This document shows positions 1 through 64,000 of a stretch of DNA of 64,000 nucleotides, in pieces (position 1 is the stretch's first letter; each line of letters begins with the position of its first letter). The stretch covers positions 62,001 to 126,000 of the forward strand of contig MPDC01000005.1 of assembly GCA_001874255.1 (NCBI GenBank). The letters run 5' to 3'. The stretch comes from Alphaproteobacteria bacterium MedPE-SWcel. Lineage in GTDB: Bacteria > Pseudomonadota > Alphaproteobacteria > Rhodobacterales > Rhodobacteraceae. The notes under the pieces were generated by a model, which was not told where the DNA came from, searched no databases, and was given only the letters and a program-made list of their open reading frames with translations. The translations under genes were made by a program, and so were the position numbers.

Positions 1-744
1 GATCTGGGTCTCGCCACCGCGCCCTTTGCCGAGGTCAGCGATGCCCGCAGCCTGGACGCCGCGCTCGAACAGGTCGGCACGCCCTCGATCCTGAAGACCC
101 GCCGCTTTGGCTATGACGGCAAGGGCCAGGCGCGGCTGATGTCCCCCGAAGAAGCCCCCGAGGCCCTCGCGGCGATGCGGGGGGCGCCCGCGCTGCTCGA
201 AGGCTTCGTGGCCTTTACCCACGAGGTCTCGGTGATTGCCGCCCGCAGTCTCGATGGCAAGGTCGCCTGCTACGACCCCGGCGAGAATGTCCACCTCGAA
301 GGCATCCTCCACACCACCACGGTGCCCGCCAACCTCAATACCGGACAGAGCATGGATGCGGTGCTGATGGCCGGCAAGATCCTGAACGCGCTGGACTATG
401 TCGGAGTGCTTGGGGTCGAGATCTTTGTCACCGGCCACGGTCTGGTGGTCAATGAGATCGCGCCGCGGGTGCACAACTCCGGCCATTGGACCCAGCAGGG
501 CTGCGCCATCGATCAGTTCGAACAGCATATCCGCGCAATTGCCGGCTGGACCCTGGGCAATGGCCAGCGCTATGCGGATGTGGTGATGGAAAACCTCATC
601 GGCGACGACATCGCGCGCCTTGGCGATCTCGCGCGCGAGCCCGATTGCGCCATTCACCTCTATGGCAAATCCGAAGCCAAGCCCGGGCGCAAGATGGGCC
701 ATGTCAACAGGCTGGTGCGCACAGAGGGCCGCGACGGCTGGTAG
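1..744 (+). CDS. purK: N5-carboxyaminoimidazole ribonucleotide synthase PurK, 3' part
   Basis: The open frame runs in from the left edge, so the start codon is missing; about 247 residues remain. The text shows an ATP-grasp protein: ILKTRRFGYDGKGQ (ATP-binding region of PurK), then EGFVAFTHEVSVIAARS and a metal-binding tail with EIAPRVHNSGHWT, a PurK signature. The family makes N5-CAIR from AIR, bicarbonate and ATP in de novo purine synthesis, normally with PurE, which would lie upstream. It converges with the leftward phnM-like gene; the gap between them carries a 21-nt tandem array. The identification is secure; only the N-terminal third is unseen. Confidence 0.95.
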   Translation, partial: DLGLATAPFAEVSDARSLDAALEQVGTPSILKTRRFGYDGKGQARLMSPEEAPEALAAMRGAPALLEGFVAFTHEVSVIAARSLDGKVACYDPGENVHLEGILHTTTVPANLNTGQSMDAVLMAGKILNALDYVGVLGVEIFVTGHGLVVNEIAPRVHNSGHWTQQGCAIDQFEQHIRAIAGWTLGNGQRYADVVMENLIGDDIARLGDLAREPDCAIHLYGKSEAKPGRKMGHVNRLVRTEGRDGW

Positions 745-822
745 CGGCCCCCCGTCCTTCCGCCCATGGCGGATGGACCGCGCCGCAAGGAGGGCCCGCA
801 GGGCCTGACGCGCGGCGCCCGC

Positions 823-906
823 CCCGCCCGCCGCAGGCGCAAACCTGACCGCCGCAGACGCATACCCGCCTGCCGCAGGCGCGAACCCGCCCGCCGCAGG
901 CGCCCC
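823..906. repeat. 21-nt tandem array, four units
   Basis: The core ccgcaggcgc (one copy ccgcagacgc) starts at 831, 852, 873 and 894, an exact 21-nt period. It lies between the convergent 3' ends of purK and the phnM-like gene. No coding role is supported. Confidence 0.85.
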
Positions 907-924
907 CCTGGATCACATCCCTGC

Positions 925-2094
925 TCAGGCGAGAAACCGCGCCGCAACTGGGCCACTCATATAGCTGACCCGCCCGCCCGACAGCGTCGCGGCCACCTGG
1001 TCCTGCGCATCCAGCACCACCAGATCCGCGCGATGGCCGGGGATCAACTCACCCCGATCCGAAAGCCCCAGCACACGGGCCGGACCAGAAGACACCAGCC
1101 CCCAGGCCGCCTCCAGTGGCAAGACGCCCGCCTTTGCCAGCATCAGCGCGGCCCGGCGCGGGCTCGGGTAGTGATAATCCGACGCCAGCGCATCACAGAG
1201 CCCCATGGCGATCAACTCGATGGCCGAGGCATTGCCCTTGTGCGATCCGCCCCGCACCACATTGGGCGACCCGAGGATGACATGGTCGCCCCCCGCCCGC
1301 GCGGCCTCTGCGGCCTCCGCCGTTTCCGGGAACTCCGATATCGCCGCCCCGCGCCCACGCCAGAGGCTGCGGTCCGCCGCGCTGCGGTCATCGTGACTGC
1401 CAAGGCGCACACCCGCCGCCCGCAGCCGCGCACAAAGCGCATCCAGCGCCCCCGGCACCTCGTGGCGGCGGGCATGCAGCTCCAGCAGCATCTCGAAATG
1501 CCGCTCGGGATTGCGCCCTGCCTTCAGGGCCTGCCCGGTCAGGCGCGGCGGCTTCTTGCCCGCCGCCAGCCGGTCGTGCGGCAGATGGTCGTTGAACACC
1601 ACATAGGGCACGCCCCATGCCGCGATCTTTGCCGCCAGCACCTCATAGGCCTCCAGCAGATGGATTTCGAACCGCAACTGCGGCAGCAGATCCGTGACCA
1701 GCTGCTGCCGCACCTCGGCAATCCCCGCAAACACCTGTTCCGCAAAATCCGGCCCGCGCAGGCCCCCCTCCCAGGAATAGAACTGCGCCAGAACCCCGGT
1801 GGTGATGCCATTGGCGGCCAGCTCGGCCTCGGTGGCGCGGATCCCCTGCGCCATCTGCTTCATCGCCCCACGGCGCGGCGCCACATGGCGCTCGAAACCA
1901 TCGCCGTGCAGATCAACGATCCCCGGCAGGATGCGATAGCCGCGCAGGTCCACCTCACGGCCACCAGCGCCGTCCTGCACGACGCCCTCCGCCAGACACA
2001 GCACGTCACCGCGCTCCATCCCGCCGGGCCGCAGCACATCCGCCCCGGTCAACCGCAGCGCCACCGTTCCGCCGGTCCCCCGGTCTCTGTCCAT
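925..2094 (-). CDS. phnM: PhnM-like alpha-D-ribose 1-methylphosphonate 5-triphosphate diphosphatase
   Basis: This is an amidohydrolase-fold protein of about 389 residues. Seen: the N-terminal metal motif GIVDLHGDGFERH, a mid-protein VVFNDHLPHDR segment, GSHDD, the PhnM-type stretch GSPNVVRGGSHKGN and a C-terminal Asp motif LASDYHYPS. In the carbon-phosphorus lyase pathway PhnM removes pyrophosphate from the ribose 1-phosphonate 5-triphosphate intermediate. I chose ATG 2094, preceded by GGAG and 5 nt after the hydrolase stop, rather than the longer frame to 2157, whose extra residues overlap the upstream gene. No other phn gene is in the window, so its substrate here is open. It is probably co-transcribed with the two genes upstream. 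Confidence 0.85.
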   Translation of the reverse strand: MDRDRGTGGTVALRLTGADVLRPGGMERGDVLCLAEGVVQDGAGGREVDLRGYRILPGIVDLHGDGFERHVAPRRGAMKQMAQGIRATEAELAANGITTGVLAQFYSWEGGLRGPDFAEQVFAGIAEVRQQLVTDLLPQLRFEIHLLEAYEVLAAKIAAWGVPYVVFNDHLPHDRLAAGKKPPRLTGQALKAGRNPERHFEMLLELHARRHEVPGALDALCARLRAAGVRLGSHDDRSAADRSLWRGRGAAISEFPETAEAAEAARAGGDHVILGSPNVVRGGSHKGNASAIELIAMGLCDALASDYHYPSPRRAALMLAKAGVLPLEAAWGLVSSGPARVLGLSDRGELIPGHRADLVVLDAQDQVAATLSGGRVSYMSGPVAARFLA

Positions 2095-2099
2095 CTCCG

Positions 2100-2870
2100 C
2101 TACTCCGATCCGTTCAATCCGCTGTCCCAATCCCGCCCCAGGAGCCCGTCCAGCCACCCCAGCGAGGTGTCAAAACGCCCGGTCTCGAGGAATTGCACCA
2201 CCTGCGCAATGACCCGCGGATTGTTCATCATATAGGTATGGGTCACCGGCAGGATCAGCTGCGATGTCATGCCCTCGACCCGGGTGCTCTCGACCGAGAC
2301 CTTGCCGTCATCCTTGCCCGGTATCAGCGCCGAGAACACCGGGTTCAACGATTGGCTGCCCGCGATGATGCCGACCGGGTAATCCACCGGCGGCAACCGG
2401 TTCGGCAGGCTCGACGGGCCGGTGCCCAGCTCCTGCCCCGCAGGCCCGTGCAACAGGTCAAAGACCGCCCAGTCGCCCATTTCATCCACCAGTTCGCTGC
2501 CGCCGTTGGGCGGTGACAGCATCACCACCCGGCCCAGCGTCACCGGCCGCGTATGCGCCAGCCAGTAGCGCACCAGAATGCCGCCCATGGAATGGGTGAC
2601 CAGATGCACCGGCGTCTGGGTGCAGGCGTCAAAGGCCCGCGGCATCACCGCATTGGCCAGCCGCTCCACCGTGTGTTCGGTCGAGGGGTAGCCGGGGCGC
2701 ACCACCTCATAGCCACGCGCCGTCAGCGCCTCTTCCATCAGCAGAAAGGAGGTCTCCGTGCGGGCCAGCCCATGCAACAGGATGACGCAGCCGCTGCCCG
2801 CAGCTGCCGCCATCGGCAGCAGCGCAGGGAAGATCAGGGCCAGAAACCGGGTCAGAAGAATACGTGTCAT
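2100..2870 (-). CDS. Secreted alpha/beta hydrolase (lipase-like)
   Basis: About 256 residues. The N-terminus is a signal peptide (basic MTRILLTR, hydrophobic core, AAAAG). The oxyanion region is [10 protein letters not shown] and the nucleophile elbow is THSMGG, a G/H-x-S-x-G variant seen in triacylglycerol lipase and PGAP1-like enzymes. The His region is probably VTHTYMMNN. An in-frame ATG at 2882 is an alternative start. The reading frame is open much further upstream, but that extension is antisense-type sequence overlapping the transporter. It sits between the EamA transporter and phnM with short gaps, so a three-gene operon is likely. The natural ester is unknown. Confidence 0.75.
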
Positions 2871-2920
2871 GAGGCTGCACATAAGCGCTGCGTGCCGCCA
2901 CGAAAAGCCCCCGCGTGCGG

Positions 2921-3775
2921 TCAGCTTGCGCGGGCCATGCGCGGCGGACACAGGATCACCACCGCGATCCCCCCCAGCACCGCCACCGTGCCCAGCAGCA
3001 ACCGCGCGCCGACCGGTTCGCCCAGCACCACGGTGCCCGCCAGAATCGCGATCACCGGCACGCTCAGCTGCACCGTGGCCGCCACCGGGCCGGGGATCCG
3101 GGGCAACACCCGGTACCACAGCGCATAGCCCAGCCCCGAGGTGCCCGCCCCCGACACCACCGCCAGCAGGCAGCCAAGCGGCGTCACCACCGCGCCGCCC
3201 CCGAACCACCAGACGGCCGGCAGGATCATCACCGTGGCGAGGCCAAAGTTCACCGCGCTGGCCGCCAGCGGCGCCTGCGCCCCGCGCCCCACCAGACTGT
3301 AGATCCCCCAGCCGAGCCCCGCCGCGCCCATCCACAGCACCGCCCACAGAGGGGCTGCCACCTCGCCGCCGGGCCAGACCACATAGGCCAGACCGCCCAG
3401 CGCCAGACCGGCACCAAGGATCTGCAGCGGTGCCACCGGCTGACGGCGCAGAATGCCCCAGCCGAACATCGACACCTGCACCACCCCGAACAGCACCAGC
3501 GCCCCCAGCCCCGCATCCAGCGCCACATAGGCGACGGCAAATCCCACCATATAGAGCGTCAGCGCCGCGCCCCCGGCCAGAGACCGCCGCCAGCCCTCGG
3601 CCGGGCGTTGCCCCTGCAGCAGGCACAACAGCCCCAGCATCACCGCCCCGGACGCCAGCCGCAACAGGCCAAAGCCGGTGGCATCCATATGCCCGGGACC
3701 GATCGCCCAGCGACCGAAGATGGAATTCGCCGCAAAGGCGATCATGACAAGAACAGTGAGGGCAATCAGTCGCAT
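2921..3775 (-). CDS. EamA/DMT-family membrane transporter
   Basis: 284 residues made almost wholly of hydrophobic segments, about ten by eye, arranged as two halves with recurring [12 protein letters not shown] and GGLAYVVW type helices. This is the layout of drug/metabolite transporters with two EamA domains, which usually export amino acids, purines or other small metabolites from the cytoplasm. The substrate cannot be read from sequence. It is the first gene of the likely operon transporter - hydrolase - phnM; the gap to the hydrolase start is under 50 nt. The Shine-Dalgarno sequence is weak. Confidence 0.85.
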
Positions 3776-3910
3776 AGGGTCACTTTTTCCGAGTTCGGGG
3801 CCGCCGTCGTCAGACAGCAGGCCTGCCGAGCCAAGTCAAGCCACGACCTGTCACAACAGGGTGCGCGTGGCGATCAGCTCCATACGGGATGCTGACCGCC
3901 ACGCGGGCCT

Positions 3911-4186
3911 CTAGTAGAACGGGGGAGGATACCAATGCGGCGGTTCCACCCGTTCATAGCCGGTCGGCAGGCCGATATCGGCGCGAATGTGATCGCTCAA
4001 CCCGACCCCCAGCGACCCCGCCCGTCTGGCCCGCCTTACCCGCCCGGCGCGCCGGATCATCACCAGCCGCAGAGCCAGCCCCAAACGCCGGGCGAGGCTG
4101 AGACTGCGGAAATGCTCTTCGGCCACGAGACGGGCCAGAGCGGGGCTGGTCGGCAAGGCGCCGACCGAGGAAGAAACCTGTGTCAT
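3911..4186 (-). CDS. DUF1127-like small basic protein
   Basis: 91 residues, Arg-rich in the middle (RRAGRVRRARRAG), followed by SDHIRADIGLP, which resembles the C-terminal DUF1127 motif ending in a DIGL-type sequence. DUF1127 proteins are small and basic, and some alphaproteobacterial members bind RNA and affect small-RNA maturation or phosphate metabolism; I cannot say whether this one does. The tail YERVEPPHWYPPPFY is unusual and proline/aromatic rich. No convincing Shine-Dalgarno sequence is seen, so the start is uncertain. A chance frame is less likely because of the motif match. Confidence 0.55.
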   Translation of the reverse strand: MTQVSSSVGALPTSPALARLVAEEHFRSLSLARRLGLALRLVMIRRAGRVRRARRAGSLGVGLSDHIRADIGLPTGYERVEPPHWYPPPFY

Positions 4187-4930
4187 ATTCTCTATCCGCC
4201 CAGTCAGGGCGGTCCTCTGTCTATGGATAAAATGAACGACAGACCGGCTCCCCCGTGGTGGTCACTTGCGACCGGGTCGGGATCGGACACCAGGGCCTCA
4301 TTGAGGTCCCATGGAGGTCCCAATCGGATCCTACTGGGGTCCTACGGAGGCCCCATCTTGCAGGCCTCGCAGGTCCTGCCGGATGGAGCAGTCACCCGGT
4401 CGCAAGAGACGCGCGGGGAAACCAGTCTGTCAGGTTTGGAAAGTGTGAACAGCCAGAGCGCTCAGCAGGCAGGCACCGCGCAGGCTACCGAAGTGGCACC
4501 GCACAGGGGGGCCAGCCGCGTCGCAACAGGGTCGGGCTTTAGCCGGTAATCGGGCGGGCCGGACCTGTGTTGACGCTGCGTCCATATAGTGCGCCTGCAT
4601 CGGATCCTACAGCCGCAGATTGAGCGGCCATAAATCGGGCGGCCGCACATTTCACAGCAACGGATCCAACAGCTAACGGTCTCACAGCACCGGAGCGCAT
4701 TGATTTCTGAAAATTTGTCATCTTTGCCTCCGACTACCCTTGGTTGAACACGCGTATCTCGTAACACAGGGGTACAAATATCCAGAAGCAAAAAATTGTG
4801 CCGGTACAAATTGCACCCTGACGCAGGTCGGGCACGCCATACACTGCGCCCGCCGGAGATCCCCCGGCGGACAAAACCTATATATCGGACAGTTCGCCGC
4901 CCGGCCCTACGGACAGATCCGCAAGCAACA
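4187..4930. other. Long intergenic region without a gene
   Basis: Between the DUF1127-like gene start and the groEL terminator. All frames here read as shadows. It holds an 11-nt periodic array (4294-4376) and, around 4650-4695, a looser repetition of an acagc-aacgg type unit about every 15 nt. The motif cggatccWacag occurs twice (about 4600 and 4664). No promoter could be assigned with confidence. Confidence 0.6.
4294..4376. repeat. 11-nt degenerate tandem array
   Basis: The core ggtcc or a one-base variant starts at 4294, 4305, 4316, 4327, 4338 and 4349, then again at 4372. Six consecutive units keep an exact 11-nt period while the other bases drift. It lies about 105 nt upstream of the DUF1127-like start. 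Confidence 0.7.
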
Positions 4931-4932
4931 CG

Positions 4933-4962
4933 AAAAAAGGGCCGCCCGAAGGCGACCCTTTT
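4933..4962 (-). terminator. Rho-independent terminator of groESL
   Basis: Read on the minus strand: an 11-12 bp stem (aaaagggtcgcc / ggcggccctttt, one G-T pair) with a TTCG tetraloop and a run of six T. It lies 28 nt past the groEL stop. Confidence 0.9.
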
Positions 4963-4990
4963 CGATGTCTCACGCAAATGCGCGGGATGA

Positions 4991-6637
<1,647 letters not shown>

Positions 6638-6698
6638 TCATTCTCCTTGAGAATACAAACTTACAGTTGCGAAATTAAGGTGTGTCGGAGCGGGTGGC

Positions 6699-6986
6699 TC
6701 AGACGATCACACCCATGATGTCGCTCTCTTTCATCATCAGCAGCTCTTCGCCGTCGACGGTGACTTCGGTGCCGGACCATTTGCCGAACAGGATGGTGTC
6801 ACCCTCGTTCACGGCCATCGCGATCAGCTCGCCGCTGTCCTTGCGCGCACCTTCACCACAGGCGACAACAACGCCCTCGGACGGTTTCTCTTTGGCGCTG
6901 TCGGGAATGATAAGACCACCGGAGGTCTTCTCTTCGCTTTCGGTACGGCGTACCAGTACGCGATCATGAAGCGGTTTCAATGCCAT
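6699..6986 (-). CDS. groS: Co-chaperonin GroES (Hsp10)
   Basis: 95 residues, normal length. Starts [14 protein letters not shown], with the mobile-loop region [16 protein letters not shown] that docks on GroEL, and ends in SDIMGVIV. It caps the GroEL ring during folding. First gene of the groESL operon; the leader carries a CIRCE inverted repeat at 7055-7081, pointing to HrcA repression relieved on heat shock. Confidence 0.99.
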
Positions 6987-7054
6987 CTTTGCAGCTCCTC
7001 AAAAGGCTCAAAGTGTTTTCTGTTTCCCCACGCCCTGCATGGGCCACGGAGACG

Positions 7055-7081
7055 TTGGCACTCACCTCAGTCGAGTGCTAA
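7055..7081 (-). promoter_or_regulatory. CIRCE operator (HrcA site)
   Basis: TTAGCACTC-N9-GAGTGCCAA on the minus strand. It matches the consensus inverted repeat (TTAGCACTC-N9-GAGTGCTAA) at 17 of 18 arm positions; the groES-proximal arm has C for T. It lies about 70 nt upstream of groES. Confidence 0.95.
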
Positions 7082-7089
7082 CTGCCGGA

Positions 7090-7118
7090 TAGTTAGGCAG
7101 TGTGAAATCATGAGTCAA
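7090..7118 (-). promoter_or_regulatory. Probable groESL promoter
   Basis: TTGACT at 7113-7118 (minus strand), then a 17-18 nt spacer to a weak -10 (TAACTA or AACTAT at 7089-7095). It stands just upstream of CIRCE, so HrcA would sit in the transcribed start region. The -10 assignment is uncertain. Confidence 0.5.
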
Positions 7119-7185
7119 CAAGAATGGCTCGGAAATTTTGATGATTTTTTATGACAGCCTGCCGATCCTCGGTGCCCAGCTTCCA

Positions 7186-7284
7186 CAAGGCCCCTGCAAA
7201 GGCGTGACAAAGGAGCGGCAAAGGGGCGACAAAGGCCGCACGAAGGCGTAGCAAAGGCGCGTCGCAGGGCAGTTGCAGGGATCA
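7186..7284. repeat. 11-nt tandem array, nine units
   Basis: Units beginning caaagg (variants caagg, cgaagg, cgcagg, tgcagg) start at 7186, 7197, 7208, 7219, 7230, 7241, 7252, 7263 and 7274: an unbroken 11-nt period. It lies 30 nt beyond the 3' end of the DUF2161 gene and upstream of the groESL promoter. Confidence 0.9.
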
Positions 7285-7313
7285 TTGCCATAAAAACAAC
7301 CCGCCCATTTCTC

Positions 7314-8126
7314 CTATCGGGCCGGCGCCCCGCGCGCTTCAGGGGAAACTGTGGGCTCTGGCGACTCTGTGGTTTCTGAAGGCTCCGGGAGGTCCGATCC
7401 GGGGTCTTCCGGCAGAGCGTTTTCGTCCTGTCCCCCTTTGATCGCAACATCTCCGGGCAGGCCCGCCAGCCAGGCAATATGTTCCGTTTCTCCAATGGCG
7501 GTAAGGGCATAGGCGCCTTTGCCCAGACGGTCGAACCAGCCGTAGTGGTTGGAATACATCACCTGCGTCGCCCGCGTGACCCCGGTAGCGCGGGCGACGA
7601 CGGCCCCCCGCGCCGGCCCGTTCGCGCAGAGATAGACCGCACAGGCCAGCGCGTCCTGCCGGTAGCCGGTCATCAAACCGCCCCGCGTGGCGCCGCCGGT
7701 GTTGGGGTCTCCCTGGATGCGGTCGAATTCCCGCAACAGACGGGTGGCCTTTGATTTCGATTTGCGCGGCGCAAAGGGGCCGGGATCGCAATGGACCTCG
7801 GCGCGGCCATCGGCGCGCACCGTGATCAGGCCGAGACCAAGACGGCGGCACAGGCCGAGATTGTCCTTCAACGCGCGCCGCGCCGTCTTGCCGCCGGGGC
7901 GTGGCACCGCGAGATAGACCAGATCGGTGACCGCCAGCCGCGCCACCGCCTGATGGAACAGCGCCAGTGAAAACCGCAGCTTCAACTCGACCACCACCGG
8001 CGGCTCCGCGCCGCGCCGGGCCACGACATCGGCCGCGCCGACCTCGCCCTTGACGGTGTAGCCCTGTGCTTCGAGCAGGGATTTCACCGGGGCATAGAGT
8101 TCCTGTTCACGCTTCATGGTGGCCAT
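7314..8126 (-). CDS. DUF2161 family PD-(D/E)XK nuclease-fold protein
   Basis: 270 residues from ATG 8126 (MATMKREQELYAPVKSLLEA). The core shows GEVGAADVVARR followed by VVVELKLRF, the spaced D...E-x-K pattern of the PD-(D/E)XK fold, with a helical middle and a domain containing MYSNHYGWFDRLGKGAYAL. This matches the DUF2161 proteins common in Rhodobacteraceae, whose biochemical role is not established. The last 35 residues are Pro/Glu/Ser-rich and probably disordered. The frame stays open upstream, but those Arg/Ala repeats are antisense to the TraB gene, so the shorter start is preferred. Divergent from the TraB/GumN pair with a 64-nt gap. Confidence 0.8.
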   Translation of the reverse strand: MATMKREQELYAPVKSLLEAQGYTVKGEVGAADVVARRGAEPPVVVELKLRFSLALFHQAVARLAVTDLVYLAVPRPGGKTARRALKDNLGLCRRLGLGLITVRADGRAEVHCDPGPFAPRKSKSKATRLLREFDRIQGDPNTGGATRGGLMTGYRQDALACAVYLCANGPARGAVVARATGVTRATQVMYSNHYGWFDRLGKGAYALTAIGETEHIAWLAGLPGDVAIKGGQDENALPEDPGSDLPEPSETTESPEPTVSPEARGAPAR

Positions 8127-8190
8127 GCTTGCCTCGGCCCGGCGCCAATGGCAATGTGGCGCAACAGGAAATACAATCGAGCGGTGATCC

Positions 8191-9393
8191 ATGACCGGAC
8201 TATTCACTCGCCTGCGTCGCCTCCGTGCTGCGCGGGCACAGGCCGGACCATCGCGCGCAGGTTTTGCCAAACGGGCGTCCGCCCTCGGGCGGCGGTCGGC
8301 CATGGCGGCGCGCTGCGGCGCATCTGTCGTCCGGTGCTTTGGCAGCCTGTCTTTTGGCAGCCCGGCCCTTGCCACCCGCTCTGTTCGCGCCTTCTCAGTT
8401 GCCACCCTCTCTGTTGGCGTCCTGTCGCTCACCCTGTCGCTGTCGGCCACCCCCGCTCGCGCCGCCTGCTCCGGCACCGACCTGCGTCAGGCGATCCCTG
8501 CGGCGCTGCAGGCCGAAATCGACGCCGAACTGGCCCGCACCCCCTATGCCCACGGCCTGAGCTGGATCGCGACACGGGGGACGCGGCGGTTGCATATCAT
8601 CGGCACCATGCATCTCAACGACCCCAGGCACGACGCGCTGGTGGCCCATATGACCCCCGCCCTCGAGGCCGCGGATGCTCTGCTGGTCGAGATCAACGAG
8701 ACCGACAAGGCCGCCATGACCAAGACCCTCGCCGACCGGCCCGCGATGGTCTTCATCACCGAAGGCCCGACCCTGATCGACCGGATACCGCCACAGGACT
8801 GGGCCCGGATCGCCGACCTTGCCCAAGCCGCAGGCATCCCTGCCTTCATGGCGGCCAAGATGCGGCCGTGGTTCCTCGGCATGTCGCTGGCGGTGCCCCG
8901 CTGCGCGCGGGCGATCCCCGATGTGACAGAGGGGCTGGACATGCAACTCTTGCGGGTGGCCGCCGCGGCGGGGGTCCCTGCCCTGTCGCTCGAGGATCCG
9001 CTGAGCCTGTTCCGGACCCTCAATGAGCCCCCCATTGAGGAGCAGATTGAAGAGCTGCGCAGCTATATCACGCTGATGCGGGTGGGACCGGATGATTTCT
9101 ACACCATGCTGGAGAGCTATTTCGAAGGCGAGGTCCAGGCCTATGCACTCCTGCAGCTGAAACAGTATCTGGCAGCAGATCTGCCGACCCCGGTGGCCAA
9201 GCGACAGGCCCAGATCGACGCGGCCATGGCGGACCTGCTCTATGATCGCAACCGAGCCTGGATCCCGGTCATCGACTCCACCCCCGGCGATTTGCTGGTG
9301 GTGGCGGTGGGCGCCGCGCATCTGCCCGGCGAGGCGGGCGTTCTGGCCCTGCTCGAAGCCGAGGGCTATACCATCGAAGAGGCCCCGCTGTGA
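8191..9393 (+). CDS. TraB/GumN family protein, first copy
   Basis: Up to 400 residues; ATG 8302 is an alternative start and neither has a clear Shine-Dalgarno sequence. A long N-terminal hydrophobic region ends in TPARA|ACS, a signal-peptidase I type site, so the protein is probably exported. Family marks: HIIGTMHL near the start of the domain, EINE, and the C-terminal VGAAHLPGE. TraB/GumN/PrgY proteins resemble metalloproteases, but their role in proteobacteria is poorly known. The signal peptide is built from a 15-nt in-frame repeat. Its stop overlaps the GTG start of the second copy by 4 nt (GTGA), so translation is coupled. Confidence 0.85.
   Translation: MTGLFTRLRRLRAARAQAGPSRAGFAKRASALGRRSAMAARCGASVVRCFGSLSFGSPALATRSVRAFSVATLSVGVLSLTLSLSATPARAACSGTDLRQAIPAALQAEIDAELARTPYAHGLSWIATRGTRRLHIIGTMHLNDPRHDALVAHMTPALEAADALLVEINETDKAAMTKTLADRPAMVFITEGPTLIDRIPPQDWARIADLAQAAGIPAFMAAKMRPWFLGMSLAVPRCARAIPDVTEGLDMQLLRVAAAAGVPALSLEDPLSLFRTLNEPPIEEQIEELRSYITLMRVGPDDFYTMLESYFEGEVQAYALLQLKQYLAADLPTPVAKRQAQIDAAMADLLYDRNRAWIPVIDSTPGDLLVVAVGAAHLPGEAGVLALLEAEGYTIEEAPL
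8341..8435 (+). repeat. 15-nt in-frame coding array in a signal peptide
   Basis: Related five-base cores (ggcag, gccac, cgcgc, ggcgt, accct) recur at 8341, 8356, 8371, 8386, 8401, 8416 and 8431, an exact 15-nt period. The product is a chain of five-residue units such as FSVAT and LSVGV within the hydrophobic export signal. Confidence 0.75.
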
Positions 9394-10490
9394 GCGCTCT
9401 GCGGTCCCGCATCGGCGGGTGTTCGATGACAGTGCAGACCGGGCTGAAGGCGCTGTGTTCGGGGCTGTGTTCGGGGCTGTGTCCGGCACTGTATCCGGCG
9501 CTGCTTCTGGCGCTGGCCCTGCTGCTCACCCCCGGCCCCCTGGGCCCCGGCGCGGCCTATGCGCGCTGCACCGGGATCGACCTGCGCGACCATCTGACCA
9601 CAGAGGCCCGCACGCGGCTCGATGCGGAGATGGCAAAGGTCCCCTTCAGCCTCGGCAATCACTGGATCGCCACCAAGGGCAACCGCCGCCTGCATATCAT
9701 CGGCACCCAGCACAGCGGCGACGCCCGCATGTTGTCGATGATGGGCGATATCCGCCCGCTGATCCGGCAGGTGGATGCGGTTTTCCTGGAGGTCACAGAG
9801 CCGCAGATGCTGGCGGCCGACAGCAATCAGGAGGCCTTTGGCCAGTATTTTCTGCTGCCCCCCGGTCAGCGGCTGGACCGGATGATGTCGGCCTCCGACT
9901 GGACCCAACTGAGCGCCCGGCTCGCCATGCTCGGCATTGCCCCCGGCGCGGCCGCCCAGATGCAGCCCTGGTACCTGTCGGATTTCCTGACCGGCACCGA
10001 CTGCCGCAAACGGGGGTTCGGCACCCGTCGCGGGCTGGATGACCGGATCGAACGGGTCGCCCGCCGCAATGGCATTGCCACCCTTGGCCTGGAACAGCCC
10101 GAAGCCGGGCTGGCGGCGCTGGCGGCGATGCCGATTGCCGATCAGCTGCAGATGCTGCTTCTGGATTTGCAGAGCGAGACCCGCCACGAGGATCTATATG
10201 TCACCCTCTCGGAATCCTTCTTTGACGGGCGGCTCAGCGAGGGGCGCATTGTCATGAGCTGGATGATCTATCGCGATCTGCCGGTGCCGCGCCGTCAGGT
10301 GCAGCGGTTGCTGCGCAGTTTCGACCGGTCCGTTCTGGACCGGCGCAACCGGGCCTGGGTGAACCTTCTGGAGACCCGCCCGGAGCAGAGCCTTCTGGTG
10401 GCGGTCGGGGCGGCGCATCTGGCGGGCGATGCGGGGCTGTTGAACCTGCTGGCCGCGCGGGGCTACCGGCTGACGCCCGCAGCGGACTAG
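9390..10490 (+). CDS. TraB/GumN family protein, second copy
   Basis: 366 residues from GTG 9390, or 354 from ATG 9426. It is a diverged paralogue of the upstream gene: shared TGIDLRD start of the domain, LHIIGTQH (His shifted relative to GTMHL), EVTEPQ, MQPWYLSDF and C-terminal VGAAHLAGDAG. The export signal is a four-residue repeat coded by 12-nt units, with two Cys-containing copies. Tandem overlap with the first copy suggests the two products act together, perhaps as a pair in the periplasm; that is inference. No partner gene of known function is adjacent. Confidence 0.85.
   Translation: MSALRSRIGGCSMTVQTGLKALCSGLCSGLCPALYPALLLALALLLTPGPLGPGAAYARCTGIDLRDHLTTEARTRLDAEMAKVPFSLGNHWIATKGNRRLHIIGTQHSGDARMLSMMGDIRPLIRQVDAVFLEVTEPQMLAADSNQEAFGQYFLLPPGQRLDRMMSASDWTQLSARLAMLGIAPGAAAQMQPWYLSDFLTGTDCRKRGFGTRRGLDDRIERVARRNGIATLGLEQPEAGLAALAAMPIADQLQMLLLDLQSETRHEDLYVTLSESFFDGRLSEGRIVMSWMIYRDLPVPRRQVQRLLRSFDRSVLDRRNRAWVNLLETRPEQSLLVAVGAAHLAGDAGLLNLLAARGYRLTPAAD
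9455..9526 (+). repeat. 12-nt in-frame coding array in a signal peptide
   Basis: Units start at 9455, 9467, 9479, 9491, 9503 and 9515: gtgttcggggct twice, then gtgtccggcact, gtatccggcgct, gcttctggcgct, ggccctgctgct. The array forms the hydrophobic core of the second TraB/GumN signal peptide. Confidence 0.9.
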
Positions 10491-10501
10491 CCCCCCCGCC
10501 G

Positions 10502-10555
10502 GTGGCACCGACCTCGCAGGTGGCACCAGCTCCGCAAGTGGCACCCGCCCCCGCA
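10502..10555. repeat. 18-nt tandem array, three units
   Basis: The core gtggcacc starts at 10502, 10520 and 10538, each followed by a related ctccgca-type stretch. It begins 12 nt after the stop of the second TraB/GumN gene. Confidence 0.8.
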
Positions 10556-10713
10556 ACTGACTCCAGAATTCGCAGCCTCCCGGCAGGGGGCAGCAGATCA
10601 GGAACCGCCCGCGCGTCTGCCTGATTTTTCGTCTTGCCCGGCCACGCGCCATGCACATCGGACAATGCCGCCTCCCGCCAGGGTCTGCGGGTGCACTCGG
10701 CGGTACTGGCGGG

Positions 10714-10741
10714 GTGACAAACCACACGCCGCTGCTATAAC
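10714..10741 (+). promoter_or_regulatory. Probable ppaC promoter
   Basis: GTGACA (10714-10719), a 16-nt spacer, TATAAC (10736-10741): five of six matches to each sigma-70-type box. The ATG of ppaC is 36 nt downstream. Confidence 0.55.
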
Positions 10742-10776
10742 GCGCGGCGACAGACTCGTCAGACAGGATTGAGCAT

Positions 10777-11697
10777 ATGACCATTCAAGTTTTCGGCCAC
10801 AAATCTCCCGACACCGATTCCACCGGCTCCCCCATCATCTGGTCCTGGTACCTGAACGAGGTGAAGGGCGAAGCGGCAACGCCTGTGCTGCTGGGCGAAC
10901 CCAATACCGAAGCGGCCTTCATGCTGCAGCGCTGGGGTTTTGAAAAACCGGCGATCATCGCCGATGTCGAGGCGGACGCCCCCGTGGTGATCGTCGACAC
11001 CAACAACCCGGCTGAGCTGCCCGCCTCGATCAACTCTGCCGATATCCGCGCCATCATCGACCACCACAAGCTGGTCGGCGGGCTGGAAACCAAAGGCCCG
11101 ATCGACATCACCGTGCGCCCGCTGGCCTGCACCGCCACCATCATGCATGACCTGATGGGCGCCGATGCGGCGAAAATGCCCGAAGCGATCAAGGGCGCGG
11201 CGCTGACCTGCATCCTCTCCGACACGCTGGAATTCCGCTCGCCAACCACCACCGATCACGACCGCGCCGTGGCCGAGGCGCTTGCCGCCGACCTCGGGCT
11301 CGACATTGCCGCCTATGCCGCCGAGATGTTTGCCGCCAAATCCGACGTCTCCGCCTTTTCCGACGCCGAGCTGATCCGCATGGATTCAAAGGAATACGAA
11401 GTCGACGGCACCAAGTTCCGGGTCTCGGTTCTGGAAACCACCGCACCGGAGATCCCGCTCGGCCGGATTGACAGCCTGATCGAGACCTTCGCCACGGTGC
11501 AGGCGGAAGACGGCGTCGATCAGGTGCTGCTGTTCGTGGTCGACATCCTGAAAGAAGAGGCCACGCTGCTGGTGCCCAACGATCTGGTGAAAACCGTGGC
11601 CGAGAAATCCTTTGGCGTCACCGCCAGTGGCACCACCGTGGTGCTGCCCGGCGTGATGTCGCGCAAGAAACAGATCATCCCCAACCTCAAGGTCTGA
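10777..11697 (+). CDS. ppaC: Manganese-dependent inorganic pyrophosphatase (family II)
   Basis: 306 residues, the normal length. The DHH-family metal motifs are plain: GHKSPDTDS at the N-terminus, VDTNNPAE, and IIDHHK near residue 90. The C-terminal DHHA2 domain ends with VLPGVMSRKKQIIP, where the Ser-Arg-Lys signature binds pyrophosphate. The enzyme hydrolyses PPi in the cytosol and pulls biosynthetic reactions forward. It is a single-gene unit: its own promoter-like boxes upstream and a strong terminator 48 nt after the stop. It converges with the M48 protease gene. Confidence 0.97.
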   Translation: MTIQVFGHKSPDTDSTGSPIIWSWYLNEVKGEAATPVLLGEPNTEAAFMLQRWGFEKPAIIADVEADAPVVIVDTNNPAELPASINSADIRAIIDHHKLVGGLETKGPIDITVRPLACTATIMHDLMGADAAKMPEAIKGAALTCILSDTLEFRSPTTTDHDRAVAEALAADLGLDIAAYAAEMFAAKSDVSAFSDAELIRMDSKEYEVDGTKFRVSVLETTAPEIPLGRIDSLIETFATVQAEDGVDQVLLFVVDILKEEATLLVPNDLVKTVAEKSFGVTASGTTVVLPGVMSRKKQIIPNLKV

Positions 11698-11745
11698 ACC
11701 CGGTCTGGTCTCGGACTGGTCCCGGTCTTGTGATCCGACCCGCAA

Positions 11746-11771
11746 CGCCCCCTCCCGCGAGGGGGCGTTTT
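11746..11771 (+). terminator. Rho-independent terminator of ppaC
   Basis: Perfect 9-bp stem cgccccctc / gagggggcg with a 4-nt loop, then TTTT. Confidence 0.9.
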
Positions 11772-11781
11772 GCGTTTGCAG

Positions 11782-11919
11782 GCCCAGTTGAGCGGTCTGG
11801 TTGCGCGGCCCATCGTGCGGCCCGTCAAGTGGCCCGTCAAGTGGCCCTTCGTGCTGCCCGTCCTGCGGCCCGTCCACCGTGCCCGTCTACTGTGCCCGTC
11901 TACTGTGCCCGTCTACTGT
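11782..11919. repeat. 12-13 nt tandem array covering the M48 stop codon
   Basis: The core gcccgtc (or one-base variants) starts at 11808, 11820, 11832, 11844, 11856 and 11868 (period 12), then 11881, 11894 and 11907 (period 13). Two weaker 13-nt units precede from 11782. The last unit contains the stop codon of the leftward M48 gene at 11913-11915. Confidence 0.9.
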
Positions 11920-12749
11920 ACTGGACGCAGGTCGATCCGCGCGTCGATCTCTGCCTTGGTGGCCAGCACGGTGGCCACGCGCTTTTCATCCGGCGGATGG
12001 GTTCCCCAGAAGGAATAGCGCCCCGCAGCCGTCCGGGTCGGTTCCGGCCGGGCAAAGAACTTTGCCCCCTCAACCGGGTCATAGCCCGCCGACACCGTGA
12101 TGCGGGTGCCGAGCGTGTCGCTCTCCAGCTCGTAGGCCTGCGAATAGGCGATGGAGCCCGCCGCCGCGCCCACGCCGAGCCCGACCTCCACCGCATGGCC
12201 GTCATAGTCGCCCGCCGTCGCCGTCGCCACCCCGGCAAGGACGCCGACCAGCAGCGCCCCCGCCAGCATCTGTTGCTGCTGCTTTTCGATGTGGCGCCCG
12301 ATCAGGTGACCGTATTCATGGGCCAGAACAAAGGCGACTTCGTCATCGCTGGCCGTATCCCGGATCAGCGGCAGCGAGATGCGGATGGTCGGCTGGGTCT
12401 CCGCATAGGTGAAATAGGCGTTGCGCTCTGCCATCTCGCGGTCGATGGCAAGGTCGACATTGCAGTTGAACCCGGCCCGGTCCGCCGTCAGACGCTGGCA
12501 ATATTGCCGCCCCGCCGCCGAGACACGCGGCGCCACCCGGTTGAACCGCGCCTGCGCCGCCCCGGCCGACAGCGGCGCCCGGGCCGGTTCCCGGCGGGCC
12601 TCGGCAAACAGACGCCGGGCCTCCTCGGTATGAACGCCGCCGCTGTCGGGCAGCTGATAGGTGGTGCCACAGGCCGCGACGAGCGCCAGCGCAGCGCCCC
12701 GCAACAGCTGCGTCAGAGGCCGGGGCATTCTGCCTGTTCTGCGGGGCAT
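11913..12749 (-). CDS. M48 family zinc metalloprotease lipoprotein
   Basis: 278 residues from ATG 12749, which has GAAAGG 7 nt upstream; ATG 12764 is the alternative. A lipobox (LVAAC) after a short hydrophobic stretch predicts a lipid-anchored envelope protein. The catalytic HEYGH (HExxH) lies in VLAHEYGHLIGRH, with a downstream ELESD glutamate as third zinc ligand, and a C-terminal GTHPPDEKR typical of HtpX/BepA-like M48 enzymes. Such proteins degrade or mature envelope proteins. A small hydrophobic glycine/alanine segment follows the active site. The gene is flanked by tandem arrays on both sides. Confidence 0.88.
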   Translation of the reverse strand: MPRRTGRMPRPLTQLLRGAALALVAACGTTYQLPDSGGVHTEEARRLFAEARREPARAPLSAGAAQARFNRVAPRVSAAGRQYCQRLTADRAGFNCNVDLAIDREMAERNAYFTYAETQPTIRISLPLIRDTASDDEVAFVLAHEYGHLIGRHIEKQQQQMLAGALLVGVLAGVATATAGDYDGHAVEVGLGVGAAAGSIAYSQAYELESDTLGTRITVSAGYDPVEGAKFFARPEPTRTAAGRYSFWGTHPPDEKRVATVLATKAEIDARIDLRPVQ

Positions 12750-12772
12750 CCTGAAACCTTTCATATGAACAT

Positions 12773-12820
12773 GCCTGTCTTTCTGCCTGTCTTCCCGCCT
12801 GTCTGTCTTCCCGCCTGTCT
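12773..12820. repeat. 12-nt array upstream of the M48 gene
   Basis: gcctgtct recurs at 12773, 12785, 12797 and, after a 4-nt extra, 12813. Confidence 0.75.
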
Positions 12821-12840
12821 GTTGACGTGCTGCCTGCGAG

Positions 12841-12906
12841 CTGGCGACCTCCGGCCAGCGGACTGGCAACCTCCTGACAGCAGCCTGCCAGCGGGCTATC
12901 GGCAGG
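12841..12906. repeat. 22-nt tandem repeat
   Basis: ctggcgacctccggccagcg at 12841 and ctggcaacctcctgacagca at 12863 are the same 22-nt unit with few changes; a weaker third copy starts at 12885. Confidence 0.7.
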
Positions 12907-12969
12907 CGTCCGGCAGCGCGCCAGAGAGCTTATCACGCTTGCGATCTGCGGCAAGGCCACGTATGCCCC

Positions 12970-13017
12970 AGATCTGCGCACAGGTCTTCGCCCAAGTCTG
13001 CACCCAGGTCTGCGTAC
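12970..13017. repeat. 12-nt tandem array, four units
   Basis: agatctgcgcac, aggtcttcgccc, aagtctgcaccc and aggtctgcgtac follow one another at 12970, 12982, 12994 and 13006 with no spacer. It sits 135 nt upstream of the helicase start. Confidence 0.85.
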
Positions 13018-13151
13018 TGGCAAGGCTCCGCCGGTTGACGCAAGGCAGCCATGCGCGCGCATGACACCGGTTGTGCTATACAAAGCGATCGGCCTGCGTT
13101 ATACGCGCGACCTTCACCCATCTCAGCGGCGCCTTGTTCGCCCTTTTGCCC

Positions 13152-15221
13152 ATGATCGGAATGCCCACTTTGAAACCCTCCCTGCAACAGGCGCTCGAGC
13201 GCCGTGGATACACGTCCCTCACCCCTGTGCAGGAGGCCGTGTCCGACCCGGAGCTGGCGGGCCTGGATCTTCTGGTGTCGGCGCAGACAGGATCGGGCAA
13301 GACCGTGGGCTTTGGCCTCGCCATTGCTCCGACCCTGCTGGGCGAGGACGACCGGTTCGACCGCGCAGGTGCGCCGCTGGCCCTGGTGATCGCCCCCACG
13401 CGCGAGCTGGCGCTGCAGGTCAAACGCGAATTGAGCTGGCTCTATGGCGAGGCGGGCGCGGTTCTGGCGTCTTGCGTCGGCGGCATGGACATGCGCGATG
13501 AACGCCGCGCGCTGGACCGGGGCGCCCATATCGTCGTGGCCACCCCCGGCCGTCTGCGCGACCACATCACCCGCGGCTCGATCGACCTGAGCGGCGTTGC
13601 GGCCGTGGTGCTGGACGAGGCGGACGAGATGCTGGACCTCGGCTTCCGCGAGGATCTGGAGTTCATCCTGCAGGAGACCCCCGAAGAGCGCCAGACCCTG
13701 CTGTTCTCGGCCACGGTGTCCAAACCCATCGCCGCGCTGGCCAAGACCTACCAACGCGACGCGCAGCGGATCTCGACCATTTCGACGGGCACCCAGCACA
13801 GCGATATTTCCTATCTCGCCCATGTGGTTGCGCCGCATGATGCGGAAAACGCCATCATCAATGTGCTGCGCTATCACGAAGCGCCCAATGCCATCGTCTT
13901 TGCCAATACCCGCGCCGCCGTGAACCGGCTGCTGACGCGGCTGTCGAACCGGGGCTTTCAGGTGGTGGCGCTCTCGGGCGAGCTGAGCCAGGCCGAGCGC
14001 GCAGGCGCCTTGCAGGCGATGCGCGACGGGCGCGCCCGGATCTGTGTGGCCACCGATGTGGCGGCCCGGGGCATCGACCTGCCGAACCTCGATCTGGTGG
14101 TCCATGCCGACCTGCCGTCGAGCCACGAGACCCTGCTGCACCGCTCGGGCCGCACCGGCCGGGCCGGACGCAAGGGCGCCAGCGCGCTGATCGTCACGCC
14201 CCGGTCGCGCCGCAAGGCAGAGCGGCTGCTGCGCGAGGCGAAGCTGAACGCCGAATGGCAGGACGCCCCCTCGGCCGATGCGGTGCGCGACCGCGACATG
14301 GAGCGCATGCTGGCCGATCCGGTCTGGACCGAGGATGGCCCCGAGAGCCAAGCCGACACGCTGGCGAAACTGGTCGAGAGCTTCTCGGCCGAGCAGCTCG
14401 CCGCAGGCTACCTGCGCCTGTGGTCCGCCGCCCGCTCCGCCCCGGAAGAGCTGACAGAGCCCTCCGAGGCCGACCGCAAACCCAAGGAGCCCCGCGCCCC
14501 CTTCGGCCCCTCGGTCTGGTTCTCCATTGCCGGCGGCTACAACGCCGGCGCCGACCCGCGCCGCCTGTTGCCGATGCTCTGCAAGGCCGGTGGCATCGAC
14601 AAGACCGCAATCGGCGCCATCCGCATCCAAGATGACGTCAGCTATGCCGAGATCGTCGAGACCAAGGTCGACGTTTTCGTGACCAGTTTGGGCACTGACA
14701 TGGCGCTGGACGACGGCTCTGTGCTAGAACGGCTGGCGACCGCGCCGAACCTGCCGGAACGCCAGAAACCACCCTTCCGCAAGGGCGGCGGCAAAGGCGG
14801 CTACAAGGGCGGTGAGCGTGGGGATCGTGGCGGCGACCGTGGTGGGGATCGCGGTGGGGATCGCGACTTCAACCGCGGCCCGAAGCCAAGCCGCGGCCCG
14901 CGCCCGGAGCGCAGCGGCGAGGCGCCGGAACGCGCGGTCAAGGCACGGCCTGCAAAACCACGCAGCGGCGGCGACAAGCCCGCTTTCGACAAGCCGCGTG
15001 GTGACAAGCCCCGGTCAGATAAGCCGCGGTCGGATAAGCCGCGGTCGGATAAGCCGCGGTCGGATAAACCATGGGCCGACAAGCCTCGGTCTGACAAACC
15101 CCGCTCGGACAAAGCCAAAGGCCCGCCGCCGCCCAAGGGCAAACCCTCCAGCAAAAAGAACAAGGCCCGCAGCGCCTCCGATACCTCCAAGCGCTTCACG
15201 CCCCCCAAAGCGAAGGGCTGA
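13152..15221 (+). CDS. DEAD-box RNA helicase with DbpA-type RNA-binding domain
   Basis: 689 residues from ATG 13152 (ATG 13161 also possible). Helicase motifs in order: Q motif LTPVQEA, AQTGSGKT (Walker A), PTRELALQ, TPGR, DEAD (VLDEADEM), SAT, and HRSGRTGRAGRKG. A DbpA-like RNA-binding domain follows (VWFSIAGGYNAGADP to FVTSLG). The last 150 residues are a basic, disordered tail of Gly-Asp-Arg and then DKPRS repeats. The layout matches CsdA/DeaD-like enzymes that remodel rRNA or unwind structured mRNA in the cold; which one is not decidable from sequence. The frame stays open to 13071 but without family similarity. Confidence 0.92.
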   Translation: MIGMPTLKPSLQQALERRGYTSLTPVQEAVSDPELAGLDLLVSAQTGSGKTVGFGLAIAPTLLGEDDRFDRAGAPLALVIAPTRELALQVKRELSWLYGEAGAVLASCVGGMDMRDERRALDRGAHIVVATPGRLRDHITRGSIDLSGVAAVVLDEADEMLDLGFREDLEFILQETPEERQTLLFSATVSKPIAALAKTYQRDAQRISTISTGTQHSDISYLAHVVAPHDAENAIINVLRYHEAPNAIVFANTRAAVNRLLTRLSNRGFQVVALSGELSQAERAGALQAMRDGRARICVATDVAARGIDLPNLDLVVHADLPSSHETLLHRSGRTGRAGRKGASALIVTPRSRRKAERLLREAKLNAEWQDAPSADAVRDRDMERMLADPVWTEDGPESQADTLAKLVESFSAEQLAAGYLRLWSAARSAPEELTEPSEADRKPKEPRAPFGPSVWFSIAGGYNAGADPRRLLPMLCKAGGIDKTAIGAIRIQDDVSYAEIVETKVDVFVTSLGTDMALDDGSVLERLATAPNLPERQKPPFRKGGGKGGYKGGERGDRGGDRGGDRGGDRDFNRGPKPSRGPRPERSGEAPERAVKARPAKPRSGGDKPAFDKPRGDKPRSDKPRSDKPRSDKPRSDKPWADKPRSDKPRSDKAKGPPPPKGKPSSKKNKARSASDTSKRFTPPKAKG
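14973..15107 (+). repeat. 15-nt in-frame coding array in the helicase tail
   Basis: Nine units start at 14973, 14988, 15003, 15018, 15033, 15048, 15063, 15078 and 15093; three in a row are identical (gataagccgcggtcg). They encode DKPRS-type pentapeptides. Confidence 0.9.
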
Positions 15222-15236
15222 AGATCTGGCCAAAGC

Positions 15237-15291
15237 GGGCTGCCTCTGCCATAGGAGGGACCATCCTTGCGTCCCCCTCATGAGGCAGCCC
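15237..15291 (+). promoter_or_regulatory. Hairpin covering the Shine-Dalgarno of the HAD gene
   Basis: gggctgcctc (15237-15246) pairs perfectly with gaggcagccc (15282-15291); 35 nt lie between. The only good ribosome site, GAGG at 15282-15285, 8 nt before ATG 15293, is inside the stem. A translational switch is possible but unproven. Confidence 0.55.
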
Positions 15292-15292
15292 C

Positions 15293-16168
15293 ATGACCCA
15301 GATCATTTCAACCCTTTCCGAGGTATCCGCCTCCTACAAGGCCCTCTTCGTCGACCTCTGGGGCTGTGTGCATAACGGCATCACCGCCTACCCCGAGGCC
15401 GTCGCCGCGCTGCAGGCCTATCGCAAATCCGGTGGCGTGGTGGTGCTGGTGACGAACTCGCCGAAACCGCGCGCGGGCGTGGCCGAACAGATGACCGAGT
15501 TCGGCGTGCCACGGGATGCCTATGACACCATCGCCACCTCGGGGGATTCCGCCCGCGCGGCCATGTTCACCGGCGCCGTGGGCGAGAAGGTCTATTTCAT
15601 GGGCGAACCCGAGCGCGACGCGGGGTTTTTCGCGCCGATGAACGTGATCCACGACCCGGTCGAGATCACCCGCGTGCCCCTGAAAGAGGCCGAGGGCATC
15701 GTCTGCTGCGGCCCCTTCGACCCGATGGCCGACCCCGACGTGAACCGCCCCGATTTTCTCTACGCCAAGCAAATGGGGCTGAAGTTGCTCTGCGCCAACC
15801 CCGACATCGTGGTGGACCGCGGCGAGGTGCGCGAATGGTGCGCCGGGGCGCTGGCCCGACTCTATACCGAAATGGGCGGTGAGAGCCTGTATTTCGGCAA
15901 GCCCTACCCGCCGATCTATGATCTGGCCCGCAAACGCCTGGCGGAACTCGGCCACGACATCGCGGATCGCGACATCATGGCGATTGGCGACGGCCCCCAC
16001 ACGGATATTTCCGGCGGGATGGGCGAAGGGCTGGACACGCTGTTCATTACCGGAGGTCTCGCCGCGAAGGACACGCGCACCGACCGCAACCCTGATCCGG
16101 AGGCGCTCCGGCCCTATCTGGCGCAGGAACAGGTCGCCCCCACATTCGCCATCGGCTTTCTGCGCTGA
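15293..16168 (+). CDS. HAD-type hydrolase, class IIA (TIGR01459-like)
   Basis: 291 residues. The HAD nucleophile motif is FVDLWGCVHNG (first Asp nucleophile; the second position is Trp rather than Asp, as in this subfamily), then VLVTNSPKPR (motif II), GKPYPPIYDLA (motif III Lys) and AIGDGPHTDISGG (motif IV). This matches the class IIA, NagD-like branch found in alphaproteobacteria, which acts on small phosphorylated molecules; the substrate is unknown. Loss of the second Asp is notable because it normally acts as general acid. Followed by a strong terminator. Translation may be gated by the preceding hairpin. Confidence 0.9.
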   Translation: MTQIISTLSEVSASYKALFVDLWGCVHNGITAYPEAVAALQAYRKSGGVVVLVTNSPKPRAGVAEQMTEFGVPRDAYDTIATSGDSARAAMFTGAVGEKVYFMGEPERDAGFFAPMNVIHDPVEITRVPLKEAEGIVCCGPFDPMADPDVNRPDFLYAKQMGLKLLCANPDIVVDRGEVREWCAGALARLYTEMGGESLYFGKPYPPIYDLARKRLAELGHDIADRDIMAIGDGPHTDISGGMGEGLDTLFITGGLAAKDTRTDRNPDPEALRPYLAQEQVAPTFAIGFLR

Positions 16169-16190
16169 GATCACAAATCCGCGCCCATCG

Positions 16191-16226
16191 GACCCGTTTT
16201 CTCCGCCAGGAGAAGGCGGGTCTTTT
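16191..16226 (+). terminator. Rho-independent terminator after the HAD gene
   Basis: 14-bp stem gacccgttttctcc / ggagaaggcgggtc (two G-T pairs), GCCA loop, TTTT. Confidence 0.9.
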
Positions 16227-16320
16227 GCTGTCGCCCGTCAGGGCGCCAATTGGATCCCCGCGCCGCCGTGACAGATCGGGGGGCATGCCATGCTCCGAGG
16301 CTCAGACCAAAAGCGACCGC

Positions 16321-16351
16321 TTGACTTTCTGCACTTGCGAGGTAATAAAAT
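16321..16351 (+). promoter_or_regulatory. Candidate promoter of the MaoC gene
   Basis: TTGACT (16321-16326) followed by TAAAAT (16346-16351) at 19 nt, or TAATAA at 16 nt. It lies in a locally A/T-rich stretch 58 nt before the ATG at 16409. Confidence 0.45.
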
Positions 16352-16408
16352 TGCTTGTGAACAATGATTGCGGTCCATTTATTGCCGCCAGAATCCCGAG
16401 GGACGACA

Positions 16409-16852
16409 ATGCTGGACAATTACATCCGTGGTACGATCTGCATCGAAGACATCGAGATGGGCATGGTCCGCTACCTGCGCAAACAGGTGACGGATCGCGA
16501 TATCGAGCTGTTTGCAGAGGTCTCCACCGACCGCAACCCGGTGCATCTCGACGAGGAGTATGCCCAGGACACGATGTTTCACGGCCGCATCGCCCATGGC
16601 ATGCTGACCGCCGGTCTGATCTCTGCGGTCATTGGGGAACAGCTTCCCGGCCATGGCACCATCTACATGAGCCAGAACCTCAAGTTCCTCGCCCCGGTGC
16701 GGCCCGGCGACATGGTCCTGGCCGAGGTCGAAGTGACCGAGATCGAGATCGACAAACGGCGGGTCAGGCTGGATTGCCGCTGTCTGGTCGAGGGCAAGAA
16801 GGTTCTGGTGGGCGAAGCCACGGTAATGGCCCCCTCGCGCAAGTTCGATTGA
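16409..16852 (+). CDS. MaoC family hydratase (R-specific enoyl-CoA hydratase-like)
   Basis: 147 residues from ATG 16409, with GAGGGA 6 nt upstream. Single hot-dog domain with the hydratase 2 motif: DRNPVHLDEEYA followed by FHGRIAHGML, where the Asp and His are the catalytic pair. Such proteins hydrate trans-2-enoyl-CoA to (R)-3-hydroxyacyl-CoA and feed polyhydroxyalkanoate or side pathways of fatty acid metabolism. No pha or fad gene is adjacent, so the substrate is not indicated. Probably transcribed alone. Confidence 0.9.
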   Translation: MLDNYIRGTICIEDIEMGMVRYLRKQVTDRDIELFAEVSTDRNPVHLDEEYAQDTMFHGRIAHGMLTAGLISAVIGEQLPGHGTIYMSQNLKFLAPVRPGDMVLAEVEVTEIEIDKRRVRLDCRCLVEGKKVLVGEATVMAPSRKFD

Positions 16853-16992
16853 CCCCGACCTGCAAATGCAGACGGGTGAGACGCGCTGCGGCGTGAGGCG
16901 GCGACCGCCGCGGAGTTGATCGGCGGTGCGTAGTGTCGCATCCGCCTCTCCGGGCTGCGCGCGTCCGAGCTGCTGGGTCAGCCTGTCCGGCA

Positions 16993-17048
16993 GGCCAAAG
17001 AGTTCGGGCCAACGATCTCAGGCCAACGATCTCAGGCCGAAGAGTTCA
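16993..17048. repeat. 14-nt tandem array, four units
   Basis: ggccaaagagttcg, ggccaacgatctca (twice), ggccgaagagttca at 16993, 17007, 17021 and 17035; a partial unit follows. Confidence 0.9.
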
Positions 17049-17368
17049 GGCGGACGACAAGGGAAGCGGTACCGCTTGGTGTCTGGAGGATGGACAACCC
17101 CCGCGAGGGTTGCTCGGTTCAACATCTGCTGAGCGACCCCCTTTTCATCGGGGCCGGTCTCCGTTTGTTTGACGCATGGTTGCCCACAGCAGCCCATGCG
17201 TCCCCTCGGGTTTGATCGATCCGCCCCATCCTAGCAGCGCGAGCTGTCTGAAGGGTGACACCGGCGACCGCAGAGGGCGCAACATCACGCCCCCGGGTCG
17301 CGCGACCACCCGGGAGTGACCGCCTCCGGCGGAGGTATTTGGGAAAAGATGAAAGCCACCGGTGTGTC

Positions 17369-17416
17369 TGAACCCCGCCCTGAACCCCGCCCTGTGCCCC
17401 AACCTGTGCCCGAGCC
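17369..17416. repeat. 12-nt tandem array
   Basis: tgaacccc at 17369 and 17381, then tgtgccc at 17393 and 17405: exact 12-nt steps. Confidence 0.8.
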
Positions 17417-17435
17417 GTCCCATGTGGTGGCGTGC

Positions 17436-17497
17436 CCGTTGCATGACCGTTGCATGTCCGTTGCGTGTCCGTTGCGTGTCATACAGCGTCATACAGT
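17436..17497. repeat. 11-nt array followed by a 10-nt doublet
   Basis: ccgttgc starts at 17436, 17447, 17458 and 17469 (11-nt steps). gtcatacag follows at 17478 and 17488 (10-nt step). Confidence 0.85.
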
Positions 17498-17615
17498 GCC
17501 GTAAAATGTCGTGGCCCGGGTCGTGCCCAGGGGCCTGCCGGTTTATGGGCGATGGCGGGCGATCGCACATCCCATACCCCTTGCACCACCCTGCCCCGGT
17601 CGCTAGGGAAGCACC

Positions 17616-18548
17616 ATGCGGATCATCCGGGATTATCAATACGTGGAAGAGCAGGATCGCGGCGCAACCGTCGCGATCGGCAATTTCGATGGTGTCCATC
17701 GGGGCCATCGCTCCGTGATCGAACTGGCGCGCAAGGCCGCGCCGGATGCGCCGCTCGGGGTGATGACCTTCGAACCGCATCCGCGTGCGTTCTTTGCCCC
17801 CGATGCGCCGCCGTTTCGGCTGATGTCGGCGGAGGCGCGGGCGCACCGGTTGGAGAAGATCGGTGTCGAGACGCTCTATCAGCTGAATTTCAATCAGGCG
17901 CTGTCGTCGCTCTCGCCCGAGGAGTTTGCCCGCAGGGTCATTGCCGAGGGTTTGGGGCTGGCGCATGTGGTGGTCGGCGCGGATTTCTGTTTCGGCAAGG
18001 GTCGCAAGGGCACCGCGCAGGATCTGCAGCGGTTTGGCGCCGAGATGGGGTTTGGCGTCACCATCGCGCCCTTGATGGAATATTCCGAACATACCGTGTC
18101 TTCGACCGCGATCCGCACTGCGCTGAGCGAGGGACGCCCGCGGGACGCGGCGGCCATGCTGGGCCATTGGCACCGTATCGAAGGCGAAGTGATCGGCGGC
18201 GAGCAGCGCGGGCGCGAGCTGGGCTTTCCCACCGCCAATCAATCCATCGACGGGCTGCATCCTCCGGCCTTTGGGGTCTATGCGGTGCTGGTCGATGTCC
18301 TCGACGGCACCCACAAGGGCAGCTATCACGGGGCCGCCTCGGTCGGGGTGCGGCCGATGTTTGACGGAGAGCACCCCAATATCGAGACGTTTCTCTTTGA
18401 TTTCAAAGGCAACCTCTATGGGGCGACGCTCTCGGTCGGGCTGGTGGAATATCTCCGGCCGGAGTGGACCTTTGACGGGCTGGAGCCCTTTCTGGCGCAG
18501 ATGAACGCCGATTGCGCCCAGGCCCGGGCCATACTTGCCGCGCTCTGA
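17616..18548 (+). CDS. ribF: Bifunctional riboflavin kinase / FAD synthetase
   Basis: 310 residues, the family length. N-terminal nucleotidyltransferase domain with GNFDGVHRGH (HxGH motif) and EPHPRAFF; the SSTAIR motif follows near residue 165. The C-terminal flavokinase domain shows GRELGFPTAN and GVYAV. It phosphorylates riboflavin to FMN and adenylates FMN to FAD. It is followed at 22 nt by the YcgN-type gene, probably in one transcript. The long array-rich gap upstream gives no clear promoter. Confidence 0.97.
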   Translation: MRIIRDYQYVEEQDRGATVAIGNFDGVHRGHRSVIELARKAAPDAPLGVMTFEPHPRAFFAPDAPPFRLMSAEARAHRLEKIGVETLYQLNFNQALSSLSPEEFARRVIAEGLGLAHVVVGADFCFGKGRKGTAQDLQRFGAEMGFGVTIAPLMEYSEHTVSSTAIRTALSEGRPRDAAAMLGHWHRIEGEVIGGEQRGRELGFPTANQSIDGLHPPAFGVYAVLVDVLDGTHKGSYHGAASVGVRPMFDGEHPNIETFLFDFKGNLYGATLSVGLVEYLRPEWTFDGLEPFLAQMNADCAQARAILAAL

Positions 18549-18570
18549 GGGGCCACCGAGGGAGCACCAT

Positions 18571-19041
18571 ATGACCAATCAGATTGACCGGACCGACCTC
18601 GCCGCGCGGTTTTGGGAGAAGAAGCCCCTGCGCCAGCTGTCCCCCCGCGAATGGGAGGCGCTGTGCGATGGATGTGGCAAATGCTGTCTCAACAAGCTGG
18701 AGGATGAGGACACGGGCGAGGTGGCCCTGACCCGCGTGGCCTGTCGGCTTCTGGACGACAACAGCTGTCAGTGCGCCCACTACGAGACGCGGCACAGTTT
18801 CATCCCCGAATGTATCGTTCTGCGACCGGATAACCTCGACACCCATGCCTATTGGATGCCGCAGACCTGCGCCTATCGTCGCCTGTGGGAGGGCAAATCC
18901 CTGCCCGAGTGGCACCCGCTGCTGACCGGCGATCCCGACAGCGTGCACCGCGAAGGTGTCTCGGTGCGCGGGATCACCGTCTCGGAGTTCGACGTCCCGC
19001 TGGAAGAGTGGGAAGACTATATCATCGACGAACCCGGCTGA
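18571..19041 (+). CDS. YcgN/YkgJ-family cysteine-cluster protein
   Basis: 156 residues from ATG 18571, with GAGGGAG upstream; the longer frame to 18535 overlaps the end of ribF. Conserved Cys pattern CDGCGKCC near residue 32, then further single Cys residues (VACRLL, CQCAHY, PECIVL, QTCAYR) that could bind a metal or Fe-S cluster. This is the UPF0260/YcgN family, function unknown. Coupling to ribF may hint at a flavin or iron-sulfur link, but that is inference only. Confidence 0.88.
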   Translation: MTNQIDRTDLAARFWEKKPLRQLSPREWEALCDGCGKCCLNKLEDEDTGEVALTRVACRLLDDNSCQCAHYETRHSFIPECIVLRPDNLDTHAYWMPQTCAYRRLWEGKSLPEWHPLLTGDPDSVHREGVSVRGITVSEFDVPLEEWEDYIIDEPG

Positions 19042-19121
19042 GGGCCAGACTCAGACTGACTCAGGCGGAGGGACAGGCTCTGGCTGAGGGCCTCTGGCTA
19101 AAGGTCAGGCTCTGGCTGAGG
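19037..19121. repeat. Mixed tandem array between convergent genes
   Basis: caggctctggctgagg at 19074 and 19106, with a related ctctggct at 19092; gactcag at 19048 and 19058. The first ggctgaggg (19037) includes the stop codon of the YcgN gene, and the array enters the 3' end of the hydrolase gene. Confidence 0.7.
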
Positions 19122-19961
19122 AGCGGACTGGCTCCAGAACCTCATCAGATGCTCGGCCGTCTCTGCCGCATGGGTAACCGGCACCATATGGCCTGCTCCC
19201 TCGATCACGGCGACGTGGGCGCCGGGCAGCCGCGCCGACAGAGCCCGGGTGACCGTGGACATGATCGGCTGTGTCTCTGCCCCCTGCAGCAGCAGCACCG
19301 GCAGTGTCAGCGCCTCTAGCCGGCCGGGGGCCAGCAGGCCGGCCTCGTCGTCATAGACCTGCCCGTCGCAATCCATCACCGCCGGAAAGGAGCGCATCAT
19401 CGCGGCCCGGGCGTTCTGGGGCAGATCGGGCCATTTCGGATGCCCCGTCCCCCAGGCCCGGTTGAAAAGCCGGGTGGCCTGCTCGATATCGCCTGCGGCG
19501 TAGGGCGCGCGCACCCGCTCGTGATCGGCGCGCATCTGCGACAGGGACTCGGGCGCCAGCGCACCGGCGGCGGCAAACAGGACCGGCTCGATCAGGGTCA
19601 GCGACCGCACGAGCTCGGGGCGCGCCTGCGCCATCGCAAGCGCCACCGTCGCGCCGAAGGAATGCCCCAGCAGATCGACCGCGCTGCCCTTGGCGGCGGC
19701 CACCTGTGCCTCCAGCAGGAGCAACCCGGCCTCGGCGTTGCGCAGTTGCAGGATCCCCTGCCCGTCCCAGTCCGGGCTCTTGCCATGAGACAGCAAATCA
19801 AACCCCGAAACGGTCACCCGGCTCTCGCCGAGGGCGGCGGCCACCCCGCGCCAGGCCCCGGAATGCGCCAACGAGCAATGGACCGCGAAAATCGCATGCG
19901 GTCCATGGCCAAAGCTGCGGTGATACACCTCCTGCGGCAGCACCGGGCGGTCGAGGCTCAA
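19098..19961 (-). CDS. Alpha/beta hydrolase
   Basis: 287 residues. Alpha/beta-hydrolase features: AVHCSLAHSGAW in the oxyanion position (His-Cys instead of His-Gly), LLGHSFGATVAL (nucleophile Ser in GHSFG) and the C-terminal GAGHMVPVTH with the catalytic His. Substrate unknown. Its ATG overlaps the stop of the upstream isomerase gene by 4 nt, so the two are translated together. The C-terminal SQSAPQPEPDL comes from the repeated DNA at its 3' end. Confidence 0.85.
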   Translation of the reverse strand: MSLDRPVLPQEVYHRSFGHGPHAIFAVHCSLAHSGAWRGVAAALGESRVTVSGFDLLSHGKSPDWDGQGILQLRNAEAGLLLLEAQVAAAKGSAVDLLGHSFGATVALAMAQARPELVRSLTLIEPVLFAAAGALAPESLSQMRADHERVRAPYAAGDIEQATRLFNRAWGTGHPKWPDLPQNARAAMMRSFPAVMDCDGQVYDDEAGLLAPGRLEALTLPVLLLQGAETQPIMSTVTRALSARLPGAHVAVIEGAGHMVPVTHAAETAEHLMRFWSQSAPQPEPDL

Positions 19962-20581
19962 CCGGTGGCCCCGGGACGCCCCGAGAGATGCCAGTCGAGA
20001 TCGTCCAGCCGGTCCTGGCCCCAGAATGTCGCCCCGTCCGAGGTGATATAGAACGGTGCGCCAAAGACGCCGGCCTTGACCGCGTCCTCGAGGTTTTGCG
20101 CATAGATCTCCGCGCCGGTCAGAAGACCGCTATCCGCCAGAGCGGGGTCGAAACCGGCGCCTTCCAGCAAGGATCGCACCACGCTGTCCTCGGCGATTTC
20201 GCGGTCCTCGGCCCAGACCGCCCGCAGGGTCGCATGCACGAGCGCGCCCAGATCGCCGCCGCCGGCCTTTTGCGCCGCGATGATGGCATAGGACGAGGGG
20301 GCGGCATTGGTGGGCCAATGGGCCGGCTTCAGGTTCAACGGCAGACCGGTGCGCGCCGCCTGACGTTCCATCTCCACCAGGCGATAGGCCTGCCGCGAGG
20401 GGTGCCGGTCCTTGGGCGGCGTGCCGCCGGTGCGGGCGAAGAGCGACATGATGTCGAGCGGCTTGTAGATCACCTCGGCACCGTGCCTGGCCGCGATCTC
20501 CTCCAGCCGCTGACCGGCAAGATATGTGAAAGGCGACAGAGTCGAGAAATAATAGTCGATCGCGGGTGTCTTGTTGGCCAT
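19958..20581 (-). CDS. 2-hydroxychromene-2-carboxylate isomerase-like (DsbA/kappa-GST fold)
   Basis: 207 residues. [14 protein letters not shown] at the N-terminus carries the Ser that replaces the DsbA Cys in glutathione-dependent HCCA isomerases; [13 protein letters not shown] and [21 protein letters not shown] (thioredoxin-fold cis-Pro and end helix) follow. The founding enzyme acts in naphthalene catabolism, but many roseobacter homologues stand outside such pathways. Operon with the alpha/beta hydrolase suggests a shared degradation or detoxification step. Divergent from prs. Confidence 0.85.
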
Positions 20582-20685
20582 GGGACGAAATCCTCTCGCT
20601 TAGAACTAGGCCTGACCCTAAGTGCATGTTAAGCGGGGTTCAACATCACGAATCTGTCACATTGCTGCCTGGGGAAAAACAGCCA

Positions 20686-21711
20686 ATGCCGACCTTGAAC
20701 GAACCCAAGTTAATCTCTGGGAACGCCAATCTTCCGCTTGCCAAAACAATCTCTCGCCGAATGAGTTTGCACCGCGGGGTCGATCAGGACCTCGTCAGCG
20801 CAAGGGTCGAACGGTTCAACGACGGCGAAATCTTTGTCGAAGTCTACGAGAATGTCCGCGGCGAGGATATGTTCATCATCCAGCCGACCTCCAATCCGGC
20901 CAATGACAACCTGATGGAGCTGTTGATCATCGCCGATGCGCTGCGGCGTTCGTCGGCGTCGCGGATCACCGCCGTGATCCCCTATTTCGGCTATGCCCGT
21001 CAGGACCGCCGCACCAAGGCGCGGACGCCGATCTCGGCCAAGCTGGTGGCGAATATGCTGACCGGTGCGGGCATCGAGCGGGTTCTGACCATGGATCTGC
21101 ATGCGGCCCAGATCCAGGGCTTCTTCGATATTCCTGTCGACAACCTCTATGCTTCGCCAATCTTTGCGCTGGATGTGAAGTCGCAGTTCCAGGGTCAGAT
21201 GGACGACCTGATGGTGGTCTCGCCCGATGTGGGCGGGGTCGCCCGCGCCCGCGAGCTGGCCAAGCGCATCGCCGCGCCGCTGTCCATCGTCGACAAACGG
21301 CGCGAGAAACCCGGCGAGATCGCCGAGATGACCGTGATCGGCGATGTCACCGACAAGATCTGCCTCATTGTCGATGACATGTGCGATACCGCGGGCACGC
21401 TGTGCAAGGCCGCCCAGATCCTGCTCGACAATGGCGCCAAGGAAGTCCACGCCTATATCAGCCATGGTGTCATGTCCGGCCCGGCGGTCGAACGGGTCAC
21501 CAATTCGGTGATGAAATCGCTGGTTCTGACCGACACCATCCAGCCGACTCAGGCGGTTCTCGACGCGCCCAATATCCGCATCGTGCCCACCGCGCCGCTG
21601 TTCACACAGGCGATCCTGAACATCTGGCACGGCACCTCGGTGTCGTCGCTGTTCGAGGACAAGACTCTCGGCCCGATCTACGAGTCGCTCTACGCCTCCG
21701 GTAGCCTCTGA
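20686..21711 (+). CDS. prs: Ribose-phosphate pyrophosphokinase (PRPP synthase)
   Basis: 341 residues from ATG 20686; a GGGGA box precedes. Motifs: [30 protein letters not shown] (ATP and flexible-loop region), the pyrophosphate loop [29 protein letters not shown], and the ribose-5-phosphate loop [11 protein letters not shown]. It makes PRPP for purine, pyrimidine, His, Trp and NAD synthesis. The frame extends upstream into sequence antisense to the isomerase, which is rejected as start. It stands alone. Confidence 0.98.
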
Positions 21712-21769
21712 AGGCACGCCGCCTGCCCGGCGCCCGGGAGACCCATCGCGAAGACCCATCGCCCCGTTT

Positions 21770-21817
21770 GGCAAACTGTCAGGAAAACTGTCTGGCAAGC
21801 TGTCTGGCAAACTGCGC
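21770..21817. repeat. 12-nt tandem array, four units
   Basis: ggcaaactgtca, ggaaaactgtct, ggcaagctgtct, ggcaaactgcgc at 21770, 21782, 21794 and 21806. Confidence 0.92.
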
Positions 21818-22056
21818 CCGGCGGGGCTTTTCTATCGGCGGCGCTCTGCCGCCGCCATCGGCAACCGCGCGGCGCGCCTTGCCCCGGATCCCTTCCTGCC
21901 GAGGCTCTGGTGACAGGCATGTCAGGGGCGCGGGTCGCTTTCCCCCTGCGGAGACGCTCTGCGCGCGCGGGATGGCCACCGCTGCACCGGATGGCTGCAT
22001 CGCTCAGCCGAAGGGGGCAATCCCTCCGTTTGCGCTGCCCTGTTCCTGGCCCGTGC

Positions 22057-22250
22057 CTACCCTGCCCCTGCCCCGTACATGTCCTGACCTGCTCCTGCCC
22101 GGTCCCTGTGCAATCCCTGCCCCGTCCCTGTCCGGCCCCCGTCCCTGTCCGGCCCCCGTCCTGCCCCTGCCCGGTCCCTATGGGATCTCTGTGCGATCTC
22201 TGTGCGATCTCTGTGCGATCTCTGTGCGATCCCTGCCCCGTCCCTGACCT
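22057..22250. repeat. 11-nt tandem array, about 17 degenerate units
   Basis: Units of the type NNtccctgNcc step by 11 nt from 22057 to 22133, then one 17-nt duplication (cgtccctgtccggcccc), then 11-nt steps resume at 22140, 22151, 22162, 22173, 22184, 22195, 22206, 22217, 22228 and 22239. Four of these in a row (from 22184) are exactly gatctctgtgc. Confidence 0.9.
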
Positions 22251-22402
22251 GTCCCCCCACCTGCGGCGCATCTGAACTGCGGCGGCGGCGGGACCAGCCG
22301 TCTTCCTGTTACATTGGCTTGCTAGGCGGGCGGGGCATCCGGGCATCGCCCTGCCCCGTCACACACGTCATCCAAGCCTCCAGAAAGGGATTTGAAGACG
22401 CC

Positions 22403-23002
22403 ATGTACGACCTGATCCTGACCCTCCATGATATTGCCCTTGTTGCCGCTCTTGTGTTTGCCGCCGCGCTGGCCGCGCATCTGGGGCTGAGTTTGCGCCG
22501 CCCTGACCTCGGCCTGTGGCCCGCCGCCGCGGGCTGGCGGCACCATCTGGCCTTTGGCCTCTTCCGCGTGTTCTGCGGCGCGACCGTGGTTTTCGCGCTG
22601 GCGGAAATTGGCGTCAACGGCTGGGGCCATTGGCTCCGCTACCTGATCGGCCTGCCGGTCATGATTGCAGCCTTCGGCATCACGCTTTGGGGCTACCGGT
22701 TCCTCGGGCTGGACAACACCTATTGCGACACCGGCGGATTGGTGACCGGCGGCATGTATGAATATTCGCGCAACCCCCAATACGTGACCTCGGTGCTGGC
22801 CACCATCGGGCTTGGCATTACCACCGGCTCCTGGATCACGGTCGCCTTGGCGCTGGTGCTGTTTGCGCTCTACTTCCTGTTCGTGCTGAACGAGGAACGC
22901 TGGCTGCTGAGAGGCTACGGTCAGGCCTTTGCCGACTACATGCGCGCCACCCCGCGGTTTGTGGATGAACGCAGCCTGCTGCGCCTGCGCGACGCGCTCT
23001 GA
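22403..23002 (+). CDS. Isoprenylcysteine carboxyl methyltransferase-like membrane protein
   Basis: 199 residues, mostly hydrophobic, about five membrane segments. The C-terminal part shows GMYEYSRNPQYV, the SAM-binding RxP(Q/M)Y motif of the PEMT/ICMT superfamily, then FVLNEERWL with a Glu-Glu pair. Such integral membrane enzymes methylate lipids or small thiols; the bacterial substrates are mostly unknown. ATG 22403 chosen; the upstream frame is array DNA. Its own terminator follows, so it is probably monocistronic. Confidence 0.8.
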   Translation: MYDLILTLHDIALVAALVFAAALAAHLGLSLRRPDLGLWPAAAGWRHHLAFGLFRVFCGATVVFALAEIGVNGWGHWLRYLIGLPVMIAAFGITLWGYRFLGLDNTYCDTGGLVTGGMYEYSRNPQYVTSVLATIGLGITTGSWITVALALVLFALYFLFVLNEERWLLRGYGQAFADYMRATPRFVDERSLLRLRDAL

Positions 23003-23065
23003 TCGCATCGCCCGGCGCACAGGACAGGCGCACAGGACCGGCGCCGGGCTGAAATCCCGAACCAC

Positions 23066-23098
23066 GCCCTGCGACAGATCGTCTGCAGGGCCTTTTTT
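23066..23098 (+). terminator. Rho-independent terminator
   Basis: gccctgc / gcagggc stem enclosing gac-agatc-gtc, followed by six T; 64 nt after the membrane methyltransferase stop. Confidence 0.85.
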
Positions 23099-23305
23099 GT
23101 CTGCATTTTTCCCGTCCGCCCCGCCCCTGGCGTATCAACACACGAGTTTCCCTTGCCCTTCAGGGCATCTTCAGGCACCAATCCCGCGATTGTGCACAGG
23201 ATGCACCCGAGTTTGACCGCCGGGCCGCCCGCAAAAAGGGTGACCACCCGCCCCGCCACAAAGACTGACACGACTCCGAGACAGACAAGACAAGGACTGA
23301 CACCT

Positions 23306-24292
23306 ATGACCGACGGCCTGCTGGACATGAATGCAAAACCCACCGAGACGATCTCGGTCCGGGACGTCTTTGGCATCGACTCCGACATGACCGTGAAGGG
23401 GTTCTCCGAGGGCACCGAGCGTGTGCCCGCGATCGATTCCACCTACAAGTTTGACCGCGACACCACGCTGGCGATCCTCGCAGGCTTCAGCCACAACCGC
23501 CGCGTGATGATCCAGGGCTACCACGGCACGGGTAAATCGACGCATATCGAACAGGTTGCCGCGCGTCTGAACTGGCCCTCCGTGCGCGTCAACCTCGACA
23601 GCCACATCAGCCGGATCGACCTGATCGGCAAGGACGCGATCAAGCTGCGCGACGGCAAGCAGGTGACCGAATTCCACGAAGGCATCCTGCCCTGGGCGCT
23701 GCGCAACCCGGTTGCGATCGTGTTTGACGAATATGACGCGGGCCGGGCGGATGTGATGTTCGTGATCCAGCGGGTGCTCGAACATGACGGCAAGCTGACG
23801 CTGCTGGACCAGAATGAGATCATCACCCCGAACCCCTATTTCCGACTGTTTGCCACCGCCAACACCGTCGGTCTGGGCGACACCACCGGCCTCTATCACG
23901 GCACCCAGCAGATCAACCAGGCGCAGATGGACCGCTGGTCGCTGGTTGCGACGCTCAACTACCTCAGCCACGACGCCGAATCCGCAATCGTTCTGTCCAA
24001 GGCGCCGCATTACAACACCGAAAAGGGTCGCAAGAACATCGCGCAGATGGTGACCGTGGCGGATCTGACCCGCACGGCCTTCATGAACGGCGACCTGTCG
24101 ACGGTGATGTCGCCGCGCACCGTGATCAACTGGGCCCAGAACGCCGAGATCTTCCGCGATATCGGCTATGCCTTCCGGCTGTCGTTCCTGAACAAATGCG
24201 ACGAGCTGGAACGCCAGACCGTGGCCGAATTCTACCAGCGCTGCTTTGACGAGGAACTGCCCGAAAGCGCCGCGAATGTAAGCCTGGGATAA
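23306..24292 (+). CDS. cobS: Aerobic cobaltochelatase subunit CobS
   Basis: 328 residues from ATG 23306 with AAGGA upstream. AAA+ ATPase: Walker [11 protein letters not shown], Walker [11 protein letters not shown], sensor region FRLFATANT. CobS and CobT form the chaperone-like ring that drives cobalt insertion into hydrogenobyrinic acid a,c-diamide by CobN in the aerobic B12 route. cobT follows on the same strand; cobN is not in the window. The frame extends to 23153 but without family similarity and without a better ribosome site. Confidence 0.97.
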
Positions 24293-24302
24293 GAGCGGGG
24301 AT

Positions 24303-24401
24303 CCGACGGCCCGCGCCGTCGGACCGGTGCCGCGCCCCCCTCGACGGGGGGCGCGGCACCCCTTCCCCGGCGGGACGGGGACAGTCTTTTTCAAAAGACT
24401 G
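24303..24401. repeat. Three successive inverted repeats between cobS and cobT
   Basis: ccgacggc/gccgtcgg (24303-24322, 8 bp), ggtgccgcgcccccc/ggggggcgcggcacc (24326-24360, perfect 15 bp, 5-nt loop) and cagtctttt/aaaagactg (24382-24401, 9 bp, 2-nt loop). The middle one would form a very stable RNA hairpin that could stabilise the cobS part of the message or attenuate cobT. Confidence 0.85.
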
Positions 24402-24450
24402 GACAGCGTCGCGCAAACCTCCAATGCTTGCGCAACAGGAGCACCGGCTC

Positions 24451-26328
24451 ATGAACAAACCAAACGACAACCCTGCCGACCCGTTCAAGAAGGCGCTGGC
24501 CGAAGCCACCAAGGTCATGGCCAATGACGCCGAACTGACGGTGAACTATTCGGTCGACCCCTCCGGCATGAGCGGCGACACCATGCGTCTGCCGCAAGTC
24601 TCTCGCCGGATGAGCCGCGAAGAAGTGCTGATGGCACGCGGCACCGCCGACGCTCTGGCGCTGCGTCACAAATACCACGACGAAGGCGTCCACGGTCGCT
24701 ACGTCCCCAAGGGCGAGATGGCGCGCGAGCTCTACGATGCGATGGAAAGCGCCCGCTGTGAGGCCATGGGCGCCCGCGACATGCCCGGCACCGCCTCCAA
24801 CATCGATGTCAAGATCCAGCACGAGGCGTTGCGGCGCGGCTATGACCAGATCACCGCTGCGTCGGAGGCCCCGCTTGCGGTGTCCGCGGGCTATCTGATC
24901 CGCCATCTTGCCACCGGCAGGCCTTTGCCCGCCGCCGCTGACAATGTGATGGAACTCTGGCGCGGCTTCATCGAGTCGCAGGCCGGCGAAACCCTGGAGA
25001 ACCTCGACGAGACGGTCTCCGATCAGGCCGCATTCGCCAAATTCGCCCGCCGGGTGATTTCCGATCTCGGCTATGGTGATCAGCTTGGCGATGATCCTGA
25101 CGATTTCGACGACGAGATGAACGACGACTCGGAGGAGAGCGCCGAGCAGGAGGAGCAGCCAGACAGCTCCGGTCAGGACGACAGCGAGGAAGAAGAGGCC
25201 GAGGCCTCGCCCGAACAGGCCCAGGAGCAGCAGCAGGACGAAAGCCAGGCCCAGGTCTCGATGGACGACATGGCCGACGAAGAGGTCACCGATGAGACCG
25301 AGATGCCAGACGGCGAAGCGCCGCTGGAGCCGCCCGCCCCGCCGCCGGTCTCTGATGCCGATCCCGACTACAGGATCTTTCTCGACGCCAATGACGAGGA
25401 AATCGCCGCCGAAGACCTCGCGGAGCCGCAGGAGCTGGAACGCTTGCGGGCCTATCTCGACCAACAGCTCGAGCCGCTGAAAGGCGCCGTCTCACGCCTC
25501 GCCAACAAATTGCAACGCCGTCTGCAGGCCCAGCAGAACCGGTCCTGGGAATTCGACAAGGAAGAGGGCGTGCTCGATGCCGGTCGCCTGGCGCGAGTGG
25601 TGGCAAATCCGACGACGCCCCTGTCGTTCAAGGTCGAGAAGGATACGGAATTCCGCGACACGGTTGTCACGCTCCTGCTGGACAACTCAGGCTCCATGCG
25701 GGGGCGCCCGATCTCCATCGCCGCGATCTGCGCCGATGTTCTGGCCCGGACGCTGGAGCGCTGCAATGTGAAGGTCGAAATCCTCGGCTTCACGACCCGC
25801 GCGTGGAAGGGCGGGCTGGCGCGCGAGGCCTGGCTGAACGAGGGACGGCCGCAGTTGCCGGGCCGCCTGAACGACCTGCGCCATATCGTCTACAAAAGTG
25901 CCGATGCCCCGTGGCGACGGGTGCGCCCGAACCTCGGCCTGATGATGAAAGAGGGCCTGCTGAAGGAAAATATCGACGGCGAAGCGCTTGAGTGGGCGCA
26001 TCGCCGGATGGTTGGCCGCCCCGAGGCGCGCAAGATTCTCATGGTGATCTCCGATGGCGCCCCCGTGGATGATTCCACCCTCTCGGTCAATCCGGCGAAC
26101 TATCTGGAGAAACACTTGCGCGACGTGATCGCGATGGTGGAGCGCCGCAGGCAAGTCGAGCTGCTGGCCATCGGTATCGGCCACGATGTGACCCGCTACT
26201 ACGACCGCGCCGTCACCATTACGGATGTCGAACAGTTGGCCGGTGCGATGACCGAGCAGCTCGCAGCACTGTTCGACAGCGATCCACGGGCACGGGCCCG
26301 CGTCATGGGAATCCGCCGGGTCAGCTGA
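24451..26328 (+). CDS. cobT: Aerobic cobaltochelatase subunit CobT
   Basis: 625 residues from ATG 24451 with AGGAG upstream. N-terminal helical part, then a highly acidic, low-complexity stretch around residues 215-300 (runs of Asp, Glu and Gln), and a C-terminal von Willebrand A domain with the MIDAS motif DNSGSMRG and a later SDGAPVDD. Partner of CobS in ATP-driven cobalt insertion. The 158-nt gap from cobS contains three hairpins. Length fits the family. Confidence 0.97.
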
Positions 26329-26668
26329 GATCCGGCAGGCAGAATCGTGGCCAAGAGCGGGGGGCTCCCGCGCCTGCGGCGCGCGGCTTTGGCGCTCCGG
26401 AGCGAGCGTCGCGCCCAGGTTGCGGCAAGCGCCACCCGCACGTCTTCCCCGAACGGGGGAGACGTGCGCGGCCCAACGGGCGTCCGCGGCCCAACGGGCA
26501 GCGGCAACGGGCGGGAGCGCCCCCTTGCCCCGGCGCGACGTTCCTTCGCTGAATGCCAAGGGTCTTGTCTGATCCGATGTGATCTGTGACAAACCTGTTT
26601 CAAGCCCCAAGCCACGACAGATCCCGTCCGCCCCCGTCAGGTTCGGACCCGTGATCCAGGAGAGACAC
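26329..26668. other. GC-rich intergenic region with REP-like palindromes
   Basis: Contains a 14-bp hairpin (26437-26450 with 26455-26468, one G-T pair), an 18-nt doublet of cgcggcccaacggg (26467 and 26485) and the palindrome gggcgggagcgccc (26509-26522). The set recalls the element at 49514-49572. No gene seen. Confidence 0.65.
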
Positions 26669-28453
26669 ATGTTCCAAACCTTTGACGTCACGGCCCGACC
26701 GGAGCAGGGTCCGGACAGGCTCGCTGCGGTGCGCGCAGAACTCGTGAAGGACGCGCTCGACGGTTTTCTGGTCCCGCGCGCGGACGCGCATCAGGGCGAA
26801 TACGTCGCCCCCCGCGATGAGCGTCTGACCTGGCTCACCGGCTTCACCGGCTCCGCCGGATTCTGCGCGGTCTTGCACCAAAGCGCCGGCATCTTTGTCG
26901 ACGGGCGGTACCGCACGCAGGTGAAACAGCAGGTCGCAGCCGTCTACACCCCCGTCCCATGGCCTGAGGTGACGCTCGGGGCGTGGCTGGTGGAACAGCT
27001 CCCCGAGGGCGGCAGGGTGGCCTATGACCCCTGGCTCCACTCCGCCCGGGAAATTCGCGAACTGAAGGCACATCTGGACGGCGCCGGCATCACCCTGACG
27101 GGCACCGACAACCTTGTCGACCGGGTCTGGCAGGATCAACCGAAACCGCCAATGACCGCTGTCACCCCCCACCCGGAGATCTACGCCGGCGAGAGCGCGA
27201 CGGCAAAGGCCGCGCGGTTGGCGGCAGACCTGCGCGCAGCAGGCCATGCCGCGGCCGTCCTCACCCTGCCCGACAGTCTCATGTGGCTTCTGAACATCCG
27301 CGGGGCCGACATCCCTCGCAACCCGGTCGCGCATGGCTTTGCCATCCTGCATGACGATGCCCGCGTCGATCTGTTCATGGCCGCAGAAAAGCTCGTCGGC
27401 GTTGATCTCGGCCCCGATGTGCGCCGTCATGACCCCGACACGTTCTGTGACGCGGTGGCGGGACTCAACGGCCGGATTGCCGTGGATGAGGGCAGCGTGC
27501 CACAGGCCATTGCCGAGGCGCTTGGCGACCGCATGGTCGCGGCCGGTGACCCCTGTGCCCTGCCAAAGGCCCGGAAAACCGCAGCCGAGATCGCCGGAAG
27601 CGCCGCCGCCCATCTGCGGGACGGGGCCGCGGTGGTGGAAACCCTCGCGTGGCTGGACGCACAAGCCCCGGACACCGTCACCGAAATCGACGTGGTGACC
27701 CGGCTGGAACAGTTCCGCGCCGCCGACCCTGCCCTGCGCGATATCAGTTTCGACACCATCGCAGGCACGGGCGCGAACGGCGCGATCATCCACTACCGGG
27801 TGACCCATGACACCAACAGCCTGCTACGGGACGGTCACCTGCTGGTCCTCGACAGCGGCGGTCAATACCTCGACGGGACGACCGACATCACCCGCACCAT
27901 TGCCATCGGCACGGTCGGGCGCGAGGAATCAGAGGCCTTTACGCGGGTCTTGCAGGGGATGATCGCCATCTCGCGCCTGCGCTGGCCTGCGGGCCGCGCC
28001 GGACGCGACCTCGAAGCGATCGGCCGCGTGCCCTTGTGGCAGGCCGGGCAGGATTTCGACCATGGGCTCGGCCACGGTGTCGGCGCCTACCTCAGCGTGC
28101 ATGAAGGACCGCAGGGCCTGTCCCGCCTCAACACGGTTCCGCTGGAGCCCGGTATGATCCTGTCAAACGAGCCCGGCTACTACCGGGAAGGCGCTTTTGG
28201 CATCCGTATCGAAAACCTGCTGGTGGTTGAGGACGCCACAGCTCTTGACTCCGGCGACGCGGACCGCAAGATGCTGTCGTGGCGCACGCTGACCTTCGCG
28301 CCCATTGATCGCCGTCTTGTGGTACCTGCACTGTTGTCCGCGGGGGAGCGAGAATGGCTCAACACGTATCATGCAGACGTATTTCGCAACGTCGCTTCCC
28401 GCGTCAGTGCGACGGCGGCCAAATGGCTGGAAACCGCCTGTGCGCCGCTCTGA
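26669..28453 (+). CDS. pepP: Xaa-Pro aminopeptidase (aminopeptidase P, M24B)
   Basis: 594 residues, the long three-domain form. ATG 26669 has AGGAGAG upstream. Metal ligands can be read: LDSGGQYLDGTTDITRT (two Asp), GHGVGAYLSVHEG (His), SNEPGYY (Glu) and IRIENLL (Glu), with the catalytic FDHGLGHG His. It removes N-terminal residues preceding proline from peptides in the cytoplasm. The N-terminal half has two creatinase-type domains (VDGRYRTQ, VAYDPWLHS). Probably transcribed alone. Confidence 0.95.
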   Translation: MFQTFDVTARPEQGPDRLAAVRAELVKDALDGFLVPRADAHQGEYVAPRDERLTWLTGFTGSAGFCAVLHQSAGIFVDGRYRTQVKQQVAAVYTPVPWPEVTLGAWLVEQLPEGGRVAYDPWLHSAREIRELKAHLDGAGITLTGTDNLVDRVWQDQPKPPMTAVTPHPEIYAGESATAKAARLAADLRAAGHAAAVLTLPDSLMWLLNIRGADIPRNPVAHGFAILHDDARVDLFMAAEKLVGVDLGPDVRRHDPDTFCDAVAGLNGRIAVDEGSVPQAIAEALGDRMVAAGDPCALPKARKTAAEIAGSAAAHLRDGAAVVETLAWLDAQAPDTVTEIDVVTRLEQFRAADPALRDISFDTIAGTGANGAIIHYRVTHDTNSLLRDGHLLVLDSGGQYLDGTTDITRTIAIGTVGREESEAFTRVLQGMIAISRLRWPAGRAGRDLEAIGRVPLWQAGQDFDHGLGHGVGAYLSVHEGPQGLSRLNTVPLEPGMILSNEPGYYREGAFGIRIENLLVVEDATALDSGDADRKMLSWRTLTFAPIDRRLVVPALLSAGEREWLNTYHADVFRNVASRVSATAAKWLETACAPL

Positions 28454-28514
28454 TATTCGACTGTTACAATAACCGGGCAGAAGCCTTACTGATTTTTAAA
28501 GGAGGGGGAACCCG

Positions 28515-28856
28515 ATGACCAAATTCACGATCCGCAAGGCCGAGGGCACATGGGTTGTTCGCTCGGGGGGGGCGGTTCTCGGCGAGACCACGAATGCGCT
28601 TGAGCTCTGCGAAGGGGATCTGGCGCCCGTCATATACTTCCCCCGCACCGACATCGCCATGGCCTTTCTCGACAAGACCGAAATGACCAGCCATTGCCCC
28701 CTGAAAGGGGAGGCCAGCTACTACTCCATCGTCAACAAATCCTCGGTGGCCGAAAATGCCGCCTGGAGCTACGAGACACCGCTTGAAGATGCCAGGGACA
28801 TCGCGGGACACCTCGCCTTTAAAGTGCAGGATTCCGTCAAGGTGGAACAGGTCTGA
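28515..28856 (+). CDS. DUF427 domain protein
   Basis: 113 residues with an excellent ribosome site (AAGGAGGGGG, 7 nt before the ATG). Motifs: [26 protein letters not shown] and AGHLAFK, all typical of DUF427. Function is not established for the family; structures show a small beta-tent fold. It is 61 nt downstream of pepP and has a strong terminator, so it may share the pepP transcript. Confidence 0.9.
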
Positions 28857-28898
28857 ACGACCGGTTTGTGATCCCGGATCATCGACCTGCGAGACAGC

Positions 28899-28930
28899 AA
28901 AAAGCCGGGCCTCATGTGCCCGGCTTTTTT
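28899..28930 (+). terminator. Rho-independent terminator after the DUF427 gene
   Basis: 12-bp stem aaaaagccgggc / gcccggcttttt, 7-nt loop, T run; A-rich on the other arm, so it could work in both directions. Confidence 0.95.
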
Positions 28931-29080
28931 GCAACAGTTGGCCCCGGAGTTTCAAAGCCCCGCCCACAATTTTCAACTTTGTGAATAGGGATCGCGAACC
29001 AAAGGCAAATTGGATTCATGAATGTCGGGTCCCAAGCCGCTTCAGACGCGGCAGGGACGGGCCACCTTCGGCGGCATATC

Positions 29081-29275
29081 CTAGTTTGGCAAAACCACAT
29101 CACTCAGGCTGCGGCGGATCTTATCGGCCCCATCCCGCCCCAGAGCATTCTGGGAATTACATGTAGTTTCAACGACGTAGTCGATAAGAGCCGTCAGTGC
29201 GGCTCGCTCGTTTTCCTGCTCTTTATTCGCCCTCAGGGACGAGACCTCAGCGAGGCCAGCTGCTAAAGCACGCAT
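29081..29275 (-). CDS. Possible small helical protein, unrecognised
   Basis: 64 residues, predicted by eye to be mostly amphipathic helix, with balanced charge (NKEQENERAALTALIDYVV) and one Cys. No family recognised and no good Shine-Dalgarno sequence. It looks more protein-like than its neighbours in other frames and lies in a DNA stretch of atypical composition. May be a gene remnant or spurious. Confidence 0.3.
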   Translation of the reverse strand: MRALAAGLAEVSSLRANKEQENERAALTALIDYVVETTCNSQNALGRDGADKIRRSLSDVVLPN

Positions 29276-29414
29276 TATTGATGTCCACCCGGTGCCTGCT
29301 ATCGTTAACCTTTTTTTATAGAAGTGCCCGGATTAACCATTGTTATCAAGTCTAAAATGGGGGCGGGCCGAAATATAGAATCGATATCTCGCAATTGAGC
29401 AGCAGCCAGACCGG

Positions 29415-29458
29415 CAAGCACAGGACAGGTACGGGGCAGGTACGGGGCACGGCAGGGC
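29415..29458. repeat. 11-nt tandem array
   Basis: caagcacagga, caggtacgggg (twice), cacggcagggc at 29415, 29426, 29437 and 29448. Confidence 0.85.
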
Positions 29459-29624
29459 GAAAAACACCTCGGGTTCCGGGGCGCGCGCGCCGCAAGAGCC
29501 GTATACCAAAAGCGGATTGGTGCTTGTTTTTCATGCGCTGTGGGCACCGCGGCAGAGGCTGCGATGCCTGTCGGGACGGATGCGCGCGCCCGGGATATGA
29601 CCCCGGCCCGGAGGTCTCATGCAA

Positions 29625-31322
29625 CTAGCGGTGTTCTTCTGCGGAAACCGCGACCAAGGCCTGATTATACGCCTTGAGCGCATCGAGATGAAACAGCATC
29701 CCCACGACCTCAGGCTCTGCCGGTTCATCATCCGGCGCCGACACCGGAGAGGCGACCACTGGAATGCAATCCACCTCTGCCCGGTCAAAGATCGGCAAGG
29801 CCGCTTCAAGCGTCACCCCGGAGGTCACCGAAATGCCCCCCGCCACCTGCGCGCTGGCCTGTTCCGGATCGATGTCGGCTGCGGGGCGCATCACCTTGTC
29901 GACCAGCAGGGTCCCGAGCAGATAGGATTGCGGACCCGCCGCACAGCGCAGGTTTCGCTTTTCCAGCTGGGTCAAAAAGAACGAGCGATCCACCAGACGG
30001 GACGCCAATGCCGTCGACATCGAGATGGAGACCATCACCGCGAGGCCGATCTGCCAGTCGCCGGTCAGTTCAAAGACGATCAGCGTCGTGGAAATCGGTG
30101 CCCCGAGCACCGCAGCCGCGACCGCCCCCATGCCAGCAAAGGCATAGAGCGTGTGGGTGCCCGACACATCCGGCAGCACCGCCGTGGCAATCAGGCCAAA
30201 GGCCAGCCCCGTCAGCGCTCCGACCATCAGCGAGGGGGAAAAGACGCCTCCGCCCATCCGCCCCCCCATGGTGACAGAGACCGCGGCCGCCTTGACGAGG
30301 GCGAAGATGATCGCCTGGCTGAGCAACAGCTGCCCGGACAGCGCCAGCACGGTGGTTTCATAGCCCACCCCGATGATATGCGGGAACCAGATGGCCATCA
30401 GCCCCAGCAGCAGCCCCGCGCCGGCCGGGCGCAGCCATCGGGGGATTTTCAGCGCGGTCTGCGCCCAGGATCCGAATTTATCCGCCAGAAAGATCGAATG
30501 CATCAGCAGCACGGCCACCACGCCAGAGATCAGGCCCAGCAACAGAAAGGCCGGCAGTTCGACATAGAACTGCAGCGCTCCGGGGGTGTTGAGCACAAAT
30601 TCGGTGACATCGCCGTATTCCAGCCGATTGATGACGGTTCCCGCCACGGCGGCGATGACAATCGGGGCGAAGGCATTGACGGAGAAATGGCGCAGAACCA
30701 CCTCCATCGCGAACAAGGCGCCTGCAATGGGCGCGTTGAAGCTGGCCGAGACCGCCGCCGCGACCGCACAGCCCAAAAGATCCCGCCCGGTCACCCCGTC
30801 GGCCCGTATGCGGTCGCTGACCCAACTCGATATGACGCCGGCCAGATGCACCACCGGACCTTCGCGGCCGGAGGAGCCACCGGTCGACAGGGTCAGAAAG
30901 GACGCAACCGCCGAGGCCAGCCCCTCGCGAATTTCGACCCGCCCCTCGCGCAGGGCGGCCCCTTCGATCACATCGGCCACGGATCTGACCCGCGCGTCCT
31001 GGGTAAACCGGTTCAGGATCACGCCAACGATCAACCCGCCCAGAACCGGCACGATCAGAAGAACATACCACGGCAGGGTCGCGGCAAAGGAATGAAGGTA
31101 GTCAACATCCTCGGCGCGGTAAACCGCGCCTTGCAAGGCGGTGATGCCCTTGCGAAACAGCAGCGCGGCAAAGCCCGCCAGAATGCCGATCCCCATCGCA
31201 ATCAGCCAGAACTGAAACTGGCTGGGACCGCGATCGAGCAAGACCTGACGCGCGCTTTTGACGGTCGCCCAGAATCGGGCGAACAAAGAAGCCAGCACAG
31301 AACGGTTCAGACGCGCCATCAT
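29625..31322 (-). CDS. ClC-family chloride channel/antiporter with CBS domain
   Basis: 565 residues from ATG 31322, preceded by GGAGA. About ten or more membrane helices. ClC signatures: SGREGPVVH (the Glu is the external gate), GGRMGGGVFSPSL and GAPISTTLIVFELTG. The usual first motif GSGIP is replaced by a VRSVADVIEG stretch, and the internal proton Glu expected after ALFAMEV appears to be Val. A CBS-type region follows (LLVDKVMRPAADI). It moves Cl- or another anion across the inner membrane; channel versus antiporter is unresolved. 84 nt downstream of recN on the same strand. Confidence 0.9.
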   Translation of the reverse strand: MMARLNRSVLASLFARFWATVKSARQVLLDRGPSQFQFWLIAMGIGILAGFAALLFRKGITALQGAVYRAEDVDYLHSFAATLPWYVLLIVPVLGGLIVGVILNRFTQDARVRSVADVIEGAALREGRVEIREGLASAVASFLTLSTGGSSGREGPVVHLAGVISSWVSDRIRADGVTGRDLLGCAVAAAVSASFNAPIAGALFAMEVVLRHFSVNAFAPIVIAAVAGTVINRLEYGDVTEFVLNTPGALQFYVELPAFLLLGLISGVVAVLLMHSIFLADKFGSWAQTALKIPRWLRPAGAGLLLGLMAIWFPHIIGVGYETTVLALSGQLLLSQAIIFALVKAAAVSVTMGGRMGGGVFSPSLMVGALTGLAFGLIATAVLPDVSGTHTLYAFAGMGAVAAAVLGAPISTTLIVFELTGDWQIGLAVMVSISMSTALASRLVDRSFFLTQLEKRNLRCAAGPQSYLLGTLLVDKVMRPAADIDPEQASAQVAGGISVTSGVTLEAALPIFDRAEVDCIPVVASPVSAPDDEPAEPEVVGMLFHLDALKAYNQALVAVSAEEHR

Positions 31323-31406
31323 TGGTCTCCGATCAATCCTTTGATAAATCAGCTTCTCTCGGTGACCAAGAGGCATATCGAAGAGATCTTTCGGGTCGGT
31401 AAACCG

Positions 31407-33056
31407 TCACTCGTCCAAAAGCAGGGCACGGGCAGCAGCGCGGGCTTCCGGCGTAATCCGGTCACCCGACACCATTCGGGCGATTTCATCGATGCGTTCG
31501 TCCTGATCAAGCGGCACCACCTCGGACAGGGTCGTGCCCTCCTGTACCGTCTTCTGAACACGCCAGTGATAGGCCCCCTGGGCGGCCACCTGCGGCGAAT
31601 GGGTCACCACCAGGACCTGGCTGCCCGCCGCCAGCGCCTTCAGGCGGCGACCGACGGCATCCGCGGTCGCGCCACCGACCCCGCGGTCGATTTCGTCGAA
31701 GATCAGCGTCTTGGCATCATCCTCGCCACGCAGACAGACCTTGAGCGCCAGCAAGAAGCGGCTGAGCTCGCCGCCAGACGCGATCTTGTTCAACGGCCCC
31801 GCCGGAGCGCCCGGATTGGTGGCGACGGTGAAGGCGACGCTATCGGTGCCATCGGGTCCGGCCTCTGCCGCGGTGACCCGGGTTTCAAAAACCGCACGCT
31901 CCATTTTCAGCGGCGCCAGTTCCGCCATGACGGCGGCGTCCAGCGTGGCGCCGCGCTCTTGGCGCCGGGCTGACAACCGGTCTGCGGCCGCAACATAGGC
32001 CGCCTCTGCCGCCTTCAGCGCCTTTTCCTGATCGGCGAGGTTCTGATCGCCCGCGTCCAGGGCCTGCAGTTTCTCGCGCAGCGCCTCCGCATGGAGCGCC
32101 AGATCATCGGGTTGCACATTGTGCTTGCGAGCGAGGGCGCGGATGGCAAACAGACGTTCTTCGCAATCCTCCAGCTCGCCGGTGTTGAACTCCAGCCCCT
32201 CGAGAAACCGCTCGACCCCATCCTGCGCCTCGCCCAGTTCGATCATCGACCGGCCAAGGGCGGCCAGCGGCGCATCCAGCCCGTCCCCCGCATCCCCGGC
32301 AACCGCCTCGAGCCAGCGCTGCGCCTCTCCCATGGCGCCCTCCGCCCCTTCGGACAACAGACTGTAGGCGCGGGCAATATCGCCGCGAATCCGTTCCGCC
32401 GCCTGCATCTGGCGACGGCGCGCATCGAGCGTTTCATCTTCGCCGGGTTGCGGGTCGAGCTGGTCCAGTTCGCCAACGGAATGGCGCAGGAATTCCTCTT
32501 CGGCGCGTACGGCCTCGAGTGCGCTGCGGGTGGTCTCCACCTGTTTGCGCGCCCTGGCGCTGGCCGACCATGCGGTGCGCACCGCCGCCAGCATCTCGCC
32601 TGAACCGGCAAATTCATCCAGCATCGCCCGGTGGCCCCGGGGGTTGAGCAATCCGCGATCGTCGTGCTGACCGTGCAACTCCAGCAGCGTTTCCGACAGC
32701 GCCCGCAGCACCTCGCCCGAGCAACGGCGATCGTTCACCCATGCGGTTTTGCGGCCATCGGCGGTGTTGACGCGTCTGAGAATGAGCGTGTCGCTCACGG
32801 GCAGGCCTGCTTCTTCCAGCACCGCGCGGGCGGCGTGACCCTCGGCGAGTTCGAACTCCGCCATGACCTCGCCCTGGGCGGCGCCCTGACGCACCAGCGC
32901 CGCACGTCCGCGCCAGCCGAGCACAAACCCCAACGAATCCAGAAGAATGGATTTCCCGGCCCCGGTCTCGCCGGTCAGCACGTTCAGACCCGGCTGGAAC
33001 GTCAATTCCAGATGGTCGATGATCAGAAGGTCACGAATATCAAGAGCGCGCAGCAT
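31407..33056 (-). CDS. recN: DNA repair protein RecN
   Basis: 549 residues. SMC-like ATPase: Walker A GETGAGKS near residue 31, long coiled-coil middle, ABC signature region IASGGELSRFLLALK, Walker B LIFDEIDRGVGG and HSPQVAAQ. RecN tethers DNA ends in double-strand break repair. It starts 21 nt after bamD, an arrangement (lpxC-bamD-recN) I recall from other alphaproteobacteria. No LexA-type box was found near the start. Confidence 0.98.
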   Translation of the reverse strand: MLRALDIRDLLIIDHLELTFQPGLNVLTGETGAGKSILLDSLGFVLGWRGRAALVRQGAAQGEVMAEFELAEGHAARAVLEEAGLPVSDTLILRRVNTADGRKTAWVNDRRCSGEVLRALSETLLELHGQHDDRGLLNPRGHRAMLDEFAGSGEMLAAVRTAWSASARARKQVETTRSALEAVRAEEEFLRHSVGELDQLDPQPGEDETLDARRRQMQAAERIRGDIARAYSLLSEGAEGAMGEAQRWLEAVAGDAGDGLDAPLAALGRSMIELGEAQDGVERFLEGLEFNTGELEDCEERLFAIRALARKHNVQPDDLALHAEALREKLQALDAGDQNLADQEKALKAAEAAYVAAADRLSARRQERGATLDAAVMAELAPLKMERAVFETRVTAAEAGPDGTDSVAFTVATNPGAPAGPLNKIASGGELSRFLLALKVCLRGEDDAKTLIFDEIDRGVGGATADAVGRRLKALAAGSQVLVVTHSPQVAAQGAYHWRVQKTVQEGTTLSEVVPLDQDERIDEIARMVSGDRITPEARAAARALLLDE

Positions 33057-33077
33057 CGAGATGCCCTGTTGTTGCGG

Positions 33078-33929
33078 TCAGAGCCATGCGCCCTTGATCG
33101 ACTGACGATAAATCTGGGCCAGCCAGTTGTTGCCCCGGTCTTTCAGCTTCAGCCCCTGCGAGGTCAGAAGCCTGTAGCTGTCCTCATACCAATCGGTAGA
33201 CTGGAAGTTGTGACCCAGGATGGCACCGGCGGATTGCGCTTCGTCGGTGAGACCAAGCGACAGATAGGCCTCGACCAGACGATGCAGGGCTTCGGCGGTG
33301 TGAGATGTGGTCTGGAAATCCTCCACCACCACGCGGAACCGGTTGATCGCCGCCGTGTAGTGCTGTTTTTTCAGGTAGTAGCGACCGATTTCCATTTCCT
33401 TGCCCGCCAGGTGATTGAAGGCGAGGTCGAATTTCAGGATCGCGGAAGAGGCATATTCGCTGTCGGGATAGACTTCGATCACCGTCCGCAGCGCCTGCAG
33501 GGCCTGAAAGGTCAGCCCTTGGTCGCGTCCGACTTCGTCGATCTGATCATAGTAGCTGAGCGCCAGAAGATATTGCGCATAGGCCGCGTCCTCATCCGTC
33601 GGGTAGAAATCGATATAGCGCTGTGCCGATGAGCGGCTGTTTTCATAGTCTTTGCTCTGGTGAAAGGTGAAGGCCTGCATGATCAGCGCCTGCTTGGCCC
33701 AGTCCGAATAGGGATAGAGCCGCTCCACCTCGGAGAAGAAGAACGCCGCATCCCCGGCGCGGTTGCGCGCCAGTTCATATTCGCCACGTTCATAGATCTG
33801 GGCCGGGGAAAACACCTCGAGGTCCTGTTCCGCCCGACGCGCATCACCATCCGCGCCGCCACATGCGGCGAGGGTTGCCATCAGAACGACCGCTCCGATC
33901 CCTTTGGCTGCTGCCCTGATGCCGATCAT
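33078..33929 (-). CDS. bamD: Outer membrane assembly lipoprotein BamD
   Basis: 283 residues. Signal with lipobox TLAACG, then TPR-like repeats (YERGEYELARNRAGDAAFFF, LYPYSDWAKQALI, YIDFYPTDEDAAYA). BamD is the essential lipoprotein partner of BamA that folds beta-barrel proteins into the outer membrane. It lies between lpxC and recN on the same strand, but a terminator-like hairpin separates it from lpxC, so it may have its own promoter in the 310-nt gap 33930-34239. Confidence 0.96.
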   Translation of the reverse strand: MIGIRAAAKGIGAVVLMATLAACGGADGDARRAEQDLEVFSPAQIYERGEYELARNRAGDAAFFFSEVERLYPYSDWAKQALIMQAFTFHQSKDYENSRSSAQRYIDFYPTDEDAAYAQYLLALSYYDQIDEVGRDQGLTFQALQALRTVIEVYPDSEYASSAILKFDLAFNHLAGKEMEIGRYYLKKQHYTAAINRFRVVVEDFQTTSHTAEALHRLVEAYLSLGLTDEAQSAGAILGHNFQSTDWYEDSYRLLTSQGLKLKDRGNNWLAQIYRQSIKGAWL

Positions 33930-34170
33930 TCCTGCCTCACTTCAACCGTCTCATTCGTCTGCGCTGTGGCGCAGCCCGGGTGGTTCATGGGTCGCATGAC
34001 ACCCGGCGTCGCCACGGTCTAGCACATTCATATGATGTGCAAAACGCCTTTCATACCGCTGCTGCTCAATTGGCAGAGAAAGCCCCGAAGGGTCAAGTCT
34101 GCATCCGGTTTCCATCCGCCGCCCACGCGGGGAAAACGCGCGCCTGTCGGCAGATCGTCCCGGACACATG

Positions 34171-34201
34171 AAAAAACGGCCAGCGTGGAGACCGGCCGTT
34201 T
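34171..34201 (-). terminator. Rho-independent terminator of lpxC
   Basis: Minus strand: aaacggcc / ggccgttt stem, 12-nt loop, six T; 38 nt past the lpxC stop. The rest of the gap 33930-34239 shows no other feature. Confidence 0.88.
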
Positions 34202-34239
34202 GCAACAGGAGGCCGCGCGCGGAGCGAGGCTGTGGAAAA

Positions 34240-35175
34240 TCAGGCGACCTTGCGCACCTGCTCGGGGATTTCAGACCAGACCAGCCCCTGCCCCGGCAAG
34301 CGGGCGGTGCGGATCGGATCACAGGTCACCTCGCGCACGGCGCCGGGCTCTGCAAAGAGCGCACGCAGCAGCGTATTGGTCAGCGAGTGCCCCGCCTTGT
34401 CGCCGATATAGTGCCCGAACAAGGGCAAGCCGGCGAGCGCGAGATCGCCAAGCGCATCGAGCATCTTGTGGCGTACAGGCTCGTCCGAATGGCGCAGACC
34501 GGAGCCTGCGTGCACGACGGGACCATCAAAGACCACGGCGTTTTCGCCCGGCACGCCTCCAAGGGCCAGGCCGTTGGATTGCATCGCTTCGACATCGACC
34601 CGGCGGCAGAACGTCCGGCTGTCACAGAGTTCGCGCGCAAAGGCGCCATTGCGCAGATCCAACTCCCGGCTCTGGTTGCCGATGCCCTGCTCGGCGAAAT
34701 CGATGTTGAAGGTCATCTTCAGACGGTCACAGGGCAGCAGCATGGCGCGGGCGTCGCGGGTTTCGACAAGAACGGGCTTCAGCACTTCCCAGGCGCGGAC
34801 GGGCACGCCGAGGCGCTGAATGCCGGTCGCCATGATGCCCCGCACAAACTGCGCCGAAGAGCCGTCCATGATCGGCACTTCGGGACCGTCAATCTCGACC
34901 CGGGCATTGTGAACGCCACAGCCCGCCAGCGCCGCCATGATATGCTCCACCGTCGACACGGAAACGCCCGCGGCATTGACCAGACGGGTGCACAGGGCGG
35001 TCCGCTCCACCATGTCCCAGCGGGCGGGAATGACCGTATCACCCAGCGCAATATCCGTCCGCTTGAAGGAAATGCCATGTTGCGCTTCGGCAGGCAGCAC
35101 GACCATTTTGGCCGATGTGCCGGAGTGCAGGCCAATGCCTTCAAAGGTGACGGCTGCTTTGAGCGTATTCTGCAC
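34240..35175 (-). CDS. lpxC: UDP-3-O-acyl-N-acetylglucosamine deacetylase LpxC
   Basis: 311 residues from a GTG at 35175 with GAGG upstream, starting VQNTLKAAVTFEGIGLHSG, the family start. Zinc ligands: His in STVEHIMAAL, and His and Asp in RHKMLDALGD. It catalyses the committed step of lipid A synthesis. The frame is open to 35442 but the extra residues lie in the ftsZ terminator and leader and are not family-like. Located directly after ftsZ as usual, yet with a terminator between them. Confidence 0.97.
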   Translation of the reverse strand: MQNTLKAAVTFEGIGLHSGTSAKMVVLPAEAQHGISFKRTDIALGDTVIPARWDMVERTALCTRLVNAAGVSVSTVEHIMAALAGCGVHNARVEIDGPEVPIMDGSSAQFVRGIMATGIQRLGVPVRAWEVLKPVLVETRDARAMLLPCDRLKMTFNIDFAEQGIGNQSRELDLRNGAFARELCDSRTFCRRVDVEAMQSNGLALGGVPGENAVVFDGPVVHAGSGLRHSDEPVRHKMLDALGDLALAGLPLFGHYIGDKAGHSLTNTLLRALFAEPGAVREVTCDPIRTARLPGQGLVWSEIPEQVRKVA

Positions 35176-35336
35176 GTAGTGCCTCTTGCGTTGCTTCCGG
35201 ATAAAAATCCGTCTCGGCGGTACACCTAAGGAGTCCGCCGCCGAGCCACAATTCAATCTTTGTAACCGAATGAAACATCCGTGAAACACCTCGGCAGAGC
35301 CTCGCTCAGACGGGGATAAAGCACTGATATAAAACG

Positions 35337-35365
35337 AAAAAAGGCCACCCTGCGGCGGCCTTTTT
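35337..35365 (-). terminator. Rho-independent terminator of ftsZ
   Basis: aaaaaggcc / ggccttttt with a 10-nt loop; T tracts on both strands. It lies 19 nt past the ftsZ stop and separates ftsZ from lpxC. Confidence 0.85.
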
Positions 35366-35383
35366 CTACCAATTCGTGAGTAA

Positions 35384-37042
35384 TCAGTTCGCTTGACGAC
35401 GCAGGAAAGCCGGAATTTCGATGCGTTCCTGTTCCTCATCATAGGGCTGTTCGGCCGGTTGCGGCTGGGCCGTCTGGACGCTCGGCTGCACCCGCTGGGC
35501 GGCCTGGGGCCGGTTTTGCGATGTTTCCTGAGGCTGGCTTGTCATCCGGTTGATCAGCGAATTCAGACCGAACCGGCGCTGCTCCTGAGCGTCGGCCGGG
35601 CGCCGTTGCTGCGGAGCCTGCTGGGCGGCGGCTGGCTGCTGCGAGGCGGCCGGTTGCGGGGCAGATTGATGCCGCTGCGCCGCTTCACGCAGACGCACGA
35701 TCGCATCCTGAGACGGGGTGCCCGGAGCCGGAGCGCGCGGCGCGACAAAGCTCTCGGCCTGAGCTGCCATCGGCTCTTGCTGCGGCTGGTAGGCGGGCCG
35801 TGGCAAGCCATCGTCGCTGTTGCTTTCGACCACCTCTTCAAAGCCGTCATCGTGCTGGTTTGGATCGGCCGATTGCTCTGCGTTGAATTCGGAGAACAAC
35901 GACGGCTCCTGCCCGGTCGGCGCTTGTGCGGCCTCAGCTGCCTCCGCCGCAAGAACAGGCGCTTCGACCGGCTCTGTCAATTCCAGCGGGGCGGCGCGAT
36001 TTTCCTCGACGCTGACGGTCTTTTTCAACGGCGCCGACATCGGGCGGCGCGGAACCGGCACGTCGTGTACCATCTCGGAGGCATCGATGCCGGTGGCAAC
36101 CACAGACACGCGGATCTTGCCTTCCATCGCGGTGTCGAGCGTCGAGCCCACGATGATGTTTGCATCCGGATCGACTTCTTCGCGGATCCGGTTGGCCGCC
36201 TCGTCCAGTTCAAACAGCGTCAGGTCATGGGCGCCGGTGATGTTGATCAACACACCCTTGGCACCGCGCAGGCTGATTTCGTCCAGCAGCGGGTTGGCAA
36301 TCGCCTTCTCGGCGGCCTGAATGGCGCGATCTTCGCCCTCGGCCTCGCCGGTGCCCATCATCGCCTTGCCCATCTCGTCCATCACGGCGCGGACATCGGC
36401 AAAGTCGAGGTTGATCAGCCCGGGCCTTACCATCAGGTCGGTCACACCCTTTACCCCCTGGTAAAGGACGTCATCGGCCATGGAGAAGGCTTCGGTAAAG
36501 GTGGTTTTCTCATTCGCCAGACGGAACAGGTTCTGGTTCGGAATGATGATCAGCGTGTCCACGACCTTCTGAAGGCTCTCGACACCTTCTTCGGCCTGGC
36601 GCATCCGCTTGCCGCCCTCGAACTGGAACGGTTTGGTCACCACGCCGACGGTCAGCACGCCAAGTTCGCGCGCCGCCTGCGCAATGATCGGCGCCGCACC
36701 GGTGCCGGTGCCCCCGCCCATACCTGCGGTGATAAAGCACATATGCGCGCCGGCCAGATGGTCGACGATCTGCTCGATGCTTTCTTCAGCCGCGGCGGAG
36801 CCCACGGAGGGACGTGCCCCGGCCCCCAGACCTTCGGTGACTTTCACCCCCAGCTGGACGCGGTTCTTTGCCGCGTTTTGCTGCAACGCCTGCGCGTCGG
36901 TGTTGGCCACGACGAAGTCGACGCCTTCCAGTTCCTTGGCGATCATGTTGTTGACAGCATTGCCGCCAGCACCACCAACACCAAACACTGTGATCTTTGG
37001 CCTCAGTTCATCCTGTCCGGGCATCGAAAGGTTCAGGGTCAT
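35384..37042 (-). CDS. ftsZ: Cell division GTPase FtsZ
   Basis: 552 residues. GTP-binding tubulin motif GGGTGTG at 109-115, T7 loop region [11 protein letters not shown]. The folded core ends near residue 320; about 210 residues of Pro/Ala/Gln-rich linker follow, with polyglutamine-like patches, and the conserved C-terminal peptide [12 protein letters not shown] that binds FtsA. Long linkers are common in alphaproteobacteria. It polymerises into the Z ring. Last division gene before its own terminator; 455-nt leader upstream. Confidence 0.98.
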
Positions 37043-37497
37043 GCTCTTTCCGCCTGTGTTTTAGCCCTCCCGCAAGGGCGTCAGTTGTCAATATTCTGCC
37101 TCAATCCTATCGCGACCGGCCAGAGGCGTCATCCCCAAAATCGCCCGGACCCACAAAATATGGGCCAATCGACTGGGAATTTATGCCGGATATCGCCATT
37201 TTGGCGAAATGTAGCGGGCAGCAGGGGGCACACACACAAATGAACCTTGGCCACGCCCGCGAGTGCAAGCATGCCGGATTTCGGTCTTTTGTGTTGGCGA
37301 ACCGCTGCTCGGCCTCGCACATTGCTGATTTCAGCCTATTGCCGACGATTTTAGCGCAGCCCAAAGCCGCTGTCACGGGCAATATGGCCAGCCTGTGGAA
37401 AAACTGTGGACAACCTGCGGGCGATCGCGGCGACCGCGGCGGGATCGGCAAAACCCTGCCGATCTGTCGCGCCGGATACGACGGATCGGGCCTGTGG
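37043..37497. other. ftsA-ftsZ intergenic leader
   Basis: 455 nt without a gene, less GC-rich than its surroundings, so ftsZ probably has its own promoter(s). Seen on the minus strand: a perfect TTGACA (37086-37091) but no good -10 at proper spacing, and a small inverted repeat tcgcca/tggcga (37193-37207). Frames in this stretch are not protein-like. Confidence 0.55.
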
Positions 37498-38832
37498 TTA
37501 CCAGTTGTCCTTGAACCAGCGCACCACCCGACGCATGGAGCCGCCCGACATCCGGTCCACCGGCGCCTCGAAATCCCACCACTCATCCTGGGGATGGGCG
37601 GCAAAAAGACACAAGCCCACGGCAGAGGCAAAGCCCGGCCCGGTCACCGCCTGCGGCAGGCCATGCACCCGCATCGGCCGTCCCAGCCGCACCTGCTGGC
37701 CGAGGATGCGGCTCGCCAGACCGTCAAGCCCGAGGATCTGGCTGGAGCCGCCGGTCAGCACGATTTGCTGGCTCGGCAGATGGTCGAAGCCGGCGGCGTC
37801 GAGACGGACGCGCACCTCCTCCAGGATCTCCTCCACCCGGGGGCGCATGATGCCGATCAGCTCCGCCCGGCTGACGGTGCGGCGGTCCCGCTCCCAATCG
37901 CCGGTCTCGCCGCCGATGTCGATCATGTCGCGGTCATCGGCGCCGGTCGCATGGACCCCGCCGGACATCGTCTTGATCCGTTCCGCCGTCGCCGTCGGCA
38001 CCCCCAGCCCCATCGAAATGTCACTGGTGATGTGATCGCCGCCCATGCGGACGGCATCGGCATAGATCATGTGTTTCTTCATGAAGATCGACACCGAGGT
38101 GGTGCCGCCGCCCATGTCGATACAGGCCGCGCCGAGTTCCTGCTCGTCCTCGACCAGCGCCGAAATCCCGGACACATAGGCCGAGGATGCAATGCCTGCG
38201 AGCTCCAGGTCGCAGCGCTGGATACAGCGCACCAGATTCTGGATCGCAGTGGCGTCAATGGTCAGCATATGCATGTCGACCGACAGCGCCTGCCCCATCT
38301 GACCGCGCGGGTCCTCAAGGCCAGAGCGGTTGTCGAGGGCGAAATTCACCGGTTGCGCATGCAGCACCTCGCGCCCTGCGCCGTATTCCGGCACCTCGCA
38401 GGAGGCAAGAACCCGGGCGATTTCATTCTCGGTGACCTCCTGCCCTTCCAGCTCGACCGTCGAATCCAGCCCGTAGGATCGCGGCATCGCCCCGGCGAAA
38501 CAGGCGATCACGTGGTCCACGCGGACCTCTGCCATCTTTTGTGCGGCCTGCACGGCGGTCCTGATGGCGCGTTCGGTTTCCTGCATGGCGGAAATCTCGC
38601 CGAACTGCACCCCGCGCGAACGGGTTGTCGCGGCGCCGATCACCCGAAACCCGGACTGCCCCGCCAGGGAGCCGATGGAGTTGTCCTCGCTCAGGCGCCC
38701 ACTGCCGTCAAAGCGCAGCACCAGGCAGGAGATCTTGGAGCTGCCGATGTCCAGAATGGCCACCACGCCCCGTTGCATGGCAAGGCGGCGCATCTGGCGC
38801 ATCGCTCGTTGGGATTGATACAGGTCCGTCAT
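37498..38832 (-). CDS. ftsA: Cell division protein FtsA
   Basis: 444 residues, actin-like fold: AILDIGSSKISCLV (phosphate 1), CIDMGGGTTSVSIF (phosphate 2) and LTGGSSQILGL (adenosine motif). The C-terminal RRVVRWFKDNW is the amphipathic membrane-targeting helix. It anchors FtsZ to the inner membrane and recruits late division proteins. Starts one base after the ftsQ stop, so translation is coupled. Confidence 0.97.
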   Translation of the reverse strand: MTDLYQSQRAMRQMRRLAMQRGVVAILDIGSSKISCLVLRFDGSGRLSEDNSIGSLAGQSGFRVIGAATTRSRGVQFGEISAMQETERAIRTAVQAAQKMAEVRVDHVIACFAGAMPRSYGLDSTVELEGQEVTENEIARVLASCEVPEYGAGREVLHAQPVNFALDNRSGLEDPRGQMGQALSVDMHMLTIDATAIQNLVRCIQRCDLELAGIASSAYVSGISALVEDEQELGAACIDMGGGTTSVSIFMKKHMIYADAVRMGGDHITSDISMGLGVPTATAERIKTMSGGVHATGADDRDMIDIGGETGDWERDRRTVSRAELIGIMRPRVEEILEEVRVRLDAAGFDHLPSQQIVLTGGSSQILGLDGLASRILGQQVRLGRPMRVHGLPQAVTGPGFASAVGLCLFAAHPQDEWWDFEAPVDRMSGGSMRRVVRWFKDNW

Positions 38833-38833
38833 A

Positions 38834-39742
38834 TCAATAGGCGCTCTCGTTCAATTGGCGGATCCGCCACCAGTCTTCGACGGCGGGGGCATTCATGCGT
38901 ACGGTCAGGCGGCTGGACAACCTCAGGTCGACAACGGCCACATCGCGCTCCAGCAGGTCCTTGACCTCGCTGACGGCGATCACCCGCTCCAGCGCCGCCA
39001 CGGGGTGGTCGACCGGCAGCTGGATGCGCTGGCCGCGGTCCAGCACCACATCCCACCGCCGCTCACCGATGCGAATGAGACCGCGCAGCCGTGCCCCGAG
39101 TGGACGCGCCGTTGCAAAAAGACGCAGCGCCTCGGCTGCGCGCCGTTCTGCCCCGCGCCCTGCGATCAGGGGCAGATCCGGGTGCAGACTGCGCTGCCCC
39201 AGCTCGGCGACAAAGGCCCCCGTCTCGTCCAGCAGCGCCAGCCCGTCTCGGCTGCGCCAGACGATGGCCGGTTCACGCTCCACCACATCCACCTGCAAGA
39301 TCCCGCCAGGCCGGATCCGGACGGTGGCCGTCTTCACCGGGTCGAGATCCACAATCCGGTCGCGAATGGCGGCAAGGTCGAGATCAAAAGAACTGAGCGG
39401 CAGGTCGAGCGAGGTCACCTCGCGGATATCGGCCGCAACACTGGTGCCGGCGCCGTCGATGGCCATCACGTTGACCATGAACTCCGGCCGCGTCTCGAAT
39501 GCGGCGCGGGCTTCGCTGTAGAGACCCACCAGATGATCCCGCCGCGTCTCGCTGGCCAGATAGCCGCCAGCGGCCGCGAGCATGGCACAGACCGGCAGAC
39601 CGAACCGCAGGCCGGTGCGAATCCCCGGTGTCAGCATCCAGCGCTGGATACGGTAGGTCAGCCGCGATGGCGCCGGGTCGGCCCTGATCGCGGTCCTGGT
39701 CTCGGCCCGCCCGGCCCCCAGACGGGAGGTCAGCGCTCGCAT
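38834..39742 (-). CDS. ftsQ: Cell division protein FtsQ
   Basis: 302 residues from ATG 39742, preceded by GGAGGA inside the end of ddl (13-nt overlap). Short cytoplasmic part, one membrane segment at about 42-63, then a periplasmic POTRA-like domain and the FtsQ beta domain ([22 protein letters not shown]). FtsQ bridges FtsA-side and FtsL-side parts of the divisome. The longer frame to 39793 lies wholly within ddl and lacks a ribosome site. Confidence 0.94.
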
Positions 39743-40668
39743 GAGGCGTCCTCCACCAACCAGGCGCAGAACCGGCCGAAGGTCATGCCGCAATAGTCCG
39801 CCTGCTCCGGGGTGAGCGAGGTTGGCGTCATGCCCGGCTGCGTGTTGGTCTCCAAGAGGACCAGCCCCGCCGCGCCGCGGGTCTCATCCCAGCGGAAATC
39901 GGTCCGGGACACGCCTCGGCAGCCCAGCACAGCATGCGCTCTGGTGGCATAGTCCAGACAGAGGGCGGTGATCTCCGCCGGGATGTCCGCCGGGAGCACA
40001 TGGCGCGAGCCGCCCTGGGCATATTTGGCTTCGTAGTCGTACCATCCGTCGGTGAGGATATCGGTCACGCAGAGGGCGCGGTCGCCCATGACGGTGACGG
40101 TCATTTCCCGCCCCGGCGCATAGGCCTCGACCATCACATGGGCGGGCATCTCATCCGAGAGTTGCGGCGGGCTGTTGGCGGCCTCATGGACGATATAGAT
40201 CCCGACGCTGGAGCCCTCGTTGTTGGGCTTCACCACATAGGGCGGCGCGATCACATGGCGCGCCATCACCTCGGCCTTGTCGGCGATCACGCTGTCGACG
40301 ACCGGCAGGCCGGCGGCGCGATAGGCCGCCTTTGAGCGTTCCTTGTCCATCGCAAGCGCCGAGGCCAGCACCCCCGAATGCGTGTAGGGCAGGCGCAGCC
40401 ATTCGAGGATCCCCTGCACACAGCCATCTTCGCCCCAGCGCCCGTGCAGGGCATTGAAGACCACATCCGGTTCTATCTTCTGCAACTGCGCCACGAGATC
40501 CGGGCCTGCATCGACCTCGACCACCTCGTAGCCTTCGCCCCTCAGTGCGACGGCGCATTCGCGCCCCGTGGACAGCGACACCTCGCGTTCAGCAGAGGGG
40601 CCGCCCATCAACATCGCAACCTTCGGGAGTGTTCTACTCGCTCCACCCACGATCACTGCCTCAATCAT
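39730..40668 (-). CDS. ddl: D-alanine--D-alanine ligase
   Basis: Up to 312 residues. ATP-grasp fold: [36 protein letters not shown], and the metal-binding ETNTQPGMT. Joins two D-Ala for the peptidoglycan stem. Start uncertain: ATG 40668 has no ribosome site and directly follows a hairpin, whereas GTG 40650 has GAGG 8 nt upstream and would drop six residues. Confidence 0.96.
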
Positions 40669-40671
40669 ATC

Positions 40672-40719
40672 CGGGCGTTCACGCCCTCTTATTGGCGGGC
40701 GCTTGCGCCCTTTATATGT
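40672..40719. repeat. 24-nt tandem duplication, each copy a hairpin
   Basis: cgggcgttcacgccctcttattgg-type unit at 40672 and its variant cgggcgcttgcgcccttta at 40696. Copy 1 forms gggcg/cgccc, copy 2 gggcgc/gcgccc; the loop and arm changes preserve pairing. They end 4 nt from the annotated ddl ATG. Confidence 0.8.
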
Positions 40720-40742
40720 CGCGGAGCCGTTGTCCGGCCCTC

Positions 40743-40764
40743 ACTTCGCCTGTACTTCGCCTGT
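40743..40764. repeat. 11-nt doublet
   Basis: acttcgcctgt at 40743 and 40754, identical. Confidence 0.85.
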
Positions 40765-40981
40765 CATCCGCACCAATGCGACCGATCAGATCTGCACCCC
40801 GCTTCGGCGCAGCCTCATCTGCATCCTGCGCATTTGCGCCCAGATAGTGACTAAAACCTTACGGTTTCATTAACCAAAGTAACCGCAGCACCGCGCGGCC
40901 ACGCCGGACACATCTGCAACACGGAATTCACGAAACACCCTCAAAACGGCTAGTTTATTGTATTTAGCGGCTTTTTCAGGG

Positions 40982-41908
40982 TCACGATGCTTCCGGATCA
41001 CCGACGCGCATGATTTCCCATTCTAGCCAAATGCCAGAGTCCGCGTAAACCTTTTTTCGCACATTTTCGCCCAAGGTCTCAAGGTCTGCGGCGGTTGCGC
41101 CACCGGCGTTGATCATGAAATTGGAATGTTTCTCGCTCATCTGGGCGCCGCCAAGCCGCGCCCCGCGCAGCCCCGCCTCATCGATCACTTTCCAGGCCTT
41201 CAGATCCATCACGTCATCCGCGCGGCCGGTGGAGGAAAACCCCGAGGGATTTCGAAAGGTCGACCCTGCCGAGCGCTCTTTGGTGGGCTGGCTGTCGTCC
41301 CGCTTCCTGAGCTGCGCCTCCATGCGCTCCAACAGGGCCTGCGGATCGGCCGTCGGGGCCTGAAAGGTCGCCGAGACCAGCACCGCGCCCTCCGGCAATT
41401 GGCTCTGCCGGTATTGGAATTGCAGGTCATCCGCCGTCAGCGTCGTCAGGGTGCCGTCCCGGAGCACCACCTGAGCCGAAACGAAATGGTCCGCCACATA
41501 GGCGCCATAGCAGCCCGCGTTCATCCGCACCGCACCGCCGATACTGCCGGGGATCGTGCGCAGGAATGTCAGATCCACCCCCGCCTCGGCCGCGCGTTTG
41601 GCCACATGGGCATCAAGTGCGGCCGCGCCGGCAATGACCCTGTCGCCGTCGATGGCGATCTCGTTGAACCCGCGCCCCAAGCGGATCACAACCGCGCGCA
41701 GCCCCCCGTCCCGCACGATCAGGTTGGACCCGACCCCCATCGGAAACACCGCAACCTCGGGCGGCAGATCCCGCAGGAACGCCTGCAGGTCGCTCAGGTC
41801 GGCGGGCTGAAACAGATGGTCCGCAGGGCCGCCCACACGCAGCCAGGTGAAATCGGACAGAGGGCGGTTCGGCGTCAGACGCCCGCGCACGGCAGGAAGG
41901 TCGGTCAT
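40982..41908 (-). CDS. murB: UDP-N-acetylenolpyruvoylglucosamine reductase MurB
   Basis: 308 residues from ATG 41908. FAD-binding type 4 domain: [46 protein letters not shown]; catalytic Ser in AGSTFRNP and Glu near the end. NADPH-dependent reduction giving UDP-MurNAc. The frame is open to 42217, but the extra part is the tandem-array DNA upstream. Confidence 0.97.
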
Positions 41909-42089
41909 GGAGGCGTGTCCCGTCAGAGTTGCGCGATGGGTGTACTGGAACCGGCCCGGAGAGAAAAGGGGGAAGCGGCGGGAGGGCGGCAGGGAGGGCG
42001 GAGGGGGGCGAAAGACGCGCCCCGCTGGCCAGCCCCCCGCATATAGTCGGCACATATAGTCGACACATACAGGCCGACCGGACCCGGTG
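41909..42089. other. Gap between murB and the DUF2484 genes
   Basis: 181 nt with a purine-rich stretch of ggagggcgg-type repeats (about 41962-42010) and a 13-nt array at 42040-42078. No gene. Confidence 0.6.
42040..42078. repeat. 13-nt tandem array, three units
   Basis: catatagtcggca, catatagtcgaca and the decayed catacaggccgac at 42040, 42053 and 42066. Confidence 0.85.
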
Positions 42090-42341
42090 TCAGCTGCCGC
42101 TGCCCATGCCCCGCAGCCAGCGCAGAAGATGAATGAGCGGCCAGCGCAGGATCGACATTCCCGCCACCAGAAGCGCCAGCCCCCACCATGGCCCATTCTG
42201 ATAGGTGACAAAACCAAGGAGCGGAATGCCGATGCCGATCAGCGCATAGGCCCGGGTCCAGTGATTGTCGCGGCTGGGAATCATGGCCAGAACATTGGCC
42301 ACCACCACCCAGAGACAGGCCAGGATGAGCGACGGAGTCAT
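42090..42341 (-). CDS. DUF2484 family small membrane protein, second copy
   Basis: 83 residues from ATG 42341 with GAGGAG upstream. Two or three hydrophobic segments ([48 protein letters not shown]) and a basic end. It fits DUF2484, a family I know from Rhodobacteraceae next to murB and murC; function unknown. Its ATG overlaps the stop of the first copy (ATGA). Confidence 0.8.
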
Positions 42342-42598
42342 GGCTGCGGCTCCTCGGTGGCGGACCGGGACCAGAGGCGGGACACCGCGTGGAGGACCGG
42401 CCTGCGAAACATCGACAAAAGCGCAAACAGTCCGAAGCCTGCCGCGACACTGCCGAAATCCCGGAACAGGAGCCAGATCAGAACCGGCGCCGCCAGCACC
42501 AGCACGCCCCCCGGAAGCCGCTGTGCCCGCAGGGGGAGAACAGCAACCGCGCTCGCGCAGAACACCCAAGTCGCGGCAAGGACCAGGGACACGACCAT
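42338..42598 (-). CDS. DUF2484 family small membrane protein, first copy
   Basis: 86 residues with a strong ribosome site (GGGGAGGG). Layout like the second copy: LVLAATWVFCASAVAVL, a middle hydrophobic stretch, then FALLSMFRRPV and a basic tail. The two share the start helix pattern LxLAxxWV and the FRRP/LRWP turn, so they look like an old tandem duplication. 46 nt after murC. Their place inside the cell-wall operon suggests a role in envelope synthesis or division. Confidence 0.8.
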   Translation of the reverse strand: MVVSLVLAATWVFCASAVAVLPLRAQRLPGGVLVLAAPVLIWLLFRDFGSVAAGFGLFALLSMFRRPVLHAVSRLWSRSATEEPQP

Positions 42599-42644
42599 CA
42601 GCCGGCCCTCCCCGCGAAAACCGATGGGCCGCCTGCGCGCGCGC

Positions 42645-44042
42645 TCATCCGTTCAGCCTGTCAGGCAGGCCATTGGCCCAGGTTGAAATCGTACCCGCCC
42701 CCAGGCAGACCACCATATCTCCGGGGCGGGCCTGTTCACGCACCAGCCGCTCCAGGTCGTCCTCATTGAGGATTGCGCGCGCGTGGCGATGACCGTGGCG
42801 GATCAGACCCGCGACCAGATCGTCGCGCCCGGCGCCCGCGATGGGCTCTTCGCCGGCGGCAAACACCTCGGAGATGGCGACCACATCGGCCTCGTTGAAA
42901 CAGGCGCAGAAATCCTCGAACAGATTGGACAGCCGCGAATAGCGATGCGGCTGATGGACCGCAATCACGCGCCCTTCGGTGGCCTGTCGCGCCGCCTTCA
43001 GCACGGCGGCGATTTCAACCGGATGATGGCCATAATCGTCGATGATGGTGACCCCATCGACCTCGCCCACCTTGGTGAAGCGCCGGTTGACGCCGCCAAA
43101 GGCCGCCAGCGCGGTTCGGATCTCATCCGCTTTCATGCCGAGATGGCGCGCCGCCGCCACCGCCGACAGCGCATTGGAGACGTTGTGATCCCCCGGCATC
43201 GGCAGGCTGCATCCCTCGATCACCTGCTCTTCGGCCTGCAGGTGGATGTCGAAATGGGCGATACCCGCCTTGTAGGTCAGATTGGTCGCGCGCACATCGG
43301 CCTGCGCGTTGAAGCCGTAGGTCACCACCCGCCGGTCAGAGATCCGCCCCACCAGAGCCTGCACCTCGGCATGATCGGTACAGCAGATCGCAAGCCCATA
43401 GAACGGGATGTTCGATACAAAGTCGTAGAACCCGTCGCGGAGCCGGTCGAAATCGCCCCAATGCTCCATATGTTCCGGGTCGATATTGGTGACGACGGCG
43501 ATGGTGGCGGGCAGGCGGTTGAAGGTGCCGTCGCTCTCGTCGGCCTCCACCACCATCCATTCGCCCTGCCCCATGCGCGCGTTCGATCCATAGGCGTGGA
43601 TGATGCCGCCGTTGACCACTGTCGGGTCGAACCCACCCGCGACCATCAGCTCTGCCATCATGGTGGTGGTGGTGGTCTTGCCGTGGGTGCCTGCGATGGC
43701 GATATTGGACTTGAGCCGCATCAGTTCCGCCAGCATCTCGGCCCGGCGCACCACCGGCAGACCCCGCAGGCGGGCCTCGTCCAGTTCCGCATTGCCGGGT
43801 TTGATCGCCGAAGAGATCACCACCACCTCGGCCTCGGTCAGGTTTTCGGCGCGCTGGCCGACAAAAACACTCGCCCCGAGGCTCTCCAGTCGCTGGGTGA
43901 TCTTGGAGGACTTCAGATCCGATCCCTGCACCACATAGCCGAGGTTCAACAGAACTTCGGCAATTCCGGACATGCCAATGCCGCCGATCCCGACAAAATG
44001 GATCGGGCCGACATCGCCGGGCAATTTGGTGGCTGGGGTCAT
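42645..44042 (-). CDS. murC: UDP-N-acetylmuramate--L-alanine ligase MurC
   Basis: 465 residues. [17 protein letters not shown] (UDP-binding), ATP loop GTHGKTT at 118-124, EADESDGTF and HQPHRYSR. Adds L-Ala to UDP-MurNAc. Start overlaps the murG stop by 4 nt. The long antisense frame over it is a shadow. Confidence 0.98.
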
Positions 44043-45136
44043 TCGGTGTCTTCCTCTGCCAGATGTTCGACAAGCGCCACGAGTCGGTCCGTGGCATTGG
44101 GAATCCCGGCGTCAAGCGCCGCATGCGCCATCTGTGTGGCCCCCTGCGGCTGGCTCAGGACCGAGGCGATTTGCTCTGCCAGCGACGCGGTGTCAAGGGC
44201 GCTTTCGGGGATCAGGACCGCCGCGCCGGCATCGACCAGCCCGCGCGCATTCGCCGTCTGGTGGTCGCCCGTGGCCGTGGCCAGCGGGATCAGGATCGAC
44301 GGGCGGCCAATGACCGAGATATCCGCGATTGACGACGCCCCCGCGCGGGAGATCACCAATTGGGCCTCGCTCATCCGCGCGGGCACATCATCGAAAAAGG
44401 GCTGCACATCGGCGTCGATGCCGTGGTCCGCATAGAAGGCCGAGACCCGCGCGCCGTCCTCGTCACGGGCCTGATGCGACACCCGCAGGTGGCGCCGGAT
44501 CTCTTCCGGCAAGGCGGCAATCGCTCCGGGCACGACGTCGGACAGGATCCGCGCGCCCTGGCTGCCGCCCATCACAAGCACCGACATCGGGTAATCGCCC
44601 GGCGGAATATAGGCGGCGGCGGCGCGGTCAAGCACGGCGCCGCGCACCGGATTGCCGACATGGATGCCATTGGCGCCCTCCGGCAGGTCGGTCGGCCAGA
44701 CACCGCAGGCCACATGGTGGACCCGCCCGGCAAAGAGCTGGTTCACCCGGCCCAGCACGCCGTTTTGTTCGTGGATCATGCGCGGCAGCCGCAAGAGCGT
44801 CGCCGCCCCCAGGGCCGGGATCGACGGGTAGCCGCCAAAGCCGATGACGACATCGGGGCGGTCGCGCCGCAGGGCCAGCGCCATCGCAGCGACACCGCCC
44901 GCGATCTTCGGCGCCACCAGCGCTTTGGCAACAAGGCCGCCGCGTGCGAAGGTGCCGGAGGAGACCTGCGTGATCTCTGTCGTATGGGGAAAGCCGCCGG
45001 TGTAGCGTGCGCCGCGCGCATCGGTGGACAGTTTCACCCGCCACCCCCGACGCAACATCGCCTCCGCCAGCGCCTGCGCCGGGAACATATGCCCTCCGGT
45101 GCCGCCCGCTGCCATCAGGAGCAGTTTCTGTGTCAT
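44039..45136 (-). CDS. murG: UDP-GlcNAc:lipid I N-acetylglucosaminyltransferase MurG
   Basis: 365 residues, GT-B fold: [19 protein letters not shown] (lipid I side), [22 protein letters not shown] and the UDP-GlcNAc site [24 protein letters not shown]. Converts lipid I to lipid II on the inner face of the membrane. 53 nt after ftsW. Confidence 0.98.
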
Positions 45137-45189
45137 ATCGTGCCTGCCTTCGCGCTTCTTGTCGTTATGCCGGTGTCGGGATCACCCGC

Positions 45190-46359
45190 TCAGCCGCGCC
45201 CGCGCCCCCGCAGCGCATCCGCGATTTCGCCCTGGGGCCGTGACCGGGTGAACGCCAACAACATACCCATCGCGATGCCGCCTGCAATCAGAGAGGATCC
45301 GCCGTAGCTGACGAACGGCAAAGTCATGCCTTTGGCGGGCAACAGCCGCACCGCAACCCCCATGTTGATCATCGCCTGAACGCCAAAGGTACAGGCCAGC
45401 CCGGCGCCCGCGAGCCGAATGAAAGTATCGCGCTCCCGCATCAGGCGGAACAGCGACCGGACCACGATCATGGCGTAGAGCAGGATGATGATGGAGACGA
45501 GCACCAGCCCGTATTCCTCGGCGGCAACCGCGATGATGAAATCCGTATGCGCATCGGGCAGCGACCATTTGACCTGCCCCTCGCCCACCCCAACACCGAG
45601 CAATCCGCCTTCGCGAATGGCGTTGGTGGCATAGCCGAGCTGCGTGGTCGGATCGAGATCTGGGTTCAGGAAGCCGTCAATCCGGCGCGCGAAATGTTCG
45701 GAACTGGAATAGGCAATGGTGCCGCCAAAGATCACCACCCCCGCCATCGCCACCAGCAACAGCATCGGCGCGCCGGCCACGAAATACATCACCCCCCAGC
45801 CGAACAGGATCAGACAGGCCTGGCCGAAATCGGGCTGCATCACCAGCAGCATGACGACCGACATGCACAGGCCGAAGGACAGCAATGTTCCCGGCGGGCC
45901 ATAGATCTGCTGGCTGGCGGCGATCATCCAGGCCGCCAGCACGATGAACCCGGGCTTCAGGAACTCCGATGGCTGCATGGAGGCGAACCCGAGACTGTAC
46001 CAGCGCACCGCCCCCTTGCCGAAATCAGTGCCAAAGATCGGCAACAGCGCCAGCGCCACAAAGGCACAGGCAAAGCCGACCACGGCCAGCCGACGGACCA
46101 GCGTCGGCGACATCATCGAGGTCAGAACCATGGCCACCATGGCCGCCGAGCCAAACACCGCCTGCCGCTGAACGTAGTGAAAATTGTCAAACCCGTTGCG
46201 CGCCGCAAGCGGCACAGAGGCCGCGAGCCCCAAAAGCAACCCCACCACGAAAAGGGTGATGACAAAGGTCATCGTCCACTTGTCGAGCGTCCGCCACCAT
46301 TTCGGGAGGATCGGCTCCCCTTCTTGCGCGGGAAGCGCGCCATAGACCATCTCAGTCAT
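45190..46359 (-). CDS. ftsW: Lipid II polymerase FtsW (SEDS family)
   Basis: 389 residues, about ten membrane helices. SEDS marks: WYSLGFASMQPSEFLKPGF, QPDFGQACLI and the end motif GMTLPFVSYGGSSLI. Septal peptidoglycan glycosyltransferase working with FtsI. A plus-strand gene separates it from murD, so it must be transcribed from 46360-46604 or by read-through antisense to that gene. Confidence 0.97.
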   Translation of the reverse strand: MTEMVYGALPAQEGEPILPKWWRTLDKWTMTFVITLFVVGLLLGLAASVPLAARNGFDNFHYVQRQAVFGSAAMVAMVLTSMMSPTLVRRLAVVGFACAFVALALLPIFGTDFGKGAVRWYSLGFASMQPSEFLKPGFIVLAAWMIAASQQIYGPPGTLLSFGLCMSVVMLLVMQPDFGQACLILFGWGVMYFVAGAPMLLLVAMAGVVIFGGTIAYSSSEHFARRIDGFLNPDLDPTTQLGYATNAIREGGLLGVGVGEGQVKWSLPDAHTDFIIAVAAEEYGLVLVSIIILLYAMIVVRSLFRLMRERDTFIRLAGAGLACTFGVQAMINMGVAVRLLPAKGMTLPFVSYGGSSLIAGGIAMGMLLAFTRSRPQGEIADALRGRGRG

Positions 46360-46538
46360 GGTTTTACTGCCTTGGGTTGTGCCAATTTTGCCTCGAGTAT
46401 ACCCCGTTTTCGGGATTTATTACTCAAACCCTAACCCGGTTGGACGGCACAGGCCAGCCTCTTCCTGCCGTGGTGCGCGTAAAATCCCTATCACGGGGGC
46501 AGAGCGCCGCGTTTCGCGCAGTTGCGCGCTCCCCTCAC

Positions 46539-46593
46539 CCGCACGGGCACGCAGGGGCACGCACGGGTTGCGCACGGGTTGCACGCTGCAGGC
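46539..46593. repeat. 11-nt tandem array, five units
   Basis: Units at 46539, 46550, 46561, 46572 and 46583; gcacgggttgc is identical in the third and fourth. Ends 12 nt before the flavoprotein ATG. Confidence 0.85.
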
Positions 46594-46604
46594 TTTCGTG
46601 TTCG

Positions 46605-47789
46605 ATGCAGCCCATGCAGATACGAACCTTGATTCTCGGCGCTGGCGCGGCTGGCATGATGTGCGCGGCCCATGCAGGGGGCGACTGCCTGGTGATTGAT
46701 CACGCCCGGACGCCCGGAGAAAAGATCCGGATCTCCGGGGGCGGCCGCTGCAACTTTACCAACCTCCATGCGACCGCCGACAACTACATTTCCGCAAACC
46801 CCCATTTCTGCAAGTCGGCGCTGGCGCGCTACAGCCAATGGGACTTCATCTCGCTGGTGGACCGGCACGGTATCGACTGGCACGAAAAAACCCTCGGTCA
46901 GCTGTTTTGCGATGGCTCGGCCAAGCAGATCGTGGCGATGCTGGTGAGTGAATTGCGCGCGGCGGGCGCTGATCTTTGGCTGCAGTCCTCCCTGTCCGGC
47001 GTCACCCGCACCCCGGAGGGCTTCGTGGTCCGGCTGGAGCGCGAGGGCAAGCCGGTCACTGTCACCGCCCGCAATCTGGTCCTTGCGACGGGCGGCAAAT
47101 CGATCCCCAAGATGGGCGCCACCGGCCTTGCCTATGATCTGGCGCGGCAGTTCGATCTGCCTGTCACCGAAACCCGGCCCGGACTGGTGCCGTTCACCTT
47201 CACCGGCGACCGCTTCAAACCGCTGGCCGGGCTTGCGGTGCCTGCCCGGCTCTCGAATTCCCGCGCCGGTTTTGACGAAGCGCTGCTGTTCACCCATCGC
47301 GGCCTCTCCGGCCCGGCGGTTCTGCAGCTGTCGAGCTACTGGCGCGACGGCGAGGACATCAGCGTTCATCTGCTGCCCGATGTCGATCTGTTCACCGCCC
47401 TGCGCGCGCAGCGGCAGGACAGCGGCCGCAAGGATCTGACCACGGAGCTGGCGCGTCACCTGCCCGCGCGGCTGGTCGACGCATTGGCGGGCGAATGGTC
47501 GCTGCGGGGGCGGCTTGCCGACCAATCCGACGCCGCCTTGCAGCAGCTCTGCAATCGCCTGCACGACTGGCAGCTCAGGCCCACCGGCACCGAGGGCTAT
47601 CGCACCGCCGAGGTCACCCTGGGCGGCATCGACACCGATGCGCTGTCCTCGCGATCCATGGCGGCGAAATCGGTGCCCGGCCTCTATGCCATCGGCGAGG
47701 CCGTCGACGTCACAGGCTGGCTGGGCGGGTATAATTTCCAATGGGCCTGGGCCTCGGCCCATGCTGCAGGCAGCGCGATCCGGGGCTGA
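46605..47789 (+). CDS. BaiN/HI0933-type flavoprotein (NAD(P)/FAD-dependent oxidoreductase)
   Basis: 394 residues from ATG 46605 (ATG 46614 also possible). Rossmann GAGAAGMMCA, then KIRISGGGRCNFTN, LVLATGGKSIPKMGATG, TEVTLGGIDTDALSS-type segment (AEVTLGGI) and end motif GEAVDVTGWLGGYNFQWAWASA: the TIGR00275/TIGR03862 group. Reaction unknown in most bacteria. It is the only plus-strand gene inside the dcw cluster, flanked by an 11-nt array upstream and a 13-nt array that starts on its stop codon. Confidence 0.92.
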   Translation: MQPMQIRTLILGAGAAGMMCAAHAGGDCLVIDHARTPGEKIRISGGGRCNFTNLHATADNYISANPHFCKSALARYSQWDFISLVDRHGIDWHEKTLGQLFCDGSAKQIVAMLVSELRAAGADLWLQSSLSGVTRTPEGFVVRLEREGKPVTVTARNLVLATGGKSIPKMGATGLAYDLARQFDLPVTETRPGLVPFTFTGDRFKPLAGLAVPARLSNSRAGFDEALLFTHRGLSGPAVLQLSSYWRDGEDISVHLLPDVDLFTALRAQRQDSGRKDLTTELARHLPARLVDALAGEWSLRGRLADQSDAALQQLCNRLHDWQLRPTGTEGYRTAEVTLGGIDTDALSSRSMAAKSVPGLYAIGEAVDVTGWLGGYNFQWAWASAHAAGSAIRG

Positions 47790-47876
47790 GTCCTGGGGCT
47801 GAGACTTTGGGCTGATACCTGAGATCTGAAATTCGGGGCTGAAATTCGCGACTGAGACTTGGAACTGAGATCTGGG
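47784..47876. repeat. 13-nt tandem array beginning on the flavoprotein stop codon
   Basis: The core NNctga recurs at 47784, 47797, 47810, 47824, 47837, 47850 and 47863 (13-nt steps, one of 14). In the first unit the tga is the stop codon of the flavoprotein gene (47787-47789). Confidence 0.9.
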
Positions 47877-47954
47877 GCAACCCGGCGCGCAGTCGCCCCC
47901 ACGGATCATCAGTAGTCCGTTATGCGCCGGGGACCCCGCGCCACGGCGCCCGCC

Positions 47955-49358
47955 CTATTGCGGCAGTCGGCGCCGCACCTGGGCAATGAAATCGTCGCCG
48001 CGCGCCTCGAAACTGTCGTATTGATCAAAACTGGCCGCCGCCGGAGCCAGCAATACTGTTTCGCCCGCGCCCGCGTCCTCCATTGCCCGCGCCACTGCCT
48101 GCTCCATCGTGGTGCAGACCTCGGCCTCCACATCCAGTTGCATGGCAAATTGCGCCGCCTCGCGCCCGATGACATATGCGCGGATCACCTCGCCCGTGGC
48201 GCCCCGGAGCGCCTCCAGCCCGCCCTCTTTTTCCAGCCCGCCACAGATCCAGCGGATTTTGCGGAAGGCGCTCAACGCCTTGGCCGCGCTGTCGACATTG
48301 GTCGCCTTGCTGTCGTTGACATAGGCCACGCCCGCCGCCTCGGCGACGCGCTGGCTGCGATGCGGCAGGCCGGGATAGGTTTTCATTGCCGCTTCGATCA
48401 CCCGCGGTGCGAGCCCCAGCGTGCGGGCCGAGGCATAGGCCGCGCAGGCGTTCTGGTGATTATGCGCGCCGGGCAGGCCGGGGATCTCGCGCAGATCGAT
48501 GGAGCCGGCCTGGCGGCCCTTGCGGTATTCCGACAGGAACCCCTTGCGTGCAAATACGGTCCAGCCCGCATCACCGCTGAGCTTCTGACCGGAGGAAATC
48601 CGGATCACCCGATCGTCCGACGGCCCCTCGCTCAGCTGTCCGGCCAGAAACAGGCCTTCGTCCTCATCGACGCCGATGATCGCCCGGTCCGGCCCGCCTT
48701 CGGCAAACAGTCTGCGCTTGGCGGCGAAATACCCGCCCATACCCGCATGGCGGTCCAGATGATCCGGCGTCAGATTGGTGAAGACCGCGACATCCGGTGT
48801 CAGGGCGCGGGCCAGATCGGTCTGGTAGGAGGACAGCTCCAGCACGACCACGCCCCCGTCGAGCGGCGGGTCAATGTCGAGCACCCCACGCCCGATGTTT
48901 CCGGCCATCTGGCTATCGCGGCCAACGTGTTCGAGGATATGGTGCAACAGGGCAACCGTGGTGGATTTGCCGTTGGAGCCGGTGATCGCGACCACCTTGG
49001 GGGCGGTGTCGAACTCCTCCCACTCTGAGGTTGCCACGGACCGGAAGAACAGCCCGATGTCATTGTCCACCGGAACCCCGGCAGCCAAGGCGCGCTTCAC
49101 CACCGGGTTGGGCTTGGGATAGAGATGCGGAATGCCGGGCGACACGATCAGCGCGGAGATATCGTCAAAGGCACCCGCTTTCATCAGGTCCCGACAGGCA
49201 AAGCCCTCGGCCTCGGCGCGCGCCCTGGCGGCGGGATTGTCATCCCAACAGATCGCCTCCGCCGCGCCAGCGGCCAATGCCCGCGCCGTCGCCAGTCCGG
49301 AGCGTCCCAGCCCCAGCACCGCCACCTTGTGACCGGTGACACCTCTTACCGGGATCAT
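47955..49358 (-). CDS. murD: UDP-N-acetylmuramoylalanine--D-glutamate ligase MurD
   Basis: 467 residues. [18 protein letters not shown] loop GSNGKST at 127-133, [25 protein letters not shown] and YVNDSKATN. Adds D-Glu to UDP-MurNAc-L-Ala. 303 nt after mraY. Its 3' end faces the convergent flavoprotein gene. Confidence 0.98.
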
Positions 49359-49661
49359 GCCCTACCTCGCCTGTCGTCCTTGATCTGCGGCGACCTTGCA
49401 CCTGACGGCCCGCGATTTGCAAGCACCACCGGCGCGGGTCCCGCTCCGCCTGCCCGGCGGCGCTGATGTGCTGCGCAGCGCCTCGCCCCCTGCGGGAGCG
49501 CGCGCAGCGCGCCCGGCCCAACGCTTTGCGCCGTATCGTCAGATGCGGCGCAAAGGGGCGGGAGCGCCCCCCTCTTAGCAAAAGCCCCCCGGCGCGGCAC
49601 AATCCCGGCGGTCTTTCCCATCTGCCCGCCCGTATTGGGTCAGTATTGGGTCAGTATTGGG
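49359..49661. other. mraY-murD intergenic region
   Basis: Holds a REP-like GC-rich element (49514-49572) and the 11-nt array on the mraY stop codon (49633-49665). No gene and no assignable promoter, although a 303-nt break inside a tightly packed cluster is unusual. Confidence 0.6.
49514..49572. repeat. REP-like palindromic element
   Basis: cggcccaacg, then the 10-bp inverted repeat ctttgcgccg/cggcgcaaag (49524-49533 with 49546-49555), then gggcgggagcgccccc. The first and last parts recur in the same order at 26467-26524. Confidence 0.65.
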
Positions 49662-49665
49662 TCAG
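49633..49665 (-). repeat. 11-nt array beginning on the mraY stop codon
   Basis: Minus strand: ctgacccaata three times without change. The tga of the first unit (49662-49664) is the mraY stop codon. Confidence 0.95.
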
Positions 49666-50744
49666 CGGACCTTCAAAGTGGCCAGACCGATCATCGCCAG
49701 GATCAGGGAGATGATCCAGAACCGGATCACGATCGTCGGTTCCGCCCAGCCCTTTTTCTCATAGTGATGATGGATCGGCGCCATCAGGAACACCCGCTTG
49801 CCGGTCCGTTTGAAATACAGCACCTGAATGATCACCGACAGCGCCTCGACCACAAACAGCCCGCCGACAATCGCCAGCACCAGCTCGTGTTTGGTGGCAA
49901 CCGCAATCGCGCCCAGGGCCCCGCCCAGCGCCAGCGAGCCGGTGTCGCCCATGAAGACCGCAGCCGGCGGCGCATTATACCACAAGAAGCCCAATCCCCC
50001 CCCGAACAGGGCGGCGGAAAAGATCAGGATCTCTCCCGTGCCCGGCACATAATGCACATCGAGGTATTCGGTGAAATCGACCCGTCCCACCGCATAGGCG
50101 ATAATCCCGAGCGCACCCGCCGCAATCATCACCGGCATGATCGCCAGCCCGTCGAGCCCGTCCGTCAGGTTGACCGCATTGGCCGCCCCCACAATGACGC
50201 AGATGCAAAACGGAACGTAGAAAAGCCCAAGGTTCACCAGCGTGTCCTTGAAGACCGGCAGGGCCAGCTGATTTTGCAACCCGACGGGGTGGCTCCAACT
50301 GGCCCAGAGCGCGGCAATGATCGCAATGGCAAAGCCCAGCGCCAGACGCAGCTTGCCCGGCACGCCCTTGGTGTTCTGCTTGGACACTTTGGCATAGTCA
50401 TCGGCAAATCCGATCAGACCGAATGACAGCGTGACAAACAGGACCAGCCAGACAAACGGATTGTCCCAGCGCGCCCAGACCAGCGTCGAGAACAACAAGG
50501 CCCCCACGATCAAAAGCCCCCCCATCGTCGGCGTCCCCGCCTTGGCCTGATGGCCCTCAGGCCCGTCATCCCGGATCGGTTGCCCTTTGCCCTGCCGCTT
50601 GCGCAACACGTTGATCAACGGCCTGCCGAACACAAAGCCGAAGATCAGCGCCGTCAGGAACGCTCCGCCCGCGCGGAAGGTGATGTAGCGAAAGAGATTG
50701 AAGAAATCCCCCCCATCCGACAGAGCGGTCAACCAGTAGAGCAT
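49662..50744 (-). CDS. mraY: Phospho-N-acetylmuramoyl-pentapeptide transferase MraY
   Basis: 360 residues from ATG 50744, the canonical length. About ten membrane helices; [25 protein letters not shown] (catalytic Asp pair), [13 protein letters not shown] and the [15 protein letters not shown] loop. Forms lipid I. The frame to 50966 beyond this start is not family-like. Confidence 0.98.
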
Positions 50745-50784
50745 TCCGATGCGGCCCCTGTTTTGAGTGAACTGAATATGAGTG

Positions 50785-52176
50785 TCATGAAGGTGACCTG
50801 CCTTGACCGATTTCCCGGATCGCGTCAACCACACGTCGCATCTGCATATAGAGCGAGCCCTTGGCAAGAACGACATCGCCGCCCCGGATGAGGCCAGGAA
50901 GGGTCTCGGCGACCTGCTGGCTGGCCGCCACAGACTGCCCCCGCTTTGCGTCGGGCAGGGCCGCATGCAGGCTCTGCATCAGCGGGCCCACGCAATGGAC
51001 CGTGTCGATCCGCTCCAGCGCGGGCAGATCCGCCAGCCCCCGGTGAAGCTGTTCGGCCCCCGGCCCAAGTTCCCCCATATCGCCGAGCACCGCGATGCGC
51101 CGCCCCGTGGTCGGCGTTGCCGCCAGCACCTCCAGCGCCGCCGCAACCGAGGTCGGGTTGGCATTATAGGCATCGTCCAGCACCGTCACCGGCCCGCTCG
51201 GCAGATCGACAGTGAACCGCGCGCCGCGCCCCTGGACCGGCGCCCAGTCCGCCAATCCCGCCAGCGCCAGATCCAGATCTCCGCCCAGAGCCGTGACAGC
51301 CGCCAATGCCCCGACTGCATTCATCGCAAAATGCGCGCCAAGGGACCGGATATCGGCCGTGACGCTGCGCCCTTCGCAGTCAAAACCGGCCCGGGTGATG
51401 TCTCCGTCCAGCTCTACCGCGCTCAGCCTGTAGCGCTCTGCCGAACGGCCGAACCACCGCAGCGCGCAGCCTCGGGTCTCGGCCGCATTGCCCAGAATCG
51501 GGCTGACATCGAGATCGGCGTTCAATACTGCGGTGCCGCCCGGCTCCAATCCGTCGAGGATGGAGGCTTTTTCACGGGCAATTCCAGCAACGTCGTCAAA
51601 GGCCTCCAGATGGACCGCTGCGACGGTCGTCACCATTGCCACATGAGGGCGAGCCTGGCGCGCCAGCGGGGCAATCTCGCCCGGGTGGTTCATGCCGATC
51701 TCGATCACCGCGAATTCGGTGTCCGCGGGCATTCTCGCCAAGGTCAGCGGCACCCCCCAATGGTTGTTGTAGCTGGCCACGGCGGCGTGGGTCCGCCCCT
51801 GCGGCGCCAGCATCGCCGCCAGCATTTCCTTGGTCGAGGTCTTGCCCACCGATCCGGTGACCGCAACCACCCGCGCCGCCGTCCGCGCCCGTCCGGCGCG
51901 GCCCAGAGCCTCCAGCCCCGTTTGCACATCGTCGACGATCAGCAGCGGCGCCGTCTCGGAGACCCCCTCGGGCACGCGCGACACCAGCGCGGCGCCTGCG
52001 CCCTTCGCCAGAGCCTGCGCCACAAAGTCATGGCCATCCCGCGCCGCAGTCAGCGCCACGAACAGATCGCCGGGCTGCAGGCTGCGCGTGTCGATTGAAA
52101 TCCCGTCAACAGCCCAGTCACCGACCGCCCGTCCCCCGGTCGCAGCTGCGGCGTCATTTGCGGTCCAGAGGCTCAT
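50785..52176 (-). CDS. murF: UDP-MurNAc-tripeptide--D-Ala-D-Ala ligase MurF
   Basis: 463 residues. ATP loop GSVGKTS at 108-114, [20 protein letters not shown] and [10 protein letters not shown]. Adds D-Ala-D-Ala from Ddl. ATG overlaps the murE stop by 4 nt; 40 nt to mraY. Confidence 0.98.
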
Positions 52177-53657
52177 ACCATTCTCCCGTCCAGCGCGGCC
52201 ACCGCCATGCTGGCCTGTTCCACATCATCAAAAGGCAGCACATCCGTGCCAACGATCTGGCCGCTTTCATGGCCCTTGCCACAGATCAAAAGCGCATCGC
52301 CCGCGGCCAGCATATCGACACCGCGCAGGATGGCCTCGGCGCGGTCGCCCACATTCAGAGCCCCCGGCGCCCCCCCCATCACGGCGGCCCGGATTGCGTC
52401 CGGATCTTCGCTGCGCGGGTTGTCATCGGTCACGATCACGGCGTCGGCGGTCTCATGCGCGGCCTGCCCCATCAACGGCCGCTTGCCGGCGTCGCGATCC
52501 CCGCCGGCACCGACAATGGCAACCAAACGCCCCAACACATGCGGTCGCAGCGCCTTGATCGCGGTGGAGACCGCATCGGGCGTATGGGCATAATCCACAA
52601 ACACGGTCGCGCCATTGTTGCGCGTTGCGGCCAGCTGCATCCGCCCGCGCACGGTGGTCAGATGCGGCAGCGTTTCAAAGACCTGCTCCGGCACCTCGCC
52701 GCTGGCAATCGCCAGACCGGCGGCCACCAGAACGTTTTCCGCCTGAAAGCCTCCGATCAGATTGAGCCGGACGCCAAAGGGGCGATCATGCCAGGCGAAG
52801 CGGATATCCTGACCGGTGGCATCCACCCGCACGCCCTGCAGCGCCAGATCGCCCAGGCCCCGGCCCACGGTGATGACCTCCTGTCCGCGCGCGGCGGCAA
52901 TGGCGCGCATTTCCGTGCCGCGCGGATCCGACATGTTGATCACCGCGACCCCGTCTTCGGAGAGCACACGCCGAAACAACCCTGCCTTGGCGGCGAAATA
53001 GGCCTCGAAGGTTTCGTGATAGTCCAGATGGTCCTGGGTGAAATTGGTGAAGCCCGCAGCCTGCAGATGCACGCCATCCAACCGTCGCTGATCGAGCCCA
53101 TGGGAGGAGGCCTCCATCGCGGCATGGGTCACACCCGCCGCCGCCGCCGCCGCCAGGGCCCGGTGCAATGTGATCGGCTCTGGCGTGGTATGGGCCAGCG
53201 GGTGGCTCCAGGCGCCTTCTATTCCGGTCGTCCCGAGGTTGACGGCGCTATGTCCCAGCTCTGTCCAGATCATCCGCAGGAACGTCGCCACCGAGGTCTT
53301 GCCATTGGTGCCGGTGACCGCCGCCATCGTCTGCGGCTGCGCGCCGAACCACAGGGCCGCCGCACCGGACAACGCCTGGCGCGGATCTTCGGCAATCACC
53401 AGCGCCGCCCCCGCCGCGGCAATCGCCTCGCCCGCGATCTCGGCGCCCTGCGCATCGGTCAGAACGGCGCAGGCCCCCTGTTCAAGGACCTGAGGCACGA
53501 AACCCGCGCCATGCACCCGCGACCCCGGCAGGGCGGCAAAGACAAATCCCGCGCGGACCTCGCGACTGTCCACGGCCAACCCCGATATGACAGGATCGAC
53601 GCCTCCGCGGGCGGTCAGTCCCAACTGGCTGAGCTTGAGCGGTTGTCTGTCTGTCAT
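52173..53657 (-). CDS. murE: UDP-MurNAc-L-Ala-D-Glu--meso-diaminopimelate ligase MurE
   Basis: 494 residues. ATP loop TGTNGKTS at 115-122, MEASSHGLDQRR, NFTQDHLDYH and DDNPRSEDP; the DNPR motif specifies meso-diaminopimelate rather than lysine, so the cell wall is of the DAP type. Starts 14 nt after ftsI. Confidence 0.98.
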   Translation of the reverse strand: MTDRQPLKLSQLGLTARGGVDPVISGLAVDSREVRAGFVFAALPGSRVHGAGFVPQVLEQGACAVLTDAQGAEIAGEAIAAAGAALVIAEDPRQALSGAAALWFGAQPQTMAAVTGTNGKTSVATFLRMIWTELGHSAVNLGTTGIEGAWSHPLAHTTPEPITLHRALAAAAAAGVTHAAMEASSHGLDQRRLDGVHLQAAGFTNFTQDHLDYHETFEAYFAAKAGLFRRVLSEDGVAVINMSDPRGTEMRAIAAARGQEVITVGRGLGDLALQGVRVDATGQDIRFAWHDRPFGVRLNLIGGFQAENVLVAAGLAIASGEVPEQVFETLPHLTTVRGRMQLAATRNNGATVFVDYAHTPDAVSTAIKALRPHVLGRLVAIVGAGGDRDAGKRPLMGQAAHETADAVIVTDDNPRSEDPDAIRAAVMGGAPGALNVGDRAEAILRGVDMLAAGDALLICGKGHESGQIVGTDVLPFDDVEQASMAVAALDGRMV

Positions 53658-53671
53658 GAGGGTCCCACCGA

Positions 53672-55456
53672 TTAGTTTGAGGTGAGGGTTACACCAGAGA
53701 TGCGTGCAGGTTCAATCTGTGGTCTGAGACCAAGCAAAGGCGCAAGCCGGGCGATCATTTCCGCAGCGACCGGCGCGGCCGTCCAGCCGGCGGTGCGGCG
53801 CTCTTCGCCATAGGCGACCACCTCCGGCTCGTCCAGCGTCACCACGAGAACGTATTTGGGATCGCTGACGGGAAAAACCGAGGCAAATGTGGCGATCACC
53901 TTGTCCTCATAATAGCCGCCCATTGGCTTGGGCTTGTCCGCCGTCCCCGTCTTGCCGCCCACCTCGTAGCCCTTGACCTCGGCAAAGGAGGCCGTGCCTT
54001 CGCTCACGACCCGGCGCAGCATGGCCAGAGAGGCCTCTGCCACTTCCCGCCGCATCACCCGGGGGCCGTGCTGCGGCCCTGTCTGTTTCAAAAGCGTCGG
54101 CGCCACGTAGTTGCCGCCGTTCGCGATCGCGGCATAGCCCGCCGCAAGATGCATCGGCGTCGTGGAGATCCCATGGCCGTAGGAAATCGTCATGGCCGAC
54201 AATTCCGACCAGTTCCTGGGCAGCAGCGGCTGACCGCCGGTGGCTTCGACGATCTCGAACGGGGTCGGCTCCAGCATGCCGAGGTCGTTCAGGAAACTGC
54301 GCTGACGCTCGGCGCCGATCTGCTGCGCCAGCCGTGCGGTGCCGATGTTGGAGGATTTCTCGATAATCTTGGAAACCGTCAACTCCTTGCCGTAGTTGTG
54401 GTAATCCCGAATTGTGAACTTGCCCCAGCGCAGAGGCCCGCGGATGTCGACGACGGTGTCGGGCGAGACCAGCCCCAGCTCCATCGCCTGTGCGGCCGCG
54501 AATATCTTGAAGGTGGAGCCAAGCTCATAGACCCCCTGAACCGAGCGGTTGAACAGCGGGCTTTGCGATGGATCGAAACCGCTGGTGGGCGGGCGCGGAC
54601 GTTCGTTGGGATCGAAATCCGGCAGGGAGGCGACCGAAATCACCTCGCCGGTGTGCACATCCATCAGGATCGAGGTGGCGCCCTTGGCGTTCATCAGCTT
54701 CATGCCGCCGTAGAGCACCTCTTCGGTGGCGTCCTGAACCGACAGATCCAGGCTGAGCGTCAGCGGCTTGCCCGCGTTGGCCGGGTCGCGCAGGAAATCG
54801 TCAAACTGCTTCTCGACGCCGGCGACACCGATCACTTCGGCCGCGCTCACGCCCTCTTTGCCAAAAGAGGCACCGCCCAGAACATGCGAGGCCAGACGGC
54901 CATTCGGATAGAGCCGCATTTCGCGCGGACCGAACATGAGGCCGGGGTCCCCGATATCATGCACCGCCTGCATTTGCTCGGGGCTGATTTTCTTCTTGAT
55001 CCACAGGAACTTGCGCTTCCCGGTAAAATCCTGCAGCAGGCGTTCGCGATCCAGATCTGGAAAGATCGCCGCCAATTCATCCGCCGCCGTCAAGGGGTCG
55101 ATCATCTGGGGCGGCTGCGCATAGAGCGAATGGGTCTCGAAGTTGGTGGCCAGAATCCGGCCCGACCGATCGACGATATCCGCACGCTGATTGGCGATGA
55201 CGCTCCCGCCGGTGGCCGCGACGGGCTCTGACGGTTCGGATGTCGCCATGAACGCCATCCGGCCGCCGATCGCGACATAGGCACAGACGAAAAACGCCGC
55301 CAGCACCAGAAGCCGCCCTTCGGCCCGCGTGCGCGCATGAACTTCCATGTCCCGGTGGCGTTGGGCGAGGTTCTCGCGCTCGATCAGATCCGGGTTTTCC
55401 CCCCGCGCCCGTGCAGGCAATACGCGGGCCAGGGGACGCAGCGGTGTGCGGATCAT
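53672..55456 (-). CDS. ftsI: Septal transpeptidase FtsI (PBP3)
   Basis: 594 residues from ATG 55456, overlapping the ftsL stop (ATGA). One membrane helix at about 48-70, dimerisation domain, then the penicillin-binding motifs: STFK with Ser314, SSN at 368-370 and KTG at 502-504. Cross-links septal peptidoglycan with FtsW. The upstream extension to 55639 lies inside ftsL and is rejected. Confidence 0.97.
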   Translation of the reverse strand: MIRTPLRPLARVLPARARGENPDLIERENLAQRHRDMEVHARTRAEGRLLVLAAFFVCAYVAIGGRMAFMATSEPSEPVAATGGSVIANQRADIVDRSGRILATNFETHSLYAQPPQMIDPLTAADELAAIFPDLDRERLLQDFTGKRKFLWIKKKISPEQMQAVHDIGDPGLMFGPREMRLYPNGRLASHVLGGASFGKEGVSAAEVIGVAGVEKQFDDFLRDPANAGKPLTLSLDLSVQDATEEVLYGGMKLMNAKGATSILMDVHTGEVISVASLPDFDPNERPRPPTSGFDPSQSPLFNRSVQGVYELGSTFKIFAAAQAMELGLVSPDTVVDIRGPLRWGKFTIRDYHNYGKELTVSKIIEKSSNIGTARLAQQIGAERQRSFLNDLGMLEPTPFEIVEATGGQPLLPRNWSELSAMTISYGHGISTTPMHLAAGYAAIANGGNYVAPTLLKQTGPQHGPRVMRREVAEASLAMLRRVVSEGTASFAEVKGYEVGGKTGTADKPKPMGGYYEDKVIATFASVFPVSDPKYVLVVTLDEPEVVAYGEERRTAGWTAAPVAAEMIARLAPLLGLRPQIEPARISGVTLTSN

Positions 55457-55803
55457 CGGTCGCCCTCCAGACCATAGGCCGAAACCTCGACACTCTCTTC
55501 GATCACCAGACCGGAGGGCGGGTAGGAGACCTCGTCCACGCGGCCGAACTGATCCGGGCGCAAGGGCAACAGGCCAAGCCGGTCGAAATTGATCTCGGCC
55601 AGCTCGCGCAGCCGATCCGGCCGGTTGAGATAGGCCCATTCCGCACGCAGCACGCTCAGCCGGACCTGAGACGCGGCGATCTGGCTGCGCAGCGCCCGGG
55701 TTTCCTTCAACACCTGCTGGGTCGCGTAATTCTCGCGATAGGCCCAGAACGCCAGACCAAAGACGGCAAGGATTGTCAGAAGATAGGCCAGGGTGCGCAT
55801 CAA
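55453..55803 (-). CDS. ftsL: Cell division protein FtsL
   Basis: 116 residues. Short cytoplasmic start, one membrane helix (about 4-23), then a coiled coil ([20 protein letters not shown]) and [10 protein letters not shown], as in FtsL. It forms a complex with FtsQ and FtsB. Identified mainly by position and layout. Start overlaps the rsmH stop. Confidence 0.9.
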
Positions 55804-56789
55804 CGGGTCTCTTTCAACTGCGGCATGCTCAGGTCTTTGGCAGAGATCTCCACGGGGGCGGCATCCGTGCGCCGACCCACCCGCAGCCGTGCCGAGCGCG
55901 ACCGTGGGTTCTGGGCCAGCTCTTCGTCATCCGGCCCCACCGCCTTGCGGGTGACCAATTCGAATTGGCTGGGGGTTTCGACAATTTCGGGCGCATAGCG
56001 ATTGGCATTGCCGGTCTTGTTGGCCCGATGCTGAAAGAACCGCTTGACCATCCGGTCCTCGACCGAATGGAAGGTCACGACGGCCAGCAGGCCACCGGGC
56101 TTCAGCGCCCGCTCGGCGGCCAGAAGCCCCCCCATCAGCTCTTCATATTCACCGTTGACCGCAATCCGCAGCGCCTGAAAGCTGCGGGTCGCGGGATGCG
56201 ATTGCCCGGGCTTCGCACGCGGCAGGCAGCTCTCGACGATCTGGGCAAGACGCAGGGTCGTGGTGATCGGCTCTTCCGCACGCGCGGATACAATCGCCTT
56301 GGCAATACGGCGGCTGGCCCGCTCCTCGCCAAAGTGGTAGAGAATATCCGCGATCTGCACATCCGTAAGCTCGGCCACCAGATCCGCAGCCGACGGACCG
56401 TCCTGGCTCATCCGCATATCGAGGGGGCCGTCCTTCATGAAGGAAAACCCGCGCTCCGCCAGATCCAGCTGCATCGAGGAGACGCCGAGATCCAGAACCA
56501 CGCCATCGAGGTCGCTGGCATAGTCATCCATCTGCGAGAACACGCCCTGCTGCAGCACCAGCCGGTCCCCGTATTCCGCCGCCCAGGGTCGGGCCATTTC
56601 AAAGGCAAGAGGGTCGCGATCGACGCCGATCAACTGATCCGCGCCCGCCGCCAGCAGGCCTTTGGTGTAGCCCCCCGCCCCAAAGGTTCCGTCCAGCCAA
56701 CGCCCCGTGACCGGCGCCACTGCGGCAAGCAGCGGCTTCAGCAACACGGGAACATGGGGACCGGAGTGTTTGGGCGTGCGGTCCGTCAT
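55800..56789 (-). CDS. rsmH: 16S rRNA m4C1402 methyltransferase RsmH (MraW)
   Basis: 329 residues. [10 protein letters not shown] start, [16 protein letters not shown] (SAM site), [28 protein letters not shown] and [14 protein letters not shown]. Methylates C1402 in the ribosomal P site. Starts 3 nt after the mraZ stop. Confidence 0.98.
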
Positions 56790-56792
56790 CTG

Positions 56793-57296
56793 TTATGCGC
56801 CTCCGGCGCCGTCTAGGAATTCCATCGGGTCGAAGTCGTCCGGAAGCTCTTCCATCAGCTTCTCCGCTTCGGCCATTTCGACCTCGTCGTAGGTCTCGGG
56901 CTTCCAGATCTGGAAGGTGTCGCCAGAGGCGATGAAAAAGGCCTCGCCCTGAAGGCCGACCTTCTGGCGCAACTTTGCGGGCAGCACAAGACGGCCGGTC
57001 TCATCCACGGTTGTCGGCAAGGATTGGCCGTTGAACATGCGTTCCAGGATCTTGCGCCCCTTCGAGCCCCGCGGCAAGGCGGCGATCTTGGCATCGACCT
57101 CTTCGATGGCTTCCATGGTGAAACATTCAAGATACTGACGGCGGTGATCTCCGTAGACGATCACCAGCTCCGGGTTGTCGCCGGGCTGCCAGTTCGGGTC
57201 GGAGGATTCCAGCACACGGCGAAAAGAGGCCGGAATAGACACCCGCCCCTTGTTATCCACCTTATGCTGGCTTTCGCCTCTGAACCTGCGGCCCAC
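56793..57296 (-). CDS. mraZ: Transcriptional regulator MraZ
   Basis: 167 residues from a GTG at 57296 with GGAAGGAC upstream. Two SpoVT/AbrB-like halves: KVDNKGRVSIPASFR and VDETGRLVLPAKLR. MraZ binds repeats upstream of its own gene and regulates the dcw operon. First gene of the cluster. The acidic tail (EELPDDFDPMEF) is longer than in enteric homologues. Confidence 0.97.
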   Translation of the reverse strand: MGRRFRGESQHKVDNKGRVSIPASFRRVLESSDPNWQPGDNPELVIVYGDHRRQYLECFTMEAIEEVDAKIAALPRGSKGRKILERMFNGQSLPTTVDETGRLVLPAKLRQKVGLQGEAFFIASGDTFQIWKPETYDEVEMAEAEKLMEELPDDFDPMEFLDGAGGA

Positions 57297-57390
57297 TGTG
57301 CCGTCCTTCCCGCGCCCCTCGCGCCTCTACTCCGACCGCAGGCCGGAGCTCAAAACCAAAAGGGGCGAGCTGATCCGCTGCCACTGATCA

Positions 57391-57411
57391 ACCCGCCACC
57401 TTGACCCGCCA
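57391..57411 (-). promoter_or_regulatory. Candidate MraZ operator
   Basis: Minus strand: TGGCGGGT-N5-TGGCGGGT, about 95-115 nt upstream of the mraZ start, followed by a further TGGC. Known MraZ sites are short G-rich direct repeats spaced by about 5 nt upstream of mraZ. Confidence 0.4.
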
Positions 57412-57901
57412 TGCGGGGTGTCCGACTGCGCGCGCCACCTGGGGGGATGTCTGCTCGCCCGCGCGCCGGATCTCTTGCCTGAATGAATGCGAAGGCCTGT
57501 ATGGAACCTGCCGTTTTGTAAGGTTGGGGTCGTTTTATGCCCCGATGCTCTTCGTTTTCATCCGATGACATAGGAATACATGGGAATGCATGGTCCAGCA
57601 AGCCACTTTCACCTCCCATTAAGCAAGAATCAGCAAAACGAGTCCGAAAACGGCGAGGATCTCAAGAGGAAAATTCACTTCGCTCCATATGTGGTAGGTC
57701 TTTGGCAGTGCGCCACAAAATACATGCATTCGATGTTTTTGACAATTTGCCCGTAAATTCCCAGCCAGATCAGCAGCCGCCCCGCTCCGACATCTCCTAT
57801 CGCATTGTGTTTTTCTTTTGTTCTCAAATCGGGAGGGTCTTCTGCTGCAAAACATGTCTCCGAGCCGGGCAAAGTGATTCGCTTCGCAAGACAACAATCC
57901 C

Positions 57902-58020
57902 GGCCCATAATTTCCCATGGCCCGTAATTTCCCATGCCCCAGCCCGCATGCAGCGTGACTGTTGTAGCGTGTGTGTAGCGTGACGGACTTTTTTGCAGTG
58001 AATTACAGACTTTTTTACAG
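57902..58020. repeat. Group of small direct repeats near the prophage end
   Basis: ggcccRtaatttcccat twice (57902, 57919; 17 nt); gtagcg at 57964 and 57975 (11 nt); gacttttttRcag at 57986 and 58008 (22 nt). Confidence 0.8.
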
Positions 58021-58113
58021 CAACGCGATTTTGGGCCGGGATGGGATTTAAGGGGCGTTGAAGCCTCGGTTCAACCCATCCTCCCGGGCAACGCCCTCGG
58101 GACCAGCGCGGCG

Positions 58114-59868
58114 TCACACATCATCCACCGCAGATATCGCACGCGCCCAGGCCAGAACCGCCGCCTTGTCATCGCCGGTCGGGGCCGCGCTCCAGGCCGC
58201 GATTGCCACATGTGAGCCCACCGAATAGCGATTGGTTGCGCCGGATCGCCCGCCCCAACTCAGAACGCCGGCCGTTCCATAGGACAGCCCGACCACCTCC
58301 CCCTCCGTGCCAGGATCGCCATTCCCATACATGCCGCCACTGTCAACGTAGTTGGCGTGCAGAGTGTAGCCCCCGGCCGCGCCGGGCAGTGCTGTGATGA
58401 AGCTGGGTTCGTAACCCTGCGATGGCTCCAGCAGGAACTCATCCGACGTGCCCCGCGCATAAGCCGTCGCTCCGCCCGAGCTGACCAGGCCCAACGTGTT
58501 CTGAGGCCCCGCAGCCTGCACCAGGGTTCCAGAGTTGTTGACCCGCCCGACAGCCAGCAGCGCCCCCGCCGCCGTCAGCGCGAATGAGCTGTCAGACAGC
58601 ATGATGTTGTTGCTATCATCGCCCCATGCCAGCCGCCTGCCCTGGAACAGCAAGCTGCCGTTCCGGACGATGAAGGCCTTGCCCGATCCTTCGGGGACAA
58701 AAGTCATGCCTGCGGAGATGTTGTCATAGGCCCCCACGATCCAGGCGTCGCCGCCGCCCGCATGCGCGAGCATCGCGGCCGGGTCTGCGATCTTGCCGAC
58801 ATAATCGACGTCGATCTCCGTGCTCCCGTTGCTGATCCGAAGGGCCGGGCCATCATAGCTGGAAAGACCTCGATAAAGACCGGCATATCGCGCGGGCTTG
58901 TTCACCAGATCATCGATCCAATCCGTCCAGCGCTCCGGCGCCGCCTCCCGGGTCTGCGCCACAGCGACAGCCGGGCCGCACTTTGTCCCCAGCAGCCGAT
59001 ATCCCGCATTGTTGAAGTGAATGGCCTCGGTGGGATGCTGGTTTTCCTCCGGCCCCTCGACAAACGCGACGTTTGGCAGGGTCTGGGCAAGATGCGCGTT
59101 TGCCGCCGCCACCCGCTCGCGCCCCAGGGCACCGGAATATGTCCACTCCGGCGGCCCGCCTGTCAGAACCCACGGGGCGGCAGGAGCCCCCCATGCCGCA
59201 CGAATTCCCGAGATACAGGCCGCCGTCACGCTCAGGAACTCGTGAAAGCCTGCCAAGGTCCCGGCATCGTTCTCGTTCAGCGGATGCCCGAAGAAGATCG
59301 GGGCGAGCACCGTCCGCTCCGGGAATGCCGCTGCAACCGCGCTGTTCAAGGCGCGCTGCCAATTGCCGGAGGTATGCGCCAGGTAAAGCGCGCCAGAGAC
59401 TTCGGTGCCCGGACCGGTGCCGCCGATCTCCCATGCAGGCCCCGCGCCGGAGGGATGCCAGGGGCCGTAGCCGAAGACGTCGCCGCCGCCGAACATGCCA
59501 CGCCCGCCGACTGCGGTCGGGACAATCACATAGATGATGTCTGCGCCGCCGTTGTGGTCGGACAGGTATCTGGTCAGGTTGATCGCCGGAGTGGTGGCCT
59601 GCGTCGTCAGCCCGCCGGGGCGCGGGATACCGACAGTGTGGTCCAGCGGCAGGATCTCGCCGGTGGCCGGGTTCAGCCAGCGTGCCGTTTCCAGATCATC
59701 TGCGGCGGACAGCACGGCACCGACGCTGTCATCGCCGCCCGCCGTATTGGAGGCCCCCAGCGTCACCAGCGGCTGGATCCAAGCACCACCGGAGCGTGGC
59801 GGAATGAAGCTGTCCGCTCCGAACGCCCCCTCGAACACAAAGGGCGAGAATGACCCGAACTCAGGCAT
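58114..59868 (-). CDS. Phage tail spike-like protein with SGNH hydrolase domain
   Basis: 584 residues from ATG 59868 (GGTGGA upstream, 8-nt overlap with the preceding gene). Residues about 30-320 look like an SGNH/GDSL esterase: LVTLGASNTAGG with the block I Ser and HPTEAIHFNNAGYRLLG as the catalytic His block. The second half (GPALRISNGSTEIDVDY, DAWIVGAYDNISAG) recalls the jelly-roll domain seen in phage arabinofuranosidase-like tail proteins. Likely removes acetyl groups from the host surface polysaccharide. Last gene of the phage operon. Confidence 0.65.
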   Translation of the reverse strand: MPEFGSFSPFVFEGAFGADSFIPPRSGGAWIQPLVTLGASNTAGGDDSVGAVLSAADDLETARWLNPATGEILPLDHTVGIPRPGGLTTQATTPAINLTRYLSDHNGGADIIYVIVPTAVGGRGMFGGGDVFGYGPWHPSGAGPAWEIGGTGPGTEVSGALYLAHTSGNWQRALNSAVAAAFPERTVLAPIFFGHPLNENDAGTLAGFHEFLSVTAACISGIRAAWGAPAAPWVLTGGPPEWTYSGALGRERVAAANAHLAQTLPNVAFVEGPEENQHPTEAIHFNNAGYRLLGTKCGPAVAVAQTREAAPERWTDWIDDLVNKPARYAGLYRGLSSYDGPALRISNGSTEIDVDYVGKIADPAAMLAHAGGGDAWIVGAYDNISAGMTFVPEGSGKAFIVRNGSLLFQGRRLAWGDDSNNIMLSDSSFALTAAGALLAVGRVNNSGTLVQAAGPQNTLGLVSSGGATAYARGTSDEFLLEPSQGYEPSFITALPGAAGGYTLHANYVDSGGMYGNGDPGTEGEVVGLSYGTAGVLSWGGRSGATNRYSVGSHVAIAAWSAAPTGDDKAAVLAWARAISAVDDV

Positions 59869-60145
59869 GATCCACCAATGCGTTGATGGCATTGCCGATG
59901 AGGCTGCGGCCGTAGAGACGATTGCCGCTGGCCCGGCTCAGCTCATCCAAACTCGCCAGCCTGTCGCCTTTGCCGGTTCCATAGCGCCAGCCGATCAACG
60001 CGGGATCAGGCACTGTTGCGTCGCCCCGGCGGACCTCCATCGGGCCATCAAGCGCTTCAAACTTGATGCCCGCAAGCGCGTCGCCGGAGGTCATCTCCGT
60101 CCAGGTTTCGGTGTTCAACGTGACGATTTCTTGCGTGCGTGGCAT
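59861..60145 (-). CDS. Small phage tail-associated protein, unrecognised
   Basis: 94 residues starting MPRTQEIVTLNTETWTEMT. Its first half (EALDGPMEVRRGDA) reads like the small beta-rich proteins that sit between tail fibre genes of siphophages. No function assigned. Overlaps the spike gene. A 118-nt gap separates it from the DUF4376 gene. Confidence 0.6.
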   Translation of the reverse strand: MPRTQEIVTLNTETWTEMTSGDALAGIKFEALDGPMEVRRGDATVPDPALIGWRYGTGKGDRLASLDELSRASGNRLYGRSLIGNAINALVDHA

Positions 60146-60263
60146 GTGCCTCTCCGTTTATTGCAGGGTTCAAGTCTTCTTTGGCCGCAGGCGCGGCGCA
60201 CCAGCCATTGTTCAACGTCCTCGGTAATGTCGCGGTCCCTGATCGAGCGGTGCCGGGTTGAAC

Positions 60264-60671
60264 TCATCCTCCCAACGCCTCTGCAAACGCCGCCCTGACA
60301 TCGAGACTGGCCGGATCTGCACTGGCCTCGATCTGGACGACCACCACAGCCTCGGCGACAAAACAGGCCTGGATGAACTGCACCACAGCCGCCGCTGCCG
60401 CCTCCACCTCGGGCTGGGTCATCTCGACAAAGCCCGCAGGGGTCTTCCAGGCGACCGGCGCGGTGAGCATTCCCTGCTGCAGGGCGCTGACGGCCCCCGA
60501 CAGGGCAAGCCGGGTGGTCTCATCGCCGGGGATTTGAACGCCGCTCGGCAGGGTCACGCCTTCGCAGCCGCGCGCCCAGCGGAGGCGGGCCAGCTCGGCC
60601 AAGGCCTCTGAGCGTGCGGCCTCGATGCGGGCGCTGGCGGGGATGACTTGGGACAGGTCGATATTGCTCAT
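60264..60671 (-). CDS. DUF4376-like phage protein
   Basis: 135 residues from ATG 60671, overlapping the previous stop by 4 nt. Helical start (ASARIEAARSEALAELARLRW), GVQIPGDETTRLALSGAVSAL and WKTPAGFVEMTQPEVEAAAAAV match the DUF4376 pattern of tail-fibre-associated proteins. Role probably in fibre assembly; unproven. An Ala/Val-rich C-terminus is odd. Confidence 0.65.
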   Translation of the reverse strand: MSNIDLSQVIPASARIEAARSEALAELARLRWARGCEGVTLPSGVQIPGDETTRLALSGAVSALQQGMLTAPVAWKTPAGFVEMTQPEVEAAAAAVVQFIQACFVAEAVVVVQIEASADPASLDVRAAFAEALGG

Positions 60672-60982
60672 TCTGCTGGCTCCTCTTCGGAGTATGGCGG
60701 GAGGTCGACCGGCCCGTCTGCGGTCAGGGTCACAGGCTGCGGAAAGCGGGTTTCCTCTGGCGCGTCCGCACCATGGGGCAGGATCAGGGTCAGGTGGAGC
60801 GTGCCGCCTTCGCGGGTGACCTCCGAGGCCAGCCAATCACAGGCCACCGCCTCGCGGGGCAGCACGTCGCCCTCGGACAATGCGGTGAAGTCAAAGGTCT
60901 CGCCGTTGAGGGTCAGCACATCGCCCTGCCGGGTTGCGATCAGCGCCGTATCGCAGCGCGTTGGAGTGAATGAGATTTGCAT
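60668..60982 (-). CDS. Phage protein of unknown function
   Basis: 104 residues, MQISFTPTRCDTALIATRQGD, beta-rich, with DFTALSEGDVLPREAV in the middle and an acidic end. Found next to DUF4376 genes in prophages as I recall. No enzymatic motif. Confidence 0.6.
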   Translation of the reverse strand: MQISFTPTRCDTALIATRQGDVLTLNGETFDFTALSEGDVLPREAVACDWLASEVTREGGTLHLTLILPHGADAPEETRFPQPVTLTADGPVDLPPYSEEEPAE

Positions 60983-60996
60983 GCTGTGATGCTCCT

Positions 60997-62103
60997 TTAG
61001 AACCAGCGGCCAATTGCCTTGGCGCGAATGGTGCGATTGGTGGAGGCACCTGGTGCAAACACGGTCATGTCGGCCTCCGCAAAGCCAAGCACGCGCAAGC
61101 TGCCCCAGTGCGTCTGACTGTTGCCCATCGAGGTGACAGATCCAGCCACTGAACCGGCACCACCAGAGAAGGTGGCCGGGAATGTCCAGGTAAGCGGAGC
61201 AGCGTTGCGATAGATGGCCCCGGCGACAGTGGTGACATCGACAGATGCAAAGTCGGGCGAGATGCAGATCTGCGTTCCATCCGCAAACCGGACATATCCT
61301 CCATTGGCATTGCTGCCGCGCTCGATCACCGCGCCGGTCGGCGTGCCGCCCGATTGCGCCACCGCCCCCACCAGGTTTTCCAGATGCACCAGCCGCGCCC
61401 AGCCCCCGAAGCTGTCACCGGAGGTGCGGAGCTGCACCTCGCTGGAGGCATTGGGCGCCGCAGAGGAGCCGCGCGCAATGATCTGCAGCCCGCGCCCGGC
61501 GTTGCGGCGCAGCTGCAAAAGCGCCCCATCAAAGGGCCAGCCCTCCTCCGCCGCAATGCTGTAGATCCCCGCAGGCACGTCGAGCCTGGAAGGATCCGGC
61601 AGCGATGGCGGGTTGGCCGCCAGAAGCCCGCCCGCTCCAGTCCGCAGCAGCTTGCCCGCCGCGCTGTCTGTAGCACTGGCCTGCACCGCCGCGCCGGAGG
61701 CCAGCCCCGCGCTGTCGAACTCGATAGCCTCCTGATTGCCCGCCATCAGCGCCAGCCGGGAACTGCCCGCAGCATTTCCGATGGTGGTCTTGTTGCCCGC
61801 AGTCTGCACAAGAAAGTTGGAGGCAACGCCGTCGCGGAGTGCAGCCAACACCCCAGGACTGCCCGCAACCTCGACACTGGTGAACTTCGCCGCCGCCGGG
61901 GTGGTCAGGCCGATGGTGGTGTCATTGAGCGCCGCGCCGATGACGGTGGAGTTGGTTTCCAGAAAGGCGATGAAGGCCAGAAGCTCCGCGCGATGCGTGG
62001 TCGCAAAATGCTGGAACAGCGCATACATCTTGGCGTCAAAATCCGCCTCCGGCGTGCTGCGCTGCGGGATCTCGGGGAAGGCTGAGAAGGTCGGAATGCT
62101 CAT
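60997..62103 (-). CDS. Phage tail fibre protein
   Basis: 368 residues from ATG 62103 with AGGAG 11 nt upstream; GTG 62112 is too close to that box. N-terminal helical part, Ala/Gly-rich shaft, a knob-like segment (DSFGGWARLVHLENLVG) and the C-terminal tip NANGGYVRFADGTQICI, a sequence often seen in tail fibres. Probable receptor-binding protein. Confidence 0.75.
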   Translation of the reverse strand: MSIPTFSAFPEIPQRSTPEADFDAKMYALFQHFATTHRAELLAFIAFLETNSTVIGAALNDTTIGLTTPAAAKFTSVEVAGSPGVLAALRDGVASNFLVQTAGNKTTIGNAAGSSRLALMAGNQEAIEFDSAGLASGAAVQASATDSAAGKLLRTGAGGLLAANPPSLPDPSRLDVPAGIYSIAAEEGWPFDGALLQLRRNAGRGLQIIARGSSAAPNASSEVQLRTSGDSFGGWARLVHLENLVGAVAQSGGTPTGAVIERGSNANGGYVRFADGTQICISPDFASVDVTTVAGAIYRNAAPLTWTFPATFSGGAGSVAGSVTSMGNSQTHWGSLRVLGFAEADMTVFAPGASTNRTIRAKAIGRWF

Positions 62104-62116
62104 CTGCGGCACTCTC

Positions 62117-63022
62117 CTATTTGAGGGTTTTGAGGATCAGCGGAAAGACAGATTCGCCCGCCACATCGATCGGCTGACTGTGGTCATCGACAAAGCCCAG
62201 CCCTTCGATCCCGAAGGAAGGCGCCGCGCCGGTGACGTAAAAAGCGGTCGCCAGCCCGTCGACCTCGGCCACGATATCCATGACGCGCGGCGCCTGATGG
62301 CTCGGCACCAGAAGCGACAGGTCGACCTTGCGGGTGGAGCCGCGCCGGACCAGGATCTCATTGCCAAAATCGTCATAGCCCTTGCGGCTGTGGCTGACGA
62401 ACTGGACCCGGGGCAGGTTCAGCACCCGGCCCAGAAGATGGTTGCGCCCGAGCACGATATGGCCGACCTCAGCCACCGCGCCGGGGGCCTCGATGGAGAT
62501 GTCGACACGGTGGCCGATATAGCCGGGAAAGCCGTTGAGCACCTTCTGGCGGGCATAGATCACGCCGCCGAAGAACCAGGTATAGGCGCTGACCACATGG
62601 CCGGTGTCGACCATGGCAAAGGTCTGGTCATGGATGCGGCTGGCCCCGTCCCAGACCTCGATCCGCACGCGGCCCGCAGTCAGACCAAAGAGCGCAATGG
62701 CATCGCAATCCTGCGAGGGCACCACCGAATAGGTGATCAGATCCGCCTGTTTCGCGGTATTGGAGCGGCGCTGATCAAAGGCCCGCCAGCGGTTGGTGGC
62801 GCTGATCTCCAGCCAGGCGCTGCCATCGTCGGAGACCGGATCATGGCCCTGGTTGCCCTCCGCGAGGCTCTCATAGATCCGGTGCGACAGGGGCGAGATC
62901 ACCCGGTCCCCCGTGCCGTAGCTGGTCGCCGCCGCCCAGACCGGGTGATCATCCTCGGCAATATTCGACGCCACCAGCTCCGCCTCGGTGACCGGCATCG
63001 GTGCGATGATATTGAAGTCCAT
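62117..63022 (-). CDS. Phage tail protein, carbohydrate-binding-like
   Basis: 301 residues, beta-rich. VWAAATSYGTGDRVI and HRIYESLAEGNQGHDP resemble carbohydrate-binding modules of type 5/12, with a jelly-roll-like second half (GRVRIEVWDG, GHRVDISIEA). Its ATG overlaps the upstream stop by one base (TGATG). Likely baseplate or host-recognition part. Confidence 0.65.
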   Translation of the reverse strand: MDFNIIAPMPVTEAELVASNIAEDDHPVWAAATSYGTGDRVISPLSHRIYESLAEGNQGHDPVSDDGSAWLEISATNRWRAFDQRRSNTAKQADLITYSVVPSQDCDAIALFGLTAGRVRIEVWDGASRIHDQTFAMVDTGHVVSAYTWFFGGVIYARQKVLNGFPGYIGHRVDISIEAPGAVAEVGHIVLGRNHLLGRVLNLPRVQFVSHSRKGYDDFGNEILVRRGSTRKVDLSLLVPSHQAPRVMDIVAEVDGLATAFYVTGAAPSFGIEGLGFVDDHSQPIDVAGESVFPLILKTLK

Positions 63023-64000
63023 CAGCGCCGCTCCCCCGGCAGGCCCGCCTCATCCCAATCGTCCACCGTGTTGGCGATCCGATCGAGCAGCATCCGCATC
63101 ACCTGCCCCTGCGCCACCACATGGCGGCTCAGCTCCTCCACGCCCTTGGCCAGGGGGCGATTGTCCAGCATCGCCACAGACTCCGCGTGGCTGTGAATCC
63201 GCGAGGGGCCGGTGGTCTCGATCTCCCAGCCGCGCTCGCCGACAATGCGCGCACCGCCCTGATGGGCGCCGCCGCGCGCAAAGGCGGGAATGCCGCCGAG
63301 ATCCCGGATCTGGGCGCGCAGGGTCTCAAGCTGATTTGCGCTGGTTCTGTAGCGCTGGTTATGAGCCCGGATCTGCGCCTCCAGCCCATCCGCCCCCCGA
63401 AAAGCCGCACGGAACCCGGCCAGATCTGCCCCTGCCCCATAGGTCAGGTAATCCGCATCATAGATGATCCGCCCCGAGACATCCGAGACCCGCAGATCGG
63501 CATCCCGGCCCCCCGCGCGGGTCAGGCTCACGCCGGTCTGCTGCTCCAGCGCCTCGATCTGCGCCACCAGGCTCGTCGCCTCACTGCGATCCGCTACGAC
63601 AGAGGCCGCCGTCTGCCCCTGCGCCTGCAGCGCCGCGATCTGGGTCTGGGCCGCACGCGCCTGGCGGTCGGCCTCCACAGCGGCGCGCAGCTCGCCGAGC
63701 ATGCCGCGCAGCCGGTCCAGGGGCGCGCGCAGCCGTCCGGTCTGGCTCGCGAGATCGGCAAAGACATCATCCGCCTCCAGCACCACACCGCCGCCAAAGG
63801 TGAGCCGGCCAGTTCCACCACCAGTGCCGATCAGCCGCGACAGGCGGGTCAGCCGATCCACCGTCTCCGAGCTGTCACCGGTTAGCGCCACATTGACCTG
63901 CCGCGACAGATTGGCCGAGCGCGTCAGCACCAGCGCGCGCGTGTCCGCATCAAGATCGCGGCCCAGGTCCAGCATCAGGCTCCGGCGCAGATCCGCCGCC
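63022..64000 (-). CDS. Phage tail tape measure protein, C-terminal part
   Basis: The frame runs off the right edge; about 325 residues seen. Coiled-coil helices rich in Ala, Arg and Gln, then IPAFARGGAHQGGARIVGE and GWEIETTGPSRIHSH, the C-terminal motif common in tape measure or minor tail proteins. Sets tail length and crosses the membrane on injection. Confidence 0.7.
   Translation of the reverse strand, partial: AADLRRSLMLDLGRDLDADTRALVLTRSANLSRQVNVALTGDSSETVDRLTRLSRLIGTGGGTGRLTFGGGVVLEADDVFADLASQTGRLRAPLDRLRGMLGELRAAVEADRQARAAQTQIAALQAQGQTAASVVADRSEATSLVAQIEALEQQTGVSLTRAGGRDADLRVSDVSGRIIYDADYLTYGAGADLAGFRAAFRGADGLEAQIRAHNQRYRTSANQLETLRAQIRDLGGIPAFARGGAHQGGARIVGERGWEIETTGPSRIHSHAESVAMLDNRPLAKGVEELSRHVVAQGQVMRMLLDRIANTVDDWDEAGLPGERR

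Follow-up and report, generated by a model that had tools for sequence, protein, structure and literature searches.

The intergenic DNA of the Tritonibacter species examined here (source MedPE-SWcel) was found to carry short-period tandem arrays at a density matched only by that of its sister species, G010, among the genomes sampled. These arrays look like the traces that a recent mutational process, size-specific and filtered by selection, has left in the lineage shared by the two species. We consider it very probable that a size-specific duplication process is at work, and the best explanation as a whole, to which we give a probability of roughly 0.62, joins such duplication to the copying of a short patch by a putative enzyme; the patch mechanism itself is put forward as a tentative proposal. 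The window denotes the whole stretch of DNA that was analysed, with a length of 64,000 nucleotides (contig MPDC01000005.1, positions 62,001 to 126,000), and all coordinates below refer to it.

Tandem arrays between and within genes

Genes were delimited with a custom codon-usage caller and not taken from the public annotation. At a score of at least 30, Tandem Repeats Finder (TRF) returned 79 rows for the whole window, overlaps counted, and most of these rows consisted of imperfect units. At a score of at least 40, 28 arrays had most of their length in intergenic DNA, and 26 were found when the intergenic pieces were run alone, compared with 0.46 per dinucleotide shuffle of the same intergenic DNA (maximum of 2 among 50 shuffles). 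Additionally, a 440-kb sample of the genome contained 54 arrays at a score of at least 50, compared with a shuffle mean of 0.5 (maximum of 3, 20 shuffles). The tandem arrays of the window are real, and the claim in the first-pass annotation of many intergenic arrays with periods mostly of 11-13 was confirmed, with counts far above those of composition-matched shuffles.

The periods of the 28 arrays were 11 (nine arrays), 12 (five), 13 (five), 17 (two) and 18 (two), with single arrays at 10, 14, 15, 16 and 21. The unit number in this set was 5.9 at most, and the earlier figure of 4 to 17 units was overstated; overlapping rows of lower quality gave 6.8 and 8.3 units at period 11-12, one lower-quality row gave 11.8 units at period 6 with 61% matches, and the top unit number elsewhere in the genome was 14.9. 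With head-to-tail units of approximately 10 bp or longer, the arrays belong to the minisatellites (VNTRs). Autocorrelation, which had been proposed as a check, revealed an excess at lags 11-13 in MedPE-SWcel, but an excess of similar size was present in array-poor Rhodobacterales. As this method was a poor detector, we relied on TRF, lag-HSP and exact-doubling counts.

In the convergent gap 745-924, TRF identified 3.9 units of period 21 (823-903), and a related 21-nt array was present in G010. The intergenic region 6987-7313 held 5.9 units of period 11 (7197-7261) that were unmatched in the G010 alignment, and the region 10491-10776 held 2.8 units of period 18 (10496-10545). Two TRF arrays were found at the convergent gap 11698-11912: 5.8 units of period 12 (11805-11874), largely missing from the aligned G010 sequence, and 4.0 units of period 13 (11868-11919), which overlapped the convergent gene by 7 nt and had related units in G010. 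The divergent gap 12729-13151 contained 2.5 units of period 16 (12783-12822) and 4.0 units of period 12 (12967-13014), the latter with a related 12-nt unit in G010. In the intergenic region 16853-17615, TRF placed 4.4 units of period 14 (16991-17051), approximately 3.7 units of period 12 (17368-17411) and 4.1 units of period 11 without a G010 match (17436-17480). The region 21712-22402 carried approximately two units of period 13 (21739-21762), together with TRF arrays of 3.8 units of period 12 (21769-21814), 2.5 exact units of period 17 (22120-22161) and 4.7 near-exact units of period 11 (22184-22235).

The remaining intergenic arrays, all called by TRF, were distributed over the rest of the window. 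They comprised 2.4 units of period 13 (23014-23044, in 23003-23305), 2.1 units of period 18 (26463-26499, in 26329-26668), an exact doubling of period 11 (29426-29449, in the convergent gap 28857-29624) and another of period 11 with no additional end match (40743-40764, in 40615-40981). The region 41909-42089 contained 3.2 units of period 12 (41975-42010) and 2.3 units of period 13 (42040-42069), and overlapping arrays of periods 10 and 11 occupied 46540-46582 in the divergent gap 46360-46604. A further 2.3 units of period 13 were located at 47826-47855 in the convergent gap 47790-47954, and 3.1 exact units of period 11 (49632-49665), unmatched in G010, extended up to the 3' end of a minus-strand gene. 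Finally, the region 57297-58113 held 2.4 units of period 17 (57902-57941) and weaker arrays of period 11-13 and period 22 (57952-58020).

The arrays had been described as intergenic, but some of those within the stated coordinates are coding. In particular, a period-9 array (4997-5032) encodes Gly-Gly-Met on the minus strand in the terminal part of a Cpn60/GroEL gene, and TRF arrays of periods 12, 15/45 and 21 lay in the last portion of a gene for a DEAD-box helicase (14779-15113, plus strand). TRF also identified a coding array of 5.6 units of period 12 (9449-9515, plus strand). Arrays were rarer in genes than between genes, and 12 of the 13 coding arrays in the window had a period divisible by three, so that the claim also withstood the coding-frame refuter suggested earlier. 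In the wider genome samples, the same was true of 38/40 TRF coding arrays in MedPE-SWcel and 17/19 in G010. Exact coding doublings of 10-26 bp were multiples of three in 20/21 and 10/10 cases, respectively (30/31 in total), compared with 22/62 and 11/28 (33/90 in total) in intergenic DNA. Genes thus retain almost only in-frame duplication products, which looks like a filter imposed by selection.

The units were mostly different from one another, as had been claimed, but not entirely unrelated: CAG/CTG was present in 157 of 226 units, compared with approximately 112 random intergenic pieces and 125 shuffled units. Beyond this triplet, no longer word was shared by most units. With regard to a dispersed repeat family (REP or MITE-like), in which one unit would recur at many loci, a search with a single array region of 301 bases gave only two further hits in the genome, both weak. 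CTG/CAG displayed no leading- or lagging-strand preference relative to GC skew, and the primer-site model therefore gets no help from it. Enrichment of CTGTC/GACAG was rejected as an array-specific feature because it was approximately twofold in most Rhodobacterales groups.

Size class and spread among relatives

Exact doublings of period 9-17, expressed per 100 kb of intergenic DNA and net of shuffles, numbered 79 in MedPE-SWcel and 57 in G010, as against 2 in 14 other Tritonibacter genomes and -1 in Leisingera/Ruegeria. In the same comparison of size classes, mono-, di-, tri-, tetra- and 5-6-bp repeats showed no corresponding rise in the two species, the 7-8 bp class was slightly raised, and the 18-40 bp class, which includes multiples of shorter units, had net values of 13 in MedPE-SWcel, 3 in G010 and none elsewhere. 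As raw counts, exact doublings of 10-26 bp amounted to 40 in 49.9 kb (MedPE-SWcel) and 22 in 42.0 kb (G010), compared with 3 in 107 kb of the 14 congeners and 0 in 32.3 kb of Leisingera/Ruegeria. Counts that tolerated variation in period were similar in outcome, with net values per 100 kb of 151 and 150 in the two species, 17 in other Tritonibacter, 6 in Leisingera/Ruegeria and 14 in other Rhodobacterales. The modal period in MedPE-SWcel was 12, with a spread of 9-17, and the G010 spectrum was flatter (9-12 and 15-16). The load of T. horizontis (G015) may be intermediate; three arrays were found in 3.1 kb at one locus and three in 10.2 kb, in partly overlapping stretches. These results give good support to the proposal of the first-pass annotation that duplication is biased to that length: the 9-17-bp class is strongly raised without a matching rise at 1-6 bp, the increase is found in both sister species and not in the other sampled congeners, and genes are frame-filtered.

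One rival account is ordinary slippage during replication, made more frequent by a general defect in repair, for instance loss of mismatch repair. Many arrays contain partial extra units, and an existing repeat can slip to a higher copy number. In clean two-copy events, the end match was 3 bp or less in 14/17, which favours the size-specific process; it was absent in 4/17 compared with 9.1 expected, and it was at least 6 bp in 3/17 compared with approximately 0 expected. Since these end matches are longer than chance, some homology-aided slippage is likely. However, slippage and mismatch-repair defects hit short units most, and the mono- to tetranucleotide and 5-6-bp classes were not matchingly raised, so that we regard slippage as an unlikely explanation of the whole.

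Similarly, we judged it improbable that arrays form at a normal rate and are kept in both species by relaxed selection or reduced deletion. The scarcity of arrays in genes would fit such weak removal, as would TRF densities per 100 kb that decreased from convergent through co-directional to divergent gaps (241, 96 and 61 in MedPE-SWcel; 216, 70 and 46 in G010). The intergenic share of the genome (0.11 and 0.15, respectively) was inside the range of relatives, which also agrees with it. Nevertheless, weak removal should lift every repeat size, including the 1-6 bp classes, and the doublings that were raised are exact and hence young, not old ones alone. The effect of gap type, which we also count in favour of the size-specific process, was weaker with exact doublings than with TRF (convergent, co-directional and divergent gaps: 89, 56 and 47 in MedPE-SWcel; 90, 37 and 60 in G010).

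Comparison of the sister genomes

We compared one genome per species across 107 matched intergenic regions and found arrays in both genomes in 15, in MedPE-SWcel alone in 17, in G010 alone in 6 and in neither in 69 (odds ratio of 10, p 1e-5). This co-occurrence persisted, though it was smaller, when controlled for region length (15 vs. 8.3 expected, P 0.0004) and for length and gene orientation (15 vs. 10.7 expected, P 0.014). Unit likeness was 0.65 or less in 12 of the 15 co-occupied regions, as it was in 94% of 210 unmatched pairs, and it was at least 0.8 in the other three, compared with 1.4% of unmatched pairs; one of the 12, region 11698-11912, appeared related on inspection. Array sites in the matched regions inspected frequently failed to align between the two genomes. 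In an alignment of approximately 214 kb, 5/14 intergenic indels of at least 8 nt with well-aligned flanks scored as tandem duplications, compared with 0/9 coding indels. Direct two-way duplication events between the sister genomes were few, which weighs against the size-specific process. The arrays were recently formed, independent and rare in relatives, which are the features of Borg-type repeats discussed below.

Transposases that leave 9-17-bp target duplications behind after excision could likewise produce duplications independent of the unit, through a staggered cut and fill-in. Transposon target duplications are usually near-fixed in length, however, and the periods observed here vary widely, which makes this origin very unlikely. 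The periods are also close to one helical turn, and the first-pass annotation had considered protein binding on one DNA face. Arrays did recur in the same regions of both species beyond the expectation from length and orientation, but the mode of 12 and spread of 9-17 differ from the 10.5 or 21 of helical phasing, conservation between relatives was lacking, the units in most co-occupied regions were no more alike than those of unmatched pairs, and arrays were nearly absent from the 14 sampled congeners; selected binding sites are therefore highly improbable. Rho-utilisation (rut) sites, in which pyrimidine-C steps recur at regular intervals along C-rich RNA, have a spacing comparable to 11-13 and some C-rich arrays lie past stop codons, but this reading was rejected as scarcely credible since there was no C-over-G bias in the transcribed sense (co-directional arrays, 16/29 in MedPE-SWcel and 7/14 in G010; convergent arrays read in the direction of the closer gene, 7/19 and 11/23) and relatives that presumably use Rho are nearly without arrays.

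Possible mechanism, candidate genes and known parallels

Under a size-specific duplication process, a nick or gap could be extended by strand-displacing synthesis over approximately one helical turn, or a short staggered break could be filled in over a similar length. If the displaced or filled patch were sealed and not removed, a tandem doubling would result with hardly any need for end homology; slippage could then add units to the doubled stretch, and point mutation would let the units drift apart. Candidate sources of a patch of this size are the RNA primer or flap of an Okazaki fragment and the oligonucleotide released in bacterial excision repair. We tentatively suggest that the lineage gained a mutator that, independently of Ku and of long homology, copies one such patch from repair or replication, roughly a helical turn long, and that might represent a bacterial counterpart of the eukaryotic small tandem duplication pathways. 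In yeast rad27/FEN1 flap-processing mutants, unremoved flaps can yield duplications; unlike in those mutants, DNA polymerase I with a 5'-3' exonuclease domain is present here as an open frame in MedPE-SWcel.

No causal difference was found among the genes examined (Ku, polymerase I, RecJ, exonuclease VII, IMS polymerases, RNase H and reverse transcriptases). Ku-dependent end-joining was rejected because no Ku match was obtained in 18/18 Tritonibacter genomes, MedPE-SWcel included. RecJ, the exonuclease VII large subunit and RNase H were present in both sister species, as in congeners, and each sister had two matches to IMS-domain (Y-family) polymerases, which we take to be DinB and ImuB. The only gaps were in G014 (67% complete), which lacked matches to exonuclease VII and RNase H and had a single IMS match, and in G006, which also had a single IMS match. 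Reverse transcriptases were rejected because they occur in MedPE-SWcel and are absent from G010, and are thus not correlated with the arrays. A long xseA open frame in both species was also discarded as a lead; in G010, the additional part is an open frame upstream of the apparent normal start.

DNA polymerase I had been chosen as a candidate before testing. Sixteen substitutions were common to MedPE-SWcel and G010 (residues 27-954), 12 of which were in the 5'-3' exonuclease part; the corresponding figure for six further lineages was 8/52 (Fisher p 1.8e-5). At six of these 12 positions, the residues were absent from the 12 outside and congener sequences compared. We also observed that the exonuclease part was unusually alike among some congeners. 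The excess is confounded by this likeness, by the variability of all 12 positions in relatives and by an amino-acid/four-fold difference ratio (approximately 0.28-0.30 for MedPE-SWcel vs. congeners) at the upper end of, but not outside, the range between congeners (0.03-0.31). On these sequences, polymerase I as the cause is not supported. RecJ, compared in six genomes, displayed no substitutions of the polymerase I type.

The closest published parallel that we found is the tandem repeats of archaeal Borgs, which the relevant passages of PMC9879509 describe as virtually all unique per genome and near-absent from hosts, located in intergenic DNA and ORFs, and divisible by three in unit length in ORFs. 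The present arrays are similar in being many, recent and independently arisen, in having partial flanking repeats and in their unit lengths in coding DNA. In contrast to the perfect, A-enriched units of these extrachromosomal archaeal elements, 18-21 nt in the cases described, they occur in a bacterial genome with mostly imperfect units of 9-17 nt and no A enrichment (0.201 in units vs. 0.195 in intergenic DNA, strand as given). Three array-bearing contig stretches found no record covering 80% of the query in a plasmid collection. Among titles on bacterial or intergenic tandem repeats, none except the Borg paper was recognised as this pattern, although a description of it may exist elsewhere.

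Prokaryotic satellites, according to the survey sections of PMC6749651, have units of 10-200 nt, of which short ones are intergenic and often microsatellite-related, as in a Burkholderia example derived from 6-8-nt units; some families are confined to one species, and medians are 0-3 per Mb. The present arrays resemble them as short, intergenic, lineage-restricted tandem units of at least 10 nt. Within the size and copy limits of that survey, TRF, a different method and with coding DNA included, gave 31.9 satellites/Mb in MedPE-SWcel and 15.5 in G010; the values for other Tritonibacter, other Rhodobacterales and Leisingera/Ruegeria were 3.4, 3.5 and 0, respectively, and here short repeats were not matchingly raised. 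Mammalian small tandem duplications are, in the part of PMC8355091 concerned, likewise short head-to-tail doublings that slippage does not explain; they arise by fill-in of staggered breaks and required Ku80 in the cells studied, unlike in Tritonibacter, which lacks a Ku match. Passages on Tritonibacter report 98 tandem repeats in a T. mobilis genome (PMC11225332) and, for a Tritonibacter population, repeat-linked indels that include changes to an A run of a phage repressor (PMC10090143), and these passages do not describe the present pattern.

An unusual duplication error that is specific in size appears to be reshaping the genomes of both sister species. If the proposed mutator exists, the intergenic DNA of both species would be continually rewritten while shorter repeats are left untouched, and in-frame repeats would be supplied to proteins. 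A mutation type that is largely 9-17 bp and restricted to one sister pair among the genomes sampled constitutes a natural experiment, in which the differing gene should name the enzyme that normally prevents double copying of short patches. The arrays are a ready source of variable-repeat markers, and the process would account both for fast intergenic turnover and for how protein repeats arise.

Abundance and distribution of the arrays

The window corresponds to positions 62001-126000 of contig C45 in a draft genome of 4.08 Mb and 54 contigs, and ten of its proteins had Pfam matches to familiar enzyme and chaperone families. Comparison with named loci puts the genome in Tritonibacter; its relative G015 is a 100% match to T. 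horizontis. Genes were called with our own codon-usage caller. Because some of its start positions may be wrong and some genes overlooked, "intergenic" is only approximate; intergenic pieces longer than 1,200 bases were left out of the cross-genome comparisons and subsequent counts. The MedPE-SWcel sample was not drawn at random but consisted mostly of contig starts together with contigs C1 and C45; individual loci had between 0 and 380 arrays per 100 kb. Tandem Repeats Finder (TRF) returned 79 rows for the window at score 30; the array with the most units in the MedPE-SWcel sample (14.9 units of 13 nt) lay in a divergent gap at L019:3061-3254. At score 40, the intergenic pieces of the window contained 26 arrays, compared with a mean of 0.46 over 50 shuffles, none of which exceeded 2, and 440 kb of the genome contained 54 intergenic arrays at score 50 against a shuffle mean of 0.5 (maximum 3 in 20 shuffles). 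This excess over shuffles shows that the first-pass annotation was right to propose a window-wide array family, which extends across the sampled genome, although it had set the unit count too high.

Among the sampled genomes, the feature belongs to one species pair, MedPE-SWcel and its sister species G010. TRF densities at score 50 per 100 kb intergenic were 114 and 100 in this pair and 0 in Leisingera/Ruegeria. T. horizontis, with 3 arrays, had a density of 30, six further congeners ranged from 0 to 25, and seven others pooled had 3; this sampling covered the 17 congeners except G003 and G014. Period-tolerant net counts (after subtracting shuffles) per 100 kb were 151 and 150 in the pair, 17 in 14 congeners pooled, 6 in Leisingera/Ruegeria and 14 in other Rhodobacterales. 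GC content does not account for the arrays, since G005 and T. horizontis are at least as GC-rich as MedPE-SWcel. The available part of a T. mobilis genome report gives 98 tandem repeats in total (PMC11225332); MedPE-SWcel had 198 TRF arrays at score 50 in 971 kb, under settings that may differ.

Several background signals were also observed. CTGTC/GACAG was about 2-fold over shuffles in most sampled Rhodobacterales intergenic DNA, independent of arrays, and near 1 in Ruegeria and some congeners. In intergenic DNA of other Rhodobacterales with few or no arrays, Shimia/Cognatishimia foremost, autocorrelation at lags 11-13 was 3.6-4.9% in excess. A few loci of other Rhodobacterales (L101, L080, L096, L107 and L064) carried 2-3 arrays per ~2 kb intergenic; the trait may have arisen elsewhere as well.

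Size range of the duplications

We consider it about 85% probable that a size-specific duplication process forms the arrays. For exact doublings of 9-17 bp, the net counts per 100 kb intergenic were 79 in MedPE-SWcel, 57 in G010, 2 in other Tritonibacter and -1 in Leisingera/Ruegeria; in the same order, they were 13, 10, 4 and -6 for 7 bp and 3, 8, -1 and -1 for 8 bp. The 18-40 bp class reached 13 in MedPE-SWcel and 3 in G010 and was absent in the other two groups. By period, intergenic exact doublings in MedPE-SWcel numbered 7 (9 bp), 7 (10), 11 (11), 14 (12), 10 (13), 4 (14), 7 (15), 3 (16) and 3 (17), with 4 longer; those in G010 numbered 8 (9), 6 (10), 6 (11), 6 (12), 1 (13), 1 (14), 4 (15), 3 (16) and 1 (18). 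A general slippage or mismatch-repair defect is expected to hit short units first, and no matching rise was found in the mono-, di-, tri-, tetra- or 5-6-bp classes of these four genome groups.

Turnover and selection

The arrays turn over between the two species, which differ at ~10.7% of aligned positions. In ten matched regions, many stretches between conserved blocks were unalignable, and the arrays sit there. Both species carried arrays at 15 of 107 matched intergenic regions (odds ratio 10), compared with 8.3 expected when length was controlled (P 0.0004) and 10.7 when gene orientation was controlled as well (P 0.014); the shrinking excess indicates that part of the effect comes from long convergent gaps being permissive. 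Unit likeness was at most 0.65 in 12 of the 15 shared regions, as in 94% of unmatched pairs, and one of these 12 appeared related by eye. The remaining three had likeness of at least 0.8; thus, some arrays are older than the split or come from a common seed. Direct single-event support is thin: among indels of at least 8 nt, 5/14 intergenic and 0/9 coding scored as tandem duplications. The genes flanking the array-dense gap at 21712-22402 match widely separated places in relatives, for example in G009 (C3, 2177449 versus 688329) and on different contigs in G010 and in T. horizontis, which places this gap also at a rearrangement junction.

Selection filters the products. The frame was kept in 30/31 coding exact doublings of 10-26 bp in the two species, whereas 33/90 intergenic ones were multiples of 3, near one third; likewise, 37 of 39 coding arrays (score 50, 440 kb of MedPE-SWcel) had such periods. 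TRF array density in both species was highest in convergent gaps and lowest in divergent ones. For exact doublings, the convergent excess persisted, and the order of divergent and co-directional gaps was inconsistent between the species.

Candidate mechanisms and known systems

The end match was at most 3 bp in 14 of 17 clean two-copy events and overall longer than chance. CAG/CTG was mildly enriched (157/226 units versus about 112 in random intergenic pieces), with no strand preference by GC skew. Tentatively, and with less than even odds, strand displacement or fill-in might produce a patch roughly one helical turn long, which would yield a tandem doubling if sealed in place without removal. 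Ku had no matches in 18/18 Tritonibacter genomes; DNA polymerase I, RecJ, two IMS polymerases, exonuclease VII and RNase H were present. Reverse transcriptases do not follow the array trait in their occurrence, and DNA polymerase I was examined as a lead and not supported as the cause. At the polA loci (L232-L237), the 5'-3' exonuclease part was much more alike than the remainder in some congener pairs, with four-fold differences of 0.17 versus 0.37 between G005 and G009, and looks as if spread by recombination.

The closest published parallel found was the Borg tandem repeats, which, in the available part of their description, differ in having perfect, A-rich units. With the size and copy limits of a prokaryotic satellite survey, whose available part gives medians of 0-3 per Mb (PMC6749651), TRF yielded 31.9 satellites per Mb in MedPE-SWcel, 15.5 in G010 and 3.4 in other Tritonibacter. 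We class the arrays as minisatellite-like, arising from an unusually size-limited and lineage-restricted process.
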